Below, piece after piece: positions 1 through 51,562 of a DNA stretch of 51,562 nucleotides. The DNA is from a virus. The first letter of the stretch is position 1. Each line of letters begins with the position of its first letter. The translations under genes and the position numbers were made by a program. The DNA lies in the IMG/VR virus record IMGVR_UViG_3300036766_000742, positions 1 through 51,562 of that record; one strand, written 5' to 3'. The notes beneath the pieces were generated by a model. It was not told where the DNA came from. It worked only from the letters and a program-made list of their open reading frames with translations, and did not search any database.

Positions 1-79
1 CAGTTTGTGCAAGAAGTTCACGACCTTTTTTGGTCAAAACCGCATCTACTGTTATAGTTTGATTGTCTATATATCCCAT
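1..79 (-). CDS. Virion/tail protein, N-terminus only (runs off window)
   Basis: Only the first 26 codons lie in the window, from the ATG at 79. The fragment carries an LTKKGRELLA motif, which I associate from memory with the N-termini of tail or virion proteins of large myoviruses. It follows the giant tail protein at 132-4673 in the direction of transcription, so it probably belongs to the same late operon. Nothing can be said about the rest of the protein. Confidence 0.6.
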   Translation of the reverse strand, partial: MGYIDNQTITVDAVLTKKGRELLAQT

Positions 80-131
80 ATGTCTTTTATAAAAAGGTAC
101 TCATCTATAAGTATCAGTGACGATTCCTTTT

Positions 132-3100
132 TTATGAGTTTATTACGTTGGCACTCTGGATCAGATTAAGTTTTCCAACCTGAGTGGTTTGAACTGGTGT
201 TGATCCATCTTCCAATCCATTTAATCCTATTGTCGTTGAATCCGTTTGACTGCATCTTTTATAAATGCCATTTCCACTCAGCCCGAAAGTGACTTCTCTA
301 AACAATGAAAATATTGACCGTTTATGAGTAAAATGATTTCTTGGGTATCCATTTACGAACTCGAAATACTCGTTGGGAACAGGAGACATTGGAAATATAA
401 ATGCTTGGTACACGGGAAATGGAGGAGGCATTATTTCTACTCCAATAGACCAGTATTTATTTGTTGTTAAATTAGGACTATTTTTGAATGTGTATGGATT
501 ATGGTTCCACGAAATTCCATCATATGATATTCCAGCCGGAACATTACTAATAAAACTGCTTGTATAAATAAGACTATTGAAAGAGGCTTTAGATACAGAT
601 ACATAATCATACAAGTAAATGGAATTTGTAGAATACAAATTTTCATTTGGATTTGTAGTACGATTATAGGGACCAGTTTTATTGTAAATGAAATATTTTC
701 CCCACCGTTTGAAAATGTAATCCGAAGTTGAAGCAGTGGGGGTATATTCTATATTCATATCGAATAATACATTTCCATTCGAAGAAAAATGCCCAAATTG
801 ATATTTATCGGGAACATCTGATATATATCCTCCTCCATAATTAGATGGATAGATTTTATTTGGCAGACTTAAATAATCCAAATTCAAATCCAAAGTCCTA
901 GTAGTTTCCAATGACATTGATAACCTTACCAATTTTGTATTTGGATCATGAAAATAACGAGAAGCCGCAATATCAGTATAGAATACTGATCCTGTATTCA
1001 TTTCGCTGAATATTGGTTTACTTTGATATTTTGGACGTTCCAGAACGGTAGGTTCAATCAATACTCCTATAAGAGCGTTTGCTCGGGCAGGAACAACATT
1101 CTTTATTGATTCGAAAATAGAACGATTGAAATACAATTTGAAAAGAGTAACCAGTTCATTAAACAAAGTTCTACTTCCACTACAATCAGTTGAAGCTTCT
1201 GCGTATTCTTGTCGGAGATTTCTCAATGAATCATAACTTGATGAAAACTGATTGGTAGGATCACCAATGGCTCCCATTATGTCATAGTTTCCAAAAAACC
1301 TTACGATATCTCGATTTCTAAAATCCTGCGGATCTGCAAACAATCCCACTTGATTAGAATCTGGTGCCGAATCATTCCTTGGAATATAAGTCGAACGTTC
1401 TTTATCATCAAAACGGGCCGCTATTGATTGTGAAGTAAAACGGATTTTTTCATTTCGAAACTTGTTAGGCCCATAATTAGAAACCGTCCAGACACTCGGG
1501 TAATCTATTACTTTGAACTGAAATGGATAACATGATTGGGTAACATATTGGCAAGATGAAGAATTGTAAACTAATTTTTGTGTTCCAGCCCACGGATAAT
1601 AGCTCTTTATATTACTTATATCTACCTGTGGAAAAACCCCAAGATATTGCTGCATTTTTATACTAGCATTCGGCCCAGCATAAAATGAATTTGCATTTTT
1701 CCAATTACCCATCCAATAGCTATGTGTACTATCAGGAGGGATTTGTCTCATATTAAATGGATAATCCGTATGCATACGGAATATGAGCAATTGTTCAGCG
1801 GGTCTTGAACCACTATAAGCATATGAGTTTATGTTGTTAACATAATCTTCGAAACTATTATCAGGCATAGGATCAAACCATACTTGCACTTTATCCATTG
1901 TTCCGGTATATCCCTGCCCATTTTGGACTGCAAACCATCCTCCGATAATGAGATTAGATGCAGTACCATTGAACAAAAAGTGAGTGTTTGAATCATATAT
2001 TGTCGCACTCGACGTTAATTGCATTACTACATTTCCATAAGAGTTCTTCTGGACATATAGATCATATGTTGAAGGCATATGATTCTCTACAGGGTCGAGA
2101 TCAAATCCTAAATCTGGAAGGTTTTTTCTTACCATTATGGAATAAATGTCTCCATCAAACAGAGGAAACTGAGGAGAATATATTTTTACCTTTTCATCTC
2201 CGTTATATCCCATTTTAAAGAAAATCTTTCCTGCATTTTTGGCGGGAACTCTTGTAAATCCTACTGCCCACATCCCCGATCCACTTGGGCTTCCCATAGT
2301 AGATCCAGTCGGCACCGAACCAAATAAAGTTTGGTCTTTTCCATAGATGTATGGAGTCGCATCATCAATGCTTATTTTAGCAAGATAAGAATGAATTCCT
2401 GGGGGAATGGGGACTCTAAACTCGTCATAAATAGACGATGTGTTCCACTGATACATGTACGTTCTCTCGAAGGTAGTATATGATGCCACATTATCGGTAT
2501 AATTAAGTCCTCCATACTCACGAATGCTTAAGAGAGCGGATGGAATGCCGTAACAAGCAAGTATCAACCGGATAGACTCCTCAGTTCCTTTTGTCTTATA
2601 AATGCGAGGAAGATTAAGGAGAACACGATTACGAATTGCTTTCAGACGATCCTCGGCAGACATGTCATTTAGACCTTCCATTTGTTCCGATGTCAAATAG
2701 TTGTTGAGAAGATTAGTCTGTTCCAACGAATCATCGAGGTTCCAACCAAAAGTTTCTAACATGTAATCCACAATGCGACGAGTGAATTCCTCTGTAGTAC
2801 TGTGTCCAATTTTTCTTTCGGATGGAAGATTGGAAATATAAATGAAAATATTATCAAAAAAGTGGCCAATCATTGACAAGAAAACAAGATAATCTGGACT
2901 ATAAGTACCACTATTCGGATCACTAATATGTTGTGGACAATTATTGACTAAACTATCTCTATTGTTAAGATCATATTCTTGTGCCACAGAATCTTGAGAT
3001 GTAACATAACCTGCACTTACAAATTGTCCATTGACATAATCATAGTTCCCACTTCGGTAGAGATATGACTCATATCCATCGAATGAATTTACAATATTAT

Positions 3101-4673
3101 TAAGTTGATTTTGAATGTTAGAATTCTCTTGAGTATAAAACGGATAGAAACTTCCACTTGCTATCAAAAACGCATCATTTTCCTGATTCAATGTTGCAAG
3201 AGATGCACTCAATGCCGAGGCATTTATCATTTTATTCTTGAAAATATTGAGACGAGCCGTTGCCGAAGAAAATACCACAAAATTCTGAAAATTCGTATAA
3301 TCTACGTTCAATTCAGTTAGATTTCTACTCACCGTAAGTTCTCGTTCCGTTTGATCATCGGTCTGCAAATCTGTAGCAGTATATGACAAATTTGTATTTG
3401 TCAAACTCACATTGGAAATTGGAATGGAAAAATTTGGTGGGCCAATTGTATGAACTATCCCGGCGGCACCGCTTCTTACAATAGCATTGACAACATATGG
3501 AGTCAATGAAATATTAGATACCCAACATGAAGATTGAATGGCAAGATCCGAAGGAAGTTCGAATTGAAGTTTGACCAATAAAGTCAAAGAATCATCTGCC
3601 GATGTTCTCTCATCAAGTACTCCGTTGTTAAGAATTGGAAGCAATCTATTATTGCCAAAGTTCAATGCATTTTTGAGACTGGCAAAATATTTGTCATGGT
3701 ATGCCTTAGTAAGAATATATGATATTGGCTGATAGAAATATTTTGTGAAGTAATCATACACGAAAACTTTTGCTTGAATGTATTGATTCGAGGGGTGCAA
3801 TCCTATAGGAACAAACTTGCGTTCGATGGACGCCGATACAAATCCGTTGTAAGCATTGTCTATATTCGAAAAATTGACAATTGTATCCGAATTTTGCAAT
3901 AGGTAATTACTAAAATAGGTTCGAATGCCTTGAATTCGGCTAAAGTTGAGTACAGGAGTCGTAACATAAGTGATGAAATCTTCGTACAAATTCTTGAGAA
4001 AATTCACCATAGCACCATCATTCGATAAATGAAACACCGACATGATAGTACTGATTTGAGTTTGATAATGGGGGCTTACTTGATTGTATATTTGGCTATA
4101 CGGACAGTTTTTTATCAACTGCAAATATAGTGGAGACACATCCCTTATCAATACTTTCTTGTTACAGAATGCATTGTAATATGCGTCGGATTCCCCCAAC
4201 GGAATCAATTTCAATTCTTTTCTCGATGGAGAAATTTCTTTGATAATGAGGGGGTTGTCAGAATCTCCCGCCATATCTCTCGTGAAATTGTACGTGAGAA
4301 AGTAACTTCCACTAACAAGACCAAAAGAAGATGATAATTCGTCGAGGGGGTTGACAAGAATGCTTGCATTTTTGTAAAGAATAAAATCCGATTGCAATTC
4401 CACATAAGAATATGTAACTGGAAAGTTGAGAGTATTTATGTAAGAGAGCGTAATTGGAGTATAACTCTTCGAATTTTCAAGAATACCCCAAGTGATGAAA
4501 TTATTATCACGATCCCATACGCTAACTTCTACAACATCTTTTACAGAAAATCCGTACCACAAATCTGTAGCAAATCCACTAATGAATAAAGAATACTCGG
4601 TAGGGTTGACATATGAACCCGTATTTAAACTGGCGGTATTGTTACCCACCATTTGATATGATGTAAACTCCAT
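132..4673 (-). CDS. Giant tail/baseplate structural protein with LamG-like domain
   Basis: A 1513-residue virion protein. Residues about 640-760 contain a helical block that ends in LPRIYKTKGTEESIRLILACYG...REYGG, a signature I know from large tail proteins of T4-like and jumbo phages. Residues about 900-985 read like a LamG/concanavalin-type beta-sandwich (SNLIIGGWFAVQNGQGYTG followed by MDKVQVWFDP), which suggests glycan or host-surface binding. No signal peptide or membrane segment is visible. It is expressed with the tail genes at 4677-7912 (gap to the upstream gene 3 nt). Role as baseplate or tail-tip component is inferred from family resemblance and position. Confidence 0.7.
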   Translation of the reverse strand: MEFTSYQMVGNNTASLNTGSYVNPTEYSLFISGFATDLWYGFSVKDVVEVSVWDRDNNFITWGILENSKSYTPITLSYINTLNFPVTYSYVELQSDFILYKNASILVNPLDELSSSFGLVSGSYFLTYNFTRDMAGDSDNPLIIKEISPSRKELKLIPLGESDAYYNAFCNKKVLIRDVSPLYLQLIKNCPYSQIYNQVSPHYQTQISTIMSVFHLSNDGAMVNFLKNLYEDFITYVTTPVLNFSRIQGIRTYFSNYLLQNSDTIVNFSNIDNAYNGFVSASIERKFVPIGLHPSNQYIQAKVFVYDYFTKYFYQPISYILTKAYHDKYFASLKNALNFGNNRLLPILNNGVLDERTSADDSLTLLVKLQFELPSDLAIQSSCWVSNISLTPYVVNAIVRSGAAGIVHTIGPPNFSIPISNVSLTNTNLSYTATDLQTDDQTERELTVSRNLTELNVDYTNFQNFVVFSSATARLNIFKNKMINASALSASLATLNQENDAFLIASGSFYPFYTQENSNIQNQLNNIVNSFDGYESYLYRSGNYDYVNGQFVSAGYVTSQDSVAQEYDLNNRDSLVNNCPQHISDPNSGTYSPDYLVFLSMIGHFFDNIFIYISNLPSERKIGHSTTEEFTRRIVDYMLETFGWNLDDSLEQTNLLNNYLTSEQMEGLNDMSAEDRLKAIRNRVLLNLPRIYKTKGTEESIRLILACYGIPSALLSIREYGGLNYTDNVASYTTFERTYMYQWNTSSIYDEFRVPIPPGIHSYLAKISIDDATPYIYGKDQTLFGSVPTGSTMGSPSGSGMWAVGFTRVPAKNAGKIFFKMGYNGDEKVKIYSPQFPLFDGDIYSIMVRKNLPDLGFDLDPVENHMPSTYDLYVQKNSYGNVVMQLTSSATIYDSNTHFLFNGTASNLIIGGWFAVQNGQGYTGTMDKVQVWFDPMPDNSFEDYVNNINSYAYSGSRPAEQLLIFRMHTDYPFNMRQIPPDSTHSYWMGNWKNANSFYAGPNASIKMQQYLGVFPQVDISNIKSYYPWAGTQKLVYNSSSCQYVTQSCYPFQFKVIDYPSVWTVSNYGPNKFRNEKIRFTSQSIAARFDDKERSTYIPRNDSAPDSNQVGLFADPQDFRNRDIVRFFGNYDIMGAIGDPTNQFSSSYDSLRNLRQEYAEASTDCSGSRTLFNELVTLFKLYFNRSIFESIKNVVPARANALIGVLIEPTVLERPKYQSKPIFSEMNTGSVFYTDIAASRYFHDPNTKLVRLSMSLETTRTLDLNLDYLSLPNKIYPSNYGGGYISDVPDKYQFGHFSSNGNVLFDMNIEYTPTASTSDYIFKRWGKYFIYNKTGPYNRTTNPNENLYSTNSIYLYDYVSVSKASFNSLIYTSSFISNVPAGISYDGISWNHNPYTFKNSPNLTTNKYWSIGVEIMPPPFPVYQAFIFPMSPVPNEYFEFVNGYPRNHFTHKRSIFSLFREVTFGLSGNGIYKRCSQTDSTTIGLNGLEDGSTPVQTTQVGKLNLIQSANVINS

Positions 4674-4676
4674 ATG

Positions 4677-5141
4677 TTATGTGATTGGTTTTATTATCGG
4701 CGTATAAGGAAAATCTGATGAAAAATCCGATTCTACTCTTCCCTGCCCGAGTGCCTCTCGGAGTTCCAAAATCACTTGTTTAACTGCCATTTGATCCGCT
4801 TCTGAACCACTGGCTTCGTTTTGAATAGTAAGCGTATTTAACTGATTTTGCAAACTTATATTTTGTTGTTGAGCAACGTCTAATTGTTGTTGCAAATCTA
4901 CACTCGATGTTGTTTCTACTAAAACTGCTCCTACAGGAGGTACAAATTCGACAAATGTGGGATCATATAGTGTCTGAACTTTAGAAGGATTATATACAAC
5001 ATTTACTAACGGAAATGCCAAATAAACTTGATTGAAATTTCCAGACGAAGAATTAAAAGTCATATTCCCCACATCATCAAACTGATAAATGTAGGTTCCG
5101 TACTTCTGAAAATTGCTAATATCATGGGAAAAGTCGACCAT
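4677..5141 (-). CDS. Small tail-associated protein with coiled coil
   Basis: 154 residues, not assigned to a known family. Residues about 80-115 are Gln/Leu-rich with heptad spacing (DLQQQLDVAQQQNISLQNQL), a likely coiled coil for trimerisation or chaperone-like packing. It is squeezed between two very large tail proteins with 2-3 nt gaps, so it is probably translated with them and may be a fibre connector or assembly factor. That role rests on position only. Confidence 0.55.
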   Translation of the reverse strand: MVDFSHDISNFQKYGTYIYQFDDVGNMTFNSSSGNFNQVYLAFPLVNVVYNPSKVQTLYDPTFVEFVPPVGAVLVETTSSVDLQQQLDVAQQQNISLQNQLNTLTIQNEASGSEADQMAVKQVILELREALGQGRVESDFSSDFPYTPIIKPIT

Positions 5142-5143
5142 AT

Positions 5144-7912
5144 TTATCTTACCAATTTGAATGTTTTACCTGTATCAACCGTCTGAACGGTATTTCCATC
5201 TTCCACACGGATAAGTAATCGATAGTATCTATCTTGTGGTAAACTTGTAGTATCGAGTAAGAAATAGTTTCCGTTCGGATATTCACATCCTATCTTAGTA
5301 TAACTATCAAAATTGACAATAATTTCGTCGGTCTCGTTATCTTTCAACGCATAATAAGACGTTGGCGGTAAGTACTCTGGAATAAGATATTGTGTTTGCT
5401 GTGTGGTTATACCGAAATATTTCAACGGGAATTTCTTTCGACCAAACACTACAATTTTAGCAATATCACCTGCTTTGTAAGTTGGCTGAACATTCTGTAA
5501 CGCAATAGAAAATGGTCTCTCTACATCCAAAGCATTGAAAATACTTGAAGTAAATGTCACACTGCTGGTATAGAAGAATGAAGATGTATAAACACTTCCA
5601 CTAAGTTGAAGGTTCAAATATCCTCCAATAAGTGATCCGCTGATAAACTGCCCATAAAAACTTGCGCTATTAAATCCAGATGTAACATATGTCCCAAGAG
5701 CTTTGCCGCTGATGTACGTTCCATTAACATAGGCATAAACATATGGATCTATTTCAGATGGAAGAGGAATGTACACTTGAACTCCCAGCAATGTATTCGG
5801 ATTCCACGAACCAGTTAAATGTGCATTTTCAAATACATGATCAATATAATATGACGTAAATGTATCTCCTGCAAACGGGCCAGTCAAAAATGATCCAGAA
5901 GTAAATGATGTAGTAAATGAATTACCACAAGGAGCAATTACTACTGATTGTGAAATGGTAAGATATCCTCGGACTGATCCTTTCACCGGAACCCTCGCAA
6001 TATTGCCTCGCAAACCTCTACCATCAATAAATCCATTGAAGGCACAGAAGGTTGTATCTAAATAATATCCGGACCCCGTACCATTAAGTAGAATGGATGG
6101 ACTGTTCAATAATCCTCTGTATAACCCGACATATGTAGCTGACGCCATAGACCCGCTAACAATTCCATTAATAGAAACGCTTGCAGTAATCTCACTGTAG
6201 CTCAACTCCACCGAAGATGAAGTATCCAAAGAACCACTAAAATAGTCGACAGTAAAATCATATGCCCCGCTTCCCGTTAGAGTTCCTGCAACGTATGATG
6301 CGGTTCCTTCGAATGAACCAGTAAAACTTCCGGTAAATAGATAGGTATAGGCATTTCCGTAAGTGGGTCTTGAAGAATGATGATGACGGTGCCATGAACG
6401 ATCTCTATATGGTATAAAATGTATTTCTGTTCCAAACAAATCCTGTGGAACTACATCCTCATCCTCATCCCAATTAGGACGGAAATTCCCCCATCCATAT
6501 ACATCATATCCTCTATTTATGGCACCAGGAGTAATTCCATCCGTGTAATAACGTCCAGACCATTGATCAATATCAACAAAATATCCTACTGGCCAATTGT
6601 TATTGGCGTGCCAATTATCATGGTCACAAGCACTATGAACGACAGTTGGATTGAAAATCTGATTGCTTGCTGTAATATAATCCGTGGTAGTTATAATAAA
6701 CGAACTTCCAGAAAATATTCCATCTACCCCACCTACAATAGTAAAAGAAGAACCGCTTTGGATAATAGCAGATATTCCAGAAGTACTTGAAACGGTTGCA
6801 CTGCTAGTAGTTACACTTCCAGTAATAAATCCAACAAGTGCTATATCATCCCACATTACATCTAAAAGTGGATAATAGATAGTATTGGTATCACGGCTGA
6901 AAAATTTTAGAGTGAATCCAGAACCCGTTGCTTGAAGTTCATCGGAACTTACGAGAATTATTCCTTCATTTGGAATACTTTTATTTAACCAAGACATGAC
7001 CATTGGAGTTACATCCATGTCAATATCTGCGGATTTGTACTGAAAACTTTGTGAACACCAACTAGAAGTATACCACGTTCCCCCGCCATAAGCAAACGAA
7101 GCAGTAAAAAACAGTGGATTGTTTATGAAATCAATAGATAGACGAGACTCACTTGCATATGGTGAATACCACGGGGTTCCTCTATTGAGATCACGATAAA
7201 GCCAGCTTACGCCTTCGTCTGAACCCCCATCTGACCAGTATCCATTGCCCATAACCCAACTCTGACTTATTGGAAGAGCATAAATATTATAGGCAATAGG
7301 AAGATCACAATCATCTGCAATTTTTAGTTTAAGAGCAAAGGATGGATTTACAATTGTTCCACTAACTATTGATTTTGAAATAGCAGTCAGATCGAATTTC
7401 AATAACGAACGTTCAATAAACTGAACATTGGTCGTAGTCCAATTTTGTTGATTTACAATATCAGTTCCCGTACCAGTTCCGGTCAAACATGCATTTGAAC
7501 CAGTTAACTGTCCTGTGAAAATTCCAATAAGTAATAGAACTGTCAAAGATCCTGTAATCAAACCATTGATTAAACTTCCAGAAATACTTCCAGTCTTTTC
7601 TATAGAAATCCCATCTATAGATCCCGAAAAATATGATGAAGTAAACTCTAAACTACTACCCGAAATATTACCTTTAGCAAAGGTTACGCTTCCACTACTC
7701 AAAGACCCAGTAAATATACCAGTAAAATAGGTAAATCCCTGAGCAGCAAAGGTAGCATTGACATAGACATAGGTTTTCGTGGCACTCAAAACTCGCTGAG
7801 GTATATTTTTTGTTCCAACTTGAAGAATTTCCGTAATTCCGAAATTTTTACTTTCCAGTCCTGTGAGATTGGTTATGTACGTGTCTTGTTGCGGATAAAT
7901 GAGATGATGCAT
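5144..7912 (-). CDS. Large tail fibre/adsorption protein with CBM-like domain and Gly-Ser repeats
   Basis: 922 residues. I place the start at 7912, where AGGAAAT precedes the ATG and the upstream gene stops at 7914; a longer frame to 7963 exists. Residues about 165-360 look like a DNRLRE/CBM96-type beta-sandwich (LLKFDLTAIS..., then a W-rich GVSW stretch). The rest is made of Ser/Gly/Thr-rich beta repeats of the type GS(L/F)xGS, typical of shaft regions. The protein probably contributes to host binding at the cell surface. No catalytic motif was seen. Confidence 0.65.
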   Translation of the reverse strand: MHHLIYPQQDTYITNLTGLESKNFGITEILQVGTKNIPQRVLSATKTYVYVNATFAAQGFTYFTGIFTGSLSSGSVTFAKGNISGSSLEFTSSYFSGSIDGISIEKTGSISGSLINGLITGSLTVLLLIGIFTGQLTGSNACLTGTGTGTDIVNQQNWTTTNVQFIERSLLKFDLTAISKSIVSGTIVNPSFALKLKIADDCDLPIAYNIYALPISQSWVMGNGYWSDGGSDEGVSWLYRDLNRGTPWYSPYASESRLSIDFINNPLFFTASFAYGGGTWYTSSWCSQSFQYKSADIDMDVTPMVMSWLNKSIPNEGIILVSSDELQATGSGFTLKFFSRDTNTIYYPLLDVMWDDIALVGFITGSVTTSSATVSSTSGISAIIQSGSSFTIVGGVDGIFSGSSFIITTTDYITASNQIFNPTVVHSACDHDNWHANNNWPVGYFVDIDQWSGRYYTDGITPGAINRGYDVYGWGNFRPNWDEDEDVVPQDLFGTEIHFIPYRDRSWHRHHHSSRPTYGNAYTYLFTGSFTGSFEGTASYVAGTLTGSGAYDFTVDYFSGSLDTSSSVELSYSEITASVSINGIVSGSMASATYVGLYRGLLNSPSILLNGTGSGYYLDTTFCAFNGFIDGRGLRGNIARVPVKGSVRGYLTISQSVVIAPCGNSFTTSFTSGSFLTGPFAGDTFTSYYIDHVFENAHLTGSWNPNTLLGVQVYIPLPSEIDPYVYAYVNGTYISGKALGTYVTSGFNSASFYGQFISGSLIGGYLNLQLSGSVYTSSFFYTSSVTFTSSIFNALDVERPFSIALQNVQPTYKAGDIAKIVVFGRKKFPLKYFGITTQQTQYLIPEYLPPTSYYALKDNETDEIIVNFDSYTKIGCEYPNGNYFLLDTTSLPQDRYYRLLIRVEDGNTVQTVDTGKTFKLVR

Positions 7913-7913
7913 A

Positions 7914-8132
7914 TTATTTCCTATATTTTCTAATCTCGTAACCATCAACATTTCCGTTATCATCCAATTTAGTTACGATTACCCATCCCATTGAACGAAG
8001 AAATGGATTGAAAATATTTTTGAACCAGATCCTATGATTTACAGGATTTCCTTGAGTATCCTTTACTAAATGTCCCTTCAACCATTGTTGCAATGTTTCT
8101 TTTTCTGGTTTTTCTAATGGTAGTGTTTCCAT
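7914..8132 (-). CDS. Small hypothetical protein in tail operon
   Basis: 72 residues from the ATG at 8132 (METLPLEKPEKETLQQW...); a longer frame to 8165 would start inside the intergenic region. The start is preceded by the box ATTTATA six nt upstream, as for several other late genes here. The sequence is polar with a Trp-rich centre (GMWVIV-like beta strand); no family recognised. It ends 1 nt before the start of the fibre gene. Confidence 0.5.
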   Translation of the reverse strand: METLPLEKPEKETLQQWLKGHLVKDTQGNPVNHRIWFKNIFNPFLRSMGWVIVTKLDDNGNVDGYEIRKYRK

Positions 8133-8133
8133 A

Positions 8134-9036
8134 TCAGATATAAATATCCAGTTTCTTATAATCACTGTTGTTTATTTCGCCTTCCCAAAGTTCTACTACT
8201 TTATATCCTCTGCTTTCCATAAATAATCTTCGGCGTTTATCTCTATCCCATTGCTCTGCCGCAGTTCTTTTTGTTGATTTATTATAGTCAGCCGGAGAAT
8301 ATTTTGTTGGAGTCATATGCCAATAATCCCCAAGACATTCTATAATCAACTTTTTATCAGGAATATAAAAATCAACGAACATATTAGAAATTGGATGCCA
8401 TCGTTCTATTTTATCTGTGATTCTGATTTTGAGATAATTATAAAATCTATCTTCTAATTTTGATTTTCCATTACAGGAATAATTTTTATACCATTTAATC
8501 CATTTTGGTGAAAGTCCGTGTAATCTGTAATGTTCTTTCATTTTTTTACCAACTTCCATCTGAATAATTTTCATTTTTTCTCTAAACTTAGGATTGGTTT
8601 TATAAAGTTCCAAAACTTTTTCTGTCATTCTTTCAGTTTTTTTCTGATTTTCTTTTTTGTTACAATTATCACATATTTTTCGTGGTATCAGTTTTCCACA
8701 ATGTTCCCTATTTACAACGACTTCCCTTTGACATACTCTACAATTTGACTTTATAGTATCTTTCAAACTTTCTTGGAAAATTTGGTCTTTATGATTTCGT
8801 CGGCACATTGAAGAACAATAATGAATTTTGTCTATCTGTTGCTTGAACTTTCGTTTGATAACAATATTACAAGAAGGATTAAGACATTTCTTTTCAAATA
8901 GGAGAGTTATCATCCAGTGATGTTCTGATCGACATTTCCTACAACAATATAATTTTCTGCCAATATGCGACGGACGAAGTTGGAATACACTGCTACAATT
9001 TGGATTCTTACATTTTATAGTTGATAATTTACTCAT
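8134..9036 (-). CDS. Freestanding homing endonuclease, Zn-finger + Vsr/PD-(D/E)XK-like nuclease
   Basis: 300 residues. The N-terminal half has three Cys clusters spaced like treble-clef or ribbon DNA-binding fingers (CKNPNC...CCRKC; CLNPSC...CSSMC; CRVC...CDNC). The C-terminal 90 residues carry FVDFYIPDKKLIIECLGDYWH followed by DRDKRRR and VVELWEGEI, the pattern of Vsr-like/EDxHD homing nucleases. It is inserted between the gp6-like wedge gene and small tail genes, and has its own TATTTATT box 5 nt before the ATG. A mobile element by family; no structural role is expected. Confidence 0.75.
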   Translation of the reverse strand: MSKLSTIKCKNPNCSSVFQLRPSHIGRKLYCCRKCRSEHHWMITLLFEKKCLNPSCNIVIKRKFKQQIDKIHYCSSMCRRNHKDQIFQESLKDTIKSNCRVCQREVVVNREHCGKLIPRKICDNCNKKENQKKTERMTEKVLELYKTNPKFREKMKIIQMEVGKKMKEHYRLHGLSPKWIKWYKNYSCNGKSKLEDRFYNYLKIRITDKIERWHPISNMFVDFYIPDKKLIIECLGDYWHMTPTKYSPADYNKSTKRTAAEQWDRDKRRRLFMESRGYKVVELWEGEINNSDYKKLDIYI

Positions 9037-9096
9037 ATACTAATAAATAGCATTGAGCAGGGAATTCCTATAATATTTTATTTAAGAAAGTTGAAA

Positions 9097-11076
9097 TCAA
9101 AGCGCCGAAGCCTTTATATCAGTGTTCGGATATTTGACCTCAAAAATACTTGGATCAACCGATGGATAAATAACTCCATTTTTTGTTGCCGATGCAATGT
9201 CATATTGCACCGAGGAATAATTTCCATCTAAAGCCGTCAGATTAGAAATAGTCAAATTCGCCACTGCCTGAACTCCGTCTGTTTTAGCTATTTCAAGCTG
9301 CAATTGGCTTAGATTGATTGGCTGCGAAAAATTCCAGTTATCAATATCAAAAAAATTCTGAATCGCCGTAATACAGTTCAAAAGCACGTCTTTTTTATTG
9401 AAACCTTTATACACTGAAATGGCAAAGTTCACCCCAATATTGATGATATATCCATCAATTATGTTTACTCCATCGGTAATCATACGAGTATTCTTGAGGT
9501 ACGTAATCATATTTGTTATCAAAGCCTCATTCGGCGGAATCAAATTTTTATTTGCGTCATAAGATAGCAAATAGATATTAATAGCAAATGGATTTGAAGC
9601 GTTGTAAGCTATTTTTCGAAAATAGTTGCTGGTATTATCATTCAAAACCGTGACAATGTTATTTTGATTAACTACTCCCACCAAAATTTTGTTAACTCCC
9701 GTTCCCAAGTTTGCATCAGCAATGATCTGAGCTTTTGCAACCGAACCGAACTGTGCTGGCAAAGAATACACCCGAACAAGATAATCATTTTGCGTGACGG
9801 TTCTATTTTGCGTAGCAAAGTTTGCCATAGCATTCATTTTGATTTCATTATCAGTCTCGGCATCTTTCCCTCCTGTGCATGGAGCAGGATTAGTCACTCG
9901 TAAAGAGTTTTCAACCGTATTAAGCAAGTCTGCCTGTTCTGGAGTAAGTCCTTCGGCAGAATTGTCAAAAGTTGCTTGAACAACAGTTTTTATTTCATCT
10001 GCCTGACAATTGCTCTTTAATCCTCCACCCACCAAATAGCGAATAGTCAAGGTGGTATTTTGGGGAGTAATACCATAATTTTCATTATTTAGAAAGTTGC
10101 TTGGATCAAGAGGAACATTTACACTAGCAGCATTTTCTAATCCTACTCCTATGAGATTTGAATCAAATGTCACAATCTCATCATCAACTCCACCAATTCC
10201 CGCCCCGAATTGTAAAGTGGTAATATTGTTTTTATCAACCGAAGTCACAAAACGGCGGGAAGTTTTTAGAAAGTTAAGAATGTAAGGTACAGAATCTTTG
10301 TACTGTTGAAGAGAACCTTCATATTCAGCATCATTTGGAATGGCGATAGGAACCAATTCTTGTGCCAGATAATCAACTTCGTACCACTGATTGTTATCAG
10401 AATCATATACATCAATAACTTTAAGAACATTATTTTCCTCAAGTTTAATCTGATAGAAAGCCGTTGGATCTGAGACTACAGTTTGTTTTGTAAAAACCTG
10501 TCCTGCACTTATATTGCTTTGTTTTTGAAGCAGGAAAAACTGGGGAGTGCCATCGGTATTACGAGAATACACAGTATCAATTCTAGAAGATATCGATGAA
10601 CTAACTGAAAAATCTACTGCTTGAGAAAGAATGTAGTACAATCCAGCATTACTGGAAAACTGACTATTTTCTTTCAGCCTAAGCATATAATTTGGATCTG
10701 GAAAGTAATTCCCCATTCCATCGTCGGCAGACGGACAAATCTGATAAATATTCAAAGTTCCCGTTGATCCTCTAGTAGGCTTTACTTTGTAACCAAGATA
10801 CCCCGCAAGACTAATGATATTTTTTCGTTCAGTTGCGCTAAGCATCAATCCTTCTTTGAAAGCGTAATCAGTATAATAACTCAAAATGTCTCCAACATAG
10901 GCAGCTTGTTCCATAAACATCATACCCGGAGAGCTTACACTGAAGTCTTTATAAGTGTCGGGATAATAACATTTAGCAAAGTTAATTAAACTCTCTCTCA
11001 AAGAAAAAAAATCTCTATTAAGATATCTAATGTCTTTACTCTGAGGTTGAAATGACTTTTGAATTGTACTTGCCAT
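9097..11076 (-). CDS. gp6: Baseplate wedge protein, gp6-like (baseplate J family)
   Basis: 659 residues, the usual size for T4 gp6-type wedge subunits. The N-terminus (DIRYLNRDFFSLRESLINFA, then YPDTYKDFSVSSPGMMFMEQ and YVGDILSYYTDYAFKEG) is the family hallmark, followed by a long beta-rich body. In T4-type particles, gp6 dimers form the iris of the inner baseplate and trigger sheath contraction. An AGAAGGA Shine-Dalgarno precedes the start. It lies in a baseplate cluster with gp25-like and gp5-like genes, interrupted by a homing endonuclease on each side. Confidence 0.9.
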   Translation of the reverse strand: MASTIQKSFQPQSKDIRYLNRDFFSLRESLINFAKCYYPDTYKDFSVSSPGMMFMEQAAYVGDILSYYTDYAFKEGLMLSATERKNIISLAGYLGYKVKPTRGSTGTLNIYQICPSADDGMGNYFPDPNYMLRLKENSQFSSNAGLYYILSQAVDFSVSSSISSRIDTVYSRNTDGTPQFFLLQKQSNISAGQVFTKQTVVSDPTAFYQIKLEENNVLKVIDVYDSDNNQWYEVDYLAQELVPIAIPNDAEYEGSLQQYKDSVPYILNFLKTSRRFVTSVDKNNITTLQFGAGIGGVDDEIVTFDSNLIGVGLENAASVNVPLDPSNFLNNENYGITPQNTTLTIRYLVGGGLKSNCQADEIKTVVQATFDNSAEGLTPEQADLLNTVENSLRVTNPAPCTGGKDAETDNEIKMNAMANFATQNRTVTQNDYLVRVYSLPAQFGSVAKAQIIADANLGTGVNKILVGVVNQNNIVTVLNDNTSNYFRKIAYNASNPFAINIYLLSYDANKNLIPPNEALITNMITYLKNTRMITDGVNIIDGYIINIGVNFAISVYKGFNKKDVLLNCITAIQNFFDIDNWNFSQPINLSQLQLEIAKTDGVQAVANLTISNLTALDGNYSSVQYDIASATKNGVIYPSVDPSIFEVKYPNTDIKASAL

Positions 11077-11080
11077 TGTA

Positions 11081-11860
11081 TTATCCTTCTATTACATTGG
11101 TTAATGATTTTGTCTCGGTATTATATCGCCAGAACTTTTTCGGATGTAAAATTTCAATAATCTTATTTTGTCTAATCAAATCTTTTTCTTTTTGACCTAA
11201 TCGGTTATGATATTTACTATCATATTCCAACACTACACCACGATTTTTATCATAACCATCAATATAAAATAAATCGGTATCTGTATGAACTTGATAATTC
11301 GGCTCAAACTTAAACCCCATCTTATTCCAACAAGAAATCATTTCTAATTGACCTTTATCAGTTTTTCTTCCAAGATATTTAGTTTCTAATAATGCATTTA
11401 TATGTCTCTTTCTAATATCGGGGTTCTGCATTGCTATTTGTATTGCTTTTTTATGTCTCTTTCTAATATCAGGATCAAGATATGCCGTTTTTACTGCTTC
11501 ACTATCTTTTTTTCGTTCGTTTGGATCAGAATAACGTTTTATATTAGCAATAGATATTTTTTCTCTTACTGTTGGATTTTCCAATGCTTTTTTTGTAGCT
11601 ATACCCGTTTTTTCTCTTTCCTTTGGATCAGAAAAACGTTTTGTAGAAGAAATGGACGCTTTTTCTCTTAGTAATGGATTATCATTATACACCTTTGTTG
11701 TTGAGACGGATATTTTTTTTCTTTCTTTTGGATCAAGATAACGCTTTCGCATAGCACAAGATTTACAAACTCTATTTTCTTTAATAGATTGTTTAAGTAT
11801 GTGTTCAGTAGTATAATAGATTTCTCTATTACATTTCGGACAAGTTCGTTTGTACTCCAT
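11081..11860 (-). CDS. Homing endonuclease with Cys2-Cys2 finger and DPxxR repeats
   Basis: 259 residues from the internal ATG at 11860; the longer frame to 11929 runs into the gp25-like gene. Order: a CPKC...CKSC finger, about six NUMOD-like repeats of the form (S/L)DPxxRxK that should wrap along DNA, and a C-terminal nuclease domain with GVVLEYDSKYHN and IIEILHPKKFW, resembling PD-(D/E)XK. The gene sits exactly between gp25 and gp6 with gaps of only 4 nt, so it entered without damaging either neighbour. Confidence 0.7.
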   Translation of the reverse strand: MEYKRTCPKCNREIYYTTEHILKQSIKENRVCKSCAMRKRYLDPKERKKISVSTTKVYNDNPLLREKASISSTKRFSDPKEREKTGIATKKALENPTVREKISIANIKRYSDPNERKKDSEAVKTAYLDPDIRKRHKKAIQIAMQNPDIRKRHINALLETKYLGRKTDKGQLEMISCWNKMGFKFEPNYQVHTDTDLFYIDGYDKNRGVVLEYDSKYHNRLGQKEKDLIRQNKIIEILHPKKFWRYNTETKSLTNVIEG

Positions 11861-11864
11861 AATC

Positions 11865-12290
11865 TTATACCTTACTAGTATCGAGAATAATTTCAACTGT
11901 ATCGGATTGATTGATTGAATTGACGACAAATGAAACGACGATATATAGCTGATAAGTATCCACTATATTAGGAGTTTGATTGGGAGTATCAATATATTTG
12001 ACATTTACTGATGTAATTGTAACTCCAGGTATCCATTGGGAAACATCATTCATAATCGCTTTGCTCACCTTATCGGGGATGAGAGTATCATTTGGTTCAA
12101 AGACAATATTCCACAAACTACATCCAAATGTAGGATTCATTCTCCTTTCACCGGGTATAGTACGAAGAAGATTGATAATATTCATCTTATATGCCGTGAA
12201 ACTATCCGTAGATTGATTAAAGTATCCACTTACAAGCCCATCTGTGATGGGCATTTTGATTCCAATCGGAGTATTTTTTACTATTGCCAT
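11865..12290 (-). CDS. gp25: Baseplate wedge protein, gp25-like (GPW/gp25 family)
   Basis: 141 residues. The motif INLLRTIPGERRMNPTFGCS and the following LW.IVFEPND are diagnostic for the GPW/gp25 lysozyme-like wedge protein, the best conserved piece of contractile-tail baseplates. It acts as a sheath initiator and wedge core with gp6 and gp53-type proteins. The start is preceded by an A/G-rich stretch (AAAAGAAAAAGAAAT). Length matches the family. Confidence 0.92.
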   Translation of the reverse strand: MAIVKNTPIGIKMPITDGLVSGYFNQSTDSFTAYKMNIINLLRTIPGERRMNPTFGCSLWNIVFEPNDTLIPDKVSKAIMNDVSQWIPGVTITSVNVKYIDTPNQTPNIVDTYQLYIVVSFVVNSINQSDTVEIILDTSKV

Positions 12291-12292
12291 TT

Positions 12293-13009
12293 TTATTTCT
12301 TTTTCTTTTGATCAATAAGTTTCATCATTTGAGAGTAATTTTGTGTTAGTGCTTGCGTTGCCGGGCTTGGAGGCACTTGCTTAACCACATCAAGAACCGA
12401 AACTCCTTCCGGTAATACTGATAGAGGAGCATGATTGCTTTCTTGTTCCTCTACAAAAACGGGCGGTCTAGCCATAGGCATTGGTGCTATTCGACGACTT
12501 GGTGGAGTCAAAGACGGAACACCTTTCATATATGATGGTTCTTCTGATGGTTCCTCCATCATCATGGCAGCATTAGGATCAAATCCCGGCACCATATTTA
12601 ATGTTAAAGAATACCCACCCTGAAATGCCGCCATACCGACCATGCTTTCTCTCTGTTTAAGATCGGAAACCGTTTCATTCAAAATCTGGTTCAAGACAGG
12701 ATCTTTCGTATATTTTTTCGATTGCTTCGTTTGAGATTGTTCCGGAGGAATTTTCATTACGGGAGTTCCCGCAAATAACTCTCTTAAAGATGCCTTAAGC
12801 TTAGTTGAACTCCCCTTTTCAACTGTTTTTGCCGATTCAATTTCTTCTTCTATATCAGGTTCGGGCAATCTTTTTTGTTCCGTGACGACTGATTTACCCA
12901 TCATATTTTGAAACGTTTCTGCAATGATGGCAGGAAGCTGTTTTCGTACTTCTTTAGCAACAATGTGCTCAATTATCTGTGTGAGTTGTAATAGTTCTGA
13001 CTTTTTCAT
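12293..13009 (-). CDS. Virion-associated hypothetical protein with Pro-rich C-terminus
   Basis: 238 residues. It begins MKKSELLQLTQIIEHIVAKE, sharing the MKKSEL-QL opening with the next upstream gene (13018-13302), so both may use a common docking or assembly peptide. The middle has a highly charged helix (EPDIEEEIESAKTVEKG). The C-terminal third is rich in Pro, Met and Ala and looks disordered. No family recognised. Position between gp5-like and gp25-like genes suggests a tail assembly or head-tail protein. Confidence 0.55.
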   Translation of the reverse strand: MKKSELLQLTQIIEHIVAKEVRKQLPAIIAETFQNMMGKSVVTEQKRLPEPDIEEEIESAKTVEKGSSTKLKASLRELFAGTPVMKIPPEQSQTKQSKKYTKDPVLNQILNETVSDLKQRESMVGMAAFQGGYSLTLNMVPGFDPNAAMMMEEPSEEPSYMKGVPSLTPPSRRIAPMPMARPPVFVEEQESNHAPLSVLPEGVSVLDVVKQVPPSPATQALTQNYSQMMKLIDQKKKK

Positions 13010-13017
13010 ATGTGTGT

Positions 13018-13302
13018 TTAATCTTCTGTTAGAAAAATATTGAATAGATCTAGCAATCCTATGACCTCTTTTACTTCCAAATATCTCATGGTAGGATCAT
13101 CCTTATATGGTTTTCCATAATTAGTTGGACCAAATTCGTTTGCTAAACTAGCCACATCTTCTTGTGTTACTGGAACAAATTCTCCTTTATAATGAGCCAA
13201 ATGGAGAATTGGTTTCACCGATATATGAGTAAACGGAGCTTCTGGAAACGAAATCTCCCTGATAGTTTCTTTAATCAGTTGTTTTAGTTCCGATTTCTTC
13301 AT
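13018..13302 (-). CDS. Small protein sharing the MKKSEL N-terminal segment
   Basis: 94 residues, starting MKKSELKQLIKETIREISFP. The first 12 residues are nearly the same as in the downstream gene product at 12293-13009; the remainder is unrelated and acidic at the C-terminus. A TATTTATA box lies 3 nt before the ATG and no Shine-Dalgarno is seen. Function unknown; structural context suggests a minor virion or assembly protein. Confidence 0.55.
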   Translation of the reverse strand: MKKSELKQLIKETIREISFPEAPFTHISVKPILHLAHYKGEFVPVTQEDVASLANEFGPTNYGKPYKDDPTMRYLEVKEVIGLLDLFNIFLTED

Positions 13303-13316
13303 GTGTATAAATATAC

Positions 13317-14909
13317 TTACGATGCCCGATAGTTATCACCTTTCCATCTCCCAGGAACTCCCGTACCACTTCCTACATTTATTTTCGTAGGACTTGTACC
13401 ATTAGGTATAGTGCCTCCGTCTTGACCAGGAGCCAATCCACCGCCCGTAACAAATACCCTTTTACTCAACAATGTTTTAAGAGTATTTCTTAATGCGATC
13501 AATTGTTGAACCTGAACCGGGGTTTGGGTTTGAGACGGCGATTCTTTCCCCGCATCCGTGTGGGAGTGATGATACCAGTGGATATGCGCTAATAGCCAGT
13601 TACAAAGTTCATATAGCCAATTAACAACGGTTTGTCCAAGTAAAACTGGTTCATTTGTCTGATCATATTCTCCCAAATATATAGCGGGAGAATTTATAAC
13701 TGTTTTTGTATTTGTCGTCAAAACAATCTGTTGATGAGCATCTACAGTATATTCATTATCAGTTACAATGCCGTAGCGTTTTTTGGAAAAATGAAGTGTC
13801 TCTCCGTATCTGGAAGAAAATATGAGACGATCAGTATTGATAACAATTTGATCTCCATCCAAAGTTGGATACTTGAAAGTACTAGTTCCTGCAAATTTAG
13901 CTACTTCTTCCCCCATCCCGAACATCTTTTTATAACAAGTTGTGACCCAACCACTAACAGTTTGACCACAAGTAATGTGAATGGATGAACCATCGTGGTT
14001 GATATTTTCTTCTAAATACCCGCCCACGTTTTTTTCAAGTTTAGTTCCCCGTACAGTTGCGGGATTTGGACTATTGTGCAACGAAAGCTGCTGTCCATCT
14101 TTTAACAATGGTCTTTGACGATTGCGAATCAAAATCATTGGATTACCACCATCCTTGTAATCTTTATTTTTCGGGTCTCCTACATCATTTACCCGATTAG
14201 AATCATATGCTGTCATATGAATACTTTGACCATGACGACTTTCAATAAGAAGATCTCCCTCAAATCGTTTGACTGTGCGGATTTTATTATTGGCTACAAA
14301 ATATTTCCCCGCATATCCTTGATAACCAGTGTTTCCACTGAGAATTTCAGAAGTTTTAGCCTTGATAATGGATAACTTTCTTCCGGTATATGGTTGATTA
14401 GAATATAGTTCTGTAAGTGGTTCTCCAGAAATAGAAGTATTGGCATCAAAATCAAGATTGTTATTCGGCCAGTTGTGATAGTTTACTTTGCGACTATAAT
14501 AAAGTTTCCCCCCAAAAGTAGAAAGAACTACAATCTCATTGATAAGAGGATATTCCGATATGTTACTTTCAAGAGGATATGCCCATACTAATTGATCTTT
14601 TTCGGTTAGTTTTTCAGAAACCACCGGGCGAATTAACGCTCTACCAATCCACGTATAATCTATATCATCCGTATCAGCCAGCAAATCCAAAAGATCGGCG
14701 GGCCATCTATTTTTATCAACTTTTACATGTTGTTTTTCGCCTTTAGTAAAAAGTGGGTGATTCTCATCAAGTACAATATCCAAAACTACTCCGAGTTCTA
14801 GTTCATAAAATTCTGATGGAGAAGATCCTTGACCAATAGAATTACTGGTGGATAACCCAAAACTATCTAGGGTACGAGTATTTTTAGATATAGTTTTCCA
14901 GTATGCCAT
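13317..14909 (-). CDS. gp5: Baseplate hub/tail spike protein, gp5-like (no lysozyme domain seen)
   Basis: 530 residues. The first about 190 residues form the OB-fold-type N-domain (EFYELELGVVLDIVLDENHP, then WIGRALIRPV and YPLINEIV). Residues about 225-260 contain RFEGDLLIESRHGQSIHM, a sequence typical of gp5 homologues in T4-like phages outside the enterobacteria. A beta-rich region follows, then a Gly/Pro-rich tail (GGGLAPGQDGG). I see no lysozyme motif, so peptidoglycan cutting would depend on another protein. It should sit at the tail-tube tip as the membrane-piercing hub. Confidence 0.85.
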   Translation of the reverse strand: MAYWKTISKNTRTLDSFGLSTSNSIGQGSSPSEFYELELGVVLDIVLDENHPLFTKGEKQHVKVDKNRWPADLLDLLADTDDIDYTWIGRALIRPVVSEKLTEKDQLVWAYPLESNISEYPLINEIVVLSTFGGKLYYSRKVNYHNWPNNNLDFDANTSISGEPLTELYSNQPYTGRKLSIIKAKTSEILSGNTGYQGYAGKYFVANNKIRTVKRFEGDLLIESRHGQSIHMTAYDSNRVNDVGDPKNKDYKDGGNPMILIRNRQRPLLKDGQQLSLHNSPNPATVRGTKLEKNVGGYLEENINHDGSSIHITCGQTVSGWVTTCYKKMFGMGEEVAKFAGTSTFKYPTLDGDQIVINTDRLIFSSRYGETLHFSKKRYGIVTDNEYTVDAHQQIVLTTNTKTVINSPAIYLGEYDQTNEPVLLGQTVVNWLYELCNWLLAHIHWYHHSHTDAGKESPSQTQTPVQVQQLIALRNTLKTLLSKRVFVTGGGLAPGQDGGTIPNGTSPTKINVGSGTGVPGRWKGDNYRAS

Positions 14910-14913
14910 AAAA

Positions 14914-15330
14914 TTATACGGTAGTGGTAGTAGTGATAACGGCAGAAGTGGCGGTAGGAATAATAATAGAATCTACATCTTTTTTTATCTCTTTAATCTT
15001 TTCTCTTGCAGCATTGATGAGAAGTTGTTCTTTTTCTTCATCACTCATTCCACCGCTATCTCCTCCAGATGCTTCCAACTGGGTAGATTGTAATCGTTGA
15101 ACCACCGCCGCCAACTTGACCAGTTGTTCATCATTTTTGATGCCAGTTTCAAGAAATTCCTTGAGTTTTGGAAGAAATACGATTGCCTCGCTTTTATCCG
15201 TAATAAATCCCCGAACATCTGTAAACAAAGTATCAAGTTGATCTTTTTTTGACTTGCTTCTAGTAACTATTTCTTTACATAGATCACGGAAGCTCATTCC
15301 GCCATAAACCTCAAAATTCATGTCTGCCAT
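14914..15330 (-). CDS. Small baseplate-cluster protein, unknown
   Basis: 138 residues with predicted helices (LDTLFTDVRGFITDKSEAIV; DEQLVKLAAVVQRLQSTQLE), a Gly/Ser hinge, a charged helix and a Thr/Val-rich C-terminus (PTATSAVITTTTTV). It is 4 nt upstream of the gp5-like hub gene and starts just after the GIY-YIG endonuclease gene. A hub-associated or tail-completion role is plausible from position only. Confidence 0.5.
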   Translation of the reverse strand: MADMNFEVYGGMSFRDLCKEIVTRSKSKKDQLDTLFTDVRGFITDKSEAIVFLPKLKEFLETGIKNDEQLVKLAAVVQRLQSTQLEASGGDSGGMSDEEKEQLLINAAREKIKEIKKDVDSIIIPTATSAVITTTTTV

Positions 15331-15331
15331 A

Positions 15332-15997
15332 TTATAAAAGTCTCCATTCTTTATGGTGTTTTCTTTCTCGTGATATTACATATCCTATGCCTCTTTCATT
15401 AAGATTATACATTTTTACTAAATCATGCCTGTTACATTTTTTAGTTCCATAATTCGGGTGATAAAATGTATAAACAGTATGGTCATATCTATAATTATTT
15501 TCTCCTTTACAAGCTAAACTCAAATTCCTTTTGTGTTCTTCGGTTCTTGGAGGTTTAGAAATTCCCCTTCTTGCTCTACTCATTCTTTGTCTAGTTTCTT
15601 CTGATAAATGCTTTCCATAATTAGGACTGTTAATCCCACTATTTGCTAATCCTATCTTTTTTCTATGTTCTTCTGACGGAGGACCAAATTTTACTCCTCG
15701 TGTAGGGGCTTCGGCATCATATTCTATATTATAGGACCAAAAAGGAAACAGTTTGCACCAATCAAGATAGTATTGTTCTACTTCTTGTAACTTCTTTACC
15801 GGCAATTTTTCTTCTACTTGGAAAATGAAAGAGTTTTCTCCATATTTATTCCACGAACTTTGTAAGTGAGGATTGGGATGAAATCCCTTTCTCAATTTGC
15901 TTTTATGGCCTTTCCATCTTTTTTCAATATGATTGGATGAACCATAATATGTTTTTCCAGAATGAACATTTGTTATGCTGTATATACCACTTGTCAT
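15332..15997 (-). CDS. GIY-YIG homing endonuclease with NUMOD3 repeats
   Basis: 221 residues. The catalytic GIY-YIG domain is at residues about 4-95 (GIYSITNVHSGKTYYGSS, with the conserved Arg in KRWKGHKS and Glu in LQEVEQYYLDW). NUMOD3 DNA-binding motifs follow (SEEHRKKIGLANSGINSPNY, then LSEETRQRMSRARRG and TEEHKRNLSLACKG), and a helical C-terminus with a GIGYVISR segment. It uses a TATTTATA box 5 nt before the ATG and lies immediately after a strong hairpin terminator. Mobile gene inserted in the baseplate operon. Confidence 0.9.
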   Translation of the reverse strand: MTSGIYSITNVHSGKTYYGSSNHIEKRWKGHKSKLRKGFHPNPHLQSSWNKYGENSFIFQVEEKLPVKKLQEVEQYYLDWCKLFPFWSYNIEYDAEAPTRGVKFGPPSEEHRKKIGLANSGINSPNYGKHLSEETRQRMSRARRGISKPPRTEEHKRNLSLACKGENNYRYDHTVYTFYHPNYGTKKCNRHDLVKMYNLNERGIGYVISRERKHHKEWRLL

Positions 15998-16011
15998 ACA
16001 AGTATAAATAG

Positions 16012-16038
16012 AAACCCCCGGGAAAATCCCAGGGGTTT
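16012..16038 (-). terminator. Rho-independent terminator
   Basis: On the minus strand AAACCCCTGGGA pairs with TCCCGGGGGTTT (12 pairs, one G-T) around a TTT loop, followed by CTATTTAT. It follows the gene at 16057 and precedes the GIY-YIG gene, so it separates the late sigma block from the baseplate block. Confidence 0.65.
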
Positions 16039-16056
16039 GTAGATTTATTTTGTGGA

Positions 16057-16423
16057 TTAATCCTCGTAATCTTTCGCAAACACGAGTTTTTTAGGATGTC
16101 TAAGTGTATAATATCGAAGAATGCCGAAAGAAGCTATGGCAATCGGGGATGGAACTCTATATATTTTCTTCCATTCTGAAACATAAACATATATTAAATC
16201 CACATCTTTATGAGCAGCGGTAGTAGTCCAAAATGTAATATTGAAATTTTCTACTCGACCAATCTGACACTTGACTTTTTTTAGAACCCCATCTTCTTCA
16301 ATAACGAAATCATAAGGATAGGTTTTCTTATGTTGATCTAAAACAAAATACACCTTTTTTGATAAGATGACTTTGAATAGCCACTAACATTTCTTCTTGT
16401 GCTTTTTCTCCTGATTTTGTCAT
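16057..16423 (-). pseudogene. PD-(D/E)XK nuclease-like gene, frameshifted
   Basis: Two overlapping frames appear to be one protein. The first runs from the ATG at 16423 (31 codons, stop at 16328). The second, 16057-16353 with only a GTG start, continues it in the +1 frame. Joined across the A6 run near 16357, the product has a GEKAQEEMLVAIQSHLIKKG helix, then YPYDFVIEEDG and LKKVKCQIGRV, then an IYVYVSEWKKIYRVP strand pair. That is the layout of small PDDEXK nucleases (YDLV...VQVKTGR), although the usual catalytic QVK reads KCQ here. Either a disrupted gene, a sequencing indel in the homopolymer, or recoding. Confidence 0.5.
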
Positions 16424-16442
16424 AATTTCCTTTCATGTGTGT

Positions 16443-17363
16443 TTAGACCACCGTATATCTATCCGTATTTACGTCGCCTTCCTCTATATAAGAGCGTTGA
16501 ATATTCTCATGATATTGTTTCATACGGTTAATGACCTTGGTGATCTGCTGTGTTTTACACATAGCCATTTCCCGAATATAAAGATATAAAGCTTTCTTAT
16601 TGTAAACATCAATCCTATCCGAATTGCGGAAAAGTTCCACCACGGCATTAGCAATGTTCAAGTCTCTTTGTTTGGTGAAAATTTTCTTGACATTTTTTTC
16701 CCAGAATTCGATTAATAAACGAATGAAATCTGCCATTTCTTGCTGAGCATAATATTTGTCATTTTGTTGAAGCTGAACCGTATTTTCATCTCTCTCGTCG
16801 CTAATTTCTACATTTTGATTCCATTCTTTGTAAACAGTATTATTAAGTAGAATAAGATAATTTTTGGCCATGACGGAAAAATAAGAATATGCCTTAGCTT
16901 TTTTCTTTGGATTAGTTTTGCTTTTACGATTAGGATCGAATTTGTGAATGTTCGCTACAAGATGACTAAGACATTCTTTTTGAACATCTTGTGGTCCGGT
17001 TTTGAAATATGAAAATTTGAAAGTATTAAATACGTTCTCGACTAATTTCTGAAATGGATAAAGAATTTTATCATGAAAAATCCCCTCCCGAATTTTCATA
17101 TCTTCTTCTTTATTGTACGTAATAATAGCGTCCTCAGTTTCCTGAGTGAAATACATTCTTGAACCGCTTTTCTTTCGTCTCTTACGAGGAACTTTTAAAA
17201 CTACCGCTTCTGGAGAAATCTTTACGACAGGAACTTCCAAGGATATTTTTTTTACCTTTTTTGTTTTAATCCTTTGAGTTCTTGTAATTTTCTTCTTGTA
17301 TCGACGGCGTGTGATATGTGAACAAACGGATTTTTTATTTGTAACCGCTTTTTTCCTTTGCAT
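16443..17363 (-). CDS. gp55: Late transcription sigma factor, gp55-like
   Basis: 306 residues, longer than T4 gp55 (about 185). A very basic N-terminal extension (residues 1-70, KKXK/RR-rich) precedes a sigma region 2-like core at about 110-200: FKFSYFKTGPQDVQKECLSH, then IHKFDPNRK and KAYSYFSVMAKNYLILLNN, the family signature. It should bind host RNA polymerase core and direct it to late promoters with the sliding clamp. It lies at the boundary between structural and early-type genes. The TATTTAT(A/T) boxes reported below are candidates for its target. Confidence 0.8.
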   Translation of the reverse strand: MQRKKAVTNKKSVCSHITRRRYKKKITRTQRIKTKKVKKISLEVPVVKISPEAVVLKVPRKRRKKSGSRMYFTQETEDAIITYNKEEDMKIREGIFHDKILYPFQKLVENVFNTFKFSYFKTGPQDVQKECLSHLVANIHKFDPNRKSKTNPKKKAKAYSYFSVMAKNYLILLNNTVYKEWNQNVEISDERDENTVQLQQNDKYYAQQEMADFIRLLIEFWEKNVKKIFTKQRDLNIANAVVELFRNSDRIDVYNKKALYLYIREMAMCKTQQITKVINRMKQYHENIQRSYIEEGDVNTDRYTVV

Positions 17364-17368
17364 AGAAT

Positions 17369-17686
17369 CTATTCTGCTCTCTTATTCAATTTTTCGATAA
17401 GATCCAATAGTTCCTTAAAGGTTTGTCCAACTTGATCATCCGATTCAAATACTCCTTCATCATTGAGTCTTGCGGCAAAATCACCACGGATATCAATAGC
17501 TCGCATCCATGCAAGAGTATTAATTACATCTTGTTTGAATTCAAGAATCCATGTTTCGTAGGTGCTAATTTTCCCAAGAAGTCTTTGTATAAGTATGAAA
17601 GCTGCGGCATCAAGTCCTAGAAGGACAATTAGACCTATAATCAATAAAAATATAATCATGTGTTTATTCGTCGTCTCGGGACTCAT
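17369..17686 (-). CDS. Single-pass membrane protein
   Basis: 105 residues. Residues about 9-33 form one hydrophobic helix (MIIFLLIIGLIVLLGLDAAA), with a short N-terminal tail and a charged, helical C-terminal domain that probably faces the cytoplasm or periplasm (orientation unclear). Size and layout would fit a spanin-like or inner-membrane accessory protein, but no lipobox or catalytic motif is seen. It overlaps the next upstream gene by about 20 nt. Confidence 0.55.
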   Translation of the reverse strand: MSPETTNKHMIIFLLIIGLIVLLGLDAAAFILIQRLLGKISTYETWILEFKQDVINTLAWMRAIDIRGDFAARLNDEGVFESDDQVGQTFKELLDLIEKLNKRAE

Positions 17687-17846
17687 CAGAATCGAGAAAC
17701 TCTTTCAGTGTTTCTTTGGCTTCTTCAACTCCATCCCAATCTTTTGTTGTTATTGCATCATTGAGTAGCTCTATAATGTATTGAATATCGGATTGATCCA
17801 TGACCCATACATATAAGCAATTCTCTGAAAATGAAATTTTTTTCAT
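17664..17846 (-). CDS. Small acidic protein
   Basis: 60 residues, acidic and helical (DWDGVEEAKETLKEFLDS). The ATG at 17846 has a clear AGAAAGGAAA Shine-Dalgarno and lies about 7 nt after the predicted start of the promoter at 17860-17888. It is the first gene of a short operon with the membrane protein at 17369-17686. No family recognised. Confidence 0.55.
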   Translation of the reverse strand: MKKISFSENCLYVWVMDQSDIQYIIELLNDAITTKDWDGVEEAKETLKEFLDSDESRDDE

Positions 17847-17859
17847 TTTCCTTTCTGTA

Positions 17860-17888
17860 ATATTATACTAATAGAACTTGTTTGTCAA
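17860..17888 (-). promoter_or_regulatory. sigma70-type promoter
   Basis: Minus strand TTGACA (17883-17888), 17 bp, TAATAT; an overlapping TATAAT is offset by 2. Drives the gene starting at 17846. Confidence 0.7.
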
Positions 17889-17973
17889 GTTTTTATAACT
17901 AAAAACAAAAAGAATCAGCACAAAGCCAGTTGATATTTTATATTGAAAACGAATTAGAATACTGTGAAAGTTT

Positions 17974-19485
17974 TTATGGGTGTAAAACCATAAAATTGGT
18001 TATGAATTTAGCTTCTTGACTGCTATTATCACCGCCATGAAAAGACATAGTAAACCCATTAATAGTTTGTCCTGCTGGACTATAGTATACTACAATTGAT
18101 TCATATCCATATGGTTCATATCCAATATAAGTCCATAAAACAGTATAGTATCGTGTAGGCATAGGATTTATAAAATTAACAATAAAACCAAAATCAGGTA
18201 ATACAGTATGTAATAATTTAATACCATACGGATTTTGTCCATTATTCTGCCCGGCAGTCCAGGTATCATTTGGATCTACGGGTCTATTAGCACCTGCATA
18301 AACAACCGATTCAATATTATATGAAGCTGATGAAATCATTACAGTGTTATAACCTGCTGGATATGATGCAGTTGCCATTAATACTGTGCCGAACGCCTTA
18401 ATAGAATTATTCAAAACATAATTTGCAGTTGTAGCATAATCTGCATTTACCGCATAATTCGATGTCAGTGCGTTGGAAGAAGAAATGGAATAACTCGATG
18501 TCAGTGCGTTGGAAGAAGAAATGGAATAACTCGATGTCAATACACTGGAAGCGGAAATATAACTTGCAGTCAATGCGTTGGAAGAAGAAATAGAATAACT
18601 TGAGATTATAGAATAACTTGAGGTTATAACACTTGATGCACTTATCGAGAAACTTGAAGTTCCATTAAGACTACCCGTTATTCCATTTAAAACATTTAAT
18701 GAACCATATATGGTTGATATCCAATCTTTATTTTCAATAAATGACGTGTTCCAAATTGGTAAACTATTAGATGATGAAACCTCATTATAAGGAAGTAAAG
18801 TTACTGTTTCATACCACAAAGGATTAGATAAGAAAAATATGGATAAAGAACCGTATGCAACACGAGGACTACTTTCATCTATATAAGTAGTTCTCACTCT
18901 AAAATATAACGCCTCAGATCCAATATCTAATGATTGAGAAAGTTCCAAATCATAATCAGTAGAAGATATAAATGCCGGATGTAATGGATCTGCATAATTT
19001 GTGAAAACTGTATTTGCAGATGTTGGCTTAGCTGTGTACCATCCAGAGTGTGGATTATTACCATAAGGATCTCCTGGAGATGTATAATTTGTACTTAATA
19101 AATAAGTTTTTGAAACTTGTGATATATCACCTTCAATTTGCAAAGAAATCATCATAGATCTTATTGCTAAATCAGCCTCAAGTCCCATATTATGTGTATA
19201 ATCATTGGCTACACGAAAAAAGTCTACGGAATTGCCGGTGGTATCAGACAATAACCGGGTGATTCCGTAAACTTTCCTATAATTCATAGAATAACTCGAA
19301 GATATTGATGCTGAGGCAAACGATGCAGATATTGCAAAAAGAGACGAACTGACGGGAAAAATACTTAAAGCACTTAATGTTTCCCTATATGTGGTTACTG
19401 ATGCACTATCAACCAATGGAAAATAATCAACCGAAGATGGTTGACCTGGATAAGGATCTAATTGGCTTATTTTTATATCGCTCAT
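17974..19485 (-). CDS. Tail fibre-type protein with SSY repeats
   Basis: 503 residues. The N-terminus (KISQLDPYPGQPSSVDYFPL followed by VDSAS) is the attachment-domain type found in many phage fibres. Residues about 275-345 are a shaft of short (A/S)SS-Y-S-I/L-(S/T)SSNALT repeats, some coded by perfect 36-bp tandem repeats. The C-terminal part is a beta-rich head domain of about 150 residues. It is paralogous in design to the gene 19494-20549, so the phage makes two related fibres. Receptor binding is inferred. Confidence 0.65.
   Translation of the reverse strand: MSDIKISQLDPYPGQPSSVDYFPLVDSASVTTYRETLSALSIFPVSSSLFAISASFASASISSSYSMNYRKVYGITRLLSDTTGNSVDFFRVANDYTHNMGLEADLAIRSMMISLQIEGDISQVSKTYLLSTNYTSPGDPYGNNPHSGWYTAKPTSANTVFTNYADPLHPAFISSTDYDLELSQSLDIGSEALYFRVRTTYIDESSPRVAYGSLSIFFLSNPLWYETVTLLPYNEVSSSNSLPIWNTSFIENKDWISTIYGSLNVLNGITGSLNGTSSFSISASSVITSSYSIISSYSISSSNALTASYISASSVLTSSYSISSSNALTSSYSISSSNALTSNYAVNADYATTANYVLNNSIKAFGTVLMATASYPAGYNTVMISSASYNIESVVYAGANRPVDPNDTWTAGQNNGQNPYGIKLLHTVLPDFGFIVNFINPMPTRYYTVLWTYIGYEPYGYESIVVYYSPAGQTINGFTMSFHGGDNSSQEAKFITNFMVLHP
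18461..18532. repeat. Tandem 36-bp repeat in fibre gene
   Basis: Two perfect 36-bp units (18461-18496, 18497-18532) plus degenerate flanking copies to about 18600. Each unit codes for 12 residues of the SSSNALTSSYSI type. Such repeats allow shaft length to change by recombination. Confidence 0.8.
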
Positions 19486-19493
19486 AATTGCTC

Positions 19494-20549
19494 TTAAAAT
19501 TCTATTACACTTAAACTGGATGTTCCGAACTGGGTGCCATCAACTGATTGATTAAGATAATAATATCCACTGGGATTATAGACGCATCCAAGATAAAATA
19601 TAGGGTCTCCGGTTACAGCAGAAACAAGATCTACATATGTTGCAGATATTGTTTCTACTCCACTTAGACTTGCAGATGATACTGCTATTGAACTTATTAA
19701 AGCGGCCCCTCCTGGTGGATCATATGGACTAATTCTCCATAATACTACTCCTGTAACCCCACCAACTGCCACTGACATATTTATAAGATATGTCGGAAAT
19801 GGATGTGCTGCATTTATCGAGACCATTAACCCACTGGCAGTATCAGGAGTATCTATAGTTATTCCAGTTTGTGATTGTGACCCAGACGAAAGTGCGAACA
19901 ATTTTGCAAAGACTCCATTTTGTCCAACGGTGGCCCACTGAGCAACATCAGAATATATAGCTCTGTTCACGGTCCCTATGACTTTACTTGCAGTAATATA
20001 ACTAGATGTAGATGAAAAACTGGAACTGAGAGTATAGCTGGATGTTGTGGATGTTAAGGCATAACTGGAAGTCAAAGAGGCTAATGCATATGAAGCAGAT
20101 CCATTGAAAATCCCAGGAGTATAAACCAAATATGACGCACTATTTGCATAAGTAGCAAGATTAGCATAAGAAGAAGATAATGCCATTTGAGCGGACGAGG
20201 TTATAGCATAAGAAGCCGTCAAAACATACGAACCGCTCAAAGACCATGAAGCTGATGACGCTTGAAGAGCATATGATGCTGTACTTATATTAAACGCCCA
20301 ACTGGATGTTGATGAATAGGATGCTGTGACTTGTGACGGTGAATAAGAAGTAGAAATCGCTTGAATCGCATAACTTGCGGTTCCCAATAATGAACCCGAC
20401 AATCCAGCGGAAAAAATATAGGTATCCAGATCTTGAAGTGTCAGTTTTTTAGACTCATGTGCTATTACATCCGACAGAAGAAAAAGATCTTGTGGTCGTA
20501 ATTGATTCCATGTAATTTGAACTAGTTCCGATACTTTCTTATTTGCCAT
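19494..20549 (-). CDS. Tail fibre-type protein with ASYA repeats
   Basis: 351 residues. N-terminal KVSEL...DLFLLSDVIAHESKKLTLQD resembles the start of the neighbouring fibre protein. Residues about 50-200 consist of roughly 10-residue units containing (T/S)ASYAL, a regular shaft. The C-terminal about 130 residues form a compact beta domain ending SVIEF. It is 8 nt upstream of the second fibre gene, so the two are probably co-translated and may hetero-assemble. Confidence 0.65.
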   Translation of the reverse strand: MANKKVSELVQITWNQLRPQDLFLLSDVIAHESKKLTLQDLDTYIFSAGLSGSLLGTASYAIQAISTSYSPSQVTASYSSTSSWAFNISTASYALQASSASWSLSGSYVLTASYAITSSAQMALSSSYANLATYANSASYLVYTPGIFNGSASYALASLTSSYALTSTTSSYTLSSSFSSTSSYITASKVIGTVNRAIYSDVAQWATVGQNGVFAKLFALSSGSQSQTGITIDTPDTASGLMVSINAAHPFPTYLINMSVAVGGVTGVVLWRISPYDPPGGAALISSIAVSSASLSGVETISATYVDLVSAVTGDPIFYLGCVYNPSGYYYLNQSVDGTQFGTSSLSVIEF

Positions 20550-20565
20550 ATCCTATATATAGTAA

Positions 20566-21333
20566 TCATAGAGCTTTTTTCATCTTTCGAATGATAAATT
20601 GGACAAGTCCTGACCTTACAATGTCGTCGTCAGTAAATCTAAAAACATGGATTCCATTTGACCGGCTCTCTTCATCATCGAAATGACTGATCATTTTTAT
20701 AAATCCACTTTTTCCATTTATATCACTTTGTTCTGGATCACCCAATATAAATACTTTTGAGAATTCTCCAATGCGTGTAATAAATGTGAAAAGTTCTTTG
20801 AAGGTCATGTTTTGAGCTTCGTCAGCTATGACAACTTTCGCATTCCAGTTCAATCCCCGTAAAAATCCCACAGGAATTCCCGTTACTCTTTCTTCCTTCA
20901 TCAGAACGTCTATATCGTTTTTGGGAAGCAGTTCTATCAATTTATCGAGTAGAGGTTGAATATAAGGCGCAAGTTTTTCGTCAGCTTCACCCGGAAGAAA
21001 TCCGAGTTTGGCATCGGAACTTTCGACGGCACTGCGAACATAGATGAGATCGCTAACACGCTTTTCATTTATCATATTGAGAGCGTGAAGTACTGCCAGG
21101 AAAGTTTTACTTGTTCCTGCCGGACCAGTAACAAACATCACCTTTGTTGTTTTATCGGCGGCAAGTTCCAGAAATTGTTTCTGTTTTTCAGTTAGATCTC
21201 TTTTGTATGTTTTGAGGAGACCTTTGAGTTTTGAGCGTTGAGGAATAATTGGACTGCGATCTGTAGTTTTTACTGATTCATAGTTAAGATTCGGGTTTAT
21301 CAGGTCTTGTATTATCCGGTTTTTCTTTTTCAT
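20566..21333 (-). CDS. phoH: PhoH-like ATPase
   Basis: 256 residues from the ATG at 21333 (a longer frame reaches 21396, but overlaps the upstream gene by 112 nt). Walker A is VTGPAGTSKT, Walker B VVIADEAQNM, and the sensor segment KVFILGDPEQSDI is typical of PhoH. PhoH proteins are P-loop ATPases, common in large and marine phages, with a proposed role in RNA or phosphate-stress metabolism; the exact function in phage is unsettled. Confidence 0.88.
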   Translation of the reverse strand: MKKKNRIIQDLINPNLNYESVKTTDRSPIIPQRSKLKGLLKTYKRDLTEKQKQFLELAADKTTKVMFVTGPAGTSKTFLAVLHALNMINEKRVSDLIYVRSAVESSDAKLGFLPGEADEKLAPYIQPLLDKLIELLPKNDIDVLMKEERVTGIPVGFLRGLNWNAKVVIADEAQNMTFKELFTFITRIGEFSKVFILGDPEQSDINGKSGFIKMISHFDDEESRSNGIHVFRFTDDDIVRSGLVQFIIRKMKKAL

Positions 21334-21652
21334 CAGGTTTGTCTTTGAGAATTTTTCGTAACTCTTCCACTCTCGGGCATAACTCAAATATTTCATTTTT
21401 TTTATAATATTGACTTATATGGTCGAGATTTGGAACAAACTCCGTTTTGTTGATTGTTACAACAAATTTGGAATTCTTAAATTGAAATACTTCAACAATG
21501 TCAAGCTTGTTTTCTACTGCAAACTTTATTGATCCTACTATATGCTCCATCATATCAATTTTGAACTTCTTGACAAATTCACGCATTTTATCATTTTCAT
21601 TAGGAAGAATATAAGAATCTGGTTCAATAATAGAGGAGTGTTCATTTTTCAT
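21284..21652 (-). CDS. Hypothetical protein upstream of phoH
   Basis: 122 residues, with a helix-rich acidic N-terminus, a central beta hairpin (VEVFQFKNSKFVVTINKTEF) and a Lys/Glu/Pro-rich tail (DKPDEKEKPDNTRPDKPES) that looks disordered. It overlaps the start of phoH by 50 nt, which suggests translational coupling. No family recognised. Confidence 0.5.
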   Translation of the reverse strand: MKNEHSSIIEPDSYILPNENDKMREFVKKFKIDMMEHIVGSIKFAVENKLDIVEVFQFKNSKFVVTINKTEFVPNLDHISQYYKKNEIFELCPRVEELRKILKDKPDEKEKPDNTRPDKPES

Positions 21653-21791
21653 ATATTTTGTTTCAGTATATTTTCTAATGTCAATTTAACCATACCAATA
21701 AATATTGTTTCCAAGATTAATAAAATGGATTAGCATAAAAAATAAAAGCGAACATTTACGTTTTTTTATATTTTCTATTATATTTATTACC

Positions 21792-22244
21792 ATGACTATA
21801 GAATTATGGAAAAACATAAAAAACTATGAAAATATTTATCAAGTATCTTCATATGGAAAAATTAGACGAATTACTAAAAAATATAAACGAGCCGAAACAA
21901 TGAAATTATCACTCAATACCAGTAAATATTTGAGAGTATCTTTATGGAAGAATGGAAAACGTAAATTTTATTTAGTACATAGATTAGTAGCCGAGGCATT
22001 TATTCCAAATATTTATCCAGAAAAAATTTTTATTCATCATAAAGATCATAATAGGAAAAATAACTGTGTAGAAAATTTAGAATGGGTAACTTCTCAAACA
22101 AATACAGATCATACGTATCATTTTTCTATAGAACAAATCATAGATCATACTATCAACACAATATTTTCTATTCTAAAAACAAAAAAGCCGAACAATATCA
22201 CTTGTTCGGCTATTCGATCAACTCTTGTAACACCCTTAGCATAA
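21792..22244 (+). CDS. HNH homing endonuclease with NUMOD4 motif (plus strand)
   Basis: 150 residues from the ATG at 21792; the in-frame extension upstream lacks a good start context. NUMOD4 at the N-terminus (ELWKNIKNYENIYQVSSYGK), then an HNH nuclease core HRLVAEAFIPN...IHHKDHNRKNNCVENLEWV. It is transcribed against its neighbours, and its 3' end runs through the terminator of the minus-strand gene at 22254. A TATTTATT box lies 3 nt before the ATG. Confidence 0.88.
   Translation: MTIELWKNIKNYENIYQVSSYGKIRRITKKYKRAETMKLSLNTSKYLRVSLWKNGKRKFYLVHRLVAEAFIPNIYPEKIFIHHKDHNRKNNCVENLEWVTSQTNTDHTYHFSIEQIIDHTINTIFSILKTKKPNNITCSAIRSTLVTPLA
22184..22211 (-). terminator. Rho-independent terminator
   Basis: Minus strand GCCGAACAA / TTGTTCGGC (9 pairs, 6-nt loop) followed by TTTTTTG. 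Ends the operon 23341-22254 and is embedded in the end of the plus-strand HNH gene. Confidence 0.8.
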
Positions 22245-22253
22245 ATAAATATG

Positions 22254-22493
22254 TTATTCTGTAACTGCACATTTATTAGATTTAAGATCTGCGAATGATT
22301 CTTCCATCGTCTTTACTCTGAATGGACGAATGGATAAAACATGAAGAATCTGACTTATATCATTTACGTCGAGAATAACATGGCTTAGTCCCATTTGAGC
22401 AGCCGCTTCTACTTCGGCACATACCTTGTGTTGTAGATTTTCGAATTCTTTCTCTTTGCTGCGGCACTCGACATCTTCTTCTGGAGTTCTCAT
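22254..22493 (-). CDS. Small hypothetical protein
   Basis: 79 residues, with a charged N-terminal helix (ECRSKEKEFENLQHKVCAEV) and a segment AAQMGLSHVILDVNDISQIL. Last gene of the four-gene set 23341-22254, immediately before a terminator. No family recognised. Confidence 0.5.
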   Translation of the reverse strand: MRTPEEDVECRSKEKEFENLQHKVCAEVEAAAQMGLSHVILDVNDISQILHVLSIRPFRVKTMEESFADLKSNKCAVTE

Positions 22494-22510
22494 ATGTTTT
22501 TATATTTAGT

Positions 22511-22792
22511 TTACCATATTCGGTGCTTTTTAGATTCGTATTGAACAATTTCGACTTTCTCCTTATAAGAGTGTTTAGTTGCTACATTATTCCAAAAGTC
22601 TCGTTCGATAATTGCCTCTGGATCGGTCTGAGTAGAATATTCTTTATCTGACACTCGAAACCCGTCACGAACTACTACATAAGTCGGAGGTTTAGATTCA
22701 GGTTTCTTCTCGATTTCTTTCACTACCTGTTGCTGCGGTTGAACAGGTGTGGTTTCCTCATCACTTTTTACCGTTTTGGCTTTTTTTCCCAT
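22511..22792 (-). CDS. Small basic/acidic hypothetical protein
   Basis: 93 residues. The first 35 are low-complexity (Lys, Glu, Gln, Pro), followed by a globular segment YVVVRDGFRVSDKEYSTQTD. Overlaps the upstream gene by about 30 nt. No family recognised. Confidence 0.5.
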   Translation of the reverse strand: MGKKAKTVKSDEETTPVQPQQQVVKEIEKKPESKPPTYVVVRDGFRVSDKEYSTQTDPEAIIERDFWNNVATKHSYKEKVEIVQYESKKHRIW

Positions 22793-23063
22793 ATTTGGCT
22801 AATTTTTTTGTTAGGAACTCGACAAGCCGCTGGGCATCTTTTCGTGTTACGATGGTGTGATCTGCCCACGGATTGCCTGTTTTCATTATTCCTTCACACC
22901 ATCGAATTCTCTCCTTCTTGGACATTGGAAGTTCACATGGATGTGTTACCCACATGGCAAAATTGAATTGCCCAATATCTTTGTCAAAATCGTCATAGTT
23001 AACTTCAAGGACACTACATCCCCCACAATTACATTTTATAAATATTGACTCCGAATTATTCAT
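22761..23063 (-). CDS. Hypothetical protein with Cys-x-Cys-Gly-Gly-Cys knuckle
   Basis: 100 residues. The N-terminal SIFIKCNCGGCSVLEV is a small metal-knuckle or Zn-ribbon half, followed by an acidic stretch and a Trp-rich middle. The C-terminus is Lys-rich. Overlaps its upstream neighbour by 4 nt (ATGA-type coupling). Function unknown. Confidence 0.5.
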   Translation of the reverse strand: MNNSESIFIKCNCGGCSVLEVNYDDFDKDIGQFNFAMWVTHPCELPMSKKERIRWCEGIMKTGNPWADHTIVTRKDAQRLVEFLTKKLAKYGKKSQNGKK

Positions 23064-23341
23064 GATTCTTCGTGATTATTAACCCAAGAGTTAATTTTGA
23101 TGAAGCCATGTGTCCAGGTAATAATCAAAGCGACAAAATGAATCCAGAACCAAGCACACATTCCCATTGCTGTATAAATCCATACTAGAATAAGAATACG
23201 AGGAATGAGAATGGAAGTAATTACGTTCACGAAGGTCGAAGTTTCATGATATGGAAGGTTCCCGCTGATCCACCAAAAGAAAAGGGTGAATCGTGGGAGA
23301 AATAATGAGAGCAAGAGAAACCAAATGCCAATATCATGCAT
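23060..23341 (-). CDS. Membrane protein, 2-3 helices
   Basis: 93 residues, very hydrophobic: WFLLLSLFLPRFTLFFWWI, then a central ILIPRILILVWIYTAMGMC and FVALIITWT. First gene after the promoter at 23369-23397. Could be a holin-like or envelope-modifying protein, but no specific signature is seen. Confidence 0.5.
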   Translation of the reverse strand: MHDIGIWFLLLSLFLPRFTLFFWWISGNLPYHETSTFVNVITSILIPRILILVWIYTAMGMCAWFWIHFVALIITWTHGFIKINSWVNNHEES

Positions 23342-23368
23342 AACTTTTTCCTTTCATTTAACGAATAT

Positions 23369-23397
23369 AGAATATCACAATTCGAAGAGGTTGTCAA
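23369..23397 (-). promoter_or_regulatory. sigma70-type promoter
   Basis: TTGACA, 17 bp, TATTCT on the minus strand; starts the operon 23341-22254. Confidence 0.65.
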
Positions 23398-23875
23398 GTC
23401 CCTTTTTAGATTTCTTGGGGATATTTATAATAGATGAAGAGACAAATAGAATTGTCCCATTGCTGGTTACATTTTCGCTGTCTCATAAGAATGCTTCGGG
23501 AACGCATATTTGAAGGTAAACACCGAGGGCGAGTGTGTTGGCATATTTTATTTTATCTCAAAGGAATGTTTCGCAATCTTGGCATATAAGTACATAAAAA
23601 GCCAGCACCCGAAGATGCCGGCTTTGTTGGTTTCGAAATTTACAAGTTCGATGACAGCATTTTCACTTTCATTTCATCATCATCACCGATTTTAGCATCC
23701 ATATCTAGTCGGCTACTTTAGTGTATTTTTTCACAGTCGGAGGGATGCCCTCTGTGCCTTTACACGCAAAATTCATATACGCCTCGGGAGTTACCCGATA
23801 TTGACGATTTGAACGGGCGATAATAAATATCTGCAATTACTCGTAGCTGTCCCTGCCTCAAGGGAACTTGTAAAT
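23398..23875. other. Gene-free 478-bp segment at the end of the tRNA island
   Basis: No convincing ORF. It holds a terminator (23597-23627) and, between 23700 and 23875 on the minus strand, several short hairpins (CACAG/CTGTG with an inner GGG/CCC; CGGG-TAACT-CCCG). A TTCAAAT near 23815 resembles a T-loop but has no matching T-stem, so a decayed tRNA is possible. Confidence 0.4.
23597..23627 (-). terminator. Terminator downstream of the tRNA island
   Basis: Minus strand AGCCGGCA / TGCTGGCT (8 pairs) with a TCTTCGGG loop, then TTTTTATG. Correctly placed to end transcripts of the tRNA array. Confidence 0.75.
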
Positions 23876-23968
23876 TGGCGGAAGGTGAGGGATTTGAACC
23901 CCCGGTGGTTTTTAAGGCCACATTCGCTTTCGAGGCGAGCGCCATAATCCAGACTCGACCAACCTTCC
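23876..23968 (-). tRNA. tRNA-Ser(CGA)
   Basis: Acceptor GGAAGGT/ACCTTCC, G73, encoded CCA, long variable arm. Anticodon loop CTCGAAA reads UCG. Canonical T-loop TTCAAAT. The 5' end abuts the stop codon of the gene at 23969. Confidence 0.92.
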
Positions 23969-24340
23969 TTAATTAAAACGCAAGTTAATGGGTGCTCCTG
24001 GATATATATTTGTCCAAACCTCATTACTATTTGTTGGTGATTCCAATCCGTTGGTAGTTATACATGTTGCTATAAAACTCCAGGGACCACTATAAAGATT
24101 TGTCACAATAGCATTGGTTGCTGGTATGGAGACCAAAAGTGTCATAGTTGCATTTGTATTTCCAGGAAGTACAAATACAGTATTCGTTCCAGGAGTAGCA
24201 TATATTTTCACGGTTCCAACGGTTGGATCAGTAACCGGATTCCATGCTAAATTAACCGAACCAGCGAATGATGTAGCCACGAGTATCAAAACACTCAATG
24301 TTACGAATAGTTTTTTGATCATATATTTTCTTTTTTTCAT
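23969..24340 (-). CDS. Secreted FN3-like small protein A
   Basis: 123 residues. N-terminal signal peptide (KKLFVTLSVLILVATSFAGS, cleavage probably after SFA). The mature part is a single beta-sandwich of fibronectin type III flavour (VNLAWNPVTDPTVGTVKIYA...SFIATCITTNGLESPTNSNE). Paralogue of 24349-24696. The stop codon touches the 5' end of tRNA-Ser(CGA). Exported phage proteins of this kind could act in the periplasm or at the cell surface, for example in adhesion or superinfection exclusion; that is a guess. Confidence 0.65.
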   Translation of the reverse strand: MKKRKYMIKKLFVTLSVLILVATSFAGSVNLAWNPVTDPTVGTVKIYATPGTNTVFVLPGNTNATMTLLVSIPATNAIVTNLYSGPWSFIATCITTNGLESPTNSNEVWTNIYPGAPINLRFN

Positions 24341-24348
24341 TGTTATTA

Positions 24349-24696
24349 TTAGTAAAGATTGACTCTAATATTTTTTACATTTTTCCATATCTCATTACTG
24401 TTAATTGATTCCAGTCCTTTATTTGTTGAAGTAAGAGATGTTGCAACAAAACTCCACGTTTTATTTGAAATTCCCGCAATTGTAGCAGAAGTTGCTGGCA
24501 TACGAACTACAAGTGTTATAGTTGCATTTGAATCATTTTTTGCAAATACTGTATTTGTTCCGGGAACAGCATATATCTTTACAAATTTCACACCTGGATC
24601 AATAATTTTGTTCCATTTCAAAGTAACTGATCCAGCAAAGAGCATTGATGAAAACATCAAAATGGTCAATATTATGACTAATTTTTTGTTTCTCAT
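24349..24696 (-). CDS. Secreted FN3-like small protein B (paralogue of A)
   Basis: 115 residues from the ATG at 24696; the longer frame would read through tRNA-Ser(GGA). Signal peptide (KKLVIILTILMFSSMLFAGS), then the same fold: VTLKWNKIIDPGVKFVKIYA...WSFVATSLTSTNKGLESINS. Clear tandem duplicate of the gene at 23969. Starts 6 nt after the CCA of tRNA-Ser(GGA). Confidence 0.65.
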   Translation of the reverse strand: MRNKKLVIILTILMFSSMLFAGSVTLKWNKIIDPGVKFVKIYAVPGTNTVFAKNDSNATITLVVRMPATSATIAGISNKTWSFVATSLTSTNKGLESINSNEIWKNVKNIRVNLY

Positions 24697-24701
24697 AAAT
24701 T

Positions 24702-24789
24702 TGGCGGTTAGGGAGGGATTTGAACCCCCGGAGGTTTTATCCTCGCATGATCTCCAATCATGTGCCTTAAGCCACTCAGCCACCTAACC
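24702..24789 (-). tRNA. tRNA-Ser(GGA)
   Basis: Acceptor GGTTAGG/CCTAACC, G73, CCA encoded, long variable arm, anticodon loop TTGGAGA (reads UCC), T-loop TTCAAAT. Confidence 0.92.
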
Positions 24790-24991
24790 ATCCTTTGGCG
24801 AAGTCTTATAGAAGTTTGACACCTAGACCTCTTCGCTGTCACCGCTATCCGCTCTTTGGGTTGCGGACTCCCATCACGATCTTCGATACAACTAAAGTAT
24901 CTACTTATTGCTCGTGGTCGCCCCATGTGTCCACACTACGGGGATTTCATTTTTAGGTATTCTCGCTTCGTCAAAGAACTATAAAAGTGGT
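24790..24991. other. Non-coding spacer, possible decayed tRNA
   Basis: No ORF or complete tRNA found. A 24793-24835 piece has complementary GGCGAAG/CTTCGCC ends followed by A, as in an acceptor stem, but no proper arms between them. Confidence 0.3.
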
Positions 24992-25189
24992 TTAAGGAAG
25001 AGATGGAATATTTATATCTCCATCCTTAATTTTCTTCTCAAGCACATCTACTCTTTCTTGAAGAGCATAAATACTCAAAAGAACATTATTGATTGCGTTT
25101 ACCAAATCTTTACCAGTTTCATTTATTTTCTCTGCGGTAACTGGTTCTGTCACTTCCCTAATGGGTAACGATGGTATAATAGGTTTCAT
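24992..25189 (-). CDS. Small coiled-coil protein
   Basis: 65 residues (MKPIIPSLPIREVTEPVTAE...). The C-terminal half is a heptad-patterned helix (AINNVLLSIYALQERVDVLE), likely an oligomerising coiled coil. Starts about 22 nt after tRNA-Gln(CUG), behind an AAAGAAAAG stretch. No family recognised. Confidence 0.55.
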   Translation of the reverse strand: MKPIIPSLPIREVTEPVTAEKINETGKDLVNAINNVLLSIYALQERVDVLEKKIKDGDINIPSLP

Positions 25190-25211
25190 TTTCTTTTCTT
25201 TCTTTTCAAAA

Positions 25212-25285
25212 TGGCTGCCTACCCACGATTTGAACGTGGGCGAAATCTTTCAGAGAGATTCATGCTACCACTACATCAGTAGGCA
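25212..25285 (-). tRNA. tRNA-Gln(CUG)
   Basis: Acceptor TGCCTAC/GTAGGCA, G73, CCA. Anticodon loop CTCTGAA reads CAG. T-loop TTCAAAT. Its first 26 nt are also the last codons of the HNH gene at 25260. Confidence 0.92.
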
Positions 25286-25697
25286 ATATTATTTTTCCAG
25301 CGTGTATTTTTCTATGACAATTTGCACAGACAACTACACACTTTTTTATTTCATCTAACATTCGCTGTTTGCTCTTGTTAGAAACAAGTTTTGCGATTGA
25401 CAAATCTTTTTTAGTTGGATCTAAATGATGAAAATCCAAACAGACTGGATCGTTTTCTTTTTTACATGCTTTACATCCACGTTCTGCTTTTATCACATCA
25501 GTTATATCTAACAAAATCTGCCGACATTTCTTGCAATCTTCAAGTTTAGATTTTGGATCTTTTTGATATCCATCTCTAACTTCTTTTCTATGACACGTCT
25601 TGCATCTACTATACAAACCATCTTTGGCAGATTTTCTCGGAGAAAACTCCTCAAATGGTTTTGGGATTTTACATATAGTACATATTTTCATGTACAA
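25260..25697 (-). CDS. HNH homing endonuclease overlapping tRNA-Gln
   Basis: 145 residues. Two CxxC pairs at the N-terminus (CTICKIPK...CKTCH) and (CKKC...CKAC), then the HNH core DFHHLDPTKKDLSIAKLV and CVVVCANCHRKIHAG. The final codons (PTDVVVA-stop) are read from the 5' acceptor and D-arm of tRNA-Gln(CUG), so the ORF and the tRNA cannot evolve independently. Related in design to the HNH gene at 40098-40445. Confidence 0.85.
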   Translation of the reverse strand: MYMKICTICKIPKPFEEFSPRKSAKDGLYSRCKTCHRKEVRDGYQKDPKSKLEDCKKCRQILLDITDVIKAERGCKACKKENDPVCLDFHHLDPTKKDLSIAKLVSNKSKQRMLDEIKKCVVVCANCHRKIHAGKIILPTDVVVA

Positions 25698-25802
25698 TAT
25701 ATATAATCCTGTGTCAGAAACCGTTCAGATTTCTGACACGGAAATTATATGTCTCTCAGTGAGGCACACATTAATTGTTTATACCTACTCATATTGCTAT
25801 AC

Positions 25803-26225
25803 TTACTTGGTTGCCGGGGCATTTGTAGGTGTTGCTACAATAGATTTCCTTATTGGCCCAAGAGTACTAAATCTTGCTGATGGAGCATTAGTACCACCCA
25901 ATGTAACATTTCCAATGCCAGTATCTTCCTGTATGGTTGTATCAAAAGGATTGGCACTCTGTCCTATATTAAATGTATCCATATAAGGCGGTGCATAAAC
26001 TACATTCGTACCAGTAGGAATTATTTGCACAATTTCACTAAAAAATCCCATTTTTACCGATGGAGTTGAATTTGCTGATGTAGATGAAGTTTCCACGATA
26101 ATACCCAATCCTCTGGTCTTAACTATAACCATCTTATCTGAATTCATGATGGTTGTACATCCTACCAGTAAAAGTGTAAATGCTGCAAACAAACTGTATA
26201 GAATTCTCTTCATATTTTTTCTCAT
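25803..26225 (-). CDS. Lipoprotein
   Basis: 140 residues with a lipoprotein signal (KRILYSLFAAFTLLLVGC, lipobox LLVGC). The mature part is Thr/Asn/Ser-rich, with a conserved-looking block VVYAPPYMDTFNIGQSANPF and a low-complexity tail (TPTNAPATK). Should be anchored in the outer or inner membrane. Together with the two FN3-like secreted proteins it makes an envelope-directed group within the island. A TATTTATA box precedes the start. Confidence 0.65.
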   Translation of the reverse strand: MRKNMKRILYSLFAAFTLLLVGCTTIMNSDKMVIVKTRGLGIIVETSSTSANSTPSVKMGFFSEIVQIIPTGTNVVYAPPYMDTFNIGQSANPFDTTIQEDTGIGNVTLGGTNAPSARFSTLGPIRKSIVATPTNAPATK

Positions 26226-26272
26226 CTATAAATATCAACTCCCTTTGTCAAAGTGCCGTGATATTCTTGAAT

Positions 26273-26346
26273 TGGTGGAGCCACGGGGAATCGCACCCCG
26301 ATCTCGACTATGCCATAGTCATGTCCTACTGTTGAACGATGGCCCC
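26273..26346 (-). tRNA. tRNA-Ala(GGC), variant elbow
   Basis: Acceptor GGGGCCA with TGGCTCC (one G-T), A73, CCA. Anticodon loop ATGGCAT reads GCC. Variant elbow: D-loop AACAGTA (A18 G19), T-loop TGCGATT (G55). Confidence 0.85.
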
Positions 26347-26570
26347 CATACCAGGAGGAAGTGCCTCCCGGCTGGATGTACAATACCATGAGGTATTGAC
26401 TTTCCGGCTTTTTTATACACCCGCCTCCCGGTGTTATGTATCGCCCGTGAAGTAGGAGTTGATTAACGAACCTTGATCTTATCTCAGCCTCGTTAACCCC
26501 AGGGGTATCATTTTTCGTCACCTATGCAAGCATTATGCATCCTAAGCCGTGCGTGAAAAGACGAATACCG
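26347..26570. other. Unassigned spacer in tRNA island
   Basis: No ORF of note and no complete tRNA. Contains a direct repeat of GCCTCCCGG (near 26364 and 26424) and an ATACCATGAGGTAT hairpin. TGTATC at about 26585 and GATACA at about 26436 could close a long stem. Confidence 0.3.
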
Positions 26571-26723
26571 TTATCCTACAGATACAAAATCTTTAATCAA
26601 ATCGTATAGAGACTCTATGAACTCAAACGAATGGGTTTCATATTCGCCCTTTTCGTCATTCCATATTCCAATTGTACTTTTATCTCTATCCACAATTGGT
26701 GGATGATCTTTAAATGTTAACAT
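26571..26723 (-). CDS. Small hypothetical protein
   Basis: 50 residues (MLTFKDHPPIVDRDKSTIGI...), ATG at 26723, stop at 26571. It has a well-mixed composition with IWNDEKGEYETHSFEFIESL, unlike a random frame. Begins 5 nt after the 3' end of tRNA-Ala(UGC). No family recognised. Confidence 0.5.
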   Translation of the reverse strand: MLTFKDHPPIVDRDKSTIGIWNDEKGEYETHSFEFIESLYDLIKDFVSVG

Positions 26724-26727
26724 AAAT

Positions 26728-26802
26728 TGGTGGAGCTACGGGGAGTCGAACCCCGATCTGTAGCTTGCAAAGCTGCCGTATTACCGTTATACAGATAGCC
26801 CC
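26728..26802 (-). tRNA. tRNA-Ala(UGC)
   Basis: Acceptor GGGGCTA/TAGCTCC, A73, CCA, anticodon loop TTTGCAA (reads GCA), canonical D-loop with GG and T-loop TTCGACT. Confidence 0.92.
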
Positions 26803-26803
26803 G

Positions 26804-26891
26804 TAGCGGGAATTGGAGTTGCACCAATCATAGCACTTAATAAGTGCCAACGTTATGAGCGTTGTTAGCGTCCTAACGGCTTGTCCCCGCA
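26804..26891 (-). tRNA. tRNA with CAU anticodon, long variable arm, variant elbow, no encoded CCA
   Basis: Anticodon arm CAACG-CTCATAA-CGTTG (CAU). Unlike any normal Met/Ile tRNA it has a 19-nt variable region with a hairpin (GCACT..AGTGC). T-arm ATTGG-TGCAACT-CCAAT has G55. The acceptor GCGGGG/CCCGC is clear but register is uncertain by 1 nt, and the 3' end runs into tRNA-Ala(UGC) with no CCA. Decoding Met, or Ile if C34 is lysidinylated; cannot be told. Confidence 0.65.
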
Positions 26892-26987
26892 GTCCTAGAG
26901 CCAATAAATGACCGAGACGCATTACGTCTTGACAAGAAATCGCTTAGCGACTCCTTCAAATTTACTGCCAAATCAAAGAACAAAAAT

Positions 26988-27070
26988 TGGTTGCGGATCA
27001 CAGAAGTCGAATCTGGTATCGCTTGCTTATGAAACAAGAATGGTTTGTATATCCGTTCCACTCACCCGCA
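26988..27070 (-). tRNA. tRNA-Met(CAU), enlarged D region
   Basis: Acceptor TGCGGGT/ATCCGCA, A73, CCA. Anticodon loop TTCATAA on stem CTTGT/GCAAG. T-loop TTCGACT. The region between acceptor and anticodon arm is about 6 nt longer than normal, and the T-stem has one mismatch. CCGCA-ACCA resembles initiator tRNA 3' ends. Confidence 0.7.
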
Positions 27071-27107
27071 ATTCAATAATTCAAAGAACATCCAATCTTC
27101 GCCTATA

Positions 27108-27135
27108 AATATAACAGGTTTTTAGAAAATGTCAA
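27108..27135 (-). promoter_or_regulatory. sigma70-type promoter for tRNAs
   Basis: TTGACA, 16 bp, TATATT; predicted start about 30 nt before tRNA-Met(CAU). Confidence 0.65.
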
Positions 27136-27162
27136 GTACAATCTTCCTTTTTTCAATTCATA

Positions 27163-27621
27163 TCAATCTATAACAATGTACTTCTGAAACTCCAAAGGAG
27201 AAAACTTTTCAATATCTCTCAAAGCACTTGAACTGATATGTCGATATTTTGGATCACAATAAAAAGCAACTATTTTGATTTGAGGATACATTCCCCGAAG
27301 AAATGCCGCAAGATTTTGCTCGTATTCAAGATCTGCACCACTACGCAGACCACGGATAATTGTGATATTATAATTCTCTTCCATCGCTTTTACCTGCTCA
27401 ATAAGTAATGTGTTATACGATGTCGTGAACACACCGAGTTTCGCCAAAAAGTTTTCTGGAAGAGGATATCGAGCAGGCACCAATTTCATTTTTGTTGAAT
27501 TAACTCCCTTGGCAACAAGGACATTATCAAAAATCTTTGATGCTTGTATGACAATATCAAGATGCCCTTTGTGGAATGGGTCGAAACTTCCAGCGTAAAA
27601 TCCTAATGTTCGTTTATTCAT
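27163..27621 (-). CDS. coaD: Phosphopantetheine adenylyltransferase
   Basis: 152 residues from the ATG at 27621, which lies about 3 nt after the predicted transcription start; 27630 is an alternative. Nucleotidyltransferase motifs: GFYAGSFDPFHKGHLDIVIQ (T/HxGH), TIIRGLRSGADLEYEQNLA (CoaD signature) and YRHISSSALRDI (ISSS-x-R). CoaD joins 4'-phosphopantetheine and ATP to dephospho-CoA, the penultimate step of CoA synthesis, in the cytoplasm. Full length for the family (about 155-160), no catalytic residue missing. A phage-borne CoaD could keep CoA supply up during infection. Confidence 0.9.
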   Translation of the reverse strand: MNKRTLGFYAGSFDPFHKGHLDIVIQASKIFDNVLVAKGVNSTKMKLVPARYPLPENFLAKLGVFTTSYNTLLIEQVKAMEENYNITIIRGLRSGADLEYEQNLAAFLRGMYPQIKIVAFYCDPKYRHISSSALRDIEKFSPLEFQKYIVID

Positions 27622-27630
27622 AACGTCCAT

Positions 27631-27659
27631 ACTTTAACACAAAATGTTGAAGTTGTCAA
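27631..27659 (-). promoter_or_regulatory. sigma70-type promoter of coaD
   Basis: TTGACA, 17 bp, TAAAGT. Start site predicted near 27624, leaving an almost leaderless coaD mRNA. Confidence 0.65.
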
Positions 27660-28213
27660 GTGGATTCATTTGGAATAGCAATTCCTTTTAGATCCACAAT
27701 AGCTCCATATTTCCTAAAAATAGATGTAAATCTATAATGATTTATACCCCAATACACCATAGCGCAAGACATAGGCGCACCCTTGCCTCCGTTCACACCA
27801 TTGACCAAAAATTTAAGCCTCGTATCGTAAAGGAAGCAGATAGAGCGAGCCTTACCAAAGACATATTTTTTCCAGTGCCCTGTATTTGTAGCGACGGGCA
27901 CTAAAGCTAATACTTCGGAGCCATAGGACTTATGAGCTAAAGCGCAGCAATAGAGCCAATTCTTAATCCCAGTGCCCCTCTTTCGATCTAATCCGTATGG
28001 AGGATTTACATAAATATGTTTATAGTTCCAGCTATCTTTCAAGCCGTCTTGATCGGGTAATCTATACTCAACTTTCGCTTTAACTATAGAATACTGATTA
28101 GAACAAGGATCTAAATCAATCTCTCCTCCATAGAAATCTTTAACAGCCCGCACATACTGTTCAGGTGTGCCCCAATCTTGACTTAATGTGTTGATTTGTC
28201 GTCCGGCACTCAT
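27656..28213 (-). CDS. Dam-type phage DNA N6-adenine methyltransferase
   Basis: 185 residues from the ATG at 28213 (MSAGRQ...); a frame to 28288 overlaps the upstream gene. The order TLSQDWGTPEQYV, then GGEIDLDPCS and YVNPPYG (catalytic NPPY) matches the phage_Dam family (PF05869). It transfers a methyl group from SAM to adenine in DNA, most likely to protect phage DNA from restriction. A second member lies at 29963-30469. Confidence 0.85.
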   Translation of the reverse strand: MSAGRQINTLSQDWGTPEQYVRAVKDFYGGEIDLDPCSNQYSIVKAKVEYRLPDQDGLKDSWNYKHIYVNPPYGLDRKRGTGIKNWLYCCALAHKSYGSEVLALVPVATNTGHWKKYVFGKARSICFLYDTRLKFLVNGVNGGKGAPMSCAMVYWGINHYRFTSIFRKYGAIVDLKGIAIPNEST

Positions 28214-28224
28214 ACCAAATAGAT

Positions 28225-28620
28225 TTACCACCAGAGAGCACGGAACCATTTCGCAAACAATTCCATTCCCTTTTCGTATCGTTTCCAATTAGCGTCTCGT
28301 TGTTTCTCCGTGAGATTGTCGTATTTGTCATCTTCATCGTGGAGCGCCCAATCGAAAGCAAAAATCATTTCGTCGAGCATTGCTTTCCATTTTTCCATTG
28401 TTATGTTATTACCAGGATATGCAATAGTAATTTCTTTGAAGCGAATAAGACGAGGAAGAATAAACTCAGCAATCGGGTCGTACAATGACCATGTTTCAGA
28501 ATCGGAGAATCCCCATTTTTTGAGTTGTTTTATCTGAATAGCATAACGTCTGTCAGTTTTTTTCAAATAAAGAGGTTTCTTCAATGACCATTTACTCTTA
28601 AGTTGTATATTTTTATCCAT
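28225..28620 (-). CDS. Conserved-looking phage protein, unknown
   Basis: 131 residues, with two blocks: a basic N-terminus (KSKWSLKKPLYLKK) and a core FSDSETWSLYDPIAEFILPR, then PGNNITMEKWKAMLDEMIFA and DEDDKYDNLT, ending in aromatic KWFRALWW. I recall this WSLYDPIAEFI-PRL pattern from many phage genomes without a function. Starts 14 nt after tRNA-Ala(CGC). Confidence 0.6.
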   Translation of the reverse strand: MDKNIQLKSKWSLKKPLYLKKTDRRYAIQIKQLKKWGFSDSETWSLYDPIAEFILPRLIRFKEITIAYPGNNITMEKWKAMLDEMIFAFDWALHDEDDKYDNLTEKQRDANWKRYEKGMELFAKWFRALWW

Positions 28621-28633
28621 AACTATTTTGAAT

Positions 28634-28707
28634 TGGTGGAGCTAAAGGGAGTCGAACCCTTATCTTCGCAGTGCGAGTGCAATATCCTCCCGTTGAACGA
28701 CAGCCCG
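28634..28707 (-). tRNA. tRNA-Ala(CGC) with C1-C72 mismatch
   Basis: Acceptor CGGGCTG with TAGCTCC: pairs 2-71 to 7-66 form (one G-T at 3-70, the Ala identity pair) but 1-72 is C-C. Anticodon loop CTCGCAC reads GCG. D-loop AACGGGA, T-loop TTCGACT (canonical). Confidence 0.85.
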
Positions 28708-29245
28708 TTATTTAATTTGCACAACGCACCATCGAACGGTCGTCTGTGCAAATGAAATTGTTATAAAATTGGGCACTACTCCAAAAGTTGCTTCCTTTTG
28801 CCATATTCACAGCCATCGGCTATTCTTCTCCAAGAGTTTCAGTTTATTTCTTTCAACAACTCGCCTGTGCTCCTATAACTCGGCGTCAATTCGCCGCCTA
28901 GTGCATCCCAACATTTTGGGACAACTATTTTACAACAAATCTTTATGCCGCAGCCATAACCTCAATTTTGTTTTATCCCTATATTTTTCTCATGTTCACA
29001 TAACCGTGAACATGCCTATTTTTTATGAACAACAGGTGCCTCAACCCGGGCTTTACACAACGAAAAACATTATTCTTTTCCCTATTTGAGTTGCTCCTAC
29101 CTTGATGTCGTTAATGGGATTTACCCCTGCATTCGGCTGTTTTGGAGTCGAGAGTTTCCTCTGGGTGTTGTGAGCCGGTCGGGGTCACTGCGGTCAAGCT
29201 ACGCACCCAGCATAGAGTCGCTTACGGCAAAATTTCAAAGATCGT
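28708..29245 (-). ncRNA. Candidate large structured ncRNA (ROOL/GOLLD-like size and context)
   Basis: About 540 nt without a credible ORF on either strand, between a perfect promoter (29252-29279) and tRNA-Ala(CGC). It contains many short strong hairpins on the minus strand (GTTCAC-GGTTAT-GTGAAC; GGCG-GCGAATTGA-CGCC; CCCAA-AATG-TTGGG) and a GGGTG/CACCC closing pair near the 5' end. Length and position in a phage tRNA island match the known ROOL and GOLLD RNA classes, which form large RNA-only assemblies. I cannot confirm class membership without a covariance model. Confidence 0.55.
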
Positions 29246-29251
29246 GGAAGT

Positions 29252-29279
29252 ATTATATCACACCCCGATTAATTGTCAA
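29252..29279 (-). promoter_or_regulatory. Consensus sigma70 promoter of the ncRNA
   Basis: TTGACA, 16 bp, TATAAT: both hexamers perfect. Start near 29245. No start codon with a useful frame follows, so it should make a non-coding transcript leading into tRNA-Ala(CGC). Confidence 0.8.
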
Positions 29280-29282
29280 CTT

Positions 29283-29576
29283 CTAATTTAATGGAGGAAT
29301 TGGCTTCTTTTTGAAGATACTGACTATAGATCCTGCAACTTTTTCCCAATTATTTTCGGCAAGTTTGTGTGCAACTTTTGTTCCACCCAACGCTAAAGTG
29401 ACATGAACAACTGTTCGAGGTATATCAGCCATTTTTCCATCTTTTATGGTTAAAAATCCCCAACACAGAGTCACCACTGTCAACCACATAAGGAAACCAA
29501 CTTCCATCGCAGAAACTTTGTTCTGAGTGTTCCTAAAAATAGAATGCCATTTGTATTTGTAACGACCCACGGCCAT
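29283..29576 (-). CDS. Small membrane protein (holin-like size)
   Basis: 97 residues. One strong hydrophobic helix (VGFLMWLTVVTLCWGFL) and a weaker amphipathic one (VVHVTLALGGTKVAHKLA), with a basic C-terminus (FKKKPIPP). Holin-like architecture, but no lysis gene is adjacent. A TATTTATG box is 4 nt before the ATG. Confidence 0.5.
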   Translation of the reverse strand: MAVGRYKYKWHSIFRNTQNKVSAMEVGFLMWLTVVTLCWGFLTIKDGKMADIPRTVVHVTLALGGTKVAHKLAENNWEKVAGSIVSIFKKKPIPPLN

Positions 29577-29612
29577 ACTACATAAATATTGGCCGACAAA
29601 ACAAAAACAATA

Positions 29613-29966
29613 TTACTCAGATGAGTTTTGTTTTTTGGCTTCTTTTATTTCTTGAAGAAGCTTTTCTCTATCGTCTCTCCATCGTTTAATCATGAAAGCG
29701 AAAGCTAGCCGCTCTTTTTCTTCTACCATATCATTGACAAATCTGAAAACATCTTGATCAGTGGGTTTCCAATCAAATTCTTCACAGACCGAAGCAACAG
29801 CACTTCCGAGAGGAGTCATAGCAAATCCACACTCGATTACTCCCGTCTTTTCAAGTTGGACAAGATATTGAATAATAACCATCATTGAAATATGTGGAGT
29901 ATTAATATCCGTATTTTCAAGTTTAAGCCTCTCAAGGATTGCGTCAATTTTTTTTTGGGTTGTCAT
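29613..29966 (-). CDS. Hypothetical helical protein
   Basis: 117 residues, helical throughout; ISMMVIIQYLVQLEKTGVIE may be a winged-helix-like piece, and the C-terminus is a charged helix (REKLLQEIKEAKKQ). Overlaps the next methyltransferase gene by 4 nt and so is translationally coupled to it. Possible accessory or regulator of the methyltransferase; no family recognised. Confidence 0.5.
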   Translation of the reverse strand: MTTQKKIDAILERLKLENTDINTPHISMMVIIQYLVQLEKTGVIECGFAMTPLGSAVASVCEEFDWKPTDQDVFRFVNDMVEEKERLAFAFMIKRWRDDREKLLQEIKEAKKQNSSE

Positions 29967-30469
29967 AAATCCTTTTGTTTTTTACATATCATTGTTGGTA
30001 TTCCCAGAATTGAGGGATCAAAAATCACAATAGCACTTGGAAATGGTGCCGGTGAAGTTTTAAAATTTCCATCACTTTTATAACTAGGAAGTGTCTTGTT
30101 GATAAACTTTATTCGTCCAGTGATAAAAATAATTTCTGATGACTTTGTTACATAATCATACCACCACTTGGTATCTGTTCTTGCAGGAATCAGACATACT
30201 ACAATACATCCTTTTACACTTTCTTCGTATGCCTTTTTGATGAATTTTCCAATTTGTCTACCATACGGAGGATTTAACCATACTTTTCCATATGGTGCCC
30301 AGTTTTGTTGCAATGCATCAAACTCTTTACTAAAGAAGTTGGGGCATAATGCATTTTCTTTAGTTGCCGCAGCATCTAACTGAAAATCATAAATATCATT
30401 AAACTTTTTGAAGAGTTCTAGCGGGGTTTCCCATTCGTCCGAAATACTGCTAAAGTGTACATCATTCAT
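29963..30469 (-). CDS. Dam-type phage DNA N6-adenine methyltransferase (second copy)
   Basis: 168 residues. SDEWETPLELFKKFNDIYDF, then FQLDAAATKENALC and the catalytic VWLNPPYGRQIGKFIKKA are typical of PF05869. Shares the fold but little sequence with the enzyme at 27656-28213. The ATG lies about 2 nt after the predicted start of its promoter. Probably modifies adenines to mask phage DNA. Confidence 0.85.
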   Translation of the reverse strand: MNDVHFSSISDEWETPLELFKKFNDIYDFQLDAAATKENALCPNFFSKEFDALQQNWAPYGKVWLNPPYGRQIGKFIKKAYEESVKGCIVVCLIPARTDTKWWYDYVTKSSEIIFITGRIKFINKTLPSYKSDGNFKTSPAPFPSAIVIFDPSILGIPTMICKKQKDL

Positions 30470-30477
30470 AGTAAAAT

Positions 30478-30506
30478 AGTATACATTATTTCCACAACGA
30501 AGTCAA
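30478..30506 (-). promoter_or_regulatory. sigma70-type promoter
   Basis: TTGACT, 17 bp, TATACT. Predicted start near 30471, the next ATG at 30469: essentially leaderless. Confidence 0.7.
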
Positions 30507-30508
30507 GA

Positions 30509-31315
30509 TTAAAAATACTGTCCATCATTTACTTCGAGAATTATTTGTTGAATTTCTGGTCCTAGCATCACCATATCACTGGTGTTGTCTAATCTTTCTC
30601 GTCCAATTTCGCAGTAATGCTTGTCTAATTCTATATTAATAGATTTTCTCCCAAGTTGTTTACATGCAATCGCTGTAGAAAAACTTCCTCCAAAAGGATC
30701 TAAGATAATATCCCCATCATTTGATGATGCTCTGACAAATATTCTTAGCAAAGGAACTGGAATCTGACAAGGATGTTCTGTTTTATCTTTGTTGACATTT
30801 TTCACGATATTAAAGTGAAATACATCATATGGAGTTTTTCCTTTACTTCCCTCTGCTATCCGTTGTAATATCCTTTTATCAGTTGGATTGCGATAAGGCT
30901 CGGCAATATCATCCTTATTGAATACTCTGGCTTTTTTTCCTTTGATATAAAATAAGATTGAATGTTGACTCCTGGTAAAATTTGTTGGGGACATTCCTGT
31001 GTTAGTGGGATAATGCCATGTCATCCATCTTCTAAAAGTCAAATGTTTATCGAGGAATGGCATCAAATAAGCATTATTCTCAGGATAATTGAAGAGATAT
31101 AATGCGCTTCCATCACTCAATATTCTAACACATTCCGTCAACCAACTTTCACACCATTCAAGATACTCACTTCTTTTCTTGTTATCGGCATAAGAATTAT
31201 ATTTTTTACCAACATTAAAAGGAGGGTCTGTAATGATTAGATCTATACTATTGGCATCAAATTTCTTTAACTCTTCTACACAATCTCCATTGATAATTTG
31301 ATGTTCGGGTTTCAT
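30509..31315 (-). CDS. Site-specific DNA methyltransferase (N4-C/N6-A, DPPF)
   Basis: 268 residues. Motif IV is LIITDPPFNVG near the N-terminus, and the SAM-binding motif (ILDPFGGSFSTAIACKQLGR) is C-terminal, the beta-class order of type II methyltransferases. A central WHYPTNTGMSPTNFTRSQHS segment probably belongs to target recognition. It directly follows the nuclease-like gene (stop and start adjacent), which suggests a restriction-modification pair. Confidence 0.85.
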   Translation of the reverse strand: MKPEHQIINGDCVEELKKFDANSIDLIITDPPFNVGKKYNSYADNKKRSEYLEWCESWLTECVRILSDGSALYLFNYPENNAYLMPFLDKHLTFRRWMTWHYPTNTGMSPTNFTRSQHSILFYIKGKKARVFNKDDIAEPYRNPTDKRILQRIAEGSKGKTPYDVFHFNIVKNVNKDKTEHPCQIPVPLLRIFVRASSNDGDIILDPFGGSFSTAIACKQLGRKSINIELDKHYCEIGRERLDNTSDMVMLGPEIQQIILEVNDGQYF

Positions 31316-31933
31316 TTATACCTTTTCTCTCACCATAGTTCCTGTAGAAGTGGGTCTCCCCGTTTTTGTTATATCGCTAACTCCTCCAAATAATATAGTT
31401 GTTTCTGGATTATCCCTTACCATTTTCCAAGATATTGTTGGTCCGTAATATCCTTTATCTATTGCAGATTTCCAATCGGATTTATTAAACGGAATGAGAC
31501 AAGCAAAAAACTCGCCCATTGTTTCTGAATTATATGATATTAATATATGGGGAGATATTCTATCGCTAAACTCCCCTCCCCTCCAAGTAGGACCATTTGT
31601 CAGTTTGAATTCCACCGGAGTCCCTGGAAGAAGTATTCTTCGTGCCCTCTTTTTAACTATACATTCTATTCCTATATTGAGTCCAGTAAAACGCAAATCT
31701 GGAAGATTATCATATTTACCAGCTGCTATTACTTCATACCCAAATAAGTTCGTATAATATGTTGCAGCCGCCTGCTCTGCCAATTCTCCTATTACCTGAG
31801 ATATACAAGCAGTTCTTATGTTTTTGAGATATTTGCTTACTTCAAGCATTCGTTTGAAGTCCGAACTTGTATCTTTGAAAATGTTTCCTAGATGCTCTCT
31901 CGTGAAAATTTCGGTCAAATTTTGTAAATCCAT
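31316..31933 (-). CDS. Putative restriction endonuclease (PD-(D/E)XK-like)
   Basis: 205 residues. The core reads GELAEQAAATYYTNLFGYEV, then LPDLRFTG and, about 30 residues on, TPVEFKLTNGPTWRGG, i.e. PD...(E/V)xFK, the arrangement of a PD-(D/E)XK nuclease. It is the first gene of a two-gene operon with a type II methyltransferase. Alternative: a nuclease used against host or rival DNA. The ATG is preceded by a perfect inverted repeat (31949-31965). Confidence 0.6.
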   Translation of the reverse strand: MDLQNLTEIFTREHLGNIFKDTSSDFKRMLEVSKYLKNIRTACISQVIGELAEQAAATYYTNLFGYEVIAAGKYDNLPDLRFTGLNIGIECIVKKRARRILLPGTPVEFKLTNGPTWRGGEFSDRISPHILISYNSETMGEFFACLIPFNKSDWKSAIDKGYYGPTISWKMVRDNPETTILFGGVSDITKTGRPTSTGTMVREKV

Positions 31934-31948
31934 AATCAGTTTTCTTTG

Positions 31949-31965
31949 GGAAGAAACGTTCTTCC
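31949..31965 (-). promoter_or_regulatory. Inverted repeat in leader of nuclease/methyltransferase operon
   Basis: GGAAGAA-CGT-TTCTTCC, a perfect 7-bp palindrome between promoter 31978-32005 and the ATG at 31933. Could be a repressor operator or an RNA hairpin limiting nuclease expression. Confidence 0.55.
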
Positions 31966-31977
31966 AATTTTACAAAT

Positions 31978-32005
31978 ATCCTATCACATTTCACAAAATT
32001 GTCAA
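31978..32005 (-). promoter_or_regulatory. sigma70-type promoter of nuclease/methyltransferase operon
   Basis: TTGACA, 16 bp, TAGGAT. Confidence 0.6.
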
Positions 32006-32122
32006 GCAGATTTATAGAACTCCAAAAACTTGTCAATCTTCTCCTTCATCATTTGTTTTCCATCGTCGGTATATTTATATCATTCCACTTAATATGATAA
32101 AAACAATTTAAACTAAAAATCT

Positions 32123-32204
32123 TGGTCGGGGTGGTGGGTAACGCTCCCACTTGCTTTCGCACATGATCCCAAATCATGCGGGTTCACTTTTTCCCTACAC
32201 CCCG
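32123..32204 (-). tRNA. tRNA-Pro(UGG), variant elbow, mini variable arm
   Basis: Acceptor CGGGGTG/CACCCCG, A73, CCA. Anticodon loop TTTGGGA reads CCA. D-loop AAAAGTGA, T-loop AGCGTTA (A54, G55, T58). The variable region TGC-GAAA-GCA is a hairpin with a GNRA tetraloop, not the 5-nt loop expected for Pro. Confidence 0.82.
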
Positions 32205-32449
32205 ACATTACTGACTATCAAATTTTTCGGTATTGCTTCTTTCGCAACACTTTCTTCCGCTACTTTTTTGGTTTCTGGCGGGAGATTGTCGCCAACAGCT
32301 TTAAGAAGATCTTTAGCGAACTCGGCGTCTTTTTTCGCCCTTTCTTCAACGAATTTTTTCGCAAGTTCGACTTTCTTTTTTTCAACTTCTTTTGCAATCC
32401 AAACGTTTCTTTCATTAAGATGTCTTTTCAGTGATCGTAATTTGCTCAT
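32195..32449 (-). CDS. Charged helical protein
   Basis: 84 residues from the ATG at 32449, almost entirely Lys/Glu/Ala helix (EKKKVELAKKFVEERAKKDA), so a likely coiled coil. Its stop codon lies inside the 5' acceptor strand of tRNA-Pro(UGG) (10-nt overlap). Function unknown. Confidence 0.5.
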   Translation of the reverse strand: MSKLRSLKRHLNERNVWIAKEVEKKKVELAKKFVEERAKKDAEFAKDLLKAVGDNLPPETKKVAEESVAKEAIPKNLIVSNVGV

Positions 32450-32690
32450 AACTTTTTTCTTTCTCAAGCTGTTTCTTTTTGATAATCATTATGGCTTCAT
32501 GCCGTTTCTTTTCTTCTTCGTTCATTTCTTCCATATCGAGAATTTGTTTAGGTTCGCTTTCAAGCAATACTGACATTGGCGACTTGTCAATATCATTTTT
32601 TAATCCATTAAGTAGTCCAATCTTGTTCCATTTGGCAACCATTCTGTGAGACCAGTCACGTATGTAATCTTCTGCTTCTTGTTCTGTCAT
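32415..32690 (-). CDS. Hypothetical protein
   Basis: 91 residues from the ATG at 32690 (MTEQEAEDYIRDWSHRMVAK...), just after tRNA-Val(GAC); the longer frame starts within the tRNA. Charged, with EEKKRHEAIMIIKKKQLEKE at the C-terminus. Overlaps the downstream gene by 35 nt. No family recognised. Confidence 0.5.
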   Translation of the reverse strand: MTEQEAEDYIRDWSHRMVAKWNKIGLLNGLKNDIDKSPMSVLLESEPKQILDMEEMNEEEKKRHEAIMIIKKKQLEKEKSYEQITITEKTS

Positions 32691-32694
32691 AAAT

Positions 32695-32768
32695 TGGTAG
32701 GCGATACTGGAATTGAACCAGTGAATCAAGAGTGTCGTTCTTGCAGTTTACCATTAGCCTAATCGCCT
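32695..32768 (-). tRNA. tRNA-Val(GAC) with C33
   Basis: Acceptor AGGCGAT/ATCGCCT, A73, CCA. Anticodon stem CAAGA/TCTTG, loop ACGACAC: C at position 33 instead of U. Canonical T-loop TTCAATT; weak D-stem. Confidence 0.8.
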
Positions 32769-32844
32769 ATATGCTTGCGTGGTTAAACCGGCTCACTCAA
32801 GCTGAGGCCATATCACATGCCATAAGGCAGTAACAAACGACATC

Positions 32845-33177
32845 TTAAGTAATGTCTCCTAACTTCATGAAGGTTGGAATGAACCCAATTTCTTTCATAA
32901 ATCTTTGCTTCGTCTGTTCCATTGTCGCTTTATATACCCAAGATGGATAGTTCTTACAATAACTATAAAGTTCCTTGGGCATCAGTAAATTTCCAAGATC
33001 TTCCGCCCACATTTTTATTTGTAAGTTCACCGACATCTTTCCTTCTTGAACTCGCCTTACGAGATCAAGTTCTCGTGTCGGAATAAAATATCCATTTTCC
33101 AAACAAAGAAAGCTATATTTACCATCTTCACCGTTGGGATCATATTTCGGTATTTCATGATCTCCGCATTGAAACAT
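32845..33177 (-). CDS. Hypothetical phage protein, 5' end probably damaged
   Basis: 110 residues from the first in-frame ATG (33177). The same frame stays open and looks coding up to 33256 (AKRRSVKREDFVRNWEFYLN, then FPRMFQCGDHEIPKYDPNG), but contains no start codon. A good GGAGG plus ATG at 33247 lies in another frame that stops after 14 codons. I infer a frameshift near 33235, right behind the homing endonuclease at 33268. The family is known to me only as an uncharacterised phage protein. Confidence 0.5.
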   Translation of the reverse strand: MFQCGDHEIPKYDPNGEDGKYSFLCLENGYFIPTRELDLVRRVQEGKMSVNLQIKMWAEDLGNLLMPKELYSYCKNYPSWVYKATMEQTKQRFMKEIGFIPTFMKLGDIT

Positions 33178-33267
33178 TCTTGGAAAATTAAGATAAAATT
33201 CCCAATTTCTTACAAAATCTTCCCGTTTGACTGATCTGCGTTTGGCATTGACATAGCATCCTCCATT

Positions 33268-33825
33268 TTAGTTTTTTGATGTATATCTACAAACTTTTCT
33301 ACACAATTCTAGAAAATAGTCCATAGAAAAATCTTGTTTCATAAAGTTTACATCCTGATGAACCCACTGAACATTTCCTTTGATATATCCTTTATTACTA
33401 TCAATCCTGTCCACTGAGGCAGTTCCATTATGAGATGACCATCCACTACAAAATTTCAAAGGTTCTCCTGTCAAGGCACATTTTCTATTTTGTTTTAGAA
33501 ACAATTTCCATAAGTATTCCTTTGTAATATTCAATTCTAAGTTTCTATTTTTCGCCCTGAATGTTAAAACATTCCAAAATTTTCCTGGCATTTCTCCAAC
33601 CCCAGTCCATTTAGGATTGTTTTCTTTTTTCATAGTGAGATAACAACCACAAGTTTTCTTATTTCCTCTTCTTATGGCATAAAAATTCGATACTACTTCA
33701 TTTCCACAATCACATTTCCATTTACATATTAAGACTTTGGGTTTTCTCTCAACAATCTTTACAAATGAAAGGTGATAAAACTTTTTCCCGCTCAATGTTT
33801 TATTGGTATGTTTGTACGTTTTCAT
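33268..33825 (-). CDS. HNH-like homing endonuclease
   Basis: 185 residues. N-terminal AP2-like or Zn region with CKWKCDCGNEV and KKTCGCY, then NRKCALTGEPLKFCSGWSSH and TASVDRIDSNKGYIKGNVQW, the variant HNH seen in many phage mobile genes. TATTTATT lies 4 nt before the ATG. Its stop is 11 nt from the damaged start of the downstream gene. Confidence 0.8.
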   Translation of the reverse strand: MKTYKHTNKTLSGKKFYHLSFVKIVERKPKVLICKWKCDCGNEVVSNFYAIRRGNKKTCGCYLTMKKENNPKWTGVGEMPGKFWNVLTFRAKNRNLELNITKEYLWKLFLKQNRKCALTGEPLKFCSGWSSHNGTASVDRIDSNKGYIKGNVQWVHQDVNFMKQDFSMDYFLELCRKVCRYTSKN

Positions 33826-34048
33826 ATCTAATAAATATCAAGTATTCCTGCAAAATGGCAAAAATATTTTTTGTCATTTATCAGTAGAAGTCAAGTGCCA
33901 TTTATGGCAGAACCTACATCGGTAAGGCCGAAGATACATCCCTTCACCACCGAAGGAGTCGTACTGTATTCGATGTATTTCTCTCAGTACTTCATCTCGG
34001 GTGTCATATGGTTTTTTATTCTGGCACTCAAATTTTTCCATATCAAAT

Positions 34049-34122
34049 TGGTGGTCACTAATGGAATCGAACCATTCTCTATTCAGTGTGAATGAATTAT
34101 TCTTCCGCTAAACTAAGTGACC
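34049..34122 (-). tRNA. tRNA-Val(CAC)
   Basis: Acceptor GGTCACT/AGTGACC, A73, CCA. Loop TTCACAC reads GUG. D-loop AGCGGAA, T-loop TTCGATT (canonical). The upstream gene ends inside its 5' strand. Confidence 0.92.
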
Positions 34123-34287
34123 ATTTTGTATATCCTTAAAAACTTTACGAACTAATTTTAATGCTTCTTCACTAATTTTCTTTTTTTCTGCTTCACTTTT
34201 GGGAGTAATAGGAAGATAAGGAATTGCTTCTTCCAAATTAGTCATGTTCTTTTTCCAACCTTCTTTTTTCCAGATCTCCGTTTTCAT
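34108..34287 (-). CDS. Small hypothetical protein overlapping tRNA-Val
   Basis: 59 residues from the ATG at 34287 (MKTEIWKKEGWKKNMTNLEE...). Helical and basic. The last five codons overlap the 5' end of tRNA-Val(CAC) by 15 nt. No family recognised. Confidence 0.5.
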   Translation of the reverse strand: MKTEIWKKEGWKKNMTNLEEAIPYLPITPKSEAEKKKISEEALKLVRKVFKDIQNGHLV

Positions 34288-34300
34288 ATCAATAAGTATC

Positions 34301-34624
34301 TCAACTATAGTTGAAATAAAGTTTGAAATAAAACTCCAAACCAGCCTCATTCAGACACTTGAGAATCCACTTATGACTAGCAATAAACATTTCCATCATT
34401 TTCTCCGCTTTTTTACTATTGGATTTATGAGCAACAATATCCAATCGAAAATAGTCACGAGCAGCTTTGTCTTTTACATCAAAACGATCCAGGTGTTTTT
34501 CGATTGCCTCTTTTTCGGAATCGGCATAACAAAAATTGATTTCAACTGTTCTACCTTCACCCGTGGCAAAGTAGTCCATGAAGGTAATATAACCTTCTCG
34601 TTTAGATTTCATAACTTTTTTCAT
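34301..34624 (-). CDS. Hypothetical protein
   Basis: 107 residues from the ATG at 34624, 8 nt after tRNA-Ser(GCU). Contains EGYITFMDYFATGEGRTVEI and NFCYADSEKEAIEKHLDRFD, an alpha/beta fold with an acidic helix. No recognised family. Confidence 0.5.
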   Translation of the reverse strand: MKKVMKSKREGYITFMDYFATGEGRTVEINFCYADSEKEAIEKHLDRFDVKDKAARDYFRLDIVAHKSNSKKAEKMMEMFIASHKWILKCLNEAGLEFYFKLYFNYS

Positions 34625-34631
34625 AATAAAG

Positions 34632-34721
34632 TGGCGGAAGATACAGAGCACGATTCTGATACACAATTAAGGTACGATCTGCTTAGCAGGCAGTCCTGAC
34701 ACCCCGATCAATTTATCTTCC
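34632..34721 (-). tRNA. tRNA-Ser(GCU), nested in HNH gene
   Basis: Acceptor GGAAGAT/ATCTTCC, G73, CCA, long variable arm. Loop CTGCTAA reads AGC. T-loop ATCGTGC keeps T55 but swaps the 54-58 pair to A-T. More than half of the tRNA lies inside the HNH ORF ending at 34667. Confidence 0.8.
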
Positions 34722-35221
34722 ATCTTAATAACTTTATATCCATTATGTTCTAATACTTCTTGACATAATTGTAAAAATTCATCCAATGACATATCCCCCT
34801 TTGCCATATTAGCATTTTTACATGCTAATCCCATATTTTTCAATTTACTTTTTCCTCCCTTAGAAACCGGAATAATATGGTCGCAATGATATGTCTTTGG
34901 TTGAAATAAATCTATTGGCCTCCCTGTCAAATAACATATTGGATTTGATTTTACTTTTTCTTTAAATTTTTTCGAAGAAAATCCGAGAGAAACTCGTCTT
35001 TTGGGGCAGCGTCTATTTCCATTAATAGAACTAAAATTATCTTTTTTTCTTTTCAATATTCCATTTAATGTTTTTTTATAACTTTTAATTCTATTTTTTA
35101 TTTTTTCTTTTTGTCCTTCTCCACAATGATATGAAATTGTACTTAATGAACAATTTAAAATTTTTTTAATTTCTTTATAAGATTTTCCTTCATTTCTTAA
35201 TTTCATTATTTCATCTTTCAC
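34667..35221 (-). CDS. HNH homing endonuclease with HTH, ending inside tRNA-Ser
   Basis: 184 residues, GTG start at 35221 four nt after a TATTTATT box. N-terminal helix-turn-helix (GKSYKEIKKILNCSLSTISY), basic linker, then the HNH core CYLTGRPIDLFQPKTYHCDH, IIPVSKGGKSKLKNMGLACK and NANMAKGDMS. Its last 18 codons are read from the 5' half of tRNA-Ser(GCU). Confidence 0.85.
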   Translation of the reverse strand: MKDEIMKLRNEGKSYKEIKKILNCSLSTISYHCGEGQKEKIKNRIKSYKKTLNGILKRKKDNFSSINGNRRCPKRRVSLGFSSKKFKEKVKSNPICYLTGRPIDLFQPKTYHCDHIIPVSKGGKSKLKNMGLACKNANMAKGDMSLDEFLQLCQEVLEHNGYKVIKMEDKLIGVSGLPAKQIVP

Positions 35222-35292
35222 ATCTAATAAATACGAAAGAGTTCGAAAAAAAGTGAATAAAAATATTCGAACTTTTATTTATATTTCGAAAA

Positions 35293-35366
35293 TGGTACGG
35301 GATGAGGGAATCGAACCCCCGCTTAGACTGTGTAAAAGTCCACGTCTCCCATTAGCATAATCCCGC
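35293..35366 (-). tRNA. tRNA-Val(UAC)
   Basis: Acceptor GCGGGAT/ATCCCGT, A73, CCA, loop TTTACAC (reads GUA), T-loop TTCGATT. Confidence 0.9.
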
Positions 35367-35435
35367 ATTATAAATGATGGGGAGTGAACCACTGCCTATA
35401 TACCATAGGACTTACCGTAGCAATGTCCCCTAAAT

Positions 35436-35523
35436 TGGCGGCAGTTATAGAAGTCGAATCTATTCAAGTAGTTAACTTGCCTCGGTTTTCAAGACCGGCC
35501 CATTACCGTTCTGGCAAACTGCC
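35436..35523 (-). tRNA. tRNA-Ser(UGA)
   Basis: Acceptor GGCAGTT/AACTGCC, G73, CCA, long variable arm (AGTTAACT), loop CTTGAAA reads UCA, T-loop TTCGACT. Confidence 0.92.
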
Positions 35524-35535
35524 ATTTGTCAATAA

Positions 35536-35563
35536 AACATAGCAGGTTCTTTGTAAAAGTCAA
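35536..35563 (-). promoter_or_regulatory. sigma70-type promoter for tRNA-Ser(UGA)
   Basis: TTGACT, 16 bp, TATGTT; predicted start about 6 nt before the tRNA. Confidence 0.5.
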
Positions 35564-35598
35564 GGAGAAATGGGATTTCTTGACACGAAAAGATAAAT

Positions 35599-35672
35599 TG
35601 GCAGATCCCGTAGGAGTCGAACCTACACTAAGAGGTCCAAAGCCTCCTGGACTACCGTTATCCGAGGGATCT
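35599..35672 (-). tRNA. tRNA-Gln(UUG), canonical
   Basis: Acceptor AGATCCC/GGGATCT, G73, CCA. Loop CTTTGGA reads CAA. D-loop AACGGTA, T-loop TTCGACT. Partner of the variant-elbow copy at 35852. Confidence 0.92.
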
Positions 35673-35847
35673 AAAAAATCCTTTCATCATTTTCATCAGC
35701 AATGTAAATAACTGGCATACATGAACACATACTTGTTTCCTGAGAAAGTTCAGCCATACGTTTTACAAGTTCAAATTCCTCAGACGAAAGTTCCATTTCA
35801 AATTTAGTACTATCACATCCGCTCAATATTATCTTATATTTTTTCAT
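35671..35847 (-). CDS. Small conserved-looking phage protein
   Basis: 58 residues (MKKYKIILSGCDSTKFEMEL...), ATG at 35847, stop at 35671 on the first bases of tRNA-Gln(UUG). The layout ILSGCDSTKFEMELSSEEFE followed by LVKRMAELSQETS resembles a short, widespread uncharacterised phage protein. Lies exactly between the two tRNA-Gln(UUG) genes. Confidence 0.6.
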   Translation of the reverse strand: MKKYKIILSGCDSTKFEMELSSEEFELVKRMAELSQETSMCSCMPVIYIADENDERIF

Positions 35848-35851
35848 AAAT

Positions 35852-35925
35852 TGGCTCCCGCCGAAAGTTACGCTCCTCCTCTTTCTGGGTCAAAGCCAGA
35901 CTCGCTGCTATTACAACAGGCGGGA
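35852..35925 (-). tRNA. tRNA-Gln(UUG), variant elbow
   Basis: Acceptor TCCCGCC/GGCGGGA, G73, CCA. Loop CTTTGAC reads CAA. D-loop AATAGCA (A18), T-loop AGCGTAA (A54 G55 T58). Same anticodon as the canonical gene at 35599. Confidence 0.85.
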
Positions 35926-35933
35926 ATAAATTG

Positions 35934-36149
35934 TTATTCCGTAAATGTAAAGGATTTCTCTCCCTTCGCTACTCTTTCAATGAACCTATTGAAGCAATTG
36001 AGAGAGCAGAAGAAGTAACTGGTTGTTTTAACGTTATTATGATAACACGTTTTACACCATTCATGTTTCTTAAGAGCAACATCCACTGAAACAGATTCCA
36101 GTGCGATTGTTTCTCCGCCACATTGATCACAATGAATTATTTGCATCAT
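35934..36149 (-). CDS. Zn-ribbon protein
   Basis: 71 residues. IHCDQCGGETIAL, CKTCY and FFCSLNCFNRFIE supply three Cys pairs, a MYM- or treble-clef-like metal site. Starts about 2 nt after the predicted transcription start. May bind nucleic acid or an RNA polymerase; not assigned. Confidence 0.55.
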   Translation of the reverse strand: MMQIIHCDQCGGETIALESVSVDVALKKHEWCKTCYHNNVKTTSYFFCSLNCFNRFIERVAKGEKSFTFTE

Positions 36150-36157
36150 AGGTGTAT

Positions 36158-36186
36158 ATTTTACATCATTGCTAATTAATTGTCAA
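36158..36186 (-). promoter_or_regulatory. sigma70-type promoter
   Basis: TTGACA, 17 bp, TAAAAT; ATG of the next gene at 36149 or 36146, almost leaderless. Confidence 0.65.
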
Positions 36187-36194
36187 GCGAAAAA

Positions 36195-36271
36195 TGGTAC
36201 TCCTACTTGGAATTGAACCAAGATCCTGCATTTAGGAAACGCTCGCTCTAATCCATTTGAGCTATAGGAGC
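36195..36271 (-). tRNA. tRNA-Arg(CCU)
   Basis: Acceptor GCTCCTA/TAGGAGT, A73, CCA, loop TTCCTAA reads AGG, T-loop TTCAATT, D-loop with GG. Confidence 0.9.
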
Positions 36272-36346
36272 ATATAAAAATTGTTTAGTCTTTTTGGATC
36301 TAATCCACTATGGTCATCGGGAACATAAAGAGGCATATTTAGAAAG

Positions 36347-36434
36347 TGGTACAGGTGGAGGGATTCGAACCCACAAGACATTCCACTTACGGATTTAACG
36401 TCTCTGCTTAGAAGGCAGTTCCGATTACACCTGC
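36347..36434 (-). tRNA. tRNA-Arg(UCU) with reduced D-arm and long variable region
   Basis: Acceptor GCAGGTG/CACCTGT, A73, CCA. Perfect anticodon arm ACTGC-CTTCTAA-GCAGA (reads AGA). Only about 8 nt separate acceptor and anticodon stems, so no D-arm can form, while the variable region is about 28 nt with AGAC..GTCT pairing. T-loop TTCGAAT. An unusual shape for an Arg tRNA. Confidence 0.7.
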
Positions 36435-36441
36435 ATATAAA

Positions 36442-36801
36442 TCATTTACTAATGGGAAGATAAGACGTAATCTTCCAATCTTTTTTCCAATGAACTTTTC
36501 CATCGGGAGTTCCATAAATACCGTCATAAATTTTGTCTCCATCCAATGTTACCCAATGAGACCGGGTTTCACCAGGATATCGTAAATGTCCCAAACCAAG
36601 AATTGGTTTTGGTTTTCTTTGAAGGCGGTTTGGGCATTTGTATCCTAATAATCTCAATGCTTTAGCAAGATCTTTGGTTGCAGTGCAACCTTTTTTACCA
36701 ATCAATTTGATTGAATTCTTCAATGTAATGCCAGCGATGACTGCTACTGCAACTTGCCCACACTGATTTTTTCCGTCAGGTTGTTTTAGCCAAGTTCTCA
36801 T
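36442..36801 (-). CDS. C39-like papain-fold protein
   Basis: 119 residues from the ATG at 36801; the upstream extension would read through tRNA-Glu. GKNQCGQVAVAVIAG (candidate catalytic Cys), LGLGHLRYPGETRSHWVTLD (His) and DGDKIYDGIYG (Asp) follow the Cys-His-Asp order of peptidase C39-like folds. A protease or transglutaminase-like hydrolase is possible. Ends 7 nt before tRNA-Arg(UCU). Confidence 0.6.
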   Translation of the reverse strand: MRTWLKQPDGKNQCGQVAVAVIAGITLKNSIKLIGKKGCTATKDLAKALRLLGYKCPNRLQRKPKPILGLGHLRYPGETRSHWVTLDGDKIYDGIYGTPDGKVHWKKDWKITSYLPISK

Positions 36802-36813
36802 AACAACTCCAAA

Positions 36814-36888
36814 TGGTAGCCCCACGGAGCAATGCTCTCACGATTTTCGGCTTGAAAGACCGATGTACTTCTCTTATACGATAGGGCC
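36814..36888 (-). tRNA. tRNA-Glu(UUC), variant elbow, copy 1
   Basis: Acceptor GGCCCTA/TGGGGCT, A73, CCA. Loop CTTTCAA reads GAA. D-loop AAGAGAA, T-loop AGCATTG with a weak T-stem. A second copy is at 41040. Confidence 0.75.
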
Positions 36889-36893
36889 AAAAT

Positions 36894-36971
36894 TGGTGAC
36901 ACCAACAGGATTCGAACCTGCACATCCTACGGTCTGAACGTAGTGACTCCTTCCAGTTGGTCTATGGTGCC
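36894..36971 (-). tRNA. tRNA-Leu(CAG)-like, short variable loop
   Basis: Acceptor GGCACCA/TGGTGTC, A73, CCA. Stem CTACG/CGTAG, loop TTCAGAC, anticodon CAG reads CUG. T-loop TTCGAAT. The variable loop is only 5 nt (GATGT), unlike normal Leu tRNAs. Sister of 37181. Confidence 0.78.
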
Positions 36972-37041
36972 AAGTCGCCTGCCTACAGGCTTAACAGTCT
37001 CGTAGTCGCCTACGACTATAATGGTTTTAGATTGTAAAATC

Positions 37042-37176
37042 TTATTCGACTTCTATACTATAGATTACCCATCCATCATTTAATAGTTTATTTCTATAAT
37101 CCTTCCATGAGATGATATGAGAAATAAATCTCCAGAACTTAAACAACTCAATTTTATTGATTACTTTTTCTTTCAC
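37042..37176 (-). CDS. Small hypothetical protein (GTG start)
   Basis: 44 residues, GTG start at 37176 right after tRNA-Leu(UAG), ending ...NDGWVIYSIEVE. Basic helical N-terminus, then a beta strand pair. Composition looks coding. No family recognised. Confidence 0.45.
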   Translation of the reverse strand: MKEKVINKIELFKFWRFISHIISWKDYRNKLLNDGWVIYSIEVE

Positions 37177-37180
37177 AAAA

Positions 37181-37257
37181 TGGTAGCACCGGCGGTGGTT
37201 GCAACCGCACTGTCTGGCTTCTAGGACCAGCGACTCCTTCTCTTGGTCTACGGTGCC
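37181..37257 (-). tRNA. tRNA-Leu(UAG)-like, variant elbow, C33
   Basis: Acceptor GGCACCG/CGGTGCT, A73, CCA. Stem CTGGT/GCCAG, loop CCTAGAA: C33, anticodon UAG reads CUA. D region AAGAGAAGGA, T-arm GCGGT-TGCAACC-ACCGC (G55). Same short variable loop as the Leu(CAG) gene at 36894. Confidence 0.78.
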
Positions 37258-37472
37258 ATATTTTCTTTTTTCTCATTGATGTCTATTATATTCCCGTCCA
37301 CACGGCCATAAACATCTTTGAGCCATTGTTGAATAGATGCTCCCTCTTCATGCCCACCTTCTCCGTCCATTACTCGGACAAAGCCACACTTACAATGCGA
37401 TGCCAGTGAATCCGGAATAAAAGTCCATTCTGTTCCGCCGCATTTGGGGCATATATCTATTCTATTTGCCAT
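37248..37472 (-). CDS. Zn-ribbon protein
   Basis: 74 residues. CPKCGGTEWTFI and SHCKCGFVRV form a Zn ribbon; the rest is Gly/Glu-rich with IQQWLKDVYGR. Its end overlaps tRNA-Leu(UAG) by 10 nt. Likely nucleic-acid or protein-binding; unassigned. Confidence 0.55.
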   Translation of the reverse strand: MANRIDICPKCGGTEWTFIPDSLASHCKCGFVRVMDGEGGHEEGASIQQWLKDVYGRVDGNIIDINEKKENMAP

Positions 37473-37478
37473 ATAAAT

Positions 37479-37554
37479 TGGTCAGGATGATGAGATTTGC
37501 ACTCACGGTCTCACGGCCCCGAACCGTGCGCTTTCCTAGCTAAGCTACACCCTG
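37479..37554 (-). tRNA. tRNA-Pro(CGG), variant elbow
   Basis: Acceptor CAGGGTG/CATCCTG, A73, CCA. Loop TTCGGGG reads CCG. D-loop AGCTAGGA (A18), T-loop TGCAAAT (G55). Confidence 0.88.
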
Positions 37555-37560
37555 AATACG

Positions 37561-37619
37561 AGATACATTTTCATTGCATGAATGGTAGCAATTAGATTTT
37601 TGTTGCTGTCTGTATCTCA
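37561..37619 (-). other. Hairpin element with terminal 8-bp stem and CCA in inner loop
   Basis: Minus strand GAGATACA...TGTATCTC closes a 59-nt element whose inner hairpin is ATTGC-TACCATTCAT-GCAAT. The first about 23 nt (AGATACAGACAGCAACAAAA) resemble the start of the permuted-tRNA element at 41483-41619. Confidence 0.45.
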
Positions 37620-37627
37620 AATTGTTT

Positions 37628-37945
37628 TTATGTATTAACGTCTAATGCATCATTTACTGCGTTCAACACATTATCTGCTGATGCTGGTGATGCTGGTGTT
37701 GGTGATATAGCAATAGATTTATTTTTGCGTGGTTTCGATCCACCATGAATTTTACGAGCCTTTGCCTTGCTCGTAGTTGTGGTTGTTAAAATATCAACTA
37801 TTTTTGCTTTATTAGTGATTACCCAATCCACAACTTGATCTATACCTTTGGGCGGAAGCAATTGTTTCAACTCATATTTTTGGGCTTCTTCCAGAGACAA
37901 AAAACTGTGCTCCCCAACTTTAAATGCCGGTGTTCTTTCAATCAT
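37628..37945 (-). CDS. Hypothetical protein
   Basis: 105 residues. RTPAFKVGEHSFLSLEEAQK resembles the short 'input peptide plus helix' domain of many phage proteins; the middle is Lys-rich (TTSKAKARKIHGGSKPRKNK) and the C-terminus Ala/Ser/Pro-rich. Overlaps the upstream gene by 8 nt. Confidence 0.5.
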   Translation of the reverse strand: MIERTPAFKVGEHSFLSLEEAQKYELKQLLPPKGIDQVVDWVITNKAKIVDILTTTTTSKAKARKIHGGSKPRKNKSIAISPTPASPASADNVLNAVNDALDVNT

Positions 37946-38168
37946 AACTGTGCATATACTCCTTATCTTTTAATTTCTCAATAGCATTATCTATCATGCT
38001 GCCAAAACCATCCGCTAATGCATCATTATAAATTTTCATTATTTCCTCTTGAGAAAATTTATAATTACAAGTTTCACATTCCTCACTCCAATCAACCATA
38101 TGTTCTCCAACATCAACTTCGGCAGTTAATAACTCGTTGCATTTTGGGCAATAAAACTTGTAGTACAT
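37938..38168 (-). CDS. Zn-ribbon protein
   Basis: 76 residues with YCPKCNELLTAE and CETCNYKF, a Zn ribbon, followed by an acidic helical tail (DNAIEKLKDKEYMHSYD). Under the promoter at 38188-38216. One of several small metal-binding proteins in the island. Confidence 0.55.
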   Translation of the reverse strand: MYYKFYCPKCNELLTAEVDVGEHMVDWSEECETCNYKFSQEEIMKIYNDALADGFGSMIDNAIEKLKDKEYMHSYD

Positions 38169-38187
38169 AATTCTTTATTTATGCCAT

Positions 38188-38216
38188 ATCATACCACTTT
38201 CTAAATTATTTGTCAA
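38188..38216 (-). promoter_or_regulatory. sigma70-type promoter
   Basis: TTGACA, 17 bp, TATGAT; about 13 nt leader before the ATG at 38168. Lies directly after tRNA-Lys(CUU). Confidence 0.7.
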
Positions 38217-38225
38217 GTGAAAAGT

Positions 38226-38301
38226 TGGTGCGCCGAGCAGGACTCGAACCCGCAACTAACGGTTTAAGAGACCGTTACTCTTCCGGTTGAGTTACCAGCG
38301 C
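38226..38301 (-). tRNA. tRNA-Lys(CUU), canonical
   Basis: Acceptor GCGCTGG/TCGGCGC, A73, CCA, loop CTCTTAA reads AAG, T-loop TTCGAGT. Variant-elbow partner at 46416. Confidence 0.92.
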
Positions 38302-38504
38302 AAATACCACCTTTGTCTGGATGGGAAGGCAATGGTGGATTAATTTCCCCTTACCGGGGTTAATATATTACCCATCTATTACCCGATACGTAGTGGAGCC
38401 TTTCAGGATCACTATTTAGAGTCTTATCCACCAAGACTACACGAATACGTGCATTGTTGTCATCCCACAGATATAGACAACTATCACCCGTGGGGAATCA
38501 TTTT
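38302..38504. other. Structured spacer, possible degenerate tRNA
   Basis: No ORF. A TTAATCC-A-CCA end at about 38332 pairs imperfectly with GGATAAG near 38430, as if a roughly 98-nt tRNA-like RNA existed, but arms could not be assigned. CCACC/GGTGG also pair near 38305-38338. Confidence 0.3.
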
Positions 38505-38723
38505 TCACTTGGCATCTGGTTTAGATGACTCAAGATCAAATTCATATTTCTTCTCAGGTGGGCATGGTCTTAGCATTGCCGCCAGTTCCTTCGGGTAATC
38601 GAAGTATAGACACATTGAATTTGTGCCAACATATACATGATTACCGAGTTGTTTCTCCACCGCCTTCTCAAACTTTCTTAGGTTTTCAAAGTCGGCATCT
38701 TCAAACGTCAGATGTATTTTCAT
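38505..38723 (-). CDS. Small alpha/beta protein
   Basis: 72 residues: MKIHLTFEDADFENLRKFEK...LGNHVYVGTNSMCLYFDYPK, a beta-alpha-beta fold with an acidic tail. Its start touches the stop of the upstream gene. No family recognised. Confidence 0.5.
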   Translation of the reverse strand: MKIHLTFEDADFENLRKFEKAVEKQLGNHVYVGTNSMCLYFDYPKELAAMLRPCPPEKKYEFDLESSKPDAK

Positions 38724-38965
38724 TATTGTAATTCTTTTAAGTATCGTTTAATCGTTTTTACAAAAATTTCTTCATCATAACTACCAGATTCAAAAATAAA
38801 CCTACCAATTAAATAATTGTAATCACCAGTAGAATTATCCAACTCACTCCGCTCAATTATTTCTTGAAATTTGTTCCATACTCGCTCCCAACAATCTTCC
38901 GGAGTCAAGAGCTTCTTTTTCCTATATTCCGATCTTTCGTACCATTCTTTATGTGCTTTTTTCAT
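38723..38965 (-). CDS. Basic hypothetical protein
   Basis: 80 residues from the ATG at 38965 (MKKAHKEWYERSEYRKKKLL...), alternative start 38986. N-terminus highly basic, C-terminus helical and acidic. Overlaps the upstream gene by 17 nt. Confidence 0.5.
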   Translation of the reverse strand: MKKAHKEWYERSEYRKKKLLTPEDCWERVWNKFQEIIERSELDNSTGDYNYLIGRFIFESGSYDEEIFVKTIKRYLKELQ

Positions 38966-39158
38966 ATGCTTTTTCGTTATAAGCAATCCGAGGAAATTTC
39001 ATTTTCAAAATTCTACCATGCATCACTCTTCCATCTAAATCAACATCAATGACTATGGCTCCACAATTTCGACACCACCGTACAACATCTTCGGTATCAT
39101 CCCAATTATGGTTTCCATATATTCTTATCAAATCGTGAATTCCACTTTTACATTTCAT
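38949..39158 (-). CDS. Zn-binding hypothetical protein
   Basis: 69 residues from the ATG at 39158. WCRNCGAIVIDVDLDGRVMH contains one CxxC with a preceding His-rich strand (GNHNWDDTEDVVRWC), a half-ribbon. Same leader as the next gene (ATTTTTATGAA). Confidence 0.5.
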   Translation of the reverse strand: MKCKSGIHDLIRIYGNHNWDDTEDVVRWCRNCGAIVIDVDLDGRVMHGRILKMKFPRIAYNEKAYEKST

Positions 39159-39170
39159 AAAAATCAATTT

Positions 39171-39398
39171 TTATCTATAAACTGGTTCTTCATATATTTC
39201 ACCACATTTAGAACACACCATGCGTATAATGCCTGTTCCACTTTCATGAACTGTTCCACCACATTTACGACATCTTGGCCGAATTATTCCGCCTTGAATA
39301 GGTTCAATAGACTTGTCTTTACCAAACAATTCATCAATCATATTTTCGACTGCTTTTTGCCGGTCTGACTTTTTATCTTTTTTGTTATTCGTTTTCAT
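39171..39398 (-). CDS. Zn-ribbon protein
   Basis: 75 residues from the ATG at 39398. The Lys-rich N-terminus is followed by RPRCRKCGGTVHESGTGIIR and MVCSKCGEIYEEP, a complete four-Cys zinc ribbon of the kind found in transcription-associated proteins. Confidence 0.55.
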   Translation of the reverse strand: MKTNNKKDKKSDRQKAVENMIDELFGKDKSIEPIQGGIIRPRCRKCGGTVHESGTGIIRMVCSKCGEIYEEPVYR

Positions 39399-39407
39399 AA
39401 AAATCAA

Positions 39408-39511
39408 TATGCTTTGCTAAACCTCTGAGCCAAGTATTTCTTGCTGAGCGGCGTCTCCGAGGGGGTCGGAGATTATGCCCTTGGTTCAGCGTCCGTAGAG
39501 GTCTTGGGAAA
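39408..39511. other. Structured spacer
   Basis: Minus strand contains a strong CTCCGA-CCCCC-TCGGAG hairpin enclosed by GCTGA/TCAGC and ACCTCT/AGAGGT. No ORF. A small structured RNA or decayed tRNA-like element. Confidence 0.35.
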
Positions 39512-39631
39512 TCATTTTTTAACATTACCAAAAATCATCTCCCACATGATTAATGCTCCAATCCACATGCCTACGAGAGGCAACCATATAGGAGATGTCA
39601 ACATTAAAATCAATATGCCTATAGTTTTCAT
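39512..39631 (-). CDS. Tiny membrane protein
   Basis: 39 residues, almost all hydrophobic (MKTIGILILMLTSPIWLPLV, then GMWIGALIMWEMIFG) with a KK end. One or two transmembrane helices. Its ATG coincides with the predicted start site of the promoter at 39638. Confidence 0.5.
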   Translation of the reverse strand: MKTIGILILMLTSPIWLPLVGMWIGALIMWEMIFGNVKK

Positions 39632-39637
39632 ACTGTT

Positions 39638-39665
39638 ATTATACACCATCTTGTATATTTGTCAA
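39638..39665 (-). promoter_or_regulatory. sigma70-type promoter
   Basis: TTGACA, 16 bp, TATAAT. Predicted start at the ATG (39631): leaderless. 10 nt downstream of tRNA-Asp(GUC). Confidence 0.75.
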
Positions 39666-39675
39666 GTACCAAAAT

Positions 39676-39750
39676 TGGCGGGTCATACCGGAATTGAACC
39701 GGCGTCTACACCGTGACGGGGTGTTATCCTAGCCCCTAGAAGAATGACCC
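39676..39750 (-). tRNA. tRNA-Asp(GUC), canonical elbow, C33
   Basis: Acceptor GGGTCAT/ATGACCC, G73, CCA. Stem ACACC/GGTGT, loop CCGTCAC: C33. T-loop TTCAATT. Variant-elbow partner at 45752. Confidence 0.88.
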
Positions 39751-39825
39751 AAAAAAACAAGGTGCCTTTTACTTTTCACAGTAATGGCGTGAATGTAATT
39801 TTTTGTTGCTGCAAGCACCTTAAAT

Positions 39826-39900
39826 TGGTCAGGATGCGGAATCTTGCAATCCGAATTTCTGGCCCCCCAGACCAGCGTGTTTCTTTTACACTACACCCTG
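39826..39900 (-). tRNA. tRNA-Pro(GGG), variant elbow
   Basis: Acceptor CAGGGTG/CATCCTG, A73, CCA. Loop CTGGGGG reads CCC. D-loop AAAAGAA, T-loop TGCAAGA. Confidence 0.85.
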
Positions 39901-40003
39901 AATTTGTACCCGATACTGCGTTTGGGCAGTTAATTGTCATTAGTCATTAACTTAGTGCTATTATGCATGACACTATAGCCTCGGAATGGAATTACCCATA
40001 AAT

Positions 40004-40093
40004 TGGTCGGAGTGACCAGATTCGAACTGGCAAGGTCACAATGACGCTCGGTTCCAGGCCGAGAGGGCTTCCGAGTTACCCGCCTACACTCCG
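40004..40093 (-). tRNA. tRNA-Pro(UGG), canonical T-loop, long variable arm, C33
   Basis: Acceptor CGGAGTG/CACTCCG, A73, CCA (C1-G72 and A73 fit Pro identity). Stem CTCGG/CCGAG, loop CCTGGAA: C33, anticodon UGG. Variable arm GTCA-TTG-TGAC. T-loop TTCGAAT. Confidence 0.75.
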
Positions 40094-40097
40094 AAAA

Positions 40098-40445
40098 TTA
40101 TTGTCGTTCTTCCCAATGTAAAATAGAATGGCAATTATGACACAGTACTATACATTTTTCTATCTCACTTAAAATCCTTTTTTTGCTCCAACCTTTATCA
40201 CATGCATTAGCCAACGCAATATCTTTTTTAATTGGATCGGTATGATGAAATGAAAGAGTTGCGATATGATTTTGTGGACATTTAGAACATTTCAGTGTTG
40301 TTTTCATAGTCTGAAACCATTCTTTTATCATTTTTACTCTCTCTTTTTTATTTTCTTGTGAAATCTTCTTATTTCTATAATACCATTCTCTGCGATAGCG
40401 CCGCATGTCCTCTTGATTCTTTTGTCTCCATTTCTCGGTTGGCAT
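40098..40445 (-). CDS. HNH homing endonuclease
   Basis: 115 residues from the ATG at 40445 (MPTEKWRQKNQEDMRRYRRE...). Basic helical N-terminus, CSKCPQNH knuckle, then FHHTDPIKKDIALANACDKG and CIVLCHNCHSILHWEE. Closely related in layout to the HNH gene at 25260. Ends 5 nt before tRNA-Pro(UGG). Confidence 0.85.
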   Translation of the reverse strand: MPTEKWRQKNQEDMRRYRREWYYRNKKISQENKKERVKMIKEWFQTMKTTLKCSKCPQNHIATLSFHHTDPIKKDIALANACDKGWSKKRILSEIEKCIVLCHNCHSILHWEERQ

Positions 40446-40512
40446 ATACAATACATATACAGAAAAGTCTCCAACCAACAAAATATTTTTGGAGACTTAC
40501 ATCCCGATAAAA

Positions 40513-40656
40513 TGGAGCCGGATGCTGGATTTGGCACCAGTCAATTCAACATATCCACCAGGAAATCGAGAAGTAATTACTTCCCTAATATGATGGCTTT
40601 TAATAGCTGCGTTTTTTCTGTCCCATTTACTAGATAGGTGGTTAAACTAATCCGGC
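40513..40656 (-). ncRNA. 144-nt tRNA-like RNA (perfect acceptor, T-arm, CCA, large insert)
   Basis: Acceptor GCCGGAT/ATCCGGC (7 of 7), then T and CCA, with a T-arm CTGG-TGCCAAAT-CCAG of variant type and the usual ATTT trailer. Between acceptor and T-arm are about 100 nt in which D and anticodon arms cannot be assigned; a GAAGTAATTACTTC hairpin is present. Could be an intron-bearing or otherwise expanded tRNA. Confidence 0.45.
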
Positions 40657-40662
40657 ATAAAT

Positions 40663-40749
40663 TGGTGTCGCTGAGAGGACTTGAACCTCCACGCCCATTA
40701 CAGGCGACAGGCCCTCAACCTGTTGCGGCTGCCATTACGCCACAGCGAC
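40663..40749 (-). tRNA. tRNA-Leu(GAG)
   Basis: Acceptor GTCGCTG/CAGCGAC, A73, CCA, long variable arm (GCC..GGGC), loop TTGAGGG reads CUC, T-loop TTCAAGT. Confidence 0.9.
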
Positions 40750-40755
40750 ATAAAT

Positions 40756-40821
40756 TGGTCGCACCGAAGTTGATACCTTCCTCCGACCTACGATTCGGAC
40801 TATACAACCAACTACGATGCG
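40756..40821 (-). ncRNA. 66-nt tRNA-like RNA, possible Thr(CGU)
   Basis: Acceptor CGCATCG/CGGTGCG, A73, CCA. A TCCGA/TCGGA stem carries an 8-nt loop ATCGTAGG (CGU if read normally). T-arm GGAAG-GTATCAA-CTTC is atypical and no D-arm fits. Truncated or highly derived tRNA. Confidence 0.4.
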
Positions 40822-41039
40822 ATAATATGGATTTTTTTGCTCAAGTAAAAACTGTATATGGGGAGGAAGGGATTGCGCCTTCACGGAGACATTAAAAACC
40901 CCCAACGTAAGAGTTAACACATTGCTATGTTAGAGCTACATTTCTTGGACCAGTATTCTCCACACTTGAGGTTGCGGCTGGCACGTTTTCTAACGGTTAT
41001 GCTGTCAGATTTACTAACTTTCGCCACTCGCCCATAAAT
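40822..41039. other. Spacer with acceptor/T-arm minihelix
   Basis: Around 40859-40903 the minus strand shows TGGGGG...CTCCCCA enclosing GAAGG-CGCAATC-CCTTC, i.e. an acceptor plus T-arm (G55) without D and anticodon arms. The remainder to 41039 has no ORF or complete tRNA. Confidence 0.35.
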
Positions 41040-41114
41040 TGGCAGCCCCAGTCGGTGACGCTCCGACTTCCTCTGCTTGAAAAACAGAAATATTAGCTGG
41101 TATACGATAGGGCC
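41040..41114 (-). tRNA. tRNA-Glu(UUC), variant elbow, copy 2
   Basis: Acceptor GGCCCTA/TGGGGCT, G73, CCA. Loop TTTTCAA reads GAA. D-loop ACCAGCTA, T-arm GTCGG-AGCGTCA-CCGAC. Confidence 0.85.
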
Positions 41115-41120
41115 ATAAAT

Positions 41121-41240
41121 TCGTTAATAATTGGATTTGCACCAATCCGGTTTTCCAAAACCTTAAGTAGGATTCGAACCTACACAAACTACTCGTTATA
41201 GATGGAGTTGCACCACCGTTAGTTCTAATATTTATCAACG
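41121..41240 (-). ncRNA. Composite tRNA-like region with three T-arm hairpins
   Basis: CGTTGATA at the 5' end pairs with TATTAACG at the 3' end (8 bp). Between them lie three T-arm-like hairpins: GGTGG-TGCAACT-CCATC, GTAGG-TTCGAAT-CCTAC and ATTGG-TGCAAAT-CCAAT, two of variant and one of canonical type. Looks like fused remains of several tRNAs or a tRNA with extra arms. Confidence 0.4.
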
Positions 41241-41482
41241 AAATTGATGCAGACAGAAAACTCTACTTAAACAAAGTTTGAGTTTGTTGTCATGTAGCAC
41301 TCGCAAGTTAACGTGTGGTGCAATAAGGCGAGTGTTCCTACCGACTGGTTTCTTAATTCTTCATGCACGAAGTTTCTGCATAAAATATGACGGTCACGCA
41401 TTATATCTCAAACCATTCAGTCATACAACTGATATTATACACAACTACCGTCTGTATGTAGGCTTCACACACCTAGTAAAAA
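41241..41482. other. 242-bp non-coding spacer
   Basis: No ORF. Minus-strand hairpins: CACTCGC..GCGAGTG (7 bp), GACGGT..ACCGTC (6 bp) and CTAGT-TTTT-ACTAG. No tRNA could be assembled. Confidence 0.35.
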
Positions 41483-41619
41483 CTAGATACGGTTTTTTTC
41501 TGCCTTGCGGCTTCCCTCGCTCTACTACTGAGCTACCCCCGGATTGGCCCGGGAGGATGGATTTGCACACACCGACGCAGGGATTTAACATAGAATTTTT
41601 TCTTGCTGTCCGTATCTAA
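41483..41619 (-). tRNA. Candidate circularly permuted tRNA (3' half before 5' half)
   Basis: Read on the minus strand: AGATACGG ... TCCCT (anticodon stem, 3' side), GCGTC, T-arm with TGCAAAT loop, CTCCCGG-G-CCA, AT, CCGGGGG-TA, D-arm GCTC-AGTAGTA-GAGC, G, AGGGA (anticodon stem, 5' side) ... CCGTATCT. Acceptor strands match 7 of 7 (one G-T), anticodon stems 5 of 5, termini 8 of 8. D-loop A18 and T-loop G55 agree with the variant-elbow set. The anticodon cannot be fixed because the break is in the anticodon loop. Confidence 0.5.
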
Positions 41620-41621
41620 AT

Positions 41622-41740
41622 TGGTGTATGGCTGATGAATTTCACATCACTTGTTCTGCCACTATGTATAAAGAACATTGGACCCGGCATTAGCCTACCA
41701 ACGACTTCAAGTGTACCGGCATCGTCCGATGCTACCACAC
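41622..41740 (-). ncRNA. 119-nt tRNA-like RNA
   Basis: Acceptor GTGTGGT/GCCATAC (G-T pairs), A73, CCA, T-arm TGATG-TGAAATT-CATCA, and the ATTTA trailer. A CATC-GGAC-GATG hairpin sits at the D position; about 60 extra nt including GTTCT..AGAAC follow. No clear anticodon arm. Confidence 0.45.
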
Positions 41741-41746
41741 ATAAAT

Positions 41747-41821
41747 TGGTCCCATTGACTGGTAACGCTCCAGTGTCTCGGCCTCTTCGGGGCCACGCTA
41801 ATCTATCTCAGCTACAATGGG
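41747..41821 (-). tRNA. tRNA-Phe(GAA), variant elbow, C33
   Basis: Acceptor CCCATTG/CAATGGG, A73, CCA. Stem TGGCC/GGCCG, loop CCGAAGA: C33, anticodon GAA. D-loop AGATAGAT, T-arm ACTGG-AGCGTTA-CCAGT. Confidence 0.85.
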
Positions 41822-41837
41822 TTTAATATATTGAAAT

Positions 41838-41914
41838 TGGTACTCCAGGCAGGAATCGCACCCGCTATTCTCGTGGTTCGAAGCCACGCATGATTCTATT
41901 ATCACCACTGGAGC
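41838..41914 (-). tRNA. tRNA-Arg(UCG), variant elbow
   Basis: Acceptor GCTCCAG/CTGGAGT, A73, CCA. Stem CGTGG/CCACG, loop CTTCGAA reads CGA. D-loop TAATAGAA, T-arm GCGGG-TGCGATT-CCTGC. Confidence 0.88.
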
Positions 41915-42057
41915 ATAAATCTCTTAATGTCATAACCAAACTACTACCCACGATGGCTTACGCCAATTTGGTTATCGTTATAACGGCTAACAATGAATTA
42001 CGTAATTATGATCAATTCCATCGCTTACCGGAGTGTGGCTCACTTACATTAAGAAAT
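41915..42057. other. Spacer with inverted-repeat-bracketed element
   Basis: Minus strand CTTAATGT...ACATTAAG (8 bp) encloses about 115 nt with an inner TAACCAAA..TTTGGTTA stem. No ORF or complete tRNA. Confidence 0.4.
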
Positions 42058-42133
42058 TGGTCAGGTGGATGGGGTTCGAACCCATTCCGTCAGATTCACA
42101 GTCTGAGATGCTACCAAATACACCACGCACCTG
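42058..42133 (-). tRNA. tRNA-His(GUG), canonical elbow, A73
   Basis: Acceptor CAGGTGC/CCACCTG, A73, CCA; the -1 base is T, so no G-1:C73. Loop CTGTGAA reads CAC. T-loop TTCGAAC. Confidence 0.88.
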
Positions 42134-42546
42134 ATATAAAGTAACACGGTCAAATTCACAAGCGAACCGTTGCCCACTCTTCGCCCGGTTGTCATTTCCA
42201 ATAGTAGCCCGGCCAATTAACTTAATAAAAGGTAGCTTTCTATCTTCACAAACTTACCCGATGGTACTCATGGGCCGTCTGACCTTATCGCTTCATTCCG
42301 TTTTTACACGGAAACGTGTTGCTTTATAAATCGTGAGCGGTGTTTTCAAGCACTGGGCACGCCGCTCGAAGCCAACTAAGTTGTCTAAAATTATGAGAGG
42401 TTTTTTTGTGAGCTAACTCTCATCCTCACACCAAACATGCGTCAGAAACATATTGCTATATCTATGAAACCAATATCATTCTTGTCGGTTAACCGTTGGT
42501 CCGGAAATAAAATGATATTGTTATTTATCGGTATCTGGAAATTAAA
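42134..42546. ncRNA. 413-bp gene-free, hairpin-rich segment
   Basis: No ORF. Strong minus-strand hairpins: CAATATCATT..AATGATATTG (10 bp, CCGGACCAACGG inside), TTCCGT-GTAAAA-ACGGAA, GAGCGGCGTG..CACCGCTC and TGAGAG..CTCTCA. No promoter of its own was seen, so it should be part of the long tRNA transcript. A second structured RNA or a tRNA graveyard. Confidence 0.35.
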
Positions 42547-42636
42547 TGGCTCTCGGGGTTGGGGTCGAACCAACACAAGCATTGTTCATGTCTTCTGGTT
42601 AACAGCCAGCGGCTTCACCGATTAAGCTACCCGAGA
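42547..42636 (-). tRNA. tRNA-Asn(GUU), canonical elbow, long variable arm
   Basis: Acceptor TCTCGGG/CCCGAGA, G73, CCA. Stem CTGG/CCAG, loop CTGTTAA reads AAC. T-loop TTCGACC, D-loop AATCGGTG. Variable region of about 20 nt (AAGACAT..ATGCTT), abnormal for Asn. Confidence 0.82.
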
Positions 42637-42642
42637 ATAAAT

Positions 42643-42717
42643 TGGCTCCAAAGGCTGGACTCGCACCAGCACTAAACAGTTTAACAAACTGCTGTGCTAC
42701 TTTAACACTACTCTGGA
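42643..42717 (-). tRNA. tRNA-Asn(GUU), variant elbow
   Basis: Acceptor TCCAGAG/CTTTGGA, G73, CCA. Stem GCAGT/ACTGT, loop TTGTTAA. D-loop TAAAGTA, T-arm GCTGG-TGCGAGT-CCAGC. Directly beside the canonical Asn gene. Confidence 0.88.
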
Positions 42718-42723
42718 ATAAAT

Positions 42724-42799
42724 TGGTCGCCTTCGCCAGACTTCATCTTGGCATCTTTTCCCCAAATGGGAAGCGTTCTGGATTTTGAACTATTAGGCG
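42724..42799 (-). ncRNA. tRNA-like RNA, anticodon uncertain (UUU?)
   Basis: Acceptor CGCCT/AGGCG, A73, CCA, perfect D-stem GTTC/GAAC. Anticodon loop CATTTGG on TTCC/GGAA would give UUU with A33. T-loop ATGAAGT has G56 while the D-loop AAAATCCA has C where G19 is expected, a possible swap of the 19-56 pair. Confidence 0.5.
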
Positions 42800-42805
42800 T
42801 TAAAT

Positions 42806-42896
42806 TGGTGCCTCAAGAAGGAGTTGAACCTTTTCGTCATCCGCCTCATTTATTTTTCGACATTTGATTTACAGTCAAACATGAGGAACTTTCGGC
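42806..42896 (-). tRNA. tRNA-Tyr(GUA), irregular copy
   Basis: Perfect anticodon arm TTTGA-CTGTAAA-TCAAA, T-loop TTCAACT, A73, CCA, long variable region. The 5' acceptor GCCGAAA matches TTGAGGC poorly and no D-arm forms; instead CCTCAT near the 5' side pairs with ATGAGG in the variable region. Possibly non-functional; a normal Tyr gene is at 44444. Confidence 0.6.
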
Positions 42897-42903
42897 ATAT
42901 TAT

Positions 42904-43209
42904 TTATCTTTGATTTGTGTTTGATCCATTCCGAGAATGGAATCTGATTACATACTTCATTCGTTGAAGAATATCAGGGTCAAGATTGTTTTTACTTGAA
43001 AATTCATCTAATTGTTTAAACCTCCCAAGCAAATAAATCGTTCTCAATCGTTGATAATGATTTTTATTTTCTGCGGCACGTTTCAATCTTTTTGCATCAT
43101 AAAAAGTAGAAACGATAAACACGATAATCTTTTTCCGAAAGATCCCACGGAAAGCCTGAATTCGTTCCATGAGAATTTCGCCGCACTTGGTTTTCCCTAA
43201 TTCATACAT
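42904..43209 (-). CDS. Basic hypothetical protein
   Basis: 101 residues from the ATG at 43209 (MYELGKTKCGEILMERIQAF...). Basic helices and one hydrophobic strand (KKIIVFIVSTFYDA), C-terminal YVIRFHSRNGSN. The ATG coincides with the predicted start site of its promoter. No family recognised. Confidence 0.5.
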   Translation of the reverse strand: MYELGKTKCGEILMERIQAFRGIFRKKIIVFIVSTFYDAKRLKRAAENKNHYQRLRTIYLLGRFKQLDEFSSKNNLDPDILQRMKYVIRFHSRNGSNTNQR

Positions 43210-43215
43210 GAACAA

Positions 43216-43243
43216 ATTATAACACACATTGAAAAATTGTCAA
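43216..43243 (-). promoter_or_regulatory. sigma70-type promoter
   Basis: TTGACA, 16 bp, TATAAT; predicted start 43209-43210, the ATG itself. Confidence 0.75.
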
Positions 43244-43272
43244 GTGTCTATTATCATTAGTCCTCACTTCCA

Positions 43273-43605
43273 TTATCTATCTTTAAGTTGTATTTGATCC
43301 ATCCCCATAATAACTGGTTTTATTTCAATCAGGAGTTGAACTATTTGTTGTAACTTTTGCATGGCCGTTGGAATATTTGCTGGAACTGGGCCATGCAAAG
43401 CTGGCGAATACATACTTCTAAAATCCTTTACTTCATTAGTAACGTTTTCCAAGGAGACAATCAAATTTCGCCATGTCTTTCCAATTTCAGTTGATACTGT
43501 GATATTGTTGTAAATAGATTCGAAGTCTGCTAAACTCTCACGAACATGAAGAATTTCTTCATTGACAGTTTGCTTGATGAGCGATTGAAGTTCAATTTTA
43601 TCCAT
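43273..43605 (-). CDS. Helical hypothetical protein
   Basis: 110 residues, helices only (LQSLIKQTVNEEILHVRESL; TWRNLIVSLENVTNEVKDFR; AMQKLQQIVQLLIEIKPVIM). Coiled-coil or four-helix bundle. A TATTTATA box lies 4 nt before the ATG, so it may be expressed late. Confidence 0.5.
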   Translation of the reverse strand: MDKIELQSLIKQTVNEEILHVRESLADFESIYNNITVSTEIGKTWRNLIVSLENVTNEVKDFRSMYSPALHGPVPANIPTAMQKLQQIVQLLIEIKPVIMGMDQIQLKDR

Positions 43606-43785
43606 ATTCTATAAATATGAACCAATTATCGTAAGCCAAGCATAAAGAGAAAATATACTTTTGCTTGACTTATGTTTCCTCTTCTAATGTGTTTCCAAAA
43701 GGATTTCCACATTATGAGGCGTCTCCACAACCATAATGCCGTGGGCGAAGTATATGCCTTATGGAATAGATAAAAATACATAATT

Positions 43786-43938
43786 TTATGCTTTCACTCT
43801 ATTCTGACGGAGAATTTCTTCAATCTCCTTCATACGAGCAACCATCATTCCTTGCCGGTCTGCTCCTACTTCCGGTGTCTTTTTCTTTAGACGATTAAGA
43901 CGATTCTTTAATTTGCCAATCATGTGTGCCGAATTCAT
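43786..43938 (-). CDS. Small basic helical protein
   Basis: 50 residues (MNSAHMIGKLKNRLNRLKKK...), overlapping the upstream gene by 4 nt (ATGA). Predicted two helices. Coding character supported by the overlap; function unknown. Confidence 0.5.
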   Translation of the reverse strand: MNSAHMIGKLKNRLNRLKKKTPEVGADRQGMMVARMKEIEEILRQNRVKA

Positions 43939-44297
43939 ATTTTTAGTTCCTTACTAAATAGACTTTCTTCCCATTCTGATAATTCTCCATCAGATTGCAG
44001 TTTTTTCCAATCAATCTCCTTTATACCAAGGGGAATTGTATTTAAAATGTGTCTTTTTATTCTTAAAGATTTTTCATAAACCTTTATTTCATCTTCCGAT
44101 AAATAATTTTGCACTTTACATTTGTATGAACTAAATTCTTTCATATCCTCTTTGCATTTATCACAACTGCCACTATTACAAGAACTATTTTTGCATTCGG
44201 GGCAAGTGATAACTGCAACATCACATAGATCACACCAACTTAATTCATATTTATCTTTCCACATTTTTGTATCAAGTCCGTCCACAGCATTATTCAT
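43935..44297 (-). CDS. Cys-rich Zn-binding protein
   Basis: 120 residues. WCDLCDVAVITCPECKNSSC and NSGSCDKCKEDM hold seven cysteines in CxxC pairs, two likely zinc sites. The C-terminal half is helical and acidic. Followed by a translationally coupled small gene. Confidence 0.55.
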   Translation of the reverse strand: MNNAVDGLDTKMWKDKYELSWCDLCDVAVITCPECKNSSCNSGSCDKCKEDMKEFSSYKCKVQNYLSEDEIKVYEKSLRIKRHILNTIPLGIKEIDWKKLQSDGELSEWEESLFSKELKI

Positions 44298-44327
44298 ATT
44301 TATCCTTTCTATTAAAATTAGGATGAC

Positions 44328-44382
44328 AATAAGTAGTTATCAGTTACCCTATTAAGTGTCACAGCTATCACACTACTTATAA
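44328..44382 (-). repeat. Inverted-repeat-bracketed element
   Basis: Perfect 9-bp terminal repeats (ATAAGTAGT...ACTACTTAT on the minus strand) enclose about 37 nt. Similar in style to the elements at 37561, 41483 and 41915. Confidence 0.5.
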
Positions 44383-44443
44383 GAATGATAAATTCTTGTT
44401 TCACTAATAATGATGTTTATGCAACAATCATATTGTCATAAAA

Positions 44444-44530
44444 TGGTGGGCATGAAAGGACTCGAACCTTCGGAGACCGTTAGGTCGCAAGTTTTACAGA
44501 CTCGTGTAATTGCCGCTATACGACACGCCC
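44444..44530 (-). tRNA. tRNA-Tyr(GUA)
   Basis: Acceptor GGGCGTG/CATGCCC, A73, CCA. Stem CGAGT/ACTTG, loop CTGTAAA reads UAC. Long variable arm, D-loop with GG, T-loop TTCGAGT. Confidence 0.9.
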
Positions 44531-44624
44531 AATATGGATAACGATTGCTCCCAACAACTGGAAAAGTAATATCTTATATTATCAATGAGACGAGTTCCTC
44601 ATCCGACGTTCTATCCACATAAAT

Positions 44625-44698
44625 TGGTATTCCTATCCGGTTACGCTCCGGACCCTTAAACTTGAGAGGTTTATGATCTGCTACTAATCTATAGGAAC
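44625..44698 (-). tRNA. tRNA-Glu(CUC), variant elbow
   Basis: Acceptor GTTCCTA/TAGGAAT, A73, CCA. Stem TAAAC/GTTTA, loop CTCTCAA reads GAG. D-loop AGTAGCA, T-arm TCCGG-AGCGTAA-CCGGA. Confidence 0.88.
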
Positions 44699-44758
44699 AT
44701 TAAAATTGGTACACTTCCTTTTTTTCGATTTTGGCATTTCGAATCTCTATTTATATTC

Positions 44759-45439
44759 ATGTTCATAGAATCAAAAGAATTTGAAAAACTTAAAAGTCGA
44801 GACATCGTTCCCTTTTCATGTAAAATATGCGGAAATATTTTTTATAGACCAAAACACACAGTTCAAGATATCTTGAAGGGAAATTCAAAAAGAAAACTAC
44901 TTACATGTTCAAAAACTTGTCAATTCGAACATTTAAAAAAACGAAAAAAACTTATTTGTGAACAATGTAAAATTAAATTTGAAAGAATATTATCTCACTG
45001 TAAAGGGAAACATAACTTTTGTTCATCTTCTTGTGCAGCAAAATATAATAATACTCATAAAACCACAGGCTATCGACGCTCCAAACTCGAAAAATGGATC
45101 GAAAAACAACTTATCATCAAATATCCAAGACTCCAAATTAATTATAACAAAACCGATGCTATAAATGGAGAATTAGACATCTATATCCCATCTCTAAAAT
45201 TAGCGTTCGAATTGAATGGTATATTCCATTATGAACCTATTTATAGTAAAGAACAATTTAATAATGTACAAAATAATGATAAGCGAAAATTTCAAGCATG
45301 TTTGGAACGAGGAATAGAACTTTGTATTTTAGATGTTTCTTCTCAAAAATATTTTAAAGACAAAACATCAATAAAATATTTAAAAATAATTGATGATATA
45401 ATAAAAGAACATTTAAATGGTGCTGTTGTCGGGATTTGA
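44759..45439 (+). CDS. Homing endonuclease, Zn-finger + Vsr-like nuclease (plus strand)
   Basis: 226 residues. Cys clusters (CKICGNIFYRPK...LLTCSKTC; CEQCKIKF...FCSSSC) then a nuclease domain KLEKWIEKQLIIKYPRLQIN, GELDIYIPSLKLAFELNGIF-HYEP and NDKRKFQACLERGIELCILD. Same family plan as the gene at 8134. It reads towards tRNA-Arg(GCG), and its last 22 nt overlap the tRNA 3' end antisense. TATTTATA is 3 nt before the ATG. Confidence 0.8.
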   Translation: MFIESKEFEKLKSRDIVPFSCKICGNIFYRPKHTVQDILKGNSKRKLLTCSKTCQFEHLKKRKKLICEQCKIKFERILSHCKGKHNFCSSSCAAKYNNTHKTTGYRRSKLEKWIEKQLIIKYPRLQINYNKTDAINGELDIYIPSLKLAFELNGIFHYEPIYSKEQFNNVQNNDKRKFQACLERGIELCILDVSSQKYFKDKTSIKYLKIIDDIIKEHLNGAVVGI

Positions 45440-45493
45440 ACCCGAAACAAAACTTTCGCAAAGTTTTATGATATCCATTTTCACCACACCAGC
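45418..45493 (-). tRNA. tRNA-Arg(GCG)
   Basis: Acceptor GCTGGTG/CAACAGC (one mismatch at 5-68), A73, CCA. Stem AAACT/AGTTT, loop TTGCGAA reads CGC. D-loop AAATGGA, T-loop TTCAAAT. GCG is an unusual anticodon for the CGN box, normally ACG. Confidence 0.88.
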
Positions 45494-45499
45494 ATAAAT

Positions 45500-45573
45500 T
45501 GGTAGGCGATCTTGGTAACGCTCCAAGGAATTCCCCTTATCAGGAGGATAGTATACTTTTTACTTAATCGCCC
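45500..45573 (-). tRNA. tRNA-Ile(GAU), variant elbow
   Basis: Acceptor GGGCGAT/ATCGCCT, A73, CCA. D-arm AGTA-AAAAGTA-TACT. Anticodon arm TCCTC-CTGATAA-GGGGA reads AUC. T-arm CTTGG-AGCGTTA-CCAAG. Confidence 0.88.
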
Positions 45574-45648
45574 ATAAATATATTTCTGGATTTCACTACT
45601 GTTCCGTTTGTACACAACGTCTATCAGGTTTTTGGTAATCAAATTACT

Positions 45649-45727
45649 TCATCAATCTTCTCAGACTTGCACTGAGATCTTCAAGTTAGAAATATGCTTG
45701 CGTGCTCGCTACTTACACCAAGAATAG
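45649..45727 (-). pseudogene. Degenerate tRNA of the variant type
   Basis: Perfect T-arm CTCAG-TGCAAGT-CTGAG and D-arm GTGT..GCAC with TAGC, but a poor acceptor, a 9-nt or larger anticodon loop and no CCA. Confidence 0.4.
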
Positions 45728-45751
45728 CCTTCATCTTGATTATCAAGAAAG

Positions 45752-45826
45752 TGGCGGGCATACGGGGTTACGCTCCCTCGGACTTCTGCGTGACAAGCAG
45801 ATAGGTTACTATTACTTTATATGCCC
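45752..45826 (-). tRNA. tRNA-Asp(GUC), variant elbow
   Basis: Acceptor GGGCATA/TATGCCC, G73, CCA. Stem TCTGC/GCAGA, loop TTGTCAC. D-loop AATAGTA, T-loop AGCGTAA on a weak T-stem. 5' end overlaps the HNH gene end. Confidence 0.82.
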
Positions 45827-46228
45827 AAATTTAATCTGCCTTAAAATCTTAGCGCCTTCTATCATATTTTTTCTCCCATCGTCAGAAGCATTATTCACTC
45901 CCCAAGTAGAAGTTTGTGTATGGCAATTAGGACAAATCATTCGTAAATTTTCTATTCGATTATCCTTTACATCTCCATTTATATGGTCAATTTGTAGTCT
46001 TAAAAATATATCGTTCCATTTATTTCTCAAGTTACAAATTTTACATTTTTGCTCTAAATTTCCATATATCCATTTTCTCAATGTTCTATTAAGAATGGTA
46101 TTCTTTTTTAATCGCTTCATAGTAAAATAATCTCCATGACATTTATTAGAACAAAACATTCCCTTAGAACGTTTGTCGTTATATGAAAATTCATATTTAC
46201 AATGCTGACATATACTTTTCTTAATCAT
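45812..46228 (-). CDS. HNH homing endonuclease ending in tRNA-Asp
   Basis: 138 residues. CQHCKYEFSYNDKRSKGMFC-SNKC finger, basic linker, CKICNLRNKWNDIFLRLQID, HINGDVKDNRIENLRMICPN and CHTQTSTWG: an HNH fold (IDHINGD...NL...CPNCH). The final codons (FGHIK-stop) are read from the 5' acceptor strand of tRNA-Asp(GUC). TATTTATC box 3 nt before the ATG. Confidence 0.88.
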   Translation of the reverse strand: MIKKSICQHCKYEFSYNDKRSKGMFCSNKCHGDYFTMKRLKKNTILNRTLRKWIYGNLEQKCKICNLRNKWNDIFLRLQIDHINGDVKDNRIENLRMICPNCHTQTSTWGVNNASDDGRKNMIEGAKILRQIKFGHIK

Positions 46229-46267
46229 GTTGATAAATAGTAGATTCCTACACTAAACATCATCTCT

Positions 46268-46405
46268 CTACATTTTTATATTGACTAGATATATTTCAGT
46301 TTTCTCGTTTATTGAAAATCTTGATAACGGTGTTGTTTTCTTTTTATCAAGACCCACATACAACCAGCCCGTAAGACACACAAACTGATTTGTCAACTTA
46401 ACCAT
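46268..46405 (-). CDS. Small hypothetical protein
   Basis: 45 residues (MVKLTNQFVCLTGWLYVGLD...), ATG at 46405 after tRNA-Lys(CUU). Beta-rich with LSRFSINEKTEIYLVNIKM at the end. Modest coding evidence. Confidence 0.4.
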   Translation of the reverse strand: MVKLTNQFVCLTGWLYVGLDKKKTTPLSRFSINEKTEIYLVNIKM

Positions 46406-46415
46406 ATCATTAAAT

Positions 46416-46490
46416 TGGTGAGCCGCCACGGTAATGCTCCGTGTTCTAGGGATTAAGAGGCCCTTGCTTCACTATTAAAGCTTGCAGCCC
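46416..46490 (-). tRNA. tRNA-Lys(CUU), variant elbow
   Basis: Acceptor GGGCTGC/GCGGCTC, A73, CCA. Loop CTCTTAA reads AAG. D-loop TAATAGTG, T-arm CACGG-AGCATTA-CCGTG. Confidence 0.85.
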
Positions 46491-46497
46491 ATAAAAT

Positions 46498-46572
46498 TGG
46501 GGTGATATATGGGTGCTGCCCCCATTCCGTTGGCTCCACAGGCCAAGGTACTACTGTTATACGAATACCACC
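46498..46572 (-). tRNA. tRNA-His(GUG), variant elbow, G-1:C73
   Basis: Acceptor GTGGTAT/ATATCAC with encoded G-1 and C73, CCA. Stem TTGGC/GCCAA, loop CTGTGGA. D-loop AACAGTA, T-arm ATGGG-GGCAGCA-CCCAT (G54 G55, G58). Confidence 0.85.
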
Positions 46573-46585
46573 ATAAGGTGTTTCT

Positions 46586-46674
46586 TTGCTGAACTTGATT
46601 GAACTTGATGAACGTTACACCAGTTCACTGGAATTATGAGTCCCTACCTCCAAACGCTTTAGGTAACTCAGCAA
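46586..46674 (-). ncRNA. tRNA-like RNA with CAU anticodon arm, no CCA
   Basis: Acceptor TTGCTGA/TCAGCAA (7 of 7), D-stem TACC/GGTA, anticodon arm GGGA-CTCATAA-TTCC. No recognisable T-arm and no CCA. Like the other CAU gene at 26804, it lacks an encoded CCA. Confidence 0.45.
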
Positions 46675-46733
46675 TACGTTAGATGCGTTCACCCGAAAGT
46701 GATTTACCGGCATCTCTAATTAGAAACAGAAAT

Positions 46734-46807
46734 TGGCAGATGCCGTAGGATTTGAACCCACACAAATTCTTTTGGAGAGAATTATGCTTCCATTACATCA
46801 GGCATCT
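46734..46807 (-). tRNA. tRNA-Trp(CCA)
   Basis: Acceptor AGATGCC/GGCATCT, G73, CCA. Stem ATTCT/AGAAT, loop CTCCAAA reads UGG. D-loop AATGGAA, T-loop TTCAAAT. Confidence 0.92.
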
Positions 46808-46809
46808 AT

Positions 46810-46886
46810 TGGTGATCCGGGTGGGAGTTGAACCCACAACTTTCGGGTTAAAGGCCCGCTACTCTTCCAGTTTGAGTTACCAGACC
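46810..46886 (-). tRNA. tRNA-Lys(UUU), canonical elbow, C33
   Basis: Acceptor GGTCTGG/CCGGATC, A73, CCA. Stem CGGG/CCCG, loop CCTTTAA: C33, reads AAA. T-loop TTCAACT. Confidence 0.88.
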
Positions 46887-46891
46887 GAAAT

Positions 46892-46968
46892 TGGTGAGGC
46901 CGGAGGGACTTGCACCCACTGCCGATGGTTTAAAAGACCATTGCTACATCTATATGAGCTTCGACCCC
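46892..46968 (-). tRNA. tRNA-Lys(UUU), variant elbow
   Basis: Acceptor GGGGTCG/CGGCCTC, A73, CCA. Stem ATGGT/ACCAT, loop CTTTTAA reads AAA. D-loop with TAGA, T-loop TGCAAGT. First gene of the array in the direction of transcription. Confidence 0.88.
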
Positions 46969-47113
46969 ATTATTACAAACTAATCTAACCTTCGCCTTGC
47001 CAGCCCTCGGTTCATCGCCGGATCGCTAGTAGACCGATCTCCGTTTTTCTTTTCGTTGAGAACGCTCGGATAGAGTTCTGCTTTAACTCAACACCGTCAC
47101 TGAAATCGTTTTT

Positions 47114-47296
47114 TTACAAACTTATCTTATACCGCTTTTTGCCATCTTTTAATCTTAAAATTACACCACTATCACTTTCCATATTATCGGCATCTTCACA
47201 TGCCCAACCCTGCAATTCGAAATTATTTTTCTTAAACGTCTTTTTCTTCCCGTTTATCTTCATTATCACCGCTTCCAACTCAACCAAATCTTTCAT
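47114..47296 (-). CDS. Small basic protein
   Basis: 60 residues from the ATG at 47296 (MKDLVELEAVIMKINGKKKT...), a beta-rich mini domain with GWACEDADNMESDSGVILRL and KKRYKISL. Lies between a terminator and the tRNA array, so a readthrough or separate promoter must serve it. Family not recognised. Confidence 0.5.
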   Translation of the reverse strand: MKDLVELEAVIMKINGKKKTFKKNNFELQGWACEDADNMESDSGVILRLKDGKKRYKISL

Positions 47297-47310
47297 AACA
47301 TTTTTCCAAC

Positions 47311-47337
47311 AAAAAAGCCGACCTTTCTTGGTCGGCT
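47311..47337 (-). terminator. Rho-independent terminator upstream of the tRNA array
   Basis: Minus strand AGCCGACC-AAGAAA-GGTCGGCT (8 bp) followed by TTTTTTG. Separates the 51-47 kb genes from the array. Confidence 0.85.
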
Positions 47338-47363
47338 CTCTTTGATGCAAGTATGTAAGTACG

Positions 47364-47471
47364 TTACATCGAGAGCCTTCCTTCTGGGCGATCATTGATA
47401 TAGACACTCTCTACGCTGAGCATCAGGACGCCCGGAAGCCTAAACCATTTATGTTGTGATCGCATTTTCAT
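47364..47471 (-). CDS. Tiny ORF before terminator
   Basis: 35 residues (MKMRSQHKWFRLPGVLMLSV...), ATG at 47471 behind GTAAGAAG. Follows promoter 47550 and precedes the terminator, so it would be the only product of a short transcript. Coding status uncertain. Confidence 0.35.
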   Translation of the reverse strand: MKMRSQHKWFRLPGVLMLSVESVYINDRPEGRLSM

Positions 47472-47549
47472 TTGCTTCTTACCAATAAGTATCTTTCAAT
47501 TTTTCTTTTCGTCTGGGTTTTTCACCCGATTTCTCATCTTACGAGCTAC

Positions 47550-47577
47550 ATTATACACGAACTTTTTCGTTTGTCAA
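47550..47577 (-). promoter_or_regulatory. sigma70-type promoter
   Basis: TTGACA, 16 bp, TATAAT. Confidence 0.75.
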
Positions 47578-47585
47578 GTTCTTTC

Positions 47586-47735
47586 TTATCTTTCCCCAAA
47601 AGAATCTTTCGGTCGTGACCAGTATTTGTGGATAAACCTGTTAATTAAATGAGCTATCCTCGCCGCACGAAAGCTGTTCGATCCGATTAGTTCATTGCAC
47701 AGCCAAGTGATCCTTCTTTTATTATTTTTTGTCAT
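47586..47735 (-). CDS. Small basic hypothetical protein
   Basis: 49 residues (MTKNNKRRITWLCNELIGSN...), very basic, with helix FRAARIAHLINRFIHKYWSR. Follows promoter 47780. Looks like a DNA- or RNA-binding peptide; unassigned. Confidence 0.5.
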   Translation of the reverse strand: MTKNNKRRITWLCNELIGSNSFRAARIAHLINRFIHKYWSRPKDSFGER

Positions 47736-47779
47736 ACAGGTCAAACATTCATTTCAAAGTTGTATCATGTTACATCTTT

Positions 47780-47807
47780 ATTATACACCGGAGTTTGAAT
47801 TTGTCAA
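47780..47807 (-). promoter_or_regulatory. sigma70-type promoter
   Basis: TTGACA, 16 bp, TATAAT, overlapping the end of the upstream gene. Confidence 0.75.
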
Positions 47808-48071
47808 GCAGTTTCTCAAAAATCTTTTATACAGGATTAATAGATAAATGTTTTTCAGAAACAAAAATAATTTCATTTTTTGGTAAAGTAAAAATGGTTT
47901 AACAAGATGACATTTTACCTTACCACGATGTAAGCTTTTCCAATCCACTTGAACTTGTGCTCCGGTATATGAACCTTTTATCACATATCTATCCAAATCA
48001 TAAATTATACCTAGTGGCATATCCGGCATGGGGAGCAGATCGTATAAATCGGACTTTTTTATGGTACTCAT
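47781..48071 (-). CDS. Hypothetical protein
   Basis: 96 residues from the ATG at 48071 (MSTIKKSDLYDLLPMPDMPL...). N-terminal half globular (IIYDLDRYVIKGSYTGAQVQ), C-terminal half basic and hydrophobic (KMKLFLFLKNIYLLILYKRF), perhaps membrane-associated. Driven by promoter 48098. Confidence 0.5.
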   Translation of the reverse strand: MSTIKKSDLYDLLPMPDMPLGIIYDLDRYVIKGSYTGAQVQVDWKSLHRGKVKCHLVKPFLLYQKMKLFLFLKNIYLLILYKRFLRNCLTNSNSGV

Positions 48072-48097
48072 ATTACACACTTTCACTTCACATTTAT

Positions 48098-48125
48098 ATT
48101 ATACCATATCTCTCAATATTGTCAA
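48098..48125 (-). promoter_or_regulatory. sigma70-type promoter
   Basis: TTGACA, 16 bp, TATAAT. Confidence 0.75.
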
Positions 48126-48187
48126 GCTCAAAATATTTCGTAAGATTTTTCGTAATAATTTATTCTTAGTTCATATGTATACAACAT

Positions 48188-48373
48188 ATGGGAAAAAAAC
48201 GAGTTTATAGAACAAAGGAGGAGTTGAATGAACGAAACCGAACACATAGAATGCGTTCCTACTGGAGACACGCCGAACAAGAACGAAGGAAATCTCTTGA
48301 GCGATATTACAAAAGAACTGGGCGAACGTTATACAATGGCGACACATCTAATTCCAATAGAATGGAAACATAA
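48188..48373 (+). CDS. Short ORF overlapping the GIY-YIG gene start
   Basis: 61 residues, strongly Arg/Glu-rich (RTKEELNERNRTHRMRSYWR...EQERRKSLERYYKRTG), like the basic N-terminal helices of HNH/GIY mobile endonucleases. It overlaps the GIY-YIG ORF in the -1/+2 frame and may be a frameshifted N-terminal extension of it. Confidence 0.4.
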   Translation: MGKKRVYRTKEELNERNRTHRMRSYWRHAEQERRKSLERYYKRTGRTLYNGDTSNSNRMET

Positions 48374-49070
48374 GTCTGGTATTTATAAAATTGTAAATAC
48401 TGTAAATAACAAATATTATGTAGGCAGTTCTAAGCGTATTTTCAATAGACTAGCCGACCATATCTATACCCTCAGAAAGAACAAACATGATAATAAACAT
48501 CTCCAAAGGTCATTCAATAAATATGGTGAAAAATGTTTTCAGTTTTCTATTGTTGAAGAAGCGAATGCTAATAAAATACTTATTATCGAACAGAAATATT
48601 TAGACTTAATCAAAAACGACGGAAAAAATTGCTATAATATGAAATTTGTTGCAGAAGGATCTGATAGCGGATGTATGTCATTGCCAGAAGTGAGAATGAA
48701 AATTTCTCAAGGAAAAATAGGATGTAAAGCATATAATAAAGGCATTCCTATGTCCAAAAATCAAAAAATAAAATTGAGCAAAGTGAAAATAAAAAATACA
48801 AAAACTTCCATAGATGTTTATAAAGATGATGGATGTTTTATAGAAAACATTCGTGGGGCGGTTCCATGTTATACTAAATACAATATATCCGAATCAATGT
48901 TTTTCAATGTATTGCGTGGCACACGCAAAAGTGCCAAAGGATATGTTTTCAGAAGATCCGGAGTTCCATACACAAAAGAAGAAATAGAACATGTCAAGCG
49001 AATTAAGAAACAACGAAGTGAAATTACCTTCGTTTCGGCAATAGCCACTCCCGTTTCACGGGTTTGCTAA
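48336..49070 (+). CDS. GIY-YIG homing endonuclease (plus strand)
   Basis: 244 residues from the ATG at 48336; the frame is open further upstream to 48228. GIYKIVNTVNNKYYVGSSKR with the conserved Arg and EQKYLDLIKNDGKNCYNM form the catalytic domain, followed by SLPEVRMKISQGKIG (NUMOD3) and a C-terminal IYKDDG...KYNISESMFFNVLRGT DNA-binding part. Its last 47 nt overlap, antisense, the 3' end of the radical SAM gene. Confidence 0.85.
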   Translation: MATHLIPIEWKHKSGIYKIVNTVNNKYYVGSSKRIFNRLADHIYTLRKNKHDNKHLQRSFNKYGEKCFQFSIVEEANANKILIIEQKYLDLIKNDGKNCYNMKFVAEGSDSGCMSLPEVRMKISQGKIGCKAYNKGIPMSKNQKIKLSKVKIKNTKTSIDVYKDDGCFIENIRGAVPCYTKYNISESMFFNVLRGTRKSAKGYVFRRSGVPYTKEEIEHVKRIKKQRSEITFVSAIATPVSRVC

Positions 49071-49899
49071 TATCAAAACTGCTATTATATAGCATCGGTG
49101 GGTCGTCTAATACCAAATATTTCGAGAATATTTCGGGAGAATATAAACTAATTCCCCATTTGTTCTTTTCTTTTAGAAATGAATACAAATTAGCACCAAG
49201 GGCTATATTAGAGTTTTTATAGTTAGCATCTAAAAACTTTTCTAATCTATCATAATCTATTTTCTGGGGGTCATCAGCACCACGACCGACATTCATATGT
49301 GGTAGTATAACTATGTATTCTACTTTACCACTATAATCCTTATAGATTTCATCCAAATAATCTATAGATTTCGCATCAGAAACTATAACGTGGATATTAG
49401 TCCGTATTTTATTTTCTAACAATAGGTTTACCGCTTTTTTCCATGTAGTTTTGATATGAGGATGGGCGCTCACGGCAACCCCGCCAGCGTATTTTTTGGT
49501 TGCGTCTATGATTTCCTCAGAAAGGTGCATCCCATTCGTAGTGTAGTTGGGGACTATTTCAAATTTATGAAAGGCTTTAAGCACACCAACAAAATCATCG
49601 TGCATTGTTGGTTCACCTGCGCCACCGAGTGCCACCTGATAGACACGCTCATTCAACGACATAGGACCGAAAATATCGTTTATCTTTGAGACAACATTCT
49701 CAAAGTTTTTTCCATGCTTTGTAGCTGAGGTATAACAATTAGGACAATATGCTAAGCATTTACTATTTATGGCAACATCCAGGAATTCTGGAAAGCGAAG
49801 TTCCGTAATCGGTTTCGATGGGTCAATGGGAATACGAAGAGTTTTCCCATTAATATATACCGAAGAATAATTTGCCGATGGTTCTTTGCGGTTACGCAT
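49024..49899 (-). CDS. Radical SAM enzyme
   Basis: 291 residues. The iron-sulphur motif SKCLAYCPNCYTS (CxxxCxxC) lies at residues about 50-60, then VYQVALGGAGEPTMH (GEP/SAM site) and a TIM-barrel series (VPNYTTNGMHLSEE, GVAVSAHPHIKTTW, IRTNIHVIVS). It lacks a visible SPASM tail and is short, like a stand-alone radical SAM modifier. It follows three paralogous genes sharing an N-terminal DLITNSS motif, which may be its partners or substrates. Confidence 0.8.
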   Translation of the reverse strand: MRNRKEPSANYSSVYINGKTLRIPIDPSKPITELRFPEFLDVAINSKCLAYCPNCYTSATKHGKNFENVVSKINDIFGPMSLNERVYQVALGGAGEPTMHDDFVGVLKAFHKFEIVPNYTTNGMHLSEEIIDATKKYAGGVAVSAHPHIKTTWKKAVNLLLENKIRTNIHVIVSDAKSIDYLDEIYKDYSGKVEYIVILPHMNVGRGADDPQKIDYDRLEKFLDANYKNSNIALGANLYSFLKEKNKWGISLYSPEIFSKYLVLDDPPMLYNSSFDISKPVKREWLLPKRR

Positions 49900-49905
49900 G
49901 TGATG

Positions 49906-50283
49906 CTAATGATATCTCTCACCGTACTCGAACAATCCCATAAGATTATTCATAATATCAAGCACTTTCTTAAGTTCGGGAGCATGAGGCTTTTTAGTTG
50001 TAACCACCAAAACGGTACTACAACGTTCACAATCCTCCATATGTTCCATATGCTCTTTTGCTTCATCACTGTCTTTATCATATTCATCGTAACAATCACA
50101 GTTCTTTTCGAGAGAGAATGTGAATAGATCGTCGGCCCGAAGCTTGCTTTTACCCGCTTTCAAGATTTCGTTGACCAACTCTCGAAGAGTTTTAATGGTT
50201 TTCTCAGTAGCCTCAACATAAATTTCAGTCGAAGAATTCGTAATGAGATCAATGAATGAATGTATTGGAATATAGTATTTCAT
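49906..50283 (-). CDS. DLITNSSTE-family protein C
   Basis: 125 residues from the ATG at 50283. N-terminal IPIHSFIDLITNSSTEIYVE motif, then TIKTLRELVNEILKAGKSKL and DDLFTFSLEK, a His/Cys/Asp-rich middle (CDCYDEYDKDSDEAKEHMEH), and PELKKVLDIMNNLMGLFEYG. Third of three tandem paralogues, 6 nt before the radical SAM gene. Confidence 0.65.
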   Translation of the reverse strand: MKYYIPIHSFIDLITNSSTEIYVEATEKTIKTLRELVNEILKAGKSKLRADDLFTFSLEKNCDCYDEYDKDSDEAKEHMEHMEDCERCSTVLVVTTKKPHAPELKKVLDIMNNLMGLFEYGERYH

Positions 50284-50287
50284 AATT

Positions 50288-50635
50288 TTATCTGTTTTCA
50301 ACCACATCCACGTTAAAAATACCCGTGAGGTTGCTTAACATCTTGGCAGTTGTTTTGCCTAATTCACTCTTTTCATCTTTACATTTTACCAGAAGAGAAA
50401 TATCCTTGTACTCTGGTTCGTATCCCTCTTCTTCATATCTTTTAATATCATCAGGATTGAGTTCAATAGTAAAAAGATTATCGGCAGTGTATGAATTTCC
50501 TCCAAGAGAAAGAAGATTGTTAATTATCTCTTTTATAGTATCAATCGTTCTTTGAGTTGCCTCAATATAGAGTTCGGTTGAGCTATTCGTGATAAGATCC
50601 ACGAACGAATGAATTGTGATAATGTATTTTTTCAC
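50288..50635 (-). CDS. DLITNSSTE-family protein B
   Basis: 115 residues from a GTG at 50635, 10 nt after the upstream stop (a longer frame reaches 50704). ITIHSFVDLITNSSTELYIE, TIDTIKEIINNLLSLGGNSY, DNLFTIELNPDDIKRYEEEG. Same three-part plan as its neighbours: motif, amphipathic helix, LFT strand. Confidence 0.65.
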   Translation of the reverse strand: MKKYIITIHSFVDLITNSSTELYIEATQRTIDTIKEIINNLLSLGGNSYTADNLFTIELNPDDIKRYEEEGYEPEYKDISLLVKCKDEKSELGKTTAKMLSNLTGIFNVDVVENR

Positions 50636-50645
50636 ATAACTAATC

Positions 50646-51461
50646 TTAACCAAGATGCCATCTTTGGCCACCCATATATGTGCAAACAATTTCCACCAAT
50701 TCATGTGGAATGGAATTATCTCCGGCAGATTCGATCAGAATGTCTCCTTTCTGGCATTTAATATCATAAAATAAATATCTACTGAATATTTCATATAATT
50801 CAGCAAGTTTTTCATCCTTAAAAGCAATACGTGGATATTGACTAATATTACGGAAAGTAGATTTTACCTTATCAATTTTTACCTGTGGAATTCCATTATC
50901 TGCCAGAAACCACTTGAACATGGCCAGGGTTGCTTTTTCACTATCAACCGCCCAATCAGCCCAGATTTTGTTTTGGACTTTTAGCCATTTTTCCCCCGCC
51001 AATTCGTACTTCTTTTTTTCAGCAGGAGTAGCATTTTCCTTATAAACGGGAGTGGGATATTTTTTCCTAGCTTCTTCCTCAAGGGCTTTTAATTTTTTAT
51101 ACCTCTCAGAATTTTCATAGTTCCGTGGATCTCCTCCCCACGAACATGACTCCCACACCCGATGCATATTATTATATTTTTCGTATTCCTCACGAAGATT
51201 TTCGGGAAATCTCCAATACCTCATTGTATATTTAGAAATTGTTGGCTTCTTGAATATGATTGTAAAAAGAGTATCATCTTCGGGGACTTTTCCATATTTG
51301 GCATCAGGCCCGATCATTTCATTATGAAGTTTAGCAAGTTGTCGAAGAACATCCTTGACAGTCTTAATTGACTGTTTTTTATTGCAAACAAACAATTCGG
51401 AAGAGGAATTCGTGATGAGATCCACCACCGAATGAATATGGGTTACTAGTAAAATTTTCAT
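50646..51461 (-). CDS. DLITNSSSE-family protein A (long member)
   Basis: 271 residues from the ATG at 51461. THIHSVVDLITNSSSELFVC followed by SIKTVKDVLRQLAKLHNEMI and DDTLFTIIFKKP align with B and C. It then has a long charged helical insertion (EEARKKYPTPVYKENATPAE...) and a C-terminal domain WFLADNGIPQVKIDKVKSTF. First gene of the operon; the promoter start is about 3 nt before the ATG. Confidence 0.65.
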   Translation of the reverse strand: MKILLVTHIHSVVDLITNSSSELFVCNKKQSIKTVKDVLRQLAKLHNEMIGPDAKYGKVPEDDTLFTIIFKKPTISKYTMRYWRFPENLREEYEKYNNMHRVWESCSWGGDPRNYENSERYKKLKALEEEARKKYPTPVYKENATPAEKKKYELAGEKWLKVQNKIWADWAVDSEKATLAMFKWFLADNGIPQVKIDKVKSTFRNISQYPRIAFKDEKLAELYEIFSRYLFYDIKCQKGDILIESAGDNSIPHELVEIVCTYMGGQRWHLG

Positions 51462-51470
51462 TGTAGGAGA

Positions 51471-51499
51471 AGTATATAACAAGTTGAGGAGATTGTCAA
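51471..51499 (-). promoter_or_regulatory. sigma70-type promoter of the DLITNSS/radical SAM operon
   Basis: TTGACA, 17 bp, TATACT; next ATG at 51461. Confidence 0.7.
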
Positions 51500-51562
51500 G
51501 GAAATATTTTTGATCTTGCTTCGGCTAATAATTTACCGTTGCAATTCTGATAATTTACCTTT

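Follow-up and report, generated by a model that had tools for sequence, protein, structure and literature searches.

A18/G55 tRNAs of viruses, SAR11 and Verrucomicrobia appear to carry a second, working elbow

Transfer RNAs that have A18 in the D-loop and G55 in the T-loop, in place of G18 and U55, appear to possess a second, working tRNA elbow. In normal tRNA, G18 is inserted between T-loop positions 57 and 58 and contacts Ψ55, and the G19–C56 pair forms a flat face recognised by RNase P and the ribosome; the G18–Ψ55 pair is described as near-universal and Ψ55 as universally conserved. Since the second elbow has been reached often, and since some SAR11 genomes yielded no tRNA-His or tRNA-Phe other than one that has it, the G18–Ψ55 rule has a viable alternative, and leaving the rule needs two bases to be changed together. 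The reading that we prefer, with a probability of about 0.65, is that these are working tRNAs with an alternative elbow, a UGNRA T-loop completed by A18 of the D-loop.

A18/G55 tRNAs in the viral fragment

The window analysed is the whole IMG/VR record IMGVR_UViG_3300036766_000742, a viral fragment of 51.6 kb (51,562 nt). tRNAs were located by a scanner that considers structure only, with zero weight on positions 18, 19 and 54–58 (0 matches in shuffled sequence), supplemented by a hand parse of two irregular tRNAs and by a dedicated G55 search. The 16 tRNAs with G55 all lie on the minus strand and all have A18-G19 (16/16, with G18/U55 in 0/16), whereas G18-G19 is present in all of the approximately 22 assignable U55 tRNAs of the cluster (A18/G55 in 0/22; Fisher p = 4.5e-11 for 16/16 versus 0/22). 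A weak Rfam match at 36350, the elbow bases of which could not be assigned, was left out of the tally. The first-pass annotation had reported 19 G55 tRNAs; the group exists, but its number does not hold, as three more beyond the 16 were not located. Every D-loop/T-loop pair it quoted was found in place, AG at positions 18–19 was confirmed for all 16, and the neighbours it regarded as normal do keep both normal features. The features are as follows.

26273..26346, minus: tRNA-Ala GGC, A18-G19, T-loop UGCGAUU; G3:U70 retained
26804..26891, minus: tRNA-like CAU, AG, T-loop UGCAACU; long variable arm, U1·U72, no encoded CCA
32123..32204, minus: tRNA-Pro UGG, A18-G19, T-loop AGCGUUA
35852..35925, minus: tRNA-Gln UUG, A18-G19, T-loop AGCGUAA; undetected by ARAGORN and Rfam
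36814..36888, minus: tRNA-Glu UUC, A18-G19, T-loop AGCAUUG; T-stem bulge, hand parse
37479..37554, minus: tRNA-Pro CGG, A18-G19, T-loop UGCAAAU
39826..39900, minus: tRNA-Pro GGG, A18-G19, T-loop UGCAAGA
41040..41114, minus: tRNA-Glu UUC, A18-G19, T-loop AGCGUCA; undetected by ARAGORN and Rfam
41838..41914, minus: tRNA-Arg UCG, A18-G19, T-loop UGCGAUU
42643..42717, minus: tRNA-Asn GUU, A18-G19, T-loop UGCGAGU
44625..44698, minus: tRNA-Glu CUC, A18-G19, T-loop AGCGUAA
45500..45573, minus: tRNA-Ile GAU, A18-G19, T-loop AGCGUUA; undetected by ARAGORN and Rfam
45752..45826, minus: tRNA-Asp GUC, A18-G19, T-loop AGCGUAA; hand parse
46416..46490, minus: tRNA-Lys CUU, A18-G19, T-loop AGCAUUA; undetected by ARAGORN and Rfam
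46498..46571, minus: tRNA-His GUG, A18-G19, T-loop GGCAGCA; G-1 (46572) and C73 both present
46892..46968, minus: tRNA-Lys UUU, A18-G19, T-loop UGCAAGU
23876..46886, minus: about 22 normal-elbow tRNAs (G18-G19, UUC), scattered among the A18/G55 tRNAs of one cluster, for example Gln UUG 35599, Asp GUC 39676, Asn GUU 42547, Lys CUU 38226, Lys UUU 46810 and Trp 46734

ARAGORN overlooks 10 of the 16 A18/G55 tRNAs and Rfam RF00005 overlooks seven. The CAU tRNA-like RNA, with two mismatches, is the weakest of the 16; it has an ortholog at L114:2641. A G18/U55 ortholog of tRNA-Ala GGC is present in relatives (L114:3281, L111:7048).

Covariation of positions 18 and 55

Several lines strongly support the covariation as genuine: two scans in which position 18 was left free and one in which position 55 was, the bystander tRNAs, the independent co-switches, and pairs of near-identical tRNAs. 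The proposal made in the first pass, a paired A18/G55 exchange at the elbow, is thus borne out: the two bases do co-occur. With position 18 free, pattern scans of IMG/VR gave A18 in 114/114 and 97/98 of the tRNA-like G55 matches listed; with position 55 free, 97 G55 and four U55 were among the matches listed. The GTDB scan with position 18 free gave A18 in 88/88 tRNA-like matches listed, and the non-tRNA chance matches listed mostly had C, T or G at this position. Bias from the search patterns is ruled out, since the covariation held among the bystanders alone, that is, 2,084 tRNAs outside the pattern picks (G18/U55, 1575; A18/G55, 481; G18/G55, 17; A18/U55, 11). The apparent G18/G55 exceptions are mostly D-loops one base longer than the assumed register, with AG further along, and a few may be real. 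Near-identical canonical and variant tRNAs that differ solely at the elbow exist in several isoacceptors; the Glu UUC pair L119:7140 and L210:5643, for instance, has no difference outside the elbow. Chance or misalignment as the source of A18/G55 is ruled out by the shuffles, by the fixed 7-nt D-loops and by these pairs.

Repeated origin

Because A18/G55 arose repeatedly, it is a structural class arrived at many times and not a single lineage. On supported branches of the bystander trees, 88.1 phylogenetically independent pairs co-switch, none shows the opposite and 3.9 have position 55 unchanged; the number of independent co-switches on supported branches is about 88–108, across ~35 anticodons. 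These counts, together with the near-identical canonical and variant pairs, leave practically no probability to common descent, in which one odd tRNA spread and diversified with A18 and G55 merely co-inherited, even though some isoacceptor lineages are common to phages and verrucomicrobial arrays (Pro UGG with AAAAGTGA/AGCRTTA is found in the window, L112 and L422). Single ancestry is ruled out by the independent pairs and by trees lacking one all-A18/G55 clade. The second class of tRNAs recognised by the first-pass annotation therefore stands as a second structural state, but not as a class by descent. Likewise, the set that it described in one genome is present in the window but is not confined to it: A18/G55 tRNAs occur in hundreds of viral contigs, in SAR11 chromosomes and in verrucomicrobial tRNA arrays, and the search of phage genomes that it had proposed recovered them from those viral contigs and from four cultured-phage records.

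Probable translation competence

The A18/G55 tRNAs of the window have 7-bp acceptor, 4-bp D, 5-bp anticodon and 5-bp T stems, with anticodon and T loops of 7 nt. CCA is encoded in 15/16 of them, the stems are near-perfect, and identity elements are retained (Ala G3:U70, His G-1:C73, Pro C1:G72/A73). In SAR11, no tRNA-His besides the A18/G55 one was found in eight sampled genomes, and no tRNA-Phe besides the A18/G55 one in most of these His-variant genomes and in G050; several of the genomes are drafts, whose assemblies could lack a further His or Phe gene. Being the only His and/or Phe tRNAs found, A18/G55 tRNAs such as those of SAR11 almost certainly serve in translation, as judged from sequence; those of phages would also be translation-competent. 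The SAR11 genomes largely refute a rival view, in which the variants would be tRNA-like RNAs that are in decay or have no role in translation. The CAU-like RNA at 26804–26891, with its mismatches and without CCA, would fit decay, as would the normal-elbow copies in the window of the Gln, Asp, Asn, His and Lys isoacceptors, but the encoded CCA, near-perfect stems and identity elements argue against it, and strict 18–55 covariation is not a decay pattern. We consider decay highly improbable.

Proposed architecture of the elbow

According to the preferred reading, A18 would occupy the slot of G18 between positions 57 and 58, and G55-C56-R57 together with A18 would make up a composite GNRA tetraloop containing a G55·A18 pair. 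G19–C56 is retained, and the underlying 54–58 pair varies on its own. The exact geometry is carried over from riboswitch motifs: RNAs that include the TPP riboswitch contain a UGNRA T-loop, or type R1 lonepair triloop, which an outside A completes to a composite GNRA tetraloop (PMC2258182). The sequence U54-G55-N-R57-A58 is matched by the UGCRA tRNAs, an outside A would be required here as well and the predicted contact is the same. In contrast to that motif, the loop here is a tRNA T-loop, base 18 of the D-loop would supply the A, and many A18/G55 tRNAs close with A–U or G–G and not with U–A; these AGCRU and GGCRG tRNAs retain G55 and R57 and exchange the closing 54–58 pair.

A Watson–Crick G19–C56 pair is present in all 16 A18/G55 tRNAs of the window and in 881 of 930 tRNAs overall. 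About half of the window T-loops read A54-G55-C56-R57-U58, meaning that the 54–58 pair is reversed too, and one has G54 and G58. Among the 930 tRNAs this pair is U–A in 653, A–U in 200 and G–G in 61, positions 54 and 58 covarying with each other separately from 18–55. Relative to the canonical elbow (G18–Ψ55, G19–C56, U54–A58), the cloverleaf, loop sizes, G19–C56, R57, G53–C61 and CCA are shared, and base 18 presumably lies between 57 and 58 here too, whereas A18–G55 replaces the usual pair, 54–58 is often A–U or G–G and U55 is lacking. The rarity of one-step intermediates suggests that positions 18 and 55 would switch together, for which redundant copies on phages and mobile arrays would be the easiest setting. 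Other natural exceptions to the G18-G19/TΨC rule, namely tRNA-Pyl, tRNA-Sec and mitochondrial tRNAs, have entire arms altered or no longer make the D/T contact (PMC7609411), whereas A18/G55 tRNAs keep architecture and G19–C56 intact, exchange only specific pairs and involve nearly all isoacceptors.

Modification enzymes and mobile arrays

The target bases of TruB (U55) and TrmH (G18) are gone in A18/G55 tRNAs, and that of TrmA (U54) is gone in many. The loss of the TruB substrate foreseen in the first pass is thus real at the level of the base, and modification at this elbow would be lost. It is improbable that freedom from host modification enzymes was the driver, with a Ψ-free elbow favoured where TruB is absent or limiting. 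No TruB match was found in any checked SAR11 genome with A18/G55 His (TruB was found in 14/14 control genomes), and the UGNRA motif folds in RNAs without Ψ55 (PMC2258182). However, 26 of 31 occurrences of A18/G55 Thr GGU are in TruB-bearing SAR11 genomes, Chthoniobacter flavus has TruB, and most tRNAs of the SAR11 genomes with A18/G55 His retain U55. TruB loss as the full explanation was rejected, the His switch being in TruB-less SAR11 and the Thr switch mostly in TruB-bearing SAR11. A18/G55 tRNAs make it testable which proteins truly need Ψ55 or G18, and whether the importance of TruB and TrmA lies in folding or in the mark as such.

The A18/G55 share is at least 80% in 14 loci and below 10% in 32 of 100 loci, with an among-locus variance ~7 times binomial. 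Such clustering by element exceeds what gene-by-gene drift predicts, and a selective factor may therefore lie behind wholesale adoption by some elements. The elbow might be a self/non-self mark: phages or mobile elements whose action harms host tRNAs or lowers their number, or which are exposed to an elbow-reading nuclease or other factor, would carry a full replacement set with an elbow unrecognised by that factor. This is unlikely, although it would accommodate the grouping by element. The C. flavus array has about 20 A18/G55 tRNAs to one canonical, and 29/29 distinct tRNAs read elsewhere in that genome are canonical. A Ro60/TROVE gene lies in this array and in five other loci chosen solely for A18/G55 tRNAs (one weaker viral case also places it beside such tRNAs), and two of the Ro60/TROVE-bearing loci have Band-7 genes; both families have been connected with tRNA damage and RNA repair (PMC7790460). 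Against the mark, the window and many phages carry both elbow types, so that an elbow-reading nuclease would still attack half of the tRNAs that they themselves encode; no nuclease gene was linked to A18/G55 arrays or found in the window, and SAR11 has A18/G55 without any array. Rather unlikely, too, is that some phages and mobile arrays possess a near-complete second tRNA set, told apart from host tRNAs by its elbow, so that some factor could discriminate between the two sets although the ribosome is shared. Candidates for such a factor are a nuclease, a repair protein or a quality-control protein, for example a Ro60 partner.

The verrucomicrobial A18/G55 arrays are of the dense, mobile kind described from plasmids, prophages and chromosomes (PMC5966550), but the elbow change is absent from that description. 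Phage tRNAs evading anticodon nucleases likewise differ from those of the host at a recognition site (PMC10264068); there, however, it is the anticodon loop that is changed, and elbow, D-loop and T-loop go unmentioned.

Cultured phages and gene detection

We found no description in the open literature coupling A18 and G55 in a tRNA; suppressor tRNAs with altered D/T loops have reportedly been selected in earlier work. BLAST searches of cultured phages with individual variant tRNAs returned little besides Pelagibacter phages. Ten phage records were picked by hand, two Pelagibacter phages for their A18/G55 tRNAs and the others not. Four of them carry A18/G55: Vibrio phage 2.275.O (Tyr, Cys), LR756508 (Asp), and HTVC008M and Mosig (Gly). 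It was absent from the stretches read of XacN1, Atu_ph07, CBB, CcrBL9, S-CRM01 and Mel-JY01. The alternative elbow may be of use as an orthogonal elbow for engineered tRNAs. As standard finders miss many A18/G55 genes, the number of tRNAs in viruses and mobile elements is underestimated; in Pelagibacter phage HTVC008M, the sole tRNA is unannotated.

A second elbow class in the phage tRNA cluster

The window, a 51,562-base IMG/VR record, is part of the genome of a large tailed phage and has genes for a baseplate wedge protein, PhoH and a DNA methyltransferase; the nearest annotated relative of the baseplate protein is from a Microcystis phage (40% identity). All tRNAs of the window are encoded on the minus strand, between positions 23876 and 46968. 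They were located with our own cloverleaf scanner, which scores stems, U8, A14, A21, U33, R37 and CCA, puts zero weight on positions 18, 19 and 54-58, and gave no match in shuffled sequence. Two irregular genes were parsed by hand and a separate dedicated search for G55 was added. G55 is present in 16 tRNAs, every one with A18-G19, whereas all of the approximately 22 assignable U55 tRNAs have G18-G19 (Fisher p = 4.5e-11). The first-pass annotation had counted 19 G55 tRNAs, a number that we did not reproduce; the individual examples that it quoted are all correct. The co-occurrence of A18 with G55, on which it had staked its proposal beforehand, is complete in the window (16/16) and nearly so in wider scans. 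ARAGORN reported six and Rfam nine of the 16.

A CAU tRNA-like gene (26804-26891) has a U1.U72 mismatch and a long variable arm, and is conserved in the related locus L114 (2641-2725), there with T56 instead of C56. Short HNH- or zinc-finger-like endonuclease genes lie between the tRNA genes:

34667-35221, endonuclease gene, checked against Pfam
33268-33825, candidate endonuclease gene
40098-40481, candidate endonuclease gene
45812-46228, candidate endonuclease gene

Positions 18 and 55 covary beyond the window

IMG/VR was scanned with a tRNA pattern in fixed register, leaving one partner base unconstrained; these scans and those of GTDB measure coupling, not frequency. With position 18 free, A18 accompanied A54-G55-C56-R57-U58 in 114/114 and U54-G55-C56-R57-A58 in 97/98 of the distinct tRNA-like matches listed. 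With A18 fixed and 55 free, G55 outnumbered U55 by 97 to 4 among the matches listed. In GTDB genomes, A18 was found in all 88 tRNA-like matches listed, and chance matches listed that do not fold as tRNA mostly have C, T or G at this position.

As a control for selection bias, all tRNAs fitting any search pattern were taken out. The 2,084 left comprise 1575 G18/U55, 481 A18/G55, 17 G18/G55 and 11 A18/U55 molecules. One tree per anticodon was built from stems and anticodon loops only; at about 53 positions each, the trees are trusted only for pairs on supported branches. On these, 88.1 independent pairs of pattern-free tRNAs switch both bases the same way, none the opposite way, and 3.9 change 18 without 55 (107.5, 0 and 4.5, respectively, with all tRNAs included). 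The covariation proposed from the window is strongly supported.

Near-identical genes tell the same story. The viral Glu-UUC genes L119:7140 and L210:5643 differ in the elbow alone, at base 18 (A/G) and at 54, 55, 57 and 58 (GGCAGAA/AUCGUAA). Ala-GGC is A18/UGCGAUU in the window versus G18/UUCGAUU in relatives L114:3281 and L111:7048, the former sharing the odd anticodon loop of the window gene.

Searching phage genomes for A18+G55 tRNAs, a step that the first-pass annotation had suggested, recovered them in Pelagibacter phages HTVC008M (NC_020484.1:91140-91213) and Mosig (MT647606.1:7779-7852), one tRNA-Gly (anticodon ACC) each, unannotated or annotated inside a hypothetical protein. A third state combines G18 and C55 in a UCCGANN T-loop. 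About 28 tRNAs show it, a large share of them from viral contig L354 and the rest from L205 and other loci. Some tRNAs of the fetched viral contigs have stop-codon anticodons (CUA, UCA), CUA in both elbow classes.

No paper joining a tRNA with A18 and G55 was found in the open literature searched, the single match dealing with transposases, nor is the exchange described in the searched passages of reviews of the T-loop, the elbow and non-canonical tRNAs; a paper on evasion by phage tRNAs deals with anticodon loops only (PMC10264068).

Predicted geometry of the variant elbow

In canonical tRNA, base 18 is inserted between 57 and 58, and 55 touches 18 (PMC4810234). In the UGNRA 'lonepair triloop' of riboswitches, the triloop G commonly pairs with an outside A, giving a composite GNRA tetraloop (PMC2258182). 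A18 and G55-C56-R57 of the variant tRNAs would fit this scheme exactly, with the variant elbow closed by such a composite tetraloop. Among 930 tRNAs with 7-nt D-loops from the fetched loci, R57 is conserved in the A18/G55 variants. The 54-58 pair (U-A 653, A-U 200, G-G 61, few others) varies separately, each of the three being seen with both 18-55 states. In the same set, positions 16 and 59 of A18/G55 tRNAs covary (MI 0.35) and A54-U58 accompanies A60, so that there may be an additional contact between the D- and T-loops.

Probable use in translation

In SAR11 genome G021, the His, Phe and Val genes are A18/G55, with no others found for those anticodons, alongside about 22 canonical tRNAs. 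Eight sampled SAR11 genomes, scanned with a T-loop-agnostic pattern, yielded tRNA-His solely in the A18/G55 form; a canonical tRNA-His is present elsewhere in the order. The switch of tRNA-Phe is independent of that of His (e.g. G104 versus G050). Decoding of His and Phe is indispensable to a free-living bacterium. Because the only His and Phe tRNAs found in these genomes, some of which are drafts, are A18/G55, the elbow is, judging from gene content, almost certainly translation-competent.

Identity elements are retained in the A18/G55 tRNAs of the window: G3:U70 in Ala, C1:G72 in Pro, and G-1 and C73 in His. The latter pair is missing from the normal-elbow GUG tRNA at 42058-42133, which has C1:G72 and A73 as in tRNA-Pro and whose amino-acid identity is doubtful.

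Spread of the A18/G55 state

We lean to a near-neutral alternative, arrived at via redundant copies, with which both the rarity of intermediates and the gene-by-gene switching in SAR11 agree. Independence from modification was also weighed: the checked SAR11 genomes with A18/G55 His have no TruB match, but A18/G55 Thr is found mostly in TruB-bearing SAR11 relatives, and Chthoniobacter flavus, a verrucomicrobium with an A18/G55 array, has TruB.

Less probably than under the near-neutral reading, the elbow may be a mark of self. Conversion clusters by element (14 loci are at least 80% A18/G55; variance about 7x binomial), and the array of about 20 A18/G55 genes in C. flavus stands beside an otherwise canonical tRNA set. 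This array also contains Ro60/TROVE, Band-7 and AAA genes. The TROVE genes found within tRNA arrays or next to them are the following, with Band-7 genes given last:

L565:8731-10169, Ro60/TROVE-domain gene
L377:6252-7757, L387:2692-4119 and L428:3455-4951, Ro60/TROVE-domain genes, Verrucomicrobia
L354:389-1867 and L301:451-1773, Ro60/TROVE-domain genes, viral
L307:12606-13754, Ro60/TROVE-domain gene, viral, weak match
L565:10503-11396 and in L464, Band-7 genes

Ro60-type operons of Salmonella respond to damaged tRNAs (PMC7790460). The association, seen in loci that were chosen solely for A18/G55 tRNAs, is suggestive; the window itself has no such gene.

TruB (PF01509) was detected in 49 of the 117 sampled genomes from the order of G021.
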